Source: a virus
Length of the DNA stretch: 26,609 nt
IMG/VR virus record: IMGVR_UViG_3300042503_002074
Location: 1 to 26,609 of that record
Direction: 5' to 3' (one strand)
A program made the translations under genes and the position numbers. Under the pieces are notes generated by a model. It ran no database searches. It was given only the letters and a program-made list of their open reading frames with translations, and had not been told where the DNA came from. Numbering within the stretch: position 1 is the first letter of the stretch; every line of letters starts with the position of its first letter. Of this stretch, positions 1 to 26,609 are shown one piece after another.

Positions 1-413
1 GAGCAGAGGGTGGAGGTGCCGCTCTGGAGGAGGATCGATTTGCCCGAACCTGTCTGGCCAGACACCAGCAGAACCTTGTCGGTGTCGAAGGCGAAGTAGA
101 AGTCGGCATTGGTGGGGGAGGTGCCACCGGAGGCGACGAAGTAAACCCGCCCGTAGTAGTCGGACGGGGCGTTGCCGGGTCCACCGGCCTTCTTGCCGGG
201 AACCAGCAGGATGTGTCCGCCCGATCCCGTGACCGTCCTTTCGGGGCCGATGATGGGCAGGGAATTGCCGCCCGTGTCCACCGACTGGTCGAGGCCGTTG
301 CGGATCAACTGGTAGAGTCTGGAGCGGGTCGCTGGTCCGCTGGTGATCGTCGAGACCACCCAGTCGTTGTTGACTGGTGTGCGGTCGCCCAGCTGGTCGA
401 TTCTTTTAGCCAT
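1..413 (-). CDS. Virion appendage/tail-fibre-type protein, C-terminus outside window
   Basis: The reading frame opens with ATG at 413 and stays open to base 1, giving 137 residues without a stop; the C-terminus lies outside the window. It begins MAKRIDQLGDRT and is rich in Gly, Ser, Thr and Val, like phage adhesin or fibre proteins. Its ATG shares one base with the TAA of the upstream gene (TAATG), so the two are translationally coupled. Position at the end of a run of fibre-type genes supports an appendage role; no domain is recognised. A string GQTGSGKS near residues 117-124 matches a P-loop by letters but sits in a low-complexity beta-type context and is probably chance. Confidence 0.7.
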   Translation of the reverse strand, partial: MAKRIDQLGDRTPVNNDWVVSTITSGPATRSRLYQLIRNGLDQSVDTGGNSLPIIGPERTVTGSGGHILLVPGKKAGGPGNAPSDYYGRVYFVASGGTSPTNADFYFAFDTDKVLLVSGQTGSGKSILLQSGTSTLC

Positions 414-1060
414 TAGGCCGTGACCTCCGTGATTTTGGCGGTAGCGACCCACCGGATGGTCTTGGCAGCCTGGCCCGTGACGGTGACAGCCAGTCGTCCG
501 TTCGTGGAGTCGGCGGTCACATTGCAATCCCAGGCATCGGTCGTCTTCGCCACCGTGGTCTTGCCGACGGTCCCGACAATGGCGGTCGTGCCTGCGGTGG
601 CATCGCGGGAAACACAGCCCGAAAAATGCCACGCCCCATGCTCGCCGGTCGTGTCCGTCCTGCGGGCCACCACCTGGATGTCGAAATGGAAGGTGGCGTT
701 GTTGGGGAGGACGAAGGTGTTGGAGTTGGAGGCGGTCGTGCCATCCAGCGACAACTCGGCGGGTGTGGCCGTCGTGGTGGAGGAACGCAGGATGCCAACT
801 CGATACTGGGCGTCTCCCGTCGCCGCAAAATTGCCGTTCGCATAGGCATTGCAGGTGACGGAGCGGGCTGTCGCCCCGGTGCCGACGACCAGAAGGCCGT
901 ACTGGTTGAACGGAACGAGTCTGAGGACGGTGCCCGATTCATTCTTCGTGAACAGGACGCCGTCTGCTGTGTTGATCGCCAACTCGCCGGTCGACAGAGA
1001 ACCCGCAGCGGGGGACACCCCCGCCGAGGTGTTTCTCTTCAGCCGGATCAGGTTGGGCAT
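413..1060 (-). CDS. Tail-fibre/structural protein with short N-terminal adaptor and beta-rich C-terminal domain
   Basis: 215 residues. The N-terminus (MPNLIRLKRNTSAG, then GELAINTADGVLF, residues 1-38) is the short adaptor shared with the next gene upstream and seen at the start of many cyanophage and other phage virion proteins. Residues 50-215 form a beta-rich domain with the phrases FDIQVVARRTDTTGEHGAWHF, AWDCNVTADSTNGRLAVTVTG and IRWVATAKITEV, a pattern common at the end of phage fibre proteins. Start ATG at 1060 shares a base with the stop of the 497-residue fibre gene (TAATG). Likely a fibre or fibre-tip component; the exact position in the virion is unknown. Confidence 0.8.
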   Translation of the reverse strand: MPNLIRLKRNTSAGVSPAAGSLSTGELAINTADGVLFTKNESGTVLRLVPFNQYGLLVVGTGATARSVTCNAYANGNFAATGDAQYRVGILRSSTTTATPAELSLDGTTASNSNTFVLPNNATFHFDIQVVARRTDTTGEHGAWHFSGCVSRDATAGTTAIVGTVGKTTVAKTTDAWDCNVTADSTNGRLAVTVTGQAAKTIRWVATAKITEVTA

Positions 1061-2553
1061 TAGAACGAGCCGCCGTCAAGGGTGCTGTTAGGGTCGAGAT
1101 AGTCTGTGCCAGCGACAGCCGCCGAAATGGCGGATGTGCCGTTCCCCTTGAGAATACCCGTCAGGGTGGTGGCTCCCGTACCGCCGTTGGCCACGGCGAC
1201 CGTGCCGGTCACATTGGCTGCGTTGCCGCTGATGTTGCCGGAGATATCCGAGCCGGGGATGGTGGAGACACCCGTGAAGGCCGATGTGCCATTGCCCTTG
1301 AGGTAGCCGGTCAGGGTCGTCGCGCCCGTGCCACCGTAGGACACGGAAATGGTCGTGCCGTTCCAGGTGCCCGTGGCGACGGTGCCCAGCGTGGTGATCG
1401 TGTTCTGGCCAGCGTAGGTGCTGGCGATATCGATGGAGTCGGCGTTGACGGTGATGCGGTTGGCGGTCCCGACGACATCGACGGTGTTGCCGGTCTTCGT
1501 CAAGCCTGCGCCCGCCGTGATCTGGCCGGTGCCGCTGAACTGCACGAAGGTCAGGCTGCTGGTGCCGAGGACATACGACCCGGTCGGCTTCTGCAAGACA
1601 TAGCCGTTGTTGGCGTCCGAGCCTTCCTCGACGAACACGAACGCGCCAGCGGTCAGGTTGCTGGTTGAGTTGGCGTCGGTGGCCCGGGTCATGGCGGCTG
1701 CCGACCCGTTGAAGACATAGATGCCGTTCTGGGCGGGGGCGGTCTGGGTTTTCACCAGCACACGGTCGCCGGACACCATCGTGATGCCGTCGATGGTCGA
1801 ACCGGGCGACGACAGGTTGAGGTTGGTCTGCGTGGCGACCCGGACGGAACCCTTGGGGTCCAGCCCCTGGGCGGTCGAGTCGACATAGTTCTTGGTGGCG
1901 GCGTCCTGGGCGTTGGTGGGGTCGGCCAGGCTGGTGATCTTCTGGCTGTTCAGACTGAGCGCCGAAGAGGGCGCAGACATCTGATCCAGGCGGGAGGTGC
2001 GGACCTGGGTGTCGAAGTCGGAGATCTTGGAGGCCGTCAGCGTGGGGATGTCGGAGGCGGCGAGCGTGGTGGCCGAGGTGATCAGGCCCTTGCTGTTGAC
2101 GGTGACCTTCGTGTAGGTGCCAGCCGTCACGCCGGAGTTGGCCAGCGTCAGGGTGATGGAAGTCGTGCCCGAGCCGGTCGCATCGCCGAAGACATTGATC
2201 GTCTGGTTGTCGGTGATGTAGCCCTGGTTGCGAACCCAGGCGGTCGTGGCGACCTTCGTGCTGTTGTCGTTGGCGGTGACCGTCAGGGCGGTGGTGGTAC
2301 CCTGGAAGTCCAGCGTCCCGGTGAAGTTGATGGCCCGCCCGAGGTTGACCGTCCCGGCCCCGGACAACGCCAGGAAGGCCCCTTCGCCCGCAATGGCGAT
2401 GACGGAACCGGAAGTGCCGCCCGCCCCGCCTGTCCCGTAGCCGTAGTAGAGTGTCTTGTCGACTTCGTTGAAGGCCAACTCGGCGTTGTACAGGGATGAC
2501 GGGGCACCGGTCGCCCCCGAAGTCCTACGCTTGATCCTGATCGTGTTCGCCAT
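1060..2553 (-). CDS. Large tail-fibre/appendage protein
   Basis: 497 residues. Residues 1-37 (MANTIRIKRRTSG ... AELAFNEVDKTLYYG) are the same adaptor type as the downstream gene. The middle carries phrases typical of phage fibres: STKVATTAWVRNQGY near 95, SLNSQKITSLADPTNAQDAA followed by TKNYVD near 205-225, and DGITMVSGDRVLVKTQ followed by NGIYVF near 255-280. The C-terminal third has two copies of a GGTGATTLTG-(Y/I)LKGNGTSA unit. The chain ends STLDGGSF. It is coupled to both neighbours by TAATG junctions. Role in receptor binding is inferred from family resemblance and position. Confidence 0.85.
   Translation of the reverse strand: MANTIRIKRRTSGATGAPSSLYNAELAFNEVDKTLYYGYGTGGAGGTSGSVIAIAGEGAFLALSGAGTVNLGRAINFTGTLDFQGTTTALTVTANDNSTKVATTAWVRNQGYITDNQTINVFGDATGSGTTSITLTLANSGVTAGTYTKVTVNSKGLITSATTLAASDIPTLTASKISDFDTQVRTSRLDQMSAPSSALSLNSQKITSLADPTNAQDAATKNYVDSTAQGLDPKGSVRVATQTNLNLSSPGSTIDGITMVSGDRVLVKTQTAPAQNGIYVFNGSAAAMTRATDANSTSNLTAGAFVFVEEGSDANNGYVLQKPTGSYVLGTSSLTFVQFSGTGQITAGAGLTKTGNTVDVVGTANRITVNADSIDIASTYAGQNTITTLGTVATGTWNGTTISVSYGGTGATTLTGYLKGNGTSAFTGVSTIPGSDISGNISGNAANVTGTVAVANGGTGATTLTGILKGNGTSAISAAVAGTDYLDPNSTLDGGSF
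1131..1340 (-). repeat. Imperfect 60-bp direct repeat inside the fibre gene
   Basis: Two copies, 1131-1190 and 1281-1340, 150 bp apart, encode the GGTGATTLTG-x-LKGNGTSA peptide twice. Differences are mostly at third codon positions, so the protein repeat is kept under selection rather than being a fresh duplication. Confidence 0.75.
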
Positions 2554-2819
2554 TACCAGTTGCCTCCGTCAAGAATGTGTTCGTTCGTCCACTTCTGGTC
2601 GCCAGAGCGGTACATGAGGACGTCATTGCCAGACGGGGCCACCACCTGAACGTCCGTTAAGCCAGAAAGGGTCCTGCCAACCGGGGGGATGAGCGGCAGG
2701 AGATCGGCAGGGGTAAACTTGCCGGAGGAGGCGTCAAAGTAAACGACTTGTCCGGACTGCGGGACGCCAGTAAAGTCGTCCTGGTCCTGGATTCGGGTGA
2801 CGATCCGGTAGGCGTTCAT
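2553..2819 (-). CDS. Small virion-associated protein upstream of the fibre genes
   Basis: 88 residues from ATG at 2819 (MNAYRIVTRI), chosen because GGAGG lies 6 bases upstream; a longer frame reaches back to 2972 but runs through the terminator and into the capsid gene end. The body VPQSGQVVYFDASSGKFTP and LSGLTDVQV resembles short modules in phage fibre proteins. It ends EHILDGGNW, close to the LDGGSF end of the next gene. Stop and next start overlap as TAATG. First gene after the capsid-gene terminator, so it heads the fibre operon. Function unknown; fibre adaptor or chaperone are possible. Confidence 0.75.
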   Translation of the reverse strand: MNAYRIVTRIQDQDDFTGVPQSGQVVYFDASSGKFTPADLLPLIPPVGRTLSGLTDVQVVAPSGNDVLMYRSGDQKWTNEHILDGGNW

Positions 2820-2837
2820 CTGTATCCTCCACCGGAA

Positions 2838-2845
2838 TTTACACC
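2838..2845 (-). promoter_or_regulatory. Candidate late promoter box (GGTGTAAA)
   Basis: On the minus strand GGTGTAAA lies 19 bases before the start at 2819 and just after the capsid terminator. If that terminator works, the fibre operon promoter must lie within these 40 bases. A TTTATAAG string lies immediately upstream. The same CGGTGTA core occurs before three other minus-strand genes. Confidence 0.45.
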
Positions 2846-2878
2846 TTATAAAGCACAAGGGCAGCCTTGCGGCTGCCC
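2846..2878 (-). terminator. Rho-independent-type terminator after the capsid gene
   Basis: Perfect 8-bp stem GGGCAGCC / GGCTGCCC with a GCAA loop (2859-2878), followed on the minus strand by TTGTGCTTTAT. It starts 30 bp after the capsid stop codon. The T tract is interrupted, so termination may be partial. Confidence 0.75.
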
Positions 2879-2907
2879 TCGCGTGAGTTGCTTTGTCGGG
2901 CTTCCTA

Positions 2908-3927
2908 TTACAGGGCGCCCAGCAGAACCCGGCGGTTGTCGAGGATCGAGAAACCGTACTCACCGAAGCCATAGAAGCCAGCGCGACGCTGACGATGGAA
3001 GGTGGGGTCCTCGAACACTTCGATTTCCTGGCGCCACGGCATCACGAAGGAGTCGTCCTTGGTGAGGTCGAGGCCGACGACCAGCTCGAGCTTCTCGTCG
3101 TTGCCGGTGCCGAAGTCCAGGGTGCCGCCGAGGGTGTCGATGAAGTAGGACTGGTAGTCCTGACCCACGCCCAGCTCGTCGATGTCGTGCAGGTTCACGC
3201 CGAAGATCTTGGTGAGACCGTACTCACCGTTGCCTTCGCCGGACAGCATGATCTCGCGACGGGTGAAGTCGTCGACCTGGCTCAGGTCCCAGGAGCGCAT
3301 GTCTTCCAGGGCCTCGGGGCTGAGGTACAGGTCGGACAGCTGACCACGGTTCACCGAGGTGCTGTTACCGCCAGCGTTGCGGCGCATGATGGTCTTCATC
3401 AGGGCCACGAGACGCTTGGTGAACAGGCCGGGGGTCGCGGCGCTGTCGTACACCGTCAGGCTGCGGCTGTTGCCAGCCGACAGGATGGTGCGCCAGCCGT
3501 CGTCGTTCATCTTGCGGACGAAGGAAGCCTCGAGGACCTGCATGCAGCGGCCCACGATGTCCCAACGGGCGTCACGAGCGTACTTCAGGGCGAAGTCGAT
3601 CGAGTCGGCCACTTCGTAGGTCGGAACCATCACGAAGTCACCGCTGACGTGCTTCTCGGGGATGCGACCCTGAGCAGGCACGGTGTAGGCCACGAAGTCC
3701 TTCTCGGTTCCTGGAGCCAGGAAGTCGAGGGGGAACTCAACAGCGGTACCGGGCGCGAAGTAAATCGGCTGGTAGATGCCGCTGACGATGTCACCCTTCA
3801 GGATGCCCTGACGGAGGGGCATGGTGAGGGCCTTGGCCAGTTCAGCCTGGGCTGCGCTGGCAGTCTCGAAACCGTGGTCGCCAGCACGCCGAAGCAGGGC
3901 AACCATCTCATCACTGGGCTTCTTCAT
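2908..3927 (-). CDS. Major capsid protein
   Basis: 339 residues, start ATG at 3927 with AAGGAG 9 bases upstream. Called as major capsid protein from gene order (portal, protease-scaffold, decoration, this gene, terminator), size, and acidic mixed alpha/beta composition typical of HK97-fold capsids. Visible stretches include LYLSPEALEDMRSWDLSQVDD near 202-222, GEYGLTKIFGVNLHDID near 237-253, and an aromatic end, AGFYGFGEYGFSILDNRRV, near 315-333. The region after residue 30 (ALTMPLRQGILKGDIVSGIY) could be the protease-processed N-arm, but no cleavage site can be assigned. It is followed by a terminator, as is usual for a highly expressed capsid gene. Confidence 0.85.
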   Translation of the reverse strand: MKKPSDEMVALLRRAGDHGFETASAAQAELAKALTMPLRQGILKGDIVSGIYQPIYFAPGTAVEFPLDFLAPGTEKDFVAYTVPAQGRIPEKHVSGDFVMVPTYEVADSIDFALKYARDARWDIVGRCMQVLEASFVRKMNDDGWRTILSAGNSRSLTVYDSAATPGLFTKRLVALMKTIMRRNAGGNSTSVNRGQLSDLYLSPEALEDMRSWDLSQVDDFTRREIMLSGEGNGEYGLTKIFGVNLHDIDELGVGQDYQSYFIDTLGGTLDFGTGNDEKLELVVGLDLTKDDSFVMPWRQEIEVFEDPTFHRQRRAGFYGFGEYGFSILDNRRVLLGAL

Positions 3928-3956
3928 CTTACTGATCTCCTTGAGAGGTTACCGGA

Positions 3957-4421
3957 TTAGACAGCGGGAAGGTCGATGTAGACCTTCACGAAGCCTTCGG
4001 CGTCCACCTTGTTGGCGAACTGGCCGACTTTGGGGTTGGTGCTGGCCACGGTGGTCAGCTTGCCGCTTGCGCCGAGGTAGGCGGTCACACCAGCGTCGAT
4101 CGAGGCGGCCTGGCCGGACACGATCATGTCGGTGACGACCCAGCCCTTCTTCAGCAGGGGAGCCTTCTCGCCGATGACTTGCTCATCGCGCTGGAAGTTC
4201 CTCTTCTGACGGGTCTGGTCGATGTTGACAAAGGCTGCGAGGCTGACGCCTGCGGGGACCTTGCCAGAGGGGTTAGCAGCCAGGGTGGCCACACCGGGGG
4301 TATACAGCGCGGTGCCGCTACCAGCGGTGCTGTAGACCAGAACTGCTCCCTTCTCGTGGACATCATTGCACACGAGGGAGATGTCGGTCTCCAGAATGTG
4401 ACGATCAGGTTTAAGTGCCAT
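3957..4421 (-). CDS. Capsid decoration/stabilisation-type protein
   Basis: 154 residues from ATG at 4421 (MALKPDRHILETDIS), chosen because AAGGAG lies 9 bases upstream; an upstream in-frame ATG at 4490 would overlap the protease-scaffold gene. Small, Gly/Ala/Val-rich, with LKKGWVVTDMIVSGQAA and TAYLGASGKLT, which suggests a beta-rich fold. Located between scaffold and major capsid genes, the usual place of head decoration proteins. Decoration is an inference from position and composition; a head-completion role is the alternative. Confidence 0.7.
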   Translation of the reverse strand: MALKPDRHILETDISLVCNDVHEKGAVLVYSTAGSGTALYTPGVATLAANPSGKVPAGVSLAAFVNIDQTRQKRNFQRDEQVIGEKAPLLKKGWVVTDMIVSGQAASIDAGVTAYLGASGKLTTVASTNPKVGQFANKVDAEGFVKVYIDLPAV

Positions 4422-4449
4422 CTCTCTCGTCTCCTTGTGGGTGAGAAAA

Positions 4450-5085
4450 TTACTCGGCGTCAGTCTTACTCTCAGCTTCGTCTGCGCCAAAGAACGCAGC
4501 GATCTGAGCGGCCACCTTGTTCACACTTTGGTTGGCCACGGTCCCCGCGAGGGCCGGTTCCTCACTCGGGATCACGTTTTCAAGAACGGTGGCAACCACG
4601 GGGGCTGCTTCCGGGGGCACAGCGCCCTTTTCCATGGGGATGGTCGCCACAGGGGTCGGCTTGGGAGGAGTCGCCTCGCCAAGGCCCTTGGGGGCGGGGG
4701 TGATTTCGGCTGCGACCTTCTTCAACTCTTCCACCTGAGCCTTCAGGGTCTCGACGGTGGCGGTCAGGTCCTCGGAAGCCTTGGCCTTGCTGGCCGCTTC
4801 CTTGTAGGCGGCGAGCTTGGCCGCGAGATAGTCGTTGGTGGCAGCGACGGCGGCGTCGAACTGCTCGTCGGACAACGCCGACAGCACAGAGGCGATGGCC
4901 GCTGCGTGGGCCTGCTCGGCTTCCAGCTTCTCGACCACCGAGGCGGTCAGGCGGGCCAGGCGTTGCTCGGCTTCGATCTTCGCCAGCTTCTCGGCGGCGG
5001 CAGCCAGTTCGGCTTCCAGTTTCTCGTTCTTGGCTTTGGCCTCAGCGGCTTCCGCCTCGATCTTTTGGACTTCTTCAGCATTCAT
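4450..5085 (-). CDS. Putative internally initiated scaffold protein
   Basis: In-frame start inside the protease-scaffold gene: ATG at 5085 (residue 261, MNAEEVQKIEAE) preceded by GAGAGGAG with 9 bases between AGGAG and ATG, a stronger ribosome site than that of the full-length gene. The product would be 211 residues, coiled coil plus tail, without the protease domain. Nested scaffold genes of this kind are established in phage lambda (C/Nu3). The sequence shows the start site; production of the short protein is inferred. Confidence 0.55.
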   Translation of the reverse strand: MNAEEVQKIEAEAAEAKAKNEKLEAELAAAAEKLAKIEAEQRLARLTASVVEKLEAEQAHAAAIASVLSALSDEQFDAAVAATNDYLAAKLAAYKEAASKAKASEDLTATVETLKAQVEELKKVAAEITPAPKGLGEATPPKPTPVATIPMEKGAVPPEAAPVVATVLENVIPSEEPALAGTVANQSVNKVAAQIAAFFGADEAESKTDAE

Positions 5086-5865
5086 GGTGTGAGTCTCCTC
5101 TCTGGGAAGTTCATACCCCGAAGCCTTACTGGCCCCGAGGATTACGCTTTCCGGGTTGGCGGGCTTACTAACCAGTCCCTTCCCGGAGAACACGATCCGC
5201 CGCAGGACGCGGCCAAGCTTTGATCCCTCAAACTCCCCCTTGCCTCCGTAGGCCCGAAGGTGCTTGGTCAGGAAAGCCGTCTTCTCGTTACGTTCGATGA
5301 TACGCATGCCCTTGGCGGTCTTGACCGCGTAGTCGAAACCGTAGAACAGGGCTTCCATCGAAACAAACCACTTGCCCTCATCGATTTCGGCGATCAGTTT
5401 GTCCATGCGGCCCTGGAGTTCTTTCGACTCCCAGAACTTGTACAGGACGGCGTTGGTGGCAATGTGGTAGTGGTCGGGCAGCTGCTCGACGGGCGTCTCG
5501 TCGGGGATCGGCTGCATGGAGTCGTCGACAGCGACAGCCTTCGTGATATGGCCGATGATGTCGTGCTGCTCGTGCATGTAGTTGAACGGCTTGTCTTCGG
5601 GGCTGGACTTGGCGAGCCACATGTCCTGCGGGGTGAAGATGTCGTCGTTGAGGTTCCAACCGGCGGTCACCATGATGGTGCGCAGGTAGTGGAGGTCGAC
5701 CTGGTCGCGGTTCTCGGCTTTGGCGAGAAGATGCGCCTGGGTGGTGCCATTCAGCTCAAACGCCGCACAGGTGTGCGCATCGGCGAGCCAAGCGACGGAA
5801 GCATTGGCCCGGATCTGCTCCTCAAGGCCATCTTCAAGTTCAGCTTTATAAACGGCGATGTTCAT
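4450..5865 (-). CDS. Prohead protease fused to scaffold-like coiled coil
   Basis: 471 residues. The N-terminal half (about 1-240) looks like a prohead maturation protease: YMHEQHDIIGHITKA (residues 96-110) could supply a catalytic His and KWFVSMEALFYGFD (about 167-180) a nucleophilic Ser, the order seen in herpes/T4-type and HK97-type prohead proteases. The residue assignment is my inference. From about 261 to 400 the chain is a long Ala/Glu/Lys coiled coil (EAEAAEAKAKNEKLEAEL and similar), as in scaffolding proteins, then a Pro-rich linker and short tail. ATG at 5865 has GGGAGG 11 bases upstream, inside a hairpin. An internal ATG at 5085 with its own strong ribosome site could produce scaffold alone. 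Confidence 0.85.
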   Translation of the reverse strand: MNIAVYKAELEDGLEEQIRANASVAWLADAHTCAAFELNGTTQAHLLAKAENRDQVDLHYLRTIMVTAGWNLNDDIFTPQDMWLAKSSPEDKPFNYMHEQHDIIGHITKAVAVDDSMQPIPDETPVEQLPDHYHIATNAVLYKFWESKELQGRMDKLIAEIDEGKWFVSMEALFYGFDYAVKTAKGMRIIERNEKTAFLTKHLRAYGGKGEFEGSKLGRVLRRIVFSGKGLVSKPANPESVILGASKASGYELPREETHTMNAEEVQKIEAEAAEAKAKNEKLEAELAAAAEKLAKIEAEQRLARLTASVVEKLEAEQAHAAAIASVLSALSDEQFDAAVAATNDYLAAKLAAYKEAASKAKASEDLTATVETLKAQVEELKKVAAEITPAPKGLGEATPPKPTPVATIPMEKGAVPPEAAPVVATVLENVIPSEEPALAGTVANQSVNKVAAQIAAFFGADEAESKTDAE

Positions 5866-5876
5866 GGTGAAATAAG

Positions 5877-5903
5877 CCTCCCTCGGTTTTTACACCGGGG
5901 AGG
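5877..5903 (-). promoter_or_regulatory. Hairpin overlapping the protease gene ribosome site, with GGTGTAAA box in its loop side
   Basis: Inverted repeat CCTCCC-CGGT / ACCG-GGGAGG with one bulged base, separated by about 6 bases. On the minus-strand transcript the 3' arm is the GGGAGG Shine-Dalgarno of the protease gene, so folding would hide it. The 5' arm runs into CGGTGTAAA (5889-5897), the candidate late-promoter box. If transcription starts at that box the hairpin would be split and the site free. Confidence 0.5.
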
Positions 5904-5920
5904 GCGGGGCATTGGACAAA

Positions 5921-7990
5921 TCAAAGAACTGAATAGACGGCGTAAACAGAAGCTTCTATCCGTCGACGCTCCTCAGCCGAAGGCGTGGTTCCCTTGGCCG
6001 CAATGAACTTGGCGAGGGTCTCTTTGTGGAGCGCCTGGATCGGTGCTGGCACCACCATCGGCTTGGAAAGGACTTCCTTCAACTTCTCCTTGGTGATCTC
6101 ATCGCCGACGGAGAACTGGCAGAGGGCGGCGAAGCGGAACTCTTCGAGGGCGGCGATCTCCTCGGAGGAAGCCTCCCGCAGGTTCTTCTTGCCGATCGAC
6201 TTCAGGTAGGCGGGCTGGGTCAGTTCGGAGACCTGCTTGTGCGCCGAGTCTGCCCAGACAAAAGCTGCGGCGTACTCCGCCTGTGCGGGCTTCTCCGGCT
6301 TGACTTCCCGGCGCTGGCGGGGCTGGGTGTCGTTCGATCCCGGGGGGCGACCCTGTCCTGGCTGGCCCTTTGGCTCGTCGCCGCCAAATGGCTGACCCTT
6401 CGGTGCGGGTGGTGCTCCGGTCGCCTCGATGCCAAAGTCCTCGGGGGTCATCTGGCCGTTCTGGGCGAAGATCTTCTTGACCGCCTCCTTGGTGTCCGTC
6501 GTGAACGGGCCGACCTTGGGGGTGAGATTGCCGTTGTCGCGCATGCGGGCCTCACGGCGGGTGCGGACGCGCTCGATCTCGGGGATCAGGCCGAAGCGTT
6601 CCTGGAGTGCCTCGTCGGAGATCAGCCCGCGGTCTGCCAGATCGATCAACAGGCGCTGCTGCGCAGCCTCGTCGGTCAGGGTCTGCTGGTCGAAGACGAC
6701 CTGGGCGGGGAGCCGGAAGCCCATCGCCTGCTGCACGAGGCGAATCTCGTTCGACCAGAATTTGATCAGGATGTCCCGACCGTATTGCAGCCGCTCGACC
6801 AGCGTTTGCAGGCTGATGAAGTTGTTGCCGAAGCCGCCGGGGGAAGGCAGACCAGTCAGCCCGGGCGGGATGCCCAGACCGGCGTAGATGTTGTTCAGGA
6901 TCGGGCGGTATTTTTCCTCACCCAGGAACTTGGAGATGTCCGTCGAGGTCTCCTGGAGTTCCAGCTCGGGACCCCAGATCAGGTCGATCGAACCGCCGCC
7001 GACATTGTTCATCAGCATGTCGGCCAGACGGGCGATGGCCGCTTCGGTGGGCAGGATGCGGTGTTCCAGGCTGCCCAGCTTCCAGAGCCGGATGTAGCTG
7101 ACGGCACCGTCCAGAGCGGCAAGATCAGCCAGCTTCATCTTGCGCAGCATGATCAGGTCTTCAAGGATGGCGTAGGTCATGGGGCGTGCCCAGACCTGCC
7201 AGTCATCACGCTTGTAGTAGATGGCGACGGTTTTTTCCGGGGGGAGGGGGATCATCTTCCCGCCCTGCCTGGCCAGGTTCAGCACCTCGCGGGGCAGCTT
7301 CGTCATCATCTGCTTTTCGATGGTGGCTTCGGGCTTCTTGATCTTCTTGCTGACAATTTCGGAAACGCGCACGCCGTACCGGAAATACTTCGTGCCCAAG
7401 AACGGAGCCAGTTCCTGCCCGAACACGTCGACGGAAAGTGGGTTGAAGATCGTGTATTCCCACGGGATTTCCATGGGGTCGGGTGCTTTGGCGATGTCGG
7501 GCCGGACATCCGCAGCCTTGCCACGCTGGAGGGCGGCGGCATCCTCGTCAGCGAGGCGGGCGGTCGAACGCTTGACCACGACATTCCCGGCGCGGTAGAG
7601 CATGTTCAACAGCCGTTCGGTGCGCTCCTTGCCGTTGACTTTCGAGAACCATTCCTTGAAGAACTTCTCAATGCGGGGGTTTGGGTGGACTAGGTCGATG
7701 CCCTGGCAGGCAAATTCGGCCATCATGTCGATGATGTTGCGCACAATGCCGATGCGGTCGTAGGCCTGCATGCAGGCGCCGATGATGTCGACATCCTTGG
7801 TGGGAATCTGTTCGCCGGGGCGGAAGAAGTCGTAATCGCGCCGATCAAAGCCTTCCCGCACCGACACATTGGGCTGGCTGATATTGCGGAACGTGTTGCC
7901 AGCAGTGGTCTTATGCTGGATCACCTCGCCGTCACGGTAGGCCTGATCGGCCTGGTCAGCGGTGACGAAAAGGGGCTTCTTGTCGCTCAT
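5921..7990 (-). CDS. Portal protein
   Basis: 689 residues, start ATG at 7990 with only a weak ribosome site (AGGGAA about 12 bases upstream). Placed directly after the large terminase (14-bp gap) and before the prohead protease, the conserved portal position. Phrases such as IPWEYTIFNPLSVDVFG (about 173-189), LGIPPGLTGLPSPGGFGNN (about 364-382) and LQTLVERLQYGRDIL (about 386-400) fit the clip/stem region of large phage portals, and the Pro/Gly/Lys-rich stretch near 530-570 separates the core from a C-terminal extension ending in a helical KETLAKFIAAKGTTPSAEE segment. It forms the dodecameric DNA entry ring; oligomeric state is family knowledge. Confidence 0.88.
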   Translation of the reverse strand: MSDKKPLFVTADQADQAYRDGEVIQHKTTAGNTFRNISQPNVSVREGFDRRDYDFFRPGEQIPTKDVDIIGACMQAYDRIGIVRNIIDMMAEFACQGIDLVHPNPRIEKFFKEWFSKVNGKERTERLLNMLYRAGNVVVKRSTARLADEDAAALQRGKAADVRPDIAKAPDPMEIPWEYTIFNPLSVDVFGQELAPFLGTKYFRYGVRVSEIVSKKIKKPEATIEKQMMTKLPREVLNLARQGGKMIPLPPEKTVAIYYKRDDWQVWARPMTYAILEDLIMLRKMKLADLAALDGAVSYIRLWKLGSLEHRILPTEAAIARLADMLMNNVGGGSIDLIWGPELELQETSTDISKFLGEEKYRPILNNIYAGLGIPPGLTGLPSPGGFGNNFISLQTLVERLQYGRDILIKFWSNEIRLVQQAMGFRLPAQVVFDQQTLTDEAAQQRLLIDLADRGLISDEALQERFGLIPEIERVRTRREARMRDNGNLTPKVGPFTTDTKEAVKKIFAQNGQMTPEDFGIEATGAPPAPKGQPFGGDEPKGQPGQGRPPGSNDTQPRQRREVKPEKPAQAEYAAAFVWADSAHKQVSELTQPAYLKSIGKKNLREASSEEIAALEEFRFAALCQFSVGDEITKEKLKEVLSKPMVVPAPIQALHKETLAKFIAAKGTTPSAEERRRIEASVYAVYSVL

Positions 7991-8004
7991 TTGGATTGTA
8001 TTCC

Positions 8005-10161
8005 CTATGCAGTTGGGTCTGCTAGTTCTACACCGTCCCTACCCACCGCTGCGCCGTACTCTCCCCGTGTCGCCTCGACAAACCAGGAGGGTCCGATGTA
8101 GAGATCGCCGTCGGCATCCTTGATCTCCGAAGCGAAACCGCCCACCGGGTGGTACTCCTGGGGGGCATCGGTGCGCTGGATGGTGCGAGCGATGGAGTTG
8201 GCCATCAGTAGGGCCGAGTAACGGTCCTTGCGCTGCTTGCCCACCTTGGAGCCTGGCAGTTTGGCACCGGGCACATCCCACCGGTCCCTGCCGCCCGAAG
8301 TGGCGGTGTGGACGATGCTCGCCAGTTCGTCCTTCAGTTCCTCGATGTCCACGACCGCATCTTCCAGCGTGTCGTATAGCGAGATCTCATCCCCGTCCTC
8401 CAGCACGATACGGCCCGCCGCCTTGTCTTCCTCGTAGGCGAGGCCCAGCGCAGCGGTGTCGAAGGCGGGGAGCAGCAAGACCTTGTCTTCCAGGTCCTTG
8501 CGGAGACCGTGGTTGGCATCGACGATCCATTTGCCGTCGGCGAAATTGATCATGCGGATGATGTGCAGGCCCGGTTTGTTGTCGCTGTCCTTGTGCTTTT
8601 TGGGGTCGGGATCGATTTCCCGCCAGAGGGGCATCTCCCCCTCCTTCAGCTTCTCCAGATCGTGCAGCGATTCCTCGACCGTCACGCCACCACCCTGCGA
8701 GTCAATCCCCAAAACTTCCACGTTCGGGAAGGCAAGCATCAGCTCGCGCAGTTTCCGGGCGCAGAAGGCGTAGAAGTTCTGTTCTTTCACCACCCCGCGC
8801 TTGAGGCGCTCCTTGTGACTCTTCCGGTTGGTCGTCCAACAATGGACAAGGCGTCGGTGATCGGGATAGAGTGCAAGGACGACGACGGAGAAATGGTCTC
8901 TTTCTGAGGCCGGGTCGACTGCGATCACATGGGGGACATCATCACCCATCAAGGAAGCGGAGAACTCGATGGTCTCCTCGTTGAGGACGATCGGGCTGTC
9001 CGGACGCCCCACCACACACGACTCGATCAGGCTGCGCTTGAAGAATCCCTCGGAGTCGGTGGCGAATGAGGCCCCGAACTCGATCATGTAGTTGCTCTTG
9101 GAGAGGGTGGCCCGGGCGGAAGAGATCTGCTTCTCGTCCATGAAGCCCCTGGGCAGCATGTCCACGGGGATGCGGATGATCGAGAAGTCCCTCCAGTCGA
9201 AGCCTTCGGGCACGGGGCCGTCGAAGATCTCCTCCAGCTTCTTCTTGTCGCCGCAGCTTTCGATGAACGCCTTGTAGGTCTTCCAGGTCTTGTAGAAGTG
9301 GTTGAACGAGTAGTAGGCGGTCCCGGAGATGATGTTCTGGTTGGAACGCATCACCCGGGCCTCGGCCCGATTGTCCTCGTCGGTCCACTGTCCCAGTTTC
9401 TTCAACAGTTGAACCCTGGCCTGATGCCGCACACCGGAGGCCGGATCGGCACTCACCGACGCAAAACCACGGACCACATTCTGGTAAATGTCCTCGGGGA
9501 CTGACGCAAACTCGTCCACCACAATGTAATTCGCACGCTGACCGCGAATTTTCTCGCCGTTGCCCAACGGGATAGCGATACCAACCGAATCGCCGATGAT
9601 CATCTCGCAGCGGTCGACATCCCGTCTCGGCCCCTGCTCACGACCCGCCCGCCCCTTGCCGGTACCGCACAGGTCCCTCAGGATTGCCCCGTCCGCCCAG
9701 ACTTTCTCCATGTACTCGAAGATCACCTTCGACTGCCGGAACGATGCGCCGATGACGGCCACCTTCGATCCCTGCGTGAAGACCAGGCGCAGCATCGAGT
9801 ACAAAGCCAGGATGAAGGACTTTCCAAGTCCACGCGAGCCAATAAGCATGGGAAACGGTCGCGTCCAAAGCTCCCGCAGAATCACATGCTGGAAGGGCAT
9901 GATGTCGATGCCCATCAGCAACTTGCAGGTGAACGGGAAATAGTTCGGGTCCCGCATGATCCGGATCAGGTCTTCCGGCTGGATCTCCCGGTGCCCGATA
10001 CTGCGCAGCGGGTGCGCAGCGTCGACAGGAAGAGAGATCAGGCCCTCCAACTGGTCCACCGGGGTAGTGGGGGTGACATGCGCGATGTCACTCTCGGACA
10101 GGAGCCAGGCGTGCTCAATCAGCCTCTTGATCCGGTCCTGTTCCTTGGGGTGACTTGGCAT
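8005..10161 (-). CDS. terL: Terminase large subunit (ATPase-nuclease)
   Basis: 718 residues from ATG at 10161 (MPSHPKEQDRIKRL), chosen because GGAG lies 8 bases upstream; a further in-frame ATG at 10194 has a poor site. Walker A is GSRGLGKS (about 108-115) and Walker B IVVDEFA (about 213-219). The RNase H-like nuclease domain shows acids in IAVDPASERDH (about 414-424), LGIDSQGGG (about 485-493) and a likely third in GGRDRWD (about 623-629). This is the packaging motor that cuts concatemers and pumps DNA through the portal encoded next. The start overlaps the nuclease gene by 47 bp, suggesting coupled translation. Confidence 0.95.
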   Translation of the reverse strand: MPSHPKEQDRIKRLIEHAWLLSESDIAHVTPTTPVDQLEGLISLPVDAAHPLRSIGHREIQPEDLIRIMRDPNYFPFTCKLLMGIDIMPFQHVILRELWTRPFPMLIGSRGLGKSFILALYSMLRLVFTQGSKVAVIGASFRQSKVIFEYMEKVWADGAILRDLCGTGKGRAGREQGPRRDVDRCEMIIGDSVGIAIPLGNGEKIRGQRANYIVVDEFASVPEDIYQNVVRGFASVSADPASGVRHQARVQLLKKLGQWTDEDNRAEARVMRSNQNIISGTAYYSFNHFYKTWKTYKAFIESCGDKKKLEEIFDGPVPEGFDWRDFSIIRIPVDMLPRGFMDEKQISSARATLSKSNYMIEFGASFATDSEGFFKRSLIESCVVGRPDSPIVLNEETIEFSASLMGDDVPHVIAVDPASERDHFSVVVLALYPDHRRLVHCWTTNRKSHKERLKRGVVKEQNFYAFCARKLRELMLAFPNVEVLGIDSQGGGVTVEESLHDLEKLKEGEMPLWREIDPDPKKHKDSDNKPGLHIIRMINFADGKWIVDANHGLRKDLEDKVLLLPAFDTAALGLAYEEDKAAGRIVLEDGDEISLYDTLEDAVVDIEELKDELASIVHTATSGGRDRWDVPGAKLPGSKVGKQRKDRYSALLMANSIARTIQRTDAPQEYHPVGGFASEIKDADGDLYIGPSWFVEATRGEYGAAVGRDGVELADPTA
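8026..8035 (-). promoter_or_regulatory. Candidate late promoter box before the portal gene (CGGTGTAGAA)
   Basis: CGGTGTAGAA on the minus strand, inside the last codons of the terminase gene and 36 bases before the portal start. One of four CGGTGTA-type boxes found before minus-strand genes. Confidence 0.35.
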
Positions 10162-10615
10162 CGAGTACTCTCCGGAAGATATGGTGGGCGACATCCATCC
10201 CGTGGCGTCCGGCGAGGATGATCTTCACGGGGTAGTTGATTTGGAATTCCATGAGGCGGCGCAGGATGAAGGGGCCGCGGACGCGGACGAAGGGGATCTT
10301 CGACTTGGGCAGGCCGGAGCCGTAGGGGAACCGCATGATGTCGTCGAGCGTGAACTCCAGCACGATGAAGGCGAACTCATACTCCCGCATCCGCTCCAGT
10401 TCCCGCACGAACCGGTCCTGCGTGATGTTGGCGGCGAACTCGGCGACCGATCCCTTGCGCTCAATCGTGAGGATATTCTCATACCCCCTCAGCGTGTAGT
10501 CGCCCGTCTTCAGCGTGCCGATGTCCATCCCGGCGCACGACTTGCCAGCCCCGAAGGTCCAGCCGTCCTGCTCCCGCGTGTCCTTGATAACTGTAAAACG
10601 CTCGTCTTTTTTCAT
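10115..10615 (-). CDS. ERCC4/XPF-type nuclease
   Basis: 166 residues. The N-terminal domain shows the ERCC4 nuclease pattern: IKDTREQDGW (residues 9-18), GDYTLRGYEN (38-47) and ILTIERKGSVAEF (48-60). The canonical signature is GDx(n)ERKx3D; here the acid after ERK appears as AEF, one position late and Glu instead of Asp, so activity needs checking. The family cleaves branched or structured DNA. Position between the candidate small terminase and the large terminase suggests a role in resolving replicated concatemers or in making packaging ends; that is inference. It overlaps the terminase gene by 47 bp. Confidence 0.82.
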   Translation of the reverse strand: MKKDERFTVIKDTREQDGWTFGAGKSCAGMDIGTLKTGDYTLRGYENILTIERKGSVAEFAANITQDRFVRELERMREYEFAFIVLEFTLDDIMRFPYGSGLPKSKIPFVRVRGPFILRRLMEFQINYPVKIILAGRHGMDVAHHIFRRVLDAKSPQGTGPDQEAD

Positions 10616-10636
10616 AGTTCCACCAGCCTTCTATGG

Positions 10637-10648
10637 GTAATACACCCG
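10637..10648 (-). promoter_or_regulatory. Candidate late promoter box before the nuclease gene (GGGTGTATTA)
   Basis: Minus strand CGGGTGTATTACCC lies in the 33-bp gap before the nuclease start; GGGT and ACCC also form a small inverted repeat. It shares the GGTGTA core with boxes at 2838, 5889 and 8026. Confidence 0.35.
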
Positions 10649-11488
10649 TTAGTCGTCGCTCAGAATCGTCTCGGCGTTGAGTACCGGAAGATCCTCTGCC
10701 CCATCCTCGAAGGTGTGTGCGGAACCCAGTCGCTTGTTCTCCCTGTCTGCTGCGTTGCGCAGCAGCTCCATGTGCCGTCCAGCGAACTCCCTTTCGTCTT
10801 CATTTTGGAGCCGTTTAATCGTTCCCAAGAACGTCTCCCGTGAGGACTCCACGCGTGACACACGCTGATCCCTGGTCGCTTTGAGATCCTTGAGCAGCGC
10901 CTGGTGCTTCTCTTCGAGCTTGATGAACTCGGTCGAGCGGGCGGCTTCGGCGGACTTGCAGGCCTGGATCTGCGTCTCGATGCCCATGACATAGTCGCGG
11001 TCGGACTCGTCCATCATGGCGGGGTCATCGTAGCGGCGCAGGAAGTTGTCGCGCAGCTTGGACAGTCTCGCGATATCCTGGTTGGCATTCTTCTTCGCCT
11101 TGCTGTTGCGGTGCATCATGATCTCCAGCTTGATGACCAGGAAGATCTGGGTCTCCTCGGTCACGAGGACGTCCTCGCGGAACTGGGTCATGTACTGGGC
11201 GTACTTCTCCTCGAAGTAGAGCAGTTCATCCTCGTCGAGTTCGTCCTTGAGCTGCTTCCAGGCCATGGTCTGGCGCAGCTTGTGGCGGGCCTCCAGCAGG
11301 CTTTGCTGGGTTTCCGTCTCGGGGCGGATGGCGGCGTCGACAGGTAGAAGGCTATGTTCGGTCAGGTAGTTCAGGACCTGCTTCTCGGAACGGTTCAGGC
11401 GTTCGGCGATCTGGATGGCGTTCATCTTGGTGGAGTTGGCGCGGATGAAGCCCTTCTCGGCGTTGGATAGCTGGCCTTTCTTGATCAC
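10649..11488 (-). CDS. HTH plus coiled-coil protein, candidate small terminase
   Basis: 279 residues from GTG at 11488, which overlaps the upstream TGA by four bases (GTGA) and has GGGAG 8 bases upstream; a longer frame to 11554 is less likely. Residues 11-43 (EKGFIRANSTKMNAIQIAER then LNRSEKQVLNYL) read as a helix-turn-helix, the usual DNA-recognition part of small terminases. The rest is charged helix (LKDELDEDELLYFEEKYAQY; RVESSRETFLGTIKRL) suitable for oligomerisation. Order (this gene, nuclease, large terminase) supports packaging-site recognition. The protein is longer than many small terminases, so a different DNA-binding virion role remains possible. Confidence 0.6.
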   Translation of the reverse strand: MIKKGQLSNAEKGFIRANSTKMNAIQIAERLNRSEKQVLNYLTEHSLLPVDAAIRPETETQQSLLEARHKLRQTMAWKQLKDELDEDELLYFEEKYAQYMTQFREDVLVTEETQIFLVIKLEIMMHRNSKAKKNANQDIARLSKLRDNFLRRYDDPAMMDESDRDYVMGIETQIQACKSAEAARSTEFIKLEEKHQALLKDLKATRDQRVSRVESSRETFLGTIKRLQNEDEREFAGRHMELLRNAADRENKRLGSAHTFEDGAEDLPVLNAETILSDD

Positions 11489-12045
11489 GACAGGATCTCC
11501 CGGATGCACTTCAGAACCATTTCCCTCTTGGCTTTGGGGACGGATTCGCCGCACTTCATGCGGAGGTAGGCCGACCGGATCTCGGCGGGGAGGAACATGT
11601 CGATCTTGGCGATGATCTCGTCCTTGTTCAGCGACTCGGTGAGGTCCTCGCAGATGGCATCGACATCGTCGCGGTCACCGAGATCGACGGGGCGCATCAA
11701 ACTCTGCTTCGCGGAGTTGCGCTTCTTCCAGGCGATGAACTTGGCGCAGTGGTTACCGTCCTCATGACGGCCACCGGCCGAGCACAGCTGGCACGGCGGG
11801 TCGTTCCGGTGGAATCGGTCCCGCTTGAAATTGATCAGCCGGTTTTTGATGTGTGTGTAGAGGAAGTTGGCGAGCGGGCGAGAGCTGTCGTAGCGGACCA
11901 CGGCTTCCATGGCGAAGATGAAAGCCTCTTGGCGGATGTCGTCGGAGTCGAAATATCCGAAGGAGAAGGATTTGGCTAAGACGTCGCAGGCTTTGTTGAC
12001 AGCTTCAAGGAACTCTTCTTCGTTAATACCTTCAGGCAGGGCCAC
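11485..12045 (-). CDS. Sigma-70-like phage transcription factor with Cys/His insert
   Basis: 186 residues from GTG at 12045, preceded by GAGGAG with 7 bases spacing; in-frame ATG codons at 12072 and 12069 have worse spacing. Residues 32-78 (DSDDIRQEAFIFAMEAVVRYDSS then LANFLYTHIKNRLINFKRD) match sigma region 2, including the core-binding helix and the -10 recognition helix, as in T4 gp55-type late sigma factors. An insert CQLCSAGGRHEDGNHC (85-100) could bind zinc. The end (FLPAEIRSAYLRMKCGESVP, AKREMVLKCIREIL) resembles region 4. It probably redirects host RNA polymerase to late promoters of this arm. It overlaps the next gene by four bases. Confidence 0.78.
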   Translation of the reverse strand: MALPEGINEEEFLEAVNKACDVLAKSFSFGYFDSDDIRQEAFIFAMEAVVRYDSSRPLANFLYTHIKNRLINFKRDRFHRNDPPCQLCSAGGRHEDGNHCAKFIAWKKRNSAKQSLMRPVDLGDRDDVDAICEDLTESLNKDEIIAKIDMFLPAEIRSAYLRMKCGESVPKAKREMVLKCIREILS

Positions 12046-12223
12046 GAGGCGACTCCTCGGTGGACTCATCATCTTCCTGCAAAAGCTTGGCGACGACGTG
12101 AGAAGGTGGGTCAGGCAACTTCAGTTCAGCCTTGACGGTCTCGGCTAGCTCTTCGCCTGGCCTGCTCTTGACTGTCGACGCTATATCCTGCGGAGCAGGT
12201 TCTTTAAAGTGATCGTTGTTCAT
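12032..12223 (-). CDS. Small acidic protein at the head of the leftward arm
   Basis: 63 residues (MNNDHFKEPAPQDIAS ... EESPRGPA), Glu/Pro-rich, probably disordered at both ends with one helix (GEELAETVKAELKL). First frame of the leftward operon; it overlaps the sigma-like gene by 14 bp, which argues that it is translated. The ribosome site is poor, so the start is uncertain. Not recognised. Confidence 0.5.
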   Translation of the reverse strand: MNNDHFKEPAPQDIASTVKSRPGEELAETVKAELKLPDPPSHVVAKLLQEDDESTEESPRGPA

Positions 12224-12288
12224 TGCAAAACTCGTAAAATGTTATGAACAGTCGTCTACAAAGTAGTAACCAATAAGGACATACCCCC
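12224..12288. promoter_or_regulatory. Divergent promoter region
   Basis: The 65-bp AT-rich gap between the leftward and rightward arms. It contains TTGCAA, TAAAATGTTATGAAC and TACAAAGTAGTAAC, from which -10-like hexamers can be drawn on both strands, but no pair with a convincing spacing. It lacks both the GGTGTA box and the 29-bp right-arm element. Confidence 0.45.
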
Positions 12289-12528
12289 ATGATCCAATGG
12301 ACCGAGCGCATGTACCAGTTCCTTCGGAACAACTTTCAGAGGATGGAAGACAAAGATATCGCGGCGTTCTTGACGAAGGTATACGGAGTCAAGTTCAACG
12401 TGCGGATGATTGAGCACGCCAGGGCGAGGCTGGGTCTGATCAAGTACCGCTTGCGCGAGGAGCAGGTGAAGCCTGTGCCGAGTGAGATAGTTGAGGCGTG
12501 GGAGAAAGCAAAGGAAGAGGGCGACTAG
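12289..12528 (+). CDS. Small helix-turn-helix DNA-binding protein
   Basis: 79 residues. WTERMYQFLRNNFQRMEDKD then IAAFLTKVYGVKFNVRMI and EHARARLGLIKYR follow the W-T-x-FL ... IA ... FG/GV ... T/V-x-x-I-x-x-R-x-x-LGL pattern of SANT/homeodomain-like helix-turn-helix proteins common in phages, with a basic recognition helix near 50-62. First gene of the rightward arm and next to two palindromes at 12601-12644, so an early regulator is plausible. Target and sign of regulation cannot be read from the sequence. Confidence 0.65.
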   Translation: MIQWTERMYQFLRNNFQRMEDKDIAAFLTKVYGVKFNVRMIEHARARLGLIKYRLREEQVKPVPSEIVEAWEKAKEEGD

Positions 12529-12600
12529 GGTGGCGCGGGTGAGACATTAGGGGTTTGGGGGCTTGTCGCGTATAGACCCCCCGCGCCCGGGCACCCCTCG

Positions 12601-12616
12601 GATATATCGATATATC
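12601..12616. promoter_or_regulatory. Perfect 16-bp palindrome
   Basis: GATATATCGATATATC, which is also two tandem copies of GATATATC. Centre lies 29 bp from the centre of the next palindrome. Candidate protein-binding site. Confidence 0.5.
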
Positions 12617-12630
12617 AAAAGATAAAAACC

Positions 12631-12644
12631 CTATCTCGAGATAG
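12631..12644. promoter_or_regulatory. Perfect 14-bp palindrome
   Basis: CTATCTCGAGATAG, 14 bp after the first palindrome and different in sequence. The pair may be two operators or part of an origin-like site. Confidence 0.5.
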
Positions 12645-12726
12645 CAGGATTTTCGCCCCCACCGCTCCACCACCGGGAAGGAGCGAACCACCCCCAAACA
12701 GGGGGGGCACCTGAGATATTTTCAGA

Positions 12727-12755
12727 TTGACATTTCCAACCGGAAAGCCGATAAA
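12727..12755 (+). promoter_or_regulatory. Sigma70-type promoter
   Basis: TTGACA (12727-12732), 17-bp spacer, GATAAA (12750-12755), 56 bp before the start of the 463-residue gene. It is the best host-type promoter in the window and contrasts with the motif-driven genes to its right. Confidence 0.65.
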
Positions 12756-12811
12756 TACATCACCGGCCCCGAGGTGGGCGCCGGAGATTGTAGCCCTTGG
12801 AGTTTCGACCG

Positions 12812-14203
12812 ATGCGACAGACCGAGCTTTTTACCAGCTTCCGCACCACTTCCGCCCCCATGCCCCAAATAGCGGCGAGGGTAGCCCAAGGCGAGCTGTT
12901 CCCGGAGTTTGCCGGATCCTATGCCCGGAGCATTCCCCGCACCGAGGCCGCAACCGTGGCCGCCGCCATCGTGACCGCCGCCCAACTGCCCCCACCAGCT
13001 GACCCCACCCCCAAGGTGAGAGCGGAGCGGAGGGGGAAGACAGAGAAGATGGCCCGCAAGGTGGCCCGCATGGCCAAGCAGGCCGCACGCCGGGAGAATC
13101 TGCGCCGCAAGGCGATCAACCGGCGAGAAGAGGCGGAGGTGAGGCGAGCGGCTGACCCGTGGGCACACCTGCCCGCCCACCCCATCGACCGGAACAAGGA
13201 CCCGGAGAGGGTAGCCGTCAACGCCTACCGAGAAGCCTATCGGCTTGCCAAGGAGGCCAGCACCGCCCCCACCCCGGAGCATGCCGCCCGACTGATCGAG
13301 CAGGCCCGAGCACACTTCGCCATCGTGGTGGAGGTCACCATACCCGAGACCCGGTTTTCCGCCCGTACTGGTTCACTTGTCCGGCGTGCCTTGGGCATCT
13401 CAAATCCTAGCGCAAACTTGCTCAAATATAGCACCGGCAAGACAGCGGCCGAGCATTTTAGCGCACCCCGGGAGGAAAGGGACCTAGGCCGAGGGGTTTA
13501 CATCGCCGCCCACGCCCGTGGGAATCGTCAGGATGGCGACGCCTACGCCGCAGCGGAGGCCGCATCCGGCCGGGCATGGGTCAAGATGTTGGAGTACATC
13601 AACAACGGCGAGGAGCTGCCCCACTGTCGGCAGGTGGTGGAGAATCCGGAATGCCGGGATCGTAACATGGCCGCATTTATGGCCGGACTCGCCGCCCGCA
13701 TCTACCGGGAGGAAGTGTACGGCCGACACCGCGCAAACTGCCGCCGATACAAGAGCGGCAAACCCGTGGCCTTGGGCGAACACGACCCCGTCGATTACAG
13801 GCAGGATATCGGCAAATACACGGCCGAAAGCGACACCCGCCTTAAGCTTGTCCGGGAACTGGCCCACGCCATGAGTCTGGAAGAGATGGAGCCTCAGGCC
13901 GACCTTGACCCCCTGCGCCGGGTTTACGGATTCGCTGCCCGGTTTGGCGGTAGCCGCGCAGGCCGACCCCGTAAAGGTGAAACGGTGACCGAGACCCCAT
14001 TTCACGAGATCATGGGCAGCAGCAGGGCGAACGGCTCCCGCATCACCGATGCCATGTTGTGGCGGATCATGGGCCACATCCGGGCCAACCTTGCCGACGA
14101 CATGGATCTAGACATTATCGGCGAACGGCTCGAGCTGGTCCGGATCATGTACCGGTTCTGCACCTTGCTGAACCTGACCTACCGCATCAAGAACAGGGCA
14201 TGA
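12812..14203 (+). CDS. Unrecognised basic protein, 463 residues
   Basis: Start ATG at 12812 (MRQTELFTSF) with GGAG 9 bases upstream; an in-frame TTG at 12797 is less likely. I do not recognise the family. Residues about 70-120 are a strongly basic helix (KVRAERRGKTEKMARKVAR, then QAARRENLRRKAINRREE), a candidate nucleic-acid-binding part. The middle is Ala/Arg-rich and helical with several Tyr and His (RGVYIAAHARGNRQDGDAY; EEVYGRHRANCRRYKSGK). Near 386 a GRPRKGE string resembles an AT-hook. The gene has its own sigma70-type promoter and its own terminator and is an independent transcription unit, much larger than the genes to its right. Confidence 0.8.
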   Translation: MRQTELFTSFRTTSAPMPQIAARVAQGELFPEFAGSYARSIPRTEAATVAAAIVTAAQLPPPADPTPKVRAERRGKTEKMARKVARMAKQAARRENLRRKAINRREEAEVRRAADPWAHLPAHPIDRNKDPERVAVNAYREAYRLAKEASTAPTPEHAARLIEQARAHFAIVVEVTIPETRFSARTGSLVRRALGISNPSANLLKYSTGKTAAEHFSAPREERDLGRGVYIAAHARGNRQDGDAYAAAEAASGRAWVKMLEYINNGEELPHCRQVVENPECRDRNMAAFMAGLAARIYREEVYGRHRANCRRYKSGKPVALGEHDPVDYRQDIGKYTAESDTRLKLVRELAHAMSLEEMEPQADLDPLRRVYGFAARFGGSRAGRPRKGETVTETPFHEIMGSSRANGSRITDAMLWRIMGHIRANLADDMDLDIIGERLELVRIMYRFCTLLNLTYRIKNRA

Positions 14204-14255
14204 CCCCGGAGGGGAAGGGGGGGGACCGCCCCCCCGACAACCTAACCACCACCCA

Positions 14256-14288
14256 GCCCGGGAGGCCGAAAGGCACCCCGGGCTTTTT
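14256..14288 (+). terminator. Rho-independent terminator
   Basis: GCCCGG ... CCGGGC with an inner GCC-GAAA-GGC stem-loop, then TTTTT (14284-14288). It closes the 463-residue gene. A separate G8/C7 hairpin (14217-14236) precedes it. First of five terminators here with a GAAA loop. Confidence 0.85.
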
Positions 14289-14397
14289 CGTTGCCCAGGC
14301 ATCCGCCCGCCCCTGGCATGGCACCGACCGCCACCCACCACCAGGGCGACCCCGCCCCCTGGCATCTGGCCCGCCCCCATCGCCCGCCCCCAACCGT

Positions 14398-14417
14398 ACC
14401 GGGCCAACTGGCCCGGT
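14398..14417 (+). repeat. ACCGGGCCA hairpin of island A
   Basis: 9-bp perfect inverted repeat with a 2-base centre, no T tract behind it. Counterparts at 15763, 19143, 23208 and 25711. Confidence 0.7.
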
Positions 14418-14443
14418 TGACATAATGTGATAGCAAGTGATCG

Positions 14444-14472
14444 TGAGACAATTTGCCCCGGACATGCACCTA
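14444..14472 (+). promoter_or_regulatory. 29-bp element, class II (site 1)
   Basis: Left box TGAGACAAT, right box ACATGCACCTA. GATAGCAA lies 7 bp upstream. TTGACA at 14417-14422 precedes it but without a matching -10 hexamer. Confidence 0.75.
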
Positions 14473-14526
14473 GGAAAGCAAGAGGAACACGGCCAAGCCA
14501 AGCAAACAATTGATAGCAAAAGATAT

Positions 14527-14555
14527 TGAGACAATATTGGCCTAACAGGCACTCT
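14527..14555 (+). promoter_or_regulatory. 29-bp element, class I (site 2)
   Basis: TGAGACAATATTG, 4 bp, AACAGGCACTCT. GATAGCAA lies 7 bp upstream. It precedes the gene at 14618; starts 83 bp after site 1. Confidence 0.85.
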
Positions 14556-14617
14556 GGACGGAGGGGGAAAGCAAGGTGCCAACCCCCACCACAACCAACC
14601 CCCAAGGGGACAGACCG

Positions 14618-15271
14618 ATGTTCAAGACCGAAGAGATCAACGCCACCGCCACCAAGAGCCTCGCCAAGGCTGCGGAGATGATCAAGGCCAACATACAGAC
14701 CGGGCCATGGGTGTGGCCAGTACGGGCCATGATGGCGATCTATGACCGGCAAACCGTGCTGGAACAGAACGCCGAAACCACCAGTGAGGACAACGGGGTG
14801 GGGTTCAACGGTCTGGACGCTGGCATCCTGTCCAGTTTCGCCAAGCAGGTGGCAAGGTGGGATGGCACGCCGGAAAGCCAACGCCGGTTCCCGGTTCCCC
14901 TGTCTGAAAAGCAGCTGGCCATCGCCCGGAAGAAGATGGCCAAGTATGCGGGCCAACTGGCCCGGATCGCCCGGGCCAAGGCGGAGGCCAAGGCCGCGGA
15001 GACCCCTCCCAAGATGGTGGAGGCCCTGCCCGCCCCCAAGGCCACGGAGGGCGGCTACGGGAAAGAGCTGGCCGAGCCGACCGACAATGACCGGGCATTG
15101 AACTGTGTCACCACCATGGACAAGAAGGGCGGTTTCATGTGGTGCCCGGGGTGCAAGGAGTTCAAGGACCTGTCCGAGAGGTCCAGCATGTTCAACCAGC
15201 ATGAGAAGGGCAGGGCTTACCTGTGCTACCCATGCCGGGACCAGATCGTCAAGGAGTCTGGTCTGAGCTGA
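14618..15271 (+). CDS. Phage protein with N-terminal GFNGLDA-type domain and C-terminal zinc ribbon
   Basis: 217 residues from ATG at 14618 (MFKTEEINATATKS), with AGGGGA 8 bases upstream; an in-frame GTG at 14576 is possible. Residues about 50-120 (NGVGFNGLDAGILSSFAKQV ... PLSEKQLAIARKKMAKYAGQ) resemble a small domain I know from several phage proteins, including the N-terminus of some phage helicases: GxGFxxxDA, then a LSxKQ-x-A-x-KxxxKY segment. The C-terminus has MWCPGCKEFKD and YLCYPCRDQI, a CxxC ... CxxC zinc ribbon. Nucleic-acid binding is inferred. First gene driven by the right-arm element. Confidence 0.75.
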   Translation: MFKTEEINATATKSLAKAAEMIKANIQTGPWVWPVRAMMAIYDRQTVLEQNAETTSEDNGVGFNGLDAGILSSFAKQVARWDGTPESQRRFPVPLSEKQLAIARKKMAKYAGQLARIARAKAEAKAAETPPKMVEALPAPKATEGGYGKELAEPTDNDRALNCVTTMDKKGGFMWCPGCKEFKDLSERSSMFNQHEKGRAYLCYPCRDQIVKESGLS

Positions 15272-15284
15272 CCGGCCCGGTTCG

Positions 15285-15310
15285 CCCGGGGGATCTGTCC
15301 CCCGGGTTTT
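15285..15310 (+). terminator. Terminator-like hairpin between 14618 and 15336 genes
   Basis: CCCGGGGGA / TCCCCCGGG, loop TCTG, then TTTTGTTGTT. The next gene starts 26 bp later with no 29-bp element in between, so the hairpin is either leaky or an mRNA processing/attenuation signal. Confidence 0.7.
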
Positions 15311-15335
15311 GTTGTTCACTCAAAGGAGGTTTGTC

Positions 15336-15572
15336 ATGTTTGAGGTCAAGATCGTAGAGGGTTACATGGATCCGGGTTATTGCAACCCCAGGCATTCGGG
15401 GACCTTCCGAGGGGTGGGGCGGTCCAGATCCCCCAAGACGGCCATGCGTCTGGCCCGGGAGGCCCTCGCGCTGGACTACCGCAAGGATTTGGACCTAGCT
15501 TCGAGCTGTCCGATCTACGATTTCATGGAGATCCGGAAGAATGGCAAAGTGATCTGGCAGAAATACGACTAA
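15336..15572 (+). CDS. Small phage protein, unknown
   Basis: 78 residues from ATG at 15336 (MFEVKIVEGYMDPGYC) with AAAGGAGG 6 bases upstream. Begins with a beta strand, has a basic turn GVGRSRSPKTAMRLAREALA (38-57) and ends YDFMEIRKNGKVIWQKYD; the alternating strand-helix-strand layout suggests a compact alpha/beta fold. Not recognised. It is followed at once by a strong terminator. Confidence 0.75.
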   Translation: MFEVKIVEGYMDPGYCNPRHSGTFRGVGRSRSPKTAMRLAREALALDYRKDLDLASSCPIYDFMEIRKNGKVIWQKYD

Positions 15573-15577
15573 CCAAA

Positions 15578-15613
15578 GGGGGGAGGGGCGAAAGCCCCTC
15601 CCCCCTTTTTTTT
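15578..15613 (+). terminator. Strong rho-independent terminator
   Basis: 12-bp stem GGGGGGAGGGGC / GCCCCTCCCCCC with GAAA loop, then T8. Near-identical to the one at 18957. Confidence 0.95.
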
Positions 15614-15629
15614 ATTTATTTTTTTATTT

Positions 15630-15658
15630 TGAGACAATATTGCTCCAATCTGCACTAA
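15630..15658 (+). promoter_or_regulatory. 29-bp element, class II (site 3)
   Basis: Left box TGAGACAATATTG, right box TCTGCACTAA followed by GGGGA. It lies directly behind the T-rich tail of the terminator. CACTAAGGGGA resembles the 3' half of T7/T3-type promoters. Confidence 0.75.
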
Positions 15659-15782
15659 GGGGACCGCCCACTTCCAACCGTCGCCGCCACGCCCTCCGGG
15701 CCATCCCTCCGGGCCATCCCTGGAATCCCCACCCATTCCTGAGATTCTGTCTTGTGTTTTGTACCGGGCCATTTGGCCCGGT
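15659..15782 (+). ncRNA. Candidate small RNA between class II site and hairpin (island B)
   Basis: If class II site 3 starts transcription and the hairpin at 15763-15782 stops it, a C-rich RNA of about 120 nt results. It shares GTCGCCGC with islands C and E. No T tract follows the hairpin, so this is a hypothesis only. Confidence 0.25.
15763..15782 (+). repeat. ACCGGGCCA hairpin of island B
   Basis: ACCGGGCCA / TGGCCCGGT, 2-base centre, preceded by TGTTTTGT. Same arms as in island A. Confidence 0.75.
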
Positions 15783-15808
15783 CGAGATCAAATGATAGCA
15801 AGCGATAT

Positions 15809-15837
15809 TGAGACAATTTCGCCCTGACCTGCACCTA
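15809..15837 (+). promoter_or_regulatory. 29-bp element, class II (site 4)
   Basis: TGAGACAATTTCG, 4 bp, GACCTGCACCTA. GATAGCAA 7 bp upstream. Confidence 0.78.
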
Positions 15838-15892
15838 GGAACCAATCGCCAAACCACGCCACGCCACGCTAACAATTGATAGCAAACTATGG

Positions 15893-15921
15893 TGAGACAA
15901 TATTGCTCTGACAGGCACTCT
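15893..15921 (+). promoter_or_regulatory. 29-bp element, class I (site 5)
   Basis: TGAGACAATATTG, 4 bp, GACAGGCACTCT, then GATTGAGGGGGG. GATAGCAA 7 bp upstream; 84 bp after site 4. Drives the gene at 15969. Confidence 0.88.
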
Positions 15922-15968
15922 GATTGAGGGGGGGGAAATGGCCCATCTCTCAAATTGGAGATTCTACC

Positions 15969-16178
15969 GTGCAAACTGAAGAGTTCCGCATTGCTTGCGA
16001 GCGCAAGCTTGACGCATGGGTGCCAGCCTGTGGGGGAACCGAAACCCCATTCAAGGCGCGGAGTGGTGCCATCCTGCTGTACTGCTTCAATCCGGCAACC
16101 GGGCAACACGCCTACATCGATCAGGGTACCGATTGGGTACTGACCTATGAAGAGGCTGAGGCCCACCTTCAACGGTGA
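15969..16178 (+). CDS. Small phage protein, unknown
   Basis: 69 residues from GTG at 15969 (VQTEEFRIACERKLDAW) with GGAG 8 bases upstream. Middle GGTETPFKARSGAILLYCFN and GQHAYIDQGTDW suggest beta strands; it ends in a helix (TYEEAEAHLQR). Not recognised. Its TGA stop is the first three bases of site 6. Confidence 0.7.
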   Translation: MQTEEFRIACERKLDAWVPACGGTETPFKARSGAILLYCFNPATGQHAYIDQGTDWVLTYEEAEAHLQR

Positions 16179-16204
16179 GACAATTTTGACCTGACAGGCA
16201 CTCT
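16176..16204 (+). promoter_or_regulatory. 29-bp element, class I (site 6)
   Basis: TGAGACAATTTTG, 4 bp, GACAGGCACTCT, then GATTGAGGGGG. Its opening TGA is the stop codon of the preceding gene. Drives the gene at 16261. Confidence 0.88.
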
Positions 16205-16260
16205 GATTGAGGGGGCGGCAAGGGGCCAAACCTCTCAACCGAGTTAACGGGAGTTCTTCC

Positions 16261-16443
16261 ATGCGTATCGGTTTCGACCACATTTTTCAGGTCTGGCGTG
16301 TGCTGTTCCACGACCAGCTGATTTCTATCGACGGGGTTTTTTCTTGGGACTCCAAGAAACAACTCCATAGGGACCTGGCCCGCAAGGGTCTGGCCCTGAA
16401 AGGTAACAAGGTGGTTGTCATCCGTGAGACAATTTCGGGCTGA
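16261..16443 (+). CDS. Small phage protein, unknown
   Basis: 60 residues from ATG at 16261 (MRIGFDHIFQVWRVLFHDQL) with GGGAG 7 bases upstream. Basic, with KKQLHRDLARKGLALKGNKV in the middle. The last codons (RETISG) run through the left half of site 7, so element and coding sequence overlap by 19 bp. Not recognised. Confidence 0.65.
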   Translation: MRIGFDHIFQVWRVLFHDQLISIDGVFSWDSKKQLHRDLARKGLALKGNKVVVIRETISG

Positions 16444-16453
16444 CAGGCACTCT
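16425..16453 (+). promoter_or_regulatory. 29-bp element, class I (site 7)
   Basis: TGAGACAATTTCG, 4 bp, GACAGGCACTCT, then GAGTGAGGGGGG. The left half is coding for the preceding gene in another register. Drives the gene at 16508. Confidence 0.88.
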
Positions 16454-16457
16454 GAGT

Positions 16458-16480
16458 GAGGGGGGAAAGGCTCCCCCCTC
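16458..16480 (+). promoter_or_regulatory. Leader stem-loop of site 7 unit
   Basis: Perfect 8-bp stem GAGGGGGG / CCCCCCTC with a 7-base loop, 4 bp after the element and 27 bp before the start codon. No T tract, so not a normal terminator. Confidence 0.75.
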
Positions 16481-16507
16481 CGATCTTCTCTTGAAAGGAA
16501 CACGACA

Positions 16508-16804
16508 ATGGCCGAAGTGATTGCGAAGAAGTTTTTCCCCGAAAGCATCATCAACACGGTAAGCGCCAACGGGTTGAACCTGACCAAACCCAAGCGCGGG
16601 GTCTGGGTGGAAATCTGGAAAAATGAATCCCGGGGCATCTGCTCTGCGGAAATCTACGACGATAACCAGGATGAGTATGCGGAAATCGGTCTCTGGATCG
16701 AAGACGGCGAGCTGGTGGATTATGACGGGGTTTTTGCGATGCCTCGAGAAGTCTGCGCCCTGCTGAAAGAGCAAGGCGTGAAAATGGGTCCCTTCATCGA
16801 ATGA
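16508..16804 (+). CDS. Small acidic phage protein, unknown
   Basis: 98 residues, ATG at 16508 with AAAGGA 8 bases upstream. Beta-rich middle (GVWVEIWKNESRGICSAEIY), acidic (YDDNQDEYAEIGLWIEDGEL), and a final helix (MPREVCALLKEQGVKMG). A small alpha/beta protein with the look of a phage host-takeover product; family not recognised. Confidence 0.78.
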   Translation: MAEVIAKKFFPESIINTVSANGLNLTKPKRGVWVEIWKNESRGICSAEIYDDNQDEYAEIGLWIEDGELVDYDGVFAMPREVCALLKEQGVKMGPFIE

Positions 16805-16808
16805 TGAA

Positions 16809-16837
16809 TGAGACAATATCGGTCTGACAGGCACTCT
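16809..16837 (+). promoter_or_regulatory. 29-bp element, class I (site 8)
   Basis: TGAGACAATATCG, 4 bp, GACAGGCACTCT, then GGGTGAGGGGG. Five bases after the preceding stop codon. Drives 16889 and probably 17192. Confidence 0.88.
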
Positions 16838-16866
16838 GGGTGAGGGGGCGGTTTGCTCCCTCACCC
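16838..16866 (+). promoter_or_regulatory. Leader stem-loop of site 8 unit
   Basis: GGGTGAGGG / CCCTCACCC, 9 bp perfect, starting at the first base after the element. Different in sequence from the neighbouring leaders but the same design. Confidence 0.78.
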
Positions 16867-16888
16867 TTGTTCAAAGGAGATTCGTGCG

Positions 16889-17176
16889 ATGAAACAAGAG
16901 AATTTCTACAGGCGTGAATTCTGGTTCGACAACGGCTTCGGCTTGTCGGTTGTCTCACACTCTGACAGCTACGGTGGCTACAAGGGTTTGTTTGAGATTG
17001 CCCTGCTTCACCGTTCCGATAGGGATCGGTTGTTTTACGGGCCAAGCTGGGAAGATGTTCGGGGTTACCTTGATTTCGCCGATGTGGCCAAGGTGATCCA
17101 AGAGGTGAAGGACTATCCGGAAGACCGACCAGTCGGTGATCTGGGCGGACCTTATGCGTCGGTTTTGGTTAGCTAA
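16889..17176 (+). CDS. Conserved small phage protein (YGGYKGLFEIA type)
   Basis: 95 residues from ATG at 16889 (MKQENFYRREFW) with AAAGGAG 9 bases upstream. The layout FGLSVVSHSDSYGGYKGLFE, then YGPSWEDVRGYLDFADVAKV and IQEVKDYPED, matches a short protein I know from many phages, where YGG-x-KGL-x-E-x-A is followed by GYL-x-x-x-DV-x-x-I. Function of the family unknown. Followed after 15 bp by the 17192 gene in the same unit. Confidence 0.75.
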   Translation: MKQENFYRREFWFDNGFGLSVVSHSDSYGGYKGLFEIALLHRSDRDRLFYGPSWEDVRGYLDFADVAKVIQEVKDYPEDRPVGDLGGPYASVLVS

Positions 17177-17191
17177 CAAGGGGGATTTGCA

Positions 17192-17551
17192 ATGAACAAG
17201 CTTTTTGTTGATCTGTTCGTCGCCGCCTATATCAAGTGCGGCTTGTGGGCCTGCTGTGATGAGAACGGCGAGCCGCTGGATGGTCTGTACACCACGGACG
17301 ATCTGAGCAAGGCAGCCAAACAAAACATCCGAGAGGAATGTCGGTGCTTCATCGACGAAAACGCCGAGCTGCTGGCCGGAACGGACGCGGAGGCTGCTGG
17401 GCAGGATTTTTACCTGACCAGGAATCGGCATGGTGCCGGATTCTGGGATGGTGATTGGGGTGAGGCTGGTCAACCGCTGACCGACTCCGCCCATGTGTGG
17501 GGGTCGTCTTACTTTTACCCGGATGACAACGGTGAGATTTCGGTGATGTGA
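17192..17551 (+). CDS. Conserved phage protein (AGxDFxLTRNxHGAGFWD type)
   Basis: 119 residues, ATG at 17192. It has the hallmark AGQDFYLTRNRHGAGFWDGD (about 69-88) followed by GEAGQPLTDSAHVWGSS and a final YFYPDDNGEI strand, and near the start LWACCDENGEPLDG. This is a widespread phage small-protein family without known function that often sits among early genes. Its TGA stop is the first three bases of site 9. Confidence 0.85.
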   Translation: MNKLFVDLFVAAYIKCGLWACCDENGEPLDGLYTTDDLSKAAKQNIREECRCFIDENAELLAGTDAEAAGQDFYLTRNRHGAGFWDGDWGEAGQPLTDSAHVWGSSYFYPDDNGEISVM

Positions 17552-17577
17552 GACAATTTGGGCCTGACAGGCACTCT
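17549..17577 (+). promoter_or_regulatory. 29-bp element, class I (site 9)
   Basis: TGAGACAATTTGG, 4 bp, GACAGGCACTCT, then GGCTGAGGGGGG. Its TGA is the stop of the 17192 gene. It heads a run of five genes (17629 to 18951). Confidence 0.88.
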
Positions 17578-17583
17578 GGCTGA

Positions 17584-17602
17584 GGGGGGCAAGGCGCCCC
17601 CC
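17584..17602 (+). promoter_or_regulatory. Leader stem-loop of site 9 unit
   Basis: GGGGGG, 7-base loop, CCCCCC, followed by GGAGGAAAGCA and the start codon at 17629. Confidence 0.75.
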
Positions 17603-17628
17603 AAAGCCTACGCCAACGGAGGAAAGCA

Positions 17629-17718
17629 ATGCTGCTACCTGTGATCACTCTGGCGGTTGGTTTGGTTTTGATTGAGGCGGCTGTTCTTTCTATGGGAACC
17701 TTGGAGGACTACCAATGA
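17629..17718 (+). CDS. 29-residue single-pass membrane peptide
   Basis: ATG at 17629 with GGAGG 6 bases upstream. The sequence MLLPVITLAVGLVLIEAAVL then SMGTLEDYQ is one hydrophobic helix of about 20 residues with a short polar tail. Its last codons overlap the next start in ATGA, so the two are coupled. Placement directly behind an element and leader hairpin makes it a genuine first gene. Phages use such peptides for membrane targeting or lysis control, but no function can be assigned. Confidence 0.65.
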   Translation: MLLPVITLAVGLVLIEAAVLSMGTLEDYQ

Positions 17719-18032
17719 GCAAGGGCTACAACGGCTGGACGAATTACGAAACCTGGTGTGTCAACCTGTGGATGGACAACGAAGAAGGGTCCTACGACTA
17801 CTGGCGGGAAGTTGCTGAAGATGTCTGGGATGCGGAGGACCCCGAAGAGTCCCAGCGCCTGCTGGCCGACCGGATCAGGCAACAAATCGAGGAAGGACAG
17901 CCTTTGACCAAGGGGCTGTATGCCGACCTGATCGAGGCGGCGCTGTCCGAAGTAGACTGGGATGAAATCGCCAGCCACTTCATCTATGACCTGAAGGCGG
18001 AAGCCAAGAAGGAGGAAGTCGAGACCGAGTAA
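17715..18032 (+). CDS. NYETW-family phage protein
   Basis: 105 residues, ATG at 17715 overlapping the membrane-peptide stop. The start GYNGWTNYETWCVNLWMDNE is the hallmark of a family found in many phages and plasmids (NYETW followed by LW-x-DN). Most of the rest is acidic helix (DAEDPEESQRLLADRIRQQI; LYADLIEAALSEVDWDEIAS). Function unknown. Confidence 0.85.
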   Translation: MSKGYNGWTNYETWCVNLWMDNEEGSYDYWREVAEDVWDAEDPEESQRLLADRIRQQIEEGQPLTKGLYADLIEAALSEVDWDEIASHFIYDLKAEAKKEEVETE

Positions 18033-18043
18033 AGTCAGCGCTT

Positions 18044-18068
18044 GGGGGTGGGCAAGGTGCCCGCCCCC
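18044..18068 (+). promoter_or_regulatory. Orphan leader-type stem-loop
   Basis: GGGGGTGGGC / GCCCGCCCCC with an AAGGT loop and one T-G position, followed by TTCTTTG. It precedes the 18087 gene without a 29-bp element; the AAGG loop matches the leaders of sites 9 and 16. Confidence 0.65.
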
Positions 18069-18086
18069 TTCTTTGTGGAGGACGCG

Positions 18087-18377
18087 ATGAAACACGCCAA
18101 GCAAGAAGACGGGATTTTCTACGGAACGACCGAACAGGGATACGATCTCTACCTGTGCGAGTCGATGGGTGGGCAGAGTCTGGTGGCCCGGTTCGGGGAT
18201 CGTCCGGCCGACTACGAAAGCTGCCCGCTGCTGGTGTTCAGGAGCTGGCTCAAACCCGGCGCATCAATCAAGGTGGGGGCCAAGTCGTTCCCCATGATCG
18301 AGTGGATGGACCACCCGACCACACCGGACTATGTCCGGGGCTGGAAAAAGATCTTTGAGTTGAAAGGGGGTGCATGA
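18087..18377 (+). CDS. Small phage protein, unknown
   Basis: 96 residues from ATG at 18087 (MKHAKQEDGIFYGTTEQGYD) with GGAGG 5 bases upstream. Visible: LYLCESMGGQSLVARFGDRP and a Trp-rich end WMDHPTTPDYVRGWKKIFEL. Not recognised. Its stop overlaps the next start (ATGA). Confidence 0.72.
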   Translation: MKHAKQEDGIFYGTTEQGYDLYLCESMGGQSLVARFGDRPADYESCPLLVFRSWLKPGASIKVGAKSFPMIEWMDHPTTPDYVRGWKKIFELKGGA

Positions 18378-18703
18378 TGGGTTGGACGCATTGCCAGAGT
18401 TGGAAGAGCAAGGAGCAGGTGGTCGAGATGATCATGGAGGGGCGGAAAGGCCCCTCGGCCATGGCATGGGAGGGGGGAACCTGGGTCCACTGGTCCGTCG
18501 CCACGCTACGGGACGGCAATGAAATCATCTGCTGCTACCTGATCGAGCCATCGGCTCAGGGGTGGGGCTACAAGGGTATGGACGAGTGCATGGGACCCTA
18601 CTATTACAGCTGCCCGCTGGAGTTTCTCGAGCGGACAGACAACAGCCTGTACAAGAACGAGAAATGGCGTCTCGAAGTTCTGAAAAGGAGGACCGCGGCA
18701 TGA
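18377..18703 (+). CDS. MGWT...MDE family phage protein
   Basis: 108 residues from ATG at 18377; an ATG at 18374 directly before it is possible. MGWT at the start, then GNEIICCYLIEPS and WGYKGMDECMGPYYYSCPLE (about 65-84) are the signature of a small-protein family (I believe DUF6927) spread through phages and plasmids. The chain ends in a basic helix. Function not established. Overlaps the next gene by four bases. Confidence 0.82.
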   Translation: MGWTHCQSWKSKEQVVEMIMEGRKGPSAMAWEGGTWVHWSVATLRDGNEIICCYLIEPSAQGWGYKGMDECMGPYYYSCPLEFLERTDNSLYKNEKWRLEVLKRRTAA

Positions 18704-18951
18704 GAATCAAGAGTCTGGGGCGCCCCCACCTGATCTCGGTGGGGGCTTTTGATTACGCATGGGATTTTGAATGGGAGGACGACAACTGGGCAATAGTTCG
18801 GGGCTACCGCCACTATTTCAGCGTGAGCGAATCCTTTACGGATTTTGCAGTGGCGAGAGCATCCAAACAGAAATTGTCCAAAGGACTGAATGGGCCTGAC
18901 CGACAACCGCTGGTGGACCTGTTCAACGGATTGTGGACCAGGCTGGACTGA
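18700..18951 (+). CDS. Small phage protein, unknown
   Basis: 83 residues from ATG at 18700 (MRIKSLGRPHLISVGAFDYA) with AAAAGGAGG 7 bases upstream. Aromatic N-terminal half (WDFEWEDDNWAIVRGYRHYF), then a basic helix and LVDLFNGLWTRLD. Last gene of the site 9 unit, followed by a strong terminator. Not recognised. Confidence 0.72.
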   Translation: MRIKSLGRPHLISVGAFDYAWDFEWEDDNWAIVRGYRHYFSVSESFTDFAVARASKQKLSKGLNGPDRQPLVDLFNGLWTRLD

Positions 18952-18956
18952 CACAA

Positions 18957-18991
18957 GGGGGGAGGGGCGAAAGCCCCTCCCCCTTTTTTTT
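18957..18991 (+). terminator. Strong rho-independent terminator
   Basis: GGGGGAGGGGC / GCCCCTCCCCC with GAAA loop, then T8. Same design and almost the same sequence as 15578. Confidence 0.95.
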
Positions 18992-19006
18992 ATTTGTATT
19001 TGGTTT

Positions 19007-19035
19007 TGAGACAATTACGCCCCAACCTGCACTAA
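19007..19035 (+). promoter_or_regulatory. 29-bp element, class II (site 10)
   Basis: TGAGACAATTACG, 4 bp, AACCTGCACTAA followed by TAGATA. Directly behind the terminator tail. Confidence 0.75.
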
Positions 19036-19162
19036 TAGATACGCCCACATTTTCCCGTCGCCGCGGCCCGCCAACCTGGCCCCCCACCCCATCCCGGCCC
19101 ACCTGGCCAACCCCATCCCCTCTTTTTTCTTCTTGTTTTTGTACCGGCCCCTTCGGGCCGGT
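19036..19162 (+). ncRNA. Candidate small RNA between class II site and hairpin (island C)
   Basis: Same layout as island B: about 125 nt, very C-rich, with CCGTCGCCGC near its start, a T-rich stretch (CTCTTTTTTCTTCTTGTTTTT) and the hairpin at its end. Hypothesis only. Confidence 0.25.
19143..19162 (+). repeat. ACCGGCCC hairpin of island C
   Basis: ACCGGCCC / GGGCCGGT with CTTC loop, preceded by TTTTTGT. Confidence 0.75.
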
Positions 19163-19186
19163 TGGCAATAATGGATAGCAAGCAAG

Positions 19187-19215
19187 TGAGACAATATCGA
19201 CCTGACCTGCACTAA
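19187..19215 (+). promoter_or_regulatory. 29-bp element, class II (site 11)
   Basis: TGAGACAATATCG, 4 bp, GACCTGCACTAA then GGGATTG. GATAGCAA 5 bp upstream. Confidence 0.78.
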
Positions 19216-19266
19216 GGGATTGCGCACTCCTACCCGCGCACATCAACAACTGCTATCAAATGATAG

Positions 19267-19295
19267 TGAGACAATTTGCCTCCGACAGGCACTCT
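19267..19295 (+). promoter_or_regulatory. 29-bp element, class I (site 12)
   Basis: TGAGACAATTTGC, 4 bp, GACAGGCACTCT. 80 bp after site 11. Followed by a GGGC/GCCC mini-hairpin but no convincing gene before site 13. Confidence 0.85.
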
Positions 19296-19341
19296 CAATG
19301 CCGAGGGCAAAACGCCCAAAGCAAACGAGAAGCTTGTGCGA

Positions 19342-19370
19342 TGAGACAATTTGCTCACGACAGGCACTCT
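19342..19370 (+). promoter_or_regulatory. 29-bp element, class I (site 13)
   Basis: TGAGACAATTTGC, 4 bp, GACAGGCACTCT, then GGTTGAGGGGGG. 75 bp after site 12; again no gene before site 14. Confidence 0.87.
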
Positions 19371-19427
19371 GGTTGAGGGGGGCAAAACAACAAATTGCCC
19401 GCCTTCAATAAAGGGTGCCCAACACGG

Positions 19428-19456
19428 TGAGACAATATCGCCGCAACAGGCACTCT
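19428..19456 (+). promoter_or_regulatory. 29-bp element, class I (site 14)
   Basis: TGAGACAATATCG, 4 bp, AACAGGCACTCT. 86 bp after site 13. Followed by a GAGCG/CGCTC hairpin (19461-19477) and the GP88-type gene. Confidence 0.87.
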
Positions 19457-19499
19457 CAGTGAGCGGTGGTTTCGCTCAATAACTTGTAGCGAGGATGAC

Positions 19500-20399
19500 A
19501 TGGCTGTTTCCAAGAAACGCAAGAAGGCGGCTTCTTTCAAGCGGGATCAGGCGATGCGGTTGGCCTATATGGTCTCGCACGCCAAAACCGAATGGGAGGC
19601 CATCGAGGCCATCCAGAACACGCTGGACGGTTTACCCGCCGACAGCGGATGGGTGGACTGGGGCAACCGTCTGCTGGCCTACCTCAAGGGCGAGGTCAGC
19701 ACCCCACCCTTGCAGGTGATCAAGGCGGATGGCAACAAAAAGTTGCCCTTCTACGCATGGTCTGTCCTGCCGCTGTTCAGCTGCCCGGGGAAGGGGGCGT
19801 GCGCTAAATTCTGCTATTCGCTGAAAGCGTGGCGGTATCCGCAAGCCTATTTTCGTCAGGTCATGAACACGATTCTCTACCGGTTCCGCAAGGATCTGGT
19901 GGCGGACCTGTTCTTGTCCCTGCCGGAAGGTGTCACCCTGCGGTTGTTCGTCGATGGGGATTTTGATTCCGCCGAGACGGTGGACTTCTGGTTCAAGCTG
20001 CTGCGCCTGCGGCCCGATATTGTGTCCTACGGCTACAGCAAGAGCTGGGATGAGTTGTACGATTACGCCGGTTTGTGGCCGGACAACTATGTCCTGAACC
20101 TGTCCAGCGGTGGGCGGGTTCGCAAGGTCACCCTCGAGATGATGCAGCAACTGCTGATCACCCGGGGCCGGTTTGTGGCGGTGCCCGTTGATGCCAAGTT
20201 CATCAAGATGGGCAACAAGCGGTTCAAATCCGCTGAATACCACGCCGCGGTGCGGGAATCCGCCCGCCGTCTGGGCCTTGGCAAGGCCATGAGCTGCCCC
20301 GGCAAGTGCGGCAGCTGCATCAAGCGTCCGAGCGGTAACGAGCACGCCTGCGGGTCTCGTCGCCTGATCGGTTTAACCATCGCCATCGGCATCCACTGA
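19500..20399 (+). CDS. GP88-family phage protein with two cysteine clusters
   Basis: 299 residues, ATG at 19500 with AGGA 4 bases upstream. Matches the phage GP88 family: KLPFYAWSVLPLFSCPGKGA, then CAKFCYSLKAWRYPQAYFRQ (about 81-120), a central LRLFVDGDFDSAETVDFWFK with DIVSYGYSKSWDEL, and a C-terminal SCPGKCGSCIKRPSGNEHAC. The first cluster is C-x5-C-x3-C, the second C-x3-C-x2-C, both able to hold a metal or iron-sulfur cluster. The alternating strand/helix middle could be a TIM-barrel-like fold, so a radical-SAM-like enzyme is conceivable; that is inference. Three class I elements are stacked before it, unique in the window. Its TGA stop is part of site 15. Confidence 0.85.
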   Translation: MAVSKKRKKAASFKRDQAMRLAYMVSHAKTEWEAIEAIQNTLDGLPADSGWVDWGNRLLAYLKGEVSTPPLQVIKADGNKKLPFYAWSVLPLFSCPGKGACAKFCYSLKAWRYPQAYFRQVMNTILYRFRKDLVADLFLSLPEGVTLRLFVDGDFDSAETVDFWFKLLRLRPDIVSYGYSKSWDELYDYAGLWPDNYVLNLSSGGRVRKVTLEMMQQLLITRGRFVAVPVDAKFIKMGNKRFKSAEYHAAVRESARRLGLGKAMSCPGKCGSCIKRPSGNEHACGSRRLIGLTIAIGIH

Positions 20400-20425
20400 G
20401 ACAATATCGTCTCGACAGGCACTCT
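20397..20425 (+). promoter_or_regulatory. 29-bp element, class I (site 15)
   Basis: TGAGACAATATCG, 4 bp, GACAGGCACTCT, then GGTTGAGGGGGG. TGA is the stop of the GP88-type gene. In this copy GAGACAATATCGTCTC is nearly a palindrome. Heads 20470-20700-20948. Confidence 0.88.
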
Positions 20426-20429
20426 GGTT

Positions 20430-20451
20430 GAGGGGGGTTTTCGCCCCCCTC
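20430..20451 (+). promoter_or_regulatory. Leader stem-loop of site 15 unit
   Basis: Perfect GAGGGGGG / CCCCCCTC with TTTTCG loop, followed by TTTGAAAGGAAC and the start codon. Confidence 0.8.
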
Positions 20452-20469
20452 TTTGAAAGGAACAAGCAA

Positions 20470-20703
20470 ATGAAGAAGATCACTCTGACAAGTCATCCGC
20501 TGGTTCACACGCCGGGTATGCTACGGTATGCCGAGGCTGGCTACCAAACCAGCAAGGGACGGGGGCGGACCCCATTCATTAACATCTTCGCCGAAGGCTA
20601 CGGTCTGGACCGCAAGCTGACGGTGGCGTTGCTGTCCGGGAAGATCCCCTACCGGGTGGAAGGGGACACGGTGGTTCTGGAAGTCAAGGAGGGTCAGGTA
20701 TGA
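20470..20703 (+). CDS. Small phage protein, unknown
   Basis: 77 residues from ATG at 20470 (MKKITLTSHPLVHTPGMLRY) with AAAGGA 8 bases upstream. Then GRGRTPFINIFAEGYGLDRK and a C-terminal strand pair (IPYRVEGDTVVLEVKEGQ). Possibly a small alpha/beta binding domain; not recognised with confidence. Overlaps the next gene by four bases (ATGA). Confidence 0.75.
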   Translation: MKKITLTSHPLVHTPGMLRYAEAGYQTSKGRGRTPFINIFAEGYGLDRKLTVALLSGKIPYRVEGDTVVLEVKEGQV

Positions 20704-20951
20704 AACACACGGTGTGGGCAAGGCTTGGAATCAGTATCGAGTTGGACAAGCCGCTTGAGGCATTCGCCAACGAGGATGAGCTGGTCGAGGCGGCAATCAA
20801 GTCAATTCAGGCAAAGCGGTTCGAGGTGGAGGGGGATGCTTATATCCCCGGCCCCTGTCTGGATGACCACGATGAAGATTTGCAGTTCGACTACCGTGAC
20901 GATCTGGAACTGGGCAGTTTTTACCAAAACGAGCAGGGGGAAATCCTATGA
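20700..20951 (+). CDS. Small acidic phage protein, unknown
   Basis: 83 residues, ATG at 20700 overlapping the previous stop. N-terminal strand and helix (VWARLGISIELDKPLEAFAN; EDELVEAAIKSIQAKRFEV) followed by a very acidic end (LDDHDEDLQFDYRDDLELG). Not recognised. Overlaps the next start by four bases. Confidence 0.75.
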   Translation: MKHTVWARLGISIELDKPLEAFANEDELVEAAIKSIQAKRFEVEGDAYIPGPCLDDHDEDLQFDYRDDLELGSFYQNEQGEIL

Positions 20952-21343
20952 GCTACATGCGTGAAGCGTTCGAGCAAGTGGTCCAGGACCGCAAGGCGGT
21001 GGTCCGGGAAAGCTGGTATGTCATCCTCTGGGAGGACACCCAGTACTACGGTGGCCCCGAGGAGGGGGGCTGGTACGGCTGGGATCACGAGCCGGTGGAG
21101 TACGCCGTCTACCCCAACGAGGAGACGGCCCATGCGGTGGCCGAGAAGGTGCGGGAACGGGCCGATGAGCTGACCCGCCTTTCCCGTCGCCGCCACGGGG
21201 AGCGGTGTCTGGCCGAGCTGGAATGGTTGGATGCCCGCGGTCTGGATGCGGATTACCTGCCCGAGCCTGACCAAACCAGCTACAGCGTGACCGTGGGGAA
21301 TATGATGCCGGAAGCTGTCTACGGTGGACGACACTACGATTGA
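20948..21343 (+). CDS. Conserved phage protein (YGGPEEGGW type)
   Basis: 131 residues, ATG at 20948. SWYVILWEDTQYYGGPEEGG then WYGWDHEPVEYAVYPNEETA (about 22-61) marks a family frequent in phages of GC-rich hosts, with a helical middle (AVAEKVRERADELTRLSRRR) and a C-terminal strand ending MMPEAVYGGRHYD. Function unknown. Third gene of a tightly overlapped trio; its TGA stop is the start of site 16. Confidence 0.82.
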   Translation: MSYMREAFEQVVQDRKAVVRESWYVILWEDTQYYGGPEEGGWYGWDHEPVEYAVYPNEETAHAVAEKVRERADELTRLSRRRHGERCLAELEWLDARGLDADYLPEPDQTSYSVTVGNMMPEAVYGGRHYD

Positions 21344-21369
21344 GACAATATTGTCCGGACAGGCACTCT
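21341..21369 (+). promoter_or_regulatory. 29-bp element, class I (site 16)
   Basis: TGAGACAATATTG, 4 bp, GACAGGCACTCT, then GATCGAGGGGGG. TGA is the stop of the 20948 gene. Heads the run 21429 to 23059. Confidence 0.88.
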
Positions 21370-21375
21370 GATCGA

Positions 21376-21407
21376 GGGGGGTGGCAAGGTGCTGCCCCCC
21401 TGTTTTT
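21376..21407 (+). promoter_or_regulatory. Leader stem-loop of site 16 unit, terminator-like
   Basis: GGGGGG ... CCCCCC with an inner GC pair around AAGG, followed by TGTTTTT. With the T-rich tail it could act as an attenuator rather than only a stabilising leader. Confidence 0.65.
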
Positions 21408-21428
21408 GGAACAGAAAGGATGAACACA

Positions 21429-22010
21429 ATGGACGAACTCATCAACGCTCTGAAGGCTCTGGTCAAGGAAACCATCGAGGAAGGGATCAGCGAGGCCGAC
21501 ATCTCCCAGAAGGTGGAAGAGGCGGCGGAGGAGCTGGACTTTGAATCGCTGGTCACGGACCATGTGGATCTGGGGGACTTGGTCAAGGAACATGTGGACT
21601 TCGAGGATCTGGCCAACGATGCCATCGCCTGTTCGGTGGAGGAGGTCGTCGAGCGACAGGTCCGGAAGCTGGACTGGGGCACGATCATCGGCAGGGAGGT
21701 CAACCTGACCGAGACCATCACGGAGAATGTAGACCTGACCGAGATCGCCAACCAGAAGATGAGCGAGATGCTGGCGAAACGCTGGGAGAACAGTCAGAAA
21801 ATCCTCGACACCTACATCGAGGATCGGCTGGACATCGAGCTGCGCAGCAAGGTCGAGGTGGTGGTCGAGGAGAAGCTGACCGGTTCCTTCCATGACATCG
21901 ACCGGGAACTGCGCGATCAGGTCAACCGGGCGGTGGGGCCGCTGATCGACGAGATCAACGCCCTCAAGGCCCAGCTGGCGAAGCCCTGGTGGAGGAAGAT
22001 CTTCGGTTAG
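21429..22010 (+). CDS. Acidic helical repeat protein, unknown
   Basis: 193 residues from ATG at 21429 (MDELINALKALVKETIEEGI) with AAAGGA 8 bases upstream. A degenerate repeat of about 11 residues runs from about 40 to 115, with the core VDL/VDF-x-x-L/I (DHVDLGDLVKEHVDFEDLAN; REVNLTETITENVDLTEIAN), then a coiled-coil stretch and the end WWRKIFG, which could touch a membrane. The strong acidity and repeats fit a structural or DNA-mimic protein, but nothing is assigned. Confidence 0.75.
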   Translation: MDELINALKALVKETIEEGISEADISQKVEEAAEELDFESLVTDHVDLGDLVKEHVDFEDLANDAIACSVEEVVERQVRKLDWGTIIGREVNLTETITENVDLTEIANQKMSEMLAKRWENSQKILDTYIEDRLDIELRSKVEVVVEEKLTGSFHDIDRELRDQVNRAVGPLIDEINALKAQLAKPWWRKIFG

Positions 22011-22023
22011 TCTTCGGTAAGCA

Positions 22024-22052
22024 GGGGGTGGGTATGGTGCCCGCCCCCTTTT
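22024..22052 (+). promoter_or_regulatory. Orphan leader-type stem-loop, terminator-like
   Basis: GGGGGTGGG / CCCGCCCCC followed by TTTTC, between the 21429 and 22073 genes with no 29-bp element. Close copy of the orphan at 18044. Confidence 0.65.
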
Positions 22053-22072
22053 CGTCAACGAAAGGAAGTGCC

Positions 22073-22507
22073 ATGAGTTTTTACGCAACGATGGTCGGCG
22101 AGATTTTTTACCCTGACCAAGAGGATTTCAACGCTGTCCTGTCCGTTCTGGAGGAAGGGGGCTGGATCGAGAAGGATTTTTTCCTGGACGGAGGCGGGGA
22201 CCGGATCAGCAAGACCCCCAACATCGACCGGGAGCAAAGGGTGATCTCGATCCCCCATGCCTGCCACCGCAACTTGTCCGAGGTGGAGTTCTTCCCGCCG
22301 GGGGCGAAGGGCCGGATCGTCGCGACATCGACCGATGGGTGCTTCGAGGGGTGGGAGATCGAGGACGGGGAGAGAGCCAGCTACGATCTTGACGAGTGGG
22401 CGGCTGAGAACATCGGGGAGAAGTGTCCGGACTGCGATACGGACTTCGACGGGTTCTGTGACTGGAGAAGCATGGTCGAGGATGAGTTCCACAACTGCCA
22501 CAACTAG
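22073..22507 (+). CDS. Conserved phage protein (STDGCFEG type)
   Basis: 144 residues from ATG at 22073 (MSFYATMVGEIFYPDQEDFN) with AAAGGA 6 bases upstream. The signature order MSFYATM ... FLDGGGDRIS ... IPHACHRNLSEVEFF ... STDGCFEGWEIEDGE ... YDLDEWA is that of a phage/plasmid family I recognise but whose function is not known. The C-terminus adds CPDCDTDFDGFCDW and NCHN, a possible zinc site, which may be specific to this member. Confidence 0.82.
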   Translation: MSFYATMVGEIFYPDQEDFNAVLSVLEEGGWIEKDFFLDGGGDRISKTPNIDREQRVISIPHACHRNLSEVEFFPPGAKGRIVATSTDGCFEGWEIEDGERASYDLDEWAAENIGEKCPDCDTDFDGFCDWRSMVEDEFHNCHN

Positions 22508-22517
22508 GAGGACAATC

Positions 22518-22727
22518 ATGAAAGACAGACATCCCGAGGCGATCCAATTCGCCAGACTGAGCATCGGTAGCCGGTTCCGGTTCGAGAGCGAATGGTCTTT
22601 CCCGGGTCTGAAGACCGGGGTGGCCGTCAAGACGGGTGCCCGAGGGTATCGGTACGATGACGGCATGGTGTGTGTGGTGGGGAGCCAGAAGGTTCTGGTC
22701 GTCGAGGAAAAGGAGGCCGCGCAATGA
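22518..22727 (+). CDS. Small phage protein, unknown
   Basis: 69 residues from ATG at 22518 (MKDRHPEAIQFARLSIGSRF) with AGGAGG 6 bases upstream. Mostly beta (RFESEWSFPGLKTGVAVKTG; RYDDGMVCVVGSQKVLVVEE), like a small SH3-type barrel, common for phage early peptides. Not recognised. Overlaps the next start by four bases. Confidence 0.72.
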   Translation: MKDRHPEAIQFARLSIGSRFRFESEWSFPGLKTGVAVKTGARGYRYDDGMVCVVGSQKVLVVEEKEAAQ

Positions 22728-23059
22728 TGATTCCCGTGACGGGTTCGGAAGAGTTCAGCCATATCCAGATCAAGGTCACCTACTCCAAGGGGGGCCTGAA
22801 CTACTGGAACTACAAGGAGGAACCGCGGGCGATCTGGCTCAGCGTCACGCCTGTCAAGCTGAACAAGCATGACGGGTACGAGACCATCAGCCAGATTGCC
22901 GGGACGGGGCTGCGCCATCTGGTCGAGGAGGTGAGCCGCAAATCGATGTCCAAGATCCAGAAGCTGGAGAAGCAGGTCGAGAAGGAGGTGCTCTACCGTT
23001 CCGGAATCACCTGGGATATAGTGAAGAAGGTCGCCGAGCAGAAGCGGTTGACCGTCTGA
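22724..23059 (+). CDS. Phage protein, unknown
   Basis: 111 residues, ATG at 22724 (or 22727). N-terminal half beta-rich (IQIKVTYSKGGLNYWNYKEE, IWLSVTPVKL), then YETISQIAGTGLRHLVEEVS and a lysine-rich helix (SKIQKLEKQVEKEVL). Family uncertain. Last gene of the site 16 run, followed by a hairpin (23069-23094) and a terminator. Confidence 0.75.
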   Translation: MMIPVTGSEEFSHIQIKVTYSKGGLNYWNYKEEPRAIWLSVTPVKLNKHDGYETISQIAGTGLRHLVEEVSRKSMSKIQKLEKQVEKEVLYRSGITWDIVKKVAEQKRLTV

Positions 23060-23121
23060 GCAACCGAAGCGGGGGTGAGCTACAACACCCCCGCCTAGGG
23101 CGGGACTAACCAACCCGCATG

Positions 23122-23152
23122 GCCGGGGGGCGAAAGCCCCCTGGCTTTTTTT
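23122..23152 (+). terminator. Rho-independent terminator
   Basis: GCCGGGGGGC / GCCCCCTGGC with GAAA loop, then T7. A T-less hairpin GCGGGGGTG / CACCCCCGC lies just before it at 23069-23094. Confidence 0.93.
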
Positions 23153-23207
23153 ATTTGTTTTTTGTCCAGGAAAACCCGCTGCACTTATTGAATGTCTTGG
23201 TTTTGTC

Positions 23208-23225
23208 CCAGCCCGATAGGGCTGG
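23208..23225 (+). repeat. CCAGCCC hairpin of island D
   Basis: CCAGCCC / GGGCTGG with GATA loop, preceded by TTTTGT. Sequence has drifted from ACCGGCCC with both arms changed together, so the pairing is kept. Confidence 0.7.
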
Positions 23226-23249
23226 TCGGCTTATTTGGCTGAGCAAGCA

Positions 23250-23278
23250 TGAGACAATTACCCGGGAACCTGCACTTA
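23250..23278 (+). promoter_or_regulatory. 29-bp element, class II (site 17)
   Basis: TGAGACAATTACC, 4 bp, GAACCTGCACTTA region followed by TAGACC. GCACTTATAGA resembles T7/SP6-type promoter ends. Confidence 0.73.
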
Positions 23279-23318
23279 TAGACCACGCGCCTACAGCAAG
23301 CAGGCCGCGGTGGGTGGT

Positions 23319-23347
23319 TGAGACAATATCGCCCTGACAGGCACTCT
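23319..23347 (+). promoter_or_regulatory. 29-bp element, class I (site 18)
   Basis: TGAGACAATATCG, 4 bp, GACAGGCACTCT, then CAGTGCGG. 69 bp after site 17. Drives 23386. Confidence 0.87.
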
Positions 23348-23385
23348 CAGTGCGGAAGGAAAAACGCAAACGAAAGGAGCGAACG

Positions 23386-23562
23386 ATGAAGAAGTTCAAA
23401 GCGACAGTGATTCGCACCGTGATCGAGAGCATCGAGTTTGAGATCGAGGCCAACACGCAGGAGGAGGCGGAGGAGCAAGCCTACAACGAGGCTGTCGATG
23501 CCAGCGCGGAAAGGTGGGACGGGGAAACCACCGGGATGGAAGTCGATCTGGAGGAGATTTGA
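23386..23562 (+). CDS. Small acidic phage protein
   Basis: 58 residues from ATG at 23386 (MKKFKATVIRTVIESIEFEI) with AAAGGAG 7 bases upstream. A strand, then EANTQEEAEEQAYNEAVD and a C-terminal strand: the strand-helix-strand layout shared by many short phage and bacterial proteins with this EAEEQAYNEA-type helix. Function unknown. Its TGA stop opens site 19. Confidence 0.75.
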   Translation: MKKFKATVIRTVIESIEFEIEANTQEEAEEQAYNEAVDASAERWDGETTGMEVDLEEI

Positions 23563-23588
23563 GACAATATTGCCCCGACAGGCACTCT
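23560..23588 (+). promoter_or_regulatory. 29-bp element, class I (site 19)
   Basis: TGAGACAATATTG, 4 bp, GACAGGCACTCT, then CAGTGAAAGGAG; the ribosome site follows at once, no leader hairpin. TGA is the stop of 23386. Heads six genes to 24994. Confidence 0.88.
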
Positions 23589-23606
23589 CAGTGAAAGGAG
23601 AAAACG

Positions 23607-23882
23607 ATGAAAGTACGCTACGACTTCGACCGGGACCACCAACCCGGCGAATACATCGGGTTCGAGATCCGGGTCTGTTTCAATGACGGGGATGACTGCA
23701 TCTCCAACATCGAGGACGAAGACCACTTCGAGTTCCACAAGGAGGAGGGGACGCATCTGTTCTGGGGCGTGTACGGGGTCAACCCGGACGGGATGTCCGA
23801 GAGTCTGGGAGACTTCTCCAGCGAGGAGGCGGCTCTGGACACCGTCAGGAAACTGGGGGGCAGACTATGTTCGTCGTGGTGA
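23607..23882 (+). CDS. Small acidic phage protein, unknown
   Basis: 91 residues, ATG at 23607 with AAAGGAG 8 bases upstream. Begins KVRYDFDRDHQPGEYIGFEI, then EDEDHFEFHKEEGTHLFWGV and YGVNPDGMSESLGDFSSEEA, ending in a helix. Looks like a compact beta protein; family not recognised. The last 16 bp overlap the next gene. Confidence 0.72.
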   Translation: MKVRYDFDRDHQPGEYIGFEIRVCFNDGDDCISNIEDEDHFEFHKEEGTHLFWGVYGVNPDGMSESLGDFSSEEAALDTVRKLGGRLCSSW

Positions 23883-24094
23883 TGGAGATCGGTGGGGGCT
23901 TCTTCAACACTTGGTCGGAGAATGATGACAGTCCGGTGGTCTTCGAGACCTTCGAGGACGCGGTCATGGAGCTGGCCGAGTTCTACACGGACTACCGGAA
24001 AGAGATCGGTGAGGAACCGGACAGTTTCCGGATCGTCGAGGTGACGGATCGATACCAACACTGGCATGAGGGGGGCGAAGCCTATGCAGCTTGA
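23867..24094 (+). CDS. Small phage protein, unknown
   Basis: 75 residues, ATG at 23867 with a G-rich site upstream (GGGGGG, 6 bases). MFVVVMEIGGGFFNTWSEND, VVFETFEDAVMELAEFYTDY and FRIVEVTDRYQHW give strand-helix-strand. Not recognised. Overlaps both neighbours (16 and 11 bp). Confidence 0.7.
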   Translation: MFVVVMEIGGGFFNTWSENDDSPVVFETFEDAVMELAEFYTDYRKEIGEEPDSFRIVEVTDRYQHWHEGGEAYAA

Positions 24095-24311
24095 TCGCAG
24101 GGGTGGCGAGGGGGTCCTGTTCCTGACCGACGAGGACCTCGAGCTGGTCGGGATCGACCCGGCCAAGGTCGGGGACGGCGAGTGGCGGGACATTCTGGAT
24201 TACCTGAAGGACTACTACAACGACAATTTCTCAATGGTTCTGGCGGAGGCAGCCGAGTATGTCTTGGCCCACGCCAACAAAAAGGAGGTGGGTGATGATC
24301 AAGGTGTGTGA
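24084..24311 (+). CDS. Small phage protein, unknown
   Basis: 75 residues from ATG at 24084 (MQLDRRGGEGVLFLTDEDLE), start chosen near the upstream stop with a G-rich site 9 bases before. The rest is acidic helix (WRDILDYLKDYYNDNFSMVL). Not recognised. Overlaps the next gene by 17 bp, which has a clear ribosome site inside this frame. Confidence 0.65.
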   Translation: MQLDRRGGEGVLFLTDEDLELVGIDPAKVGDGEWRDILDYLKDYYNDNFSMVLAEAAEYVLAHANKKEVGDDQGV

Positions 24312-24600
24312 TGCCCAGACGATTGCGGCGATTGCCAGCGAGTTCATGACGGACGCACGGTACGGGGACTGGTACAAGCGGGAGTGCGATTCCCGGTCGG
24401 GCACCCCGGGCATCTGGTCCGACATCGGGTCGGTGGGGGTCAAGATCATCGAGGCCGAGAAGGCGTTGAAGCTTGACTGGCATCAGTACGAGTTCATGGA
24501 GGCGATCTTCGCCATCGTGGACCATATGTACGAGGAGGGTCTGGAGCAGGACTGGACCGCGGTTCTGGAGAGAATCCTGAAGGAACAGCAAGGAGACTGA
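24295..24600 (+). CDS. Small phage protein, unknown
   Basis: 101 residues from ATG at 24295 (MIKVCDAQTIAAIASEFMTD) with AAGGAGG 7 bases upstream. Helical, with GDWYKRECDSRSGTPGIWSD in the middle and a C-terminal helix pair (FMEAIFAIVDHMYEEGLEQD). Not recognised. The next gene starts 3 bp after its stop. Confidence 0.74.
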   Translation: MIKVCDAQTIAAIASEFMTDARYGDWYKRECDSRSGTPGIWSDIGSVGVKIIEAEKALKLDWHQYEFMEAIFAIVDHMYEEGLEQDWTAVLERILKEQQGD

Positions 24601-24602
24601 GC

Positions 24603-24866
24603 ATGGAATGGGATGTGTGGGTCAAGCAATACCAGGGTGAACTGCTGTCACGGACGGGGCTGTCCCTCGAGGACGGGCCGATGGAGTCCACCCTGCGGAG
24701 CTTTTTCGACAACGAGGAAACGCCTAGCGAGGCGGTCTCATGGGTGATCGACAAACACGATCTGGATGACCTGCGGGTCGAGGCTTACGAGCGGGACACC
24801 TACAACCGGTTCCGCGAGGAGGCACTCGCCCGGTTCGGGTATGCGCCACCAGCGAGGAGGTTCTAA
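24603..24866 (+). CDS. Small phage protein, unknown
   Basis: 87 residues, ATG at 24603 with AAGGAG 7 bases upstream. Acidic helices (GPMESTLRSFFDNEETPSEA; DLDDLRVEAYERDTYNRFRE) and a basic end PPARRF. Not recognised. Its TAA shares one base with the ATG of the next gene (TAATG). Confidence 0.74.
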   Translation: MEWDVWVKQYQGELLSRTGLSLEDGPMESTLRSFFDNEETPSEAVSWVIDKHDLDDLRVEAYERDTYNRFREEALARFGYAPPARRF

Positions 24867-24994
24867 TGGCGGAGTACTGGTGCGGGGTCTGTCTGGAGCA
24901 GATCGACCCCGCCGAGGGGGACATTCACAGTCTGCCCAATGGTGAGGACTGTCATGCGGAGTGCTGCCCGGAGTGTGAGACAATTTGCCGGTGA
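24866..24994 (+). CDS. 42-residue Cys-rich (zinc-ribbon-like) protein
   Basis: ATG at 24866 in a TAATG junction with GAGGAGG upstream. MAEYWCGVCLEQIDPAEGDI ... EDCHAECCPECETICR has CxxC, a Cys-His pair and C-CxxC, enough to bind one zinc. The final codons CETICR and the TGA lie inside site 20, so the element supplies the last cysteines. A short zinc ribbon of this kind often contacts RNA polymerase or nucleic acid; that is inference. Confidence 0.7.
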   Translation: MAEYWCGVCLEQIDPAEGDIHSLPNGEDCHAECCPECETICR

Positions 24995-25004
24995 CAGGCA
25001 CTCT
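24976..25004 (+). promoter_or_regulatory. 29-bp element, class I (site 20)
   Basis: TGAGACAATTTGC, 4 bp, GACAGGCACTCT, then GGGTGGGAAG. Its left half is coding for the Cys-rich protein, in a register where TGT GAG ACA ATT is read. Drives 25042. Confidence 0.87.
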
Positions 25005-25041
25005 GGGTGGGAAGAGGAAACCAAACAGAAAGCGAGGAACG

Positions 25042-25314
25042 ATGAGCGAGAATAGCGTGATCGTGGAGACGGAAGTGGAAAACCGCGATGGCAAGAAGCG
25101 GTGGTGCGCGGTTGAGGTGCGCTACCGGGGACTGAAGGAGCGGATCGAGTTCGCCATGCCAGCGATCATCAGCCTGCCGCTGGGGCCGGAACGCAACGAC
25201 CTGGAGTTGCTGCTGTGCGCCCTGCTGGCGGGCAAGGGGGAGTTCTTCACCCAAGTGACCCGGGCGGTGGTGCTGGACGAGAAGCGGCAGCTTAAGAAAA
25301 AGAAAGGCAAGTGA
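25042..25314 (+). CDS. Small phage protein, unknown
   Basis: 90 residues from ATG at 25042 (MSENSVIVETEVENRDGKKR) with GCGAGGAACG upstream. Beta strands first (WCAVEVRYRGLKERIEFAMP), then a leucine-rich helix (RNDLELLLCALLAGKGEFFT) and a lysine-rich end (LKKKKGK). Not recognised. Confidence 0.72.
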   Translation: MSENSVIVETEVENRDGKKRWCAVEVRYRGLKERIEFAMPAIISLPLGPERNDLELLLCALLAGKGEFFTQVTRAVVLDEKRQLKKKKGK

Positions 25315-25362
25315 ACGCAACATAACGCAGATTATCGGACACTGTTTGAGAAAGGAGCGACG

Positions 25363-25623
25363 ATGTACCAAGAAGAGTGGGGGCAGAGGGCAACCCCGAT
25401 GGATGCCTGCCGGGAATACGCGCTGAACGCGGGGAGGGAGCGGACGGAATCGGCCTGGATCTTGACAGACTTCGATGCGTGGATGCCGAACCCCTTCTAC
25501 CAGGGTCCGCCGGTGCCACACCCGGAAGATTGGTATGACGACGATGTGGGGAGTGAGCAACCGCCACCGCGGCCAGTCGTCGAGAAACAGGCGCCGCCGG
25601 TCGATGAAGACATCCCGTTCTAG
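25363..25623 (+). CDS. Small acidic protein with SSB-type C-terminal tail (DEDIPF)
   Basis: 86 residues, ATG at 25363 with AAAGGAG 6 bases upstream. Middle ESAWILTDFDAWMPNPFYQG then PPVPHPEDWYDDD looks like a conserved phage motif; it is followed by a Pro-rich linker and the end PPVDEDIPF. Bacterial SSB ends in D-D-D-I-P-F behind a Pro/Gly-rich linker, and that tip is the docking site for RecO, RecG, RecQ, PriA, Exo I and others. There is no OB-fold-sized domain here, so the protein is more likely an SSB-tail mimic than an SSB. It has no 29-bp element of its own and ends in a terminator. Confidence 0.78.
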   Translation: MYQEEWGQRATPMDACREYALNAGRERTESAWILTDFDAWMPNPFYQGPPVPHPEDWYDDDVGSEQPPPRPVVEKQAPPVDEDIPF

Positions 25624-25628
25624 GACAA

Positions 25629-25661
25629 GGCTGGGGGGCGAAAGCCCCCCGGCCTTTTTTT
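25629..25661 (+). terminator. Rho-independent terminator
   Basis: GGCTGGGGGGC / GCCCCCCGGCC with GAAA loop, then T7. Six bases after the 25363 stop codon. Confidence 0.94.
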
Positions 25662-25710
25662 ATTTATTTACCTGGAGGACCCCCATGCACTTATCTGTCG
25701 CCGCAAATGT

Positions 25711-25730
25711 ACCGGCCCGACAGGGCCGGT
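25711..25730 (+). repeat. ACCGGCCC hairpin of island E
   Basis: ACCGGCCC / GGGCCGGT with GACA loop. Confidence 0.75.
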
Positions 25731-25742
25731 TGGGCTGGGGGC

Positions 25743-25771
25743 TGAGACAATATCGTCCCGAGCTGCACTGA
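25743..25771 (+). promoter_or_regulatory. 29-bp element, class II (site 21)
   Basis: TGAGACAATATCG, 4 bp, GAGCTGCACTGA then GGGGG. Confidence 0.72.
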
Positions 25772-25804
25772 GGGGGTACCCGGTGGAAATCCGCGAACCC
25801 GCGG

Positions 25805-25833
25805 TGAGATAATTTCCCTGCGACAGGCACTCT
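25805..25833 (+). promoter_or_regulatory. 29-bp element, class I (site 22)
   Basis: TGAGATAATTTCC, 4 bp, GACAGGCACTCT; the only copy with a changed left box (TGAGATAAT). 62 bp after site 21, and no gene before site 23. Confidence 0.82.
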
Positions 25834-25871
25834 CAGTGCGGGGGGCTTTTCAATGAACCACGCGGGGTGCC

Positions 25872-25900
25872 TGAGACAATATCGCTCCGACAGGCACTCC
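25872..25900 (+). promoter_or_regulatory. 29-bp element, class I (site 23)
   Basis: TGAGACAATATCG, 4 bp, GACAGGCACTCC; the only class I copy ending CTCC. 67 bp after site 22. Drives 25920. Confidence 0.82.
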
Positions 25901-25919
25901 AGACTGAAGGGAGGTGCGT

Positions 25920-26120
25920 GTGAAAAAACGCATTACGGTGACTTTGGAAATTGACTTCAGCCTTCTGCGTGTGGCGAAGGCGGACATTGTGGAGCGGATC
26001 GGAAGCGAGGAGGGGGGCACCTCACTCGCCTACTTGGCCAGCCTCTTGTGCGACATACAGGATCAGGCAGCCAAGCGGGTGGGGGATGTCGCCGTCTTCG
26101 GGACGATGTTCGACCCGTGA
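25920..26120 (+). CDS. Small phage protein, unknown
   Basis: 66 residues from GTG at 25920 (VKKRITVTLEIDFSLLRVAK) with GGGAGG 5 bases upstream; an in-frame GTG at 25914 is too close to the site. N-terminal strand, then helices (ADIVERIGSEEGGTSLAYLA; SLLCDIQDQAAKRVGD). Not recognised. Its TGA stop opens site 24. Confidence 0.7.
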   Translation: MKKRITVTLEIDFSLLRVAKADIVERIGSEEGGTSLAYLASLLCDIQDQAAKRVGDVAVFGTMFDP

Positions 26121-26146
26121 GACAATATTGCTGCGACAGGCACTCT
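26118..26146 (+). promoter_or_regulatory. 29-bp element, class I (site 24)
   Basis: TGAGACAATATTG, 4 bp, GACAGGCACTCT, then CATCGAGGAGGG. TGA is the stop of 25920. Drives 26165. Last copy in the window. Confidence 0.88.
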
Positions 26147-26164
26147 CATCGAGGAGGGAAAACG

Positions 26165-26338
26165 ATGCGCGGATGGAAAGAATGGTACGACGATGACGAG
26201 GAGGAGGTGTGGCGGGTGCTGGCTGGCCTGTCGCCGGAAGAGGAGGAGGTGGTCAGGGAATTCAACTGCGGTGCGCCCCTGCCGGACGACGACAAGCAAG
26301 AGCGGAAGGGGTGGGCCAAGGACGAGCTACCTTTCTAA
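26165..26338 (+). CDS. Small acidic protein with SSB-type C-terminal tail (DELPF)
   Basis: 57 residues, ATG at 26165 with GAGGAGGG 7 bases upstream. Extremely acidic (WYDDDEEEVWRVL; SPEEEEVVREF; LPDDDKQE) and ending AKDELPF. The tip resembles the D-D-x-L-P-F end of many bacterial SSB proteins, as does the tail of the 25363 product in the neighbouring unit. No OB fold fits in 57 residues. Likely an early host-interaction protein; the SSB-partner link is inference. Confidence 0.75.
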   Translation: MRGWKEWYDDDEEEVWRVLAGLSPEEEEVVREFNCGAPLPDDDKQERKGWAKDELPF

Positions 26339-26388
26339 ATCTTAAGGAAGTGTCTTTTTTCACCTATGTGGATACAAAGGAGATTGAT

Positions 26389-26609
26389 ATGCCGATCTAT
26401 CTGATCAAGCAACGGGTTGATGATAGCGATATTATGGTGACAAGTGAGTCAGTTGGCTACTTCGAGGGGGAACCCCAGGACGCGGACGCGGTGGTCAACG
26501 CCCTGAACGAGCGGGATCCGGAGGTGGGAAAGACCGAACTTTTCGGGTATAGACGGAACTGCTACTTCCGTGTAGAACTCGACAAAGTGACCTTGACAAA
26601 GGTAAATGA
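26389..26609 (+). CDS. Small phage protein, C-terminus outside window
   Basis: Starts ATG at 26389 (MPIYLIKQRVDDSDIMVTSE) with AAAGGAG 6 bases upstream and stays open for 73 codons to the window end. Strand-rich start, an acidic helix (DADAVVNALNERDPEVGKTE) and FGYRRNCYFRVELDKVTLTK. Not recognised. No 29-bp element in the 50 bp before it, so it probably belongs to the site 24 unit. Confidence 0.65.
   Translation, partial: MPIYLIKQRVDDSDIMVTSESVGYFEGEPQDADAVVNALNERDPEVGKTELFGYRRNCYFRVELDKVTLTKVN

Follow-up and report, generated by a model that had tools for sequence, protein, structure and literature searches.

A two-class bipartite repeat confined to one arm of an uncultivated phage genome: probable phage-specific promoters and their rewritten counterparts in relatives

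Introduction

Phage-encoded sigma factors with promoters of their own are known, usually as single cases. The middle promoters of SPO1, read by the phage sigma factor gp28, and those of similar Herelleviridae cascades are bipartite −35/−10 elements whose consensus belongs to the phage only; we know of no clade-wide rewriting there with tandem leader and gene-proximal elements. In phiEco32 and phage 7-11, a phage sigma redirects the host polymerase to phage-specific promoters, with two promoter classes reported for 7-11 and motifs that are related but shifted in related phages. These motifs are few per genome, about 9–12 bp long, of the extended −10 type (TAATGTATA in phiEco32) and serve middle and late genes (PMC4331800). 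Intergenic repeats of the halovirus HF2, class I of 58 bp and class II of 29 bp, also carry promoters (PMC8707807). Mycobacteriophage stoperators are immunity-repressor sites of temperate phages and are spread genome-wide (PMC9283540).

The locus described here lies in a 26,609-nt stretch of IMG/VR record IMGVR_UViG_3300042503_002074 (positions 1 to 26,609), referred to as the window. Its repeated elements share with SPO1 middle promoters a bipartite, −35/−10-like form and a phage-only consensus, although the sequences differ. They share with phiEco32 and 7-11 two classes, shifted motifs in relatives and, as proposed below, a phage sigma acting at phage-specific promoters, but there are at least 24 of them, bipartite, dense and confined to one arm. 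HF2 likewise has two intergenic repeat classes conserved in position among relatives; the virus is archaeal, its promoter motifs are AT-rich, and both mechanism and sequence are unrelated (PMC8707807). Like stoperators, the elements are numerous, asymmetric, often placed in small gaps and of a specificity that evolves between relatives (PMC9283540); all copies in the window have a single orientation to transcription. Unlike stoperators, they are two-box sites of 29–36 bp, restricted to one arm and found behind terminators, and no integrase domain (Phage_integrase) was found in three relatives (G001, G003 and G004).

Architecture of the Element

The window contains 24 elements, all on the plus strand of the right arm (Table 1), as a preliminary description of this DNA had stated. 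An exact count over the whole window agrees with its claim of near-identical boxes: the left box TGAGACAAT occurs in 23 exact copies, on the plus strand only, from 14444 to 26126, and the single variant, TGAGATAAT, lies at 25805 on the same strand. Allowing up to one mismatch yields 27 left-box matches where 4.5 are expected, a number reached in none of 100 shuffles. Seventeen sites form class I, whose right end is ACAGGCACTCT in 16, the exception at 25872 having ACTCC; the seven class II sites mostly end in CTGCACTA or CTGCACCTA. The right box may be written as GACAGGCACTCT or CTGCACTAA and the two-box form as TGAGACAAT..GGCACTCT. Random placement on both strands, which the preliminary description had named as the contrary outcome, is not seen: exact two-box matches number 16 forward and none in reverse, and a reversed-pattern control also gives zero. 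In the window, directional boxes resembling −35 and −10 elements recur at fixed spacing upstream of phage genes.

The fixed distance between boxes claimed earlier stands, but the free centre of four bases does not; the centre spans 8–9 bases, of which about five are free, and offset 10 is nearly always T. A two-box pattern with a fixed 5-bp centre, a wrong spacing, has no match. Conservation in class I runs beyond the 29 bp, with TGAG at offsets 32–35 and then, often, a variable hairpin; hairpin enrichment is found only downstream of these gene-proximal copies. The 12.7-kb structural arm, reported earlier to be free of the element, has no full copy; its sole partial matches are isolated left boxes, each with one mismatch, at 4442 and at 12540, the latter at the junction.

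Table 1. Positions of the repeated elements and associated features in the window
Feature	Type	Positions	Strand	Remarks
Sigma-70 region-2-only protein	late-arm gene	11485..12072	−	Pfam PF04542 above cut-off
TTGACA-17-GATAAA	host-type sigma70 promoter	12727..12755	+	late/early divergent junction; read in sequence
First arm gene	463 aa	12812..14203	+	position of AT-rich relatives' sigma gene; no detectable sigma similarity
ACCGGGCC...GGCCCGGT	palindrome	14398..14417		upstream of leader element
Element 1	class II	14444..14472	+	leader
Element 2	class I	14527..14555	+	gene-proximal
Terminator	rho-independent	15575..15616	+	before elements 3–5
Element 3	class II	15630..15658	+	starts about 14–20 bp past terminator T-run
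Element 4	class II	15809..15837	+	
Element 5	class I	15893..15921	+	
Element 6	class I	16176..16204	+	provides TGA stop of preceding ORF
Element 7	class I	16425..16453	+	provides TGA stop of preceding ORF
Element 8	class I	16809..16837	+	followed by strong hairpin
Element 9	class I	17549..17577	+	provides TGA stop of preceding ORF
Terminator	rho-independent	18955..18994	+	before elements 10–14
Element 10	class II	19007..19035	+	directly 3' of terminator T-run
Element 11	class II	19187..19215	+	
Element 12	class I	19267..19295	+	
Element 13	class I	19342..19370	+	
Element 14	class I	19428..19456	+	
Element 15	class I	20397..20425	+	TGA is stop codon of GP88-like gene
Element 16	class I	21341..21369	+	provides TGA stop of preceding ORF
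Terminator	rho-independent	23121..23153	+	before elements 17–18
Element 17	class II	23250..23278	+	
Element 18	class I	23319..23347	+	
Element 19	class I	23560..23588	+	provides TGA stop of preceding ORF
Element 20	class I	24976..25004	+	upstream ORF runs in, ends at internal TGA
Terminator	rho-independent	25627..25663	+	before elements 21–23
Element 21	class II	25743..25771	+	
Element 22	class I	25805..25833	+	sole variant left box TGAGATAAT
Element 23	class I	25872..25900	+	sole variant right box (ACTCC)
Element 24	class I	26118..26146	+	provides TGA stop of preceding ORF

Genomic Context

Most class I copies stand about 20–60 bp ahead of start codons, as described before, with gene starts that are partly approximate in this start- and stop-codon analysis. 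In seven of them the preceding gene ends on the first TGA of the element. Two class II copies, at 15630 and 19007, begin 10–20 bp 3' of the T-runs of strong terminators. Further palindromes of the type seen upstream of the leader element occur at 15763, 19143, about 23208 and 25711, and the type is present also in the leaders of the relatives G001 and G009.

Neither class of boxes fits the sigma70 pattern (TTGACA, 16–18 bp, TATAAT), and the element region has five sigma70-like matches against 4.1 expected. The earlier statement that the elements are not sigma70 promoters is thereby upheld, and the TTGACA-17-GATAAA promoter at the start of the arm looks quite different from them. Similar promoter-like sequences occupy the equivalent junction site in four relatives (L024, G001, G009 and L054).

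Rewritten Versions in Related Phages

The scan of related phages proposed in the preliminary description recovers rewritten versions of the element. The 149-kb relative G001, probably a complete genome, is syntenic with the window and has 82% DNA identity to it in the late arm. The window's element is absent from it; in its place a concerted variant, TGAGYCAAAC...AACTGCA, occurs about 26 times, keeps the spacing and the division into two classes, and is restricted to the equivalent arm; all 19 matches to a strict pattern fall at 133.6–147.2 kb on one strand. The arm also holds most sites in G004, where 21 of 23 matches fall inside 1.4–15.5 kb. The element of a third relative, G009, is GAAAAA...CTGC. 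Across relatives both classes change together and the spacing, ungapped, stays the same. More distant, AT-rich relatives have a left box CTAAATAA or TTGAATAA and a right box ACGAATA, whose core CGAAT sits at offset 22, so that here too the right core lies some 22 bp past the left edge.

Sequence comparison also indicates that the boxes are more tightly constrained than their surroundings: between G001 and L137 they diverge by 0.67%, as against 5.3% in intergenic flanks (p=9e-5). The pair L093/L094 was set aside for this measure, these contigs being near-identical and too similar. A near-DNA search of phage records returned no match, a scan of a genome contig collection for the element pattern found none, and searching the literature for the boxes yielded chance matches only. 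The host search with TerL in genome contigs gave a lone match, to a SAR202 MAG contig, too weak for assignment.

In 13 of 13 AT-rich contigs, the product of the first arm gene is an ECF-like sigma factor that has both region 2 and region 4; where the arm extends far enough to include elements, the gene lies upstream of them. The two AT-rich left-box types pair with different sigma region-4 helices (lineages D and E, two states only). Position and this co-variation suggest a link between sigma and element in these relatives.

A Model for Transcription of the Arm

The elements are probably phage-specific −35/−10 promoters used by the host RNA polymerase together with a phage-encoded specificity factor, most likely a sigma of the ECF type. 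This reading follows from the class II copies behind T-runs, the concerted change at unchanged spacing, the constraint on the boxes and the sigma gene heading the AT-rich arm, and as far as comparison of genomes can tell, the relatives are its decisive support. The preliminary description had proposed a dedicated promoter or a transcript-control element; the promoter half is the better supported and the transcript-control half less likely.

In the proposed scheme, the host RNA polymerase, carrying the host's sigma, would first fire the TTGACA/GATAAA junction promoter, and the phage-encoded factor would then steer it to the elements of the arm, which is presumably early. The left box TGAGACAAT would serve as the −35 element and the right box as the −10 element, and transcription would start close to the TGAG conserved in class I. 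To our knowledge, the right boxes resemble no known −10 element. Class II and then class I copies would restart transcription after each terminator, and class I copies alone would do so inside operons, their own TGA ending the upstream gene. A stabilising hairpin would often form the 5' end of class I transcripts.

If so, one clade holds at least five versions of a single promoter layout, with roughly 10–25 sites each, rewritten in step, and several of these versions adjoin a candidate sigma gene. Such a natural series would bear on how a regulator and dozens of sites change together, may be a source of orthogonal sigma/promoter pairs, and makes the transcription programme of an uncultivated phage group readable from sequence.

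Promoters read by an alternative or unusual host sigma, with no phage factor, would have identical anatomy, and with no polymerase recognised among the G001 proteins scanned, that of the host is the only one recognised for this relative. This is nonetheless unlikely, since phages of one clade have rewritten all elements in concert with the geometry kept, which a fixed host sigma would forbid unless the hosts differ in step; moreover, the junction promoter is of ordinary TTGACA type and a sigma gene heads the arm in AT-rich relatives. That the elements act as RNA, in antitermination, RNase processing or translation control within long transcripts of the arm, is distinctly unlikely, even though class I copies lie between genes, are often followed by variable hairpins and conserve TGAG at the hairpin base. 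Class II copies have the same left box and central core, and the two just past T-runs lack room for an upstream promoter, so they must act as DNA. No RNA fold was found within the element itself, and Rfam gave no match above the gathering score, with one chance-level match below it.

A further reading is that a phage repressor or a roadblock protein binds the elements, in the manner of the one-directional mycobacteriophage stoperators. The elements are asymmetric, point one way relative to transcription and occupy short gaps and stop codons, and divergence between relatives is reported for stoperator systems too (PMC9283540, PMC6550527). Such a role is very unlikely given that no Phage_integrase domain was found in G001, G003 or G004, and given the restriction to one arm, the sigma gene at the arm head in relatives and the tandem sites right behind terminators, where an elongation block would be pointless. 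Least probable of all is that the elements are promoters for a single-subunit RNA polymerase encoded by the phage. A G-rich start (CACTAAGGGG) gives some class II right boxes a likeness to T7/T3 promoter cores, and the class I hairpin often follows right after the presumed start; yet the conserved two-box span of about 30–36 bp exceeds the roughly 23 bp of a T7-type promoter, and no recognisable RNA polymerase family member is among the G001 proteins scanned (part of the proteome). The two largest unassigned G001 ORFs, of 3868 and 1345 aa, were considered as virion RNA polymerases, but one is a tape measure and the other an adhesin-like protein.

Candidate Reading Factors

The search for a phage sigma or polymerase advocated in the preliminary description turned up sigma-like genes in relatives. 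The window has no sigma gene beyond the region-2-only protein of the late arm. No sigma similarity is detectable in the first arm gene of the three GC-rich lineages (window, G001 and G009), and a cryptic sigma in the window's copy was rejected (hhalign probability 0.07%; AlphaFold model pLDDT 52). Its products are of 335–463 aa and share 22–49% identity, with the late arm staying highly conserved. It is conceivable, if rather unlikely, that in these GC-rich lineages the arm-head sigma was replaced by this unrelated protein as a new promoter-specificity factor, with the old geometry and two-class layout kept.

Several sigma-like proteins, with regions 2 and 4 represented, are encoded by G001 at sites away from the first arm gene. 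The sigma at 100699-101682 was rejected as the factor because it has relatives of 70–71% in other contigs, a divergence unlike that of the elements; a search with the ECF-like protein at 109679 matched only itself. Just upstream of one or two AT-rich sigma genes (L030) lies an element-like sequence, which may reflect autoregulation or chance.

A two-class element confined to one arm

The left box of the element, TGAGACAAT in 23 copies and TGAGATAAT in one, lies on the plus strand in every copy, from 14444 to 26126 of the window, and its one-mismatch count is reached by none of 100 shuffles. A site search and alignment bore out the copy and class counts of the preliminary description and showed a longer centre than the four bases proposed there. 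The 17 gene-proximal (class I) copies read TGAGACAATwTnG...GACAGGCACTCT, with conservation extending to TGAG at offsets 32-35 from the left edge, and the seven leader (class II) copies read TGAGACAAT...CTGCACTA or TGAGACAAT...CTGCACCTA.

The window spans an entire IMG/VR-type record (26,609 bp) and probably represents part of a larger phage genome. Its structural arm (terminase, portal, capsid) runs on the minus strand; the small genes of the other arm lie on the plus strand, where strong rho-independent terminators divide them into operons. The operon order is terminator, class II element (with or without a preceding GTACCGG...CCGGT palindrome), one to three class I elements and genes. Lone class I copies are also found between genes, and the class I TGA is the upstream stop codon in seven cases. 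The class II copies at 15630 and 19007 start 10-20 bp past the terminator T-run, so that, barring read-through, their left box lies outside any transcript and class II there has to act as DNA. The first arm gene, at the divergent junction, has an ordinary TTGACA-17-GATAAA promoter, and host-type promoter-like sequences hold the equivalent position in four relatives (L024, L054, G001 and G009). A GATAGCAAG-like motif, tabulated below, is common to G001 (TAGCAAGC) and G009 (AAGCAAGC) at varying distance. The Gene product 88 homologue is among the few arm proteins common to the window and G001, and the 79-aa ORF looks helix-turn-helix-like by eye.

Sequence rewritten, geometry kept

Relatives were found by a terminase-based search. 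G001, a 149,106-bp record that is probably complete because it has a 127-bp end repeat, shares 82% DNA identity with the window's late arm and contains no copy of the window's own element. Its equivalent arm carries about 26 copies of an altered element, of which the leader copies read TGAGYCAAAC-N8-AACTGCACTCCTA and those preceding genes TGAGYCAAAC-N8-AACTGCAATWAGGGTGAG; the 19 strict-pattern matches occupy a single strand, all within 133.6-147.2 kb. In a third lineage, G009, the corresponding forms are CGAAAAAG-N12-CTGCACTTATC and TGAAAAAG-N12-CTGCTCAAATAGTGAG. An ungapped alignment brings the three sets into register from TGA/CGA at offset 0, by way of GC at 22-23, to TGAG at 32-35. In G001 the leader-to-gene spacing is in most cases 62-64 bp, in G009 59-61 bp; the window, at 62-86 bp, is less strict.

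When G001 is compared with L137, a near relative, 0.67% of box positions diverge, against 3.3% in centres and 5.3% in other intergenic DNA (boxes versus intergenic, p = 9e-5); the ORF class, which contains spurious overlapping ORFs, was left out. No RNA structure is predicted within the element itself. The 50 nt 3' of gene-proximal elements fold with z below -1.5 versus shuffles in 8/17 cases in the window, 6/9 in G009 and 4/14 in G001, against 24/120 random arm positions; a hairpin there is thus common, not universal.

A dyad search on relatives of about 60% terminase identity, the AT-rich relatives, revealed the same geometry: CTAAATAA or TTGAATAA, then ACGAATA with CGAAT at offset 22. These elements lie on the arm strand, and at most one falls in the late part; in G004 (a 141.8-kb record) 21 of 23 sites fall inside 1.4-15.5 kb.

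Candidate sigma factors

In all 13 AT-rich contigs the first arm gene codes for a protein that has sigma regions 2 and 4 and measures about 157-223 aa. Pfam detects Sigma70_r2 in 8 and Sigma70_r4 in 3 of the 11 tested, and profile matches in PDB include SigH, SigW, FliA and RpoE. In Foldseek the leading matches are an integrative-model entry and the sigma-H initiation complex of M. tuberculosis; superposition of the entire two-domain model is poor. In every contig whose arm extends far enough to show the elements, they begin downstream of this gene. The two left-box types each pair with their own kind of region-4 helix; the right box ACGAATA is common to both.

No sigma similarity was found in the window's first arm gene. 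G001 encodes sigma-like proteins elsewhere, of which the one starting at 109679 most resembles the sigmas of AT-rich relatives (80% hhalign probability); a homologue in the window's lineage could be located outside the fragment. A region-2-only protein, which may be a T4 gp55-like late sigma, was detected by the Pfam model in every relative to which that model was applied.

Features of the window and its relatives
Feature	Record	Position	Strand	Remark
Sigma-70 region-2-only protein	window	11485-12072	-	adjoins terminase genes
Sigma-70 region-2-only protein	G001	647-1285	+	adjoins terminase genes
Small ORF, 79 aa	window	12289-12528	+	between late arm and first arm gene; kept in G001, L024
Gene product 88 (PF17338) homologue	window	19500-20399	+	50% to G001
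GATAGCAAG-like motif	window	14428-14440, 14513-14520, 15793-15803, 19178-19185		upstream of leader elements
GATAGCAAG-like motif	window	~12640		near host-type junction promoter, upstream of it
Sigma-like proteins	G001	100699-101682, 109679-110197
Sigma-like protein, weak	G001	115082-115603
1345-aa protein	G001	92973-97010	-	adhesin-like, with long poly-threonine tracts; matches no family
Opposite-strand element	L208	990-1100		divergent from normal element
Opposite-strand element	L209	985-1095		divergent from normal element
Opposite-strand element	G016	7190	+	divergent from normal element
Opposite-strand element	G004	7987	+	divergent from normal element

Probable phage-specific promoters and rival readings

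The simplest account is that the elements are phage-specific -35/-10 promoters. If initiation occurs near offsets 33-35, the left box spans roughly -34 to -26 and the right box roughly -17 to -6; this inferred assignment suits a sigma factor. All sites are rewritten in concert in each lineage, which points to a phage-encoded reader; in the AT-rich relatives the first-gene sigma is the obvious candidate. Four rivals are disfavoured: promoters read by a sigma of the host alone, RNA elements, sites like stoperators, and promoters of a single-subunit polymerase. Each meets at least one contrary result among the position of class II behind terminators, the concerted divergence, the lack of a Phage_integrase domain in G001, G003 and G004, and the lack of a polymerase match among the G001 proteins scanned.

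Promoters for a phage sigma factor are known in SPO1. They are also known in phiEco32 and 7-11 (PMC4331800), and the halovirus HF2 has intergenic-repeat promoters that are likewise of two classes (PMC8707807). What is new is a dense set of probable promoters in two classes, restricted to one arm, whose geometry was kept while the sequence was rewritten several times inside one clade and which a candidate sigma adjoins in several clade members.

Other elements

Relatives of about 50% terminase identity show another tandem directional element, GACGTAAACCCTTA...ACTTA. A directional element of the form (T)TGACGTAAACCCTTA...GACTTA is carried on the arm strand by L071, L073, L069, L079 and L085, at that same level of terminase identity, with one copy in G009; where copies are in tandem they lie about 53 bp apart. 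At the tabulated loci with an opposite-strand element, a conserved segment, GTGAGGG...AACCCGCC, follows that element; it has no obvious conserved ORF and might be a small RNA gene. Segments of similar form, TTGAGGGTAATGCT..AACCCGCC, lie 3' of elements in L026, L028 and L030.
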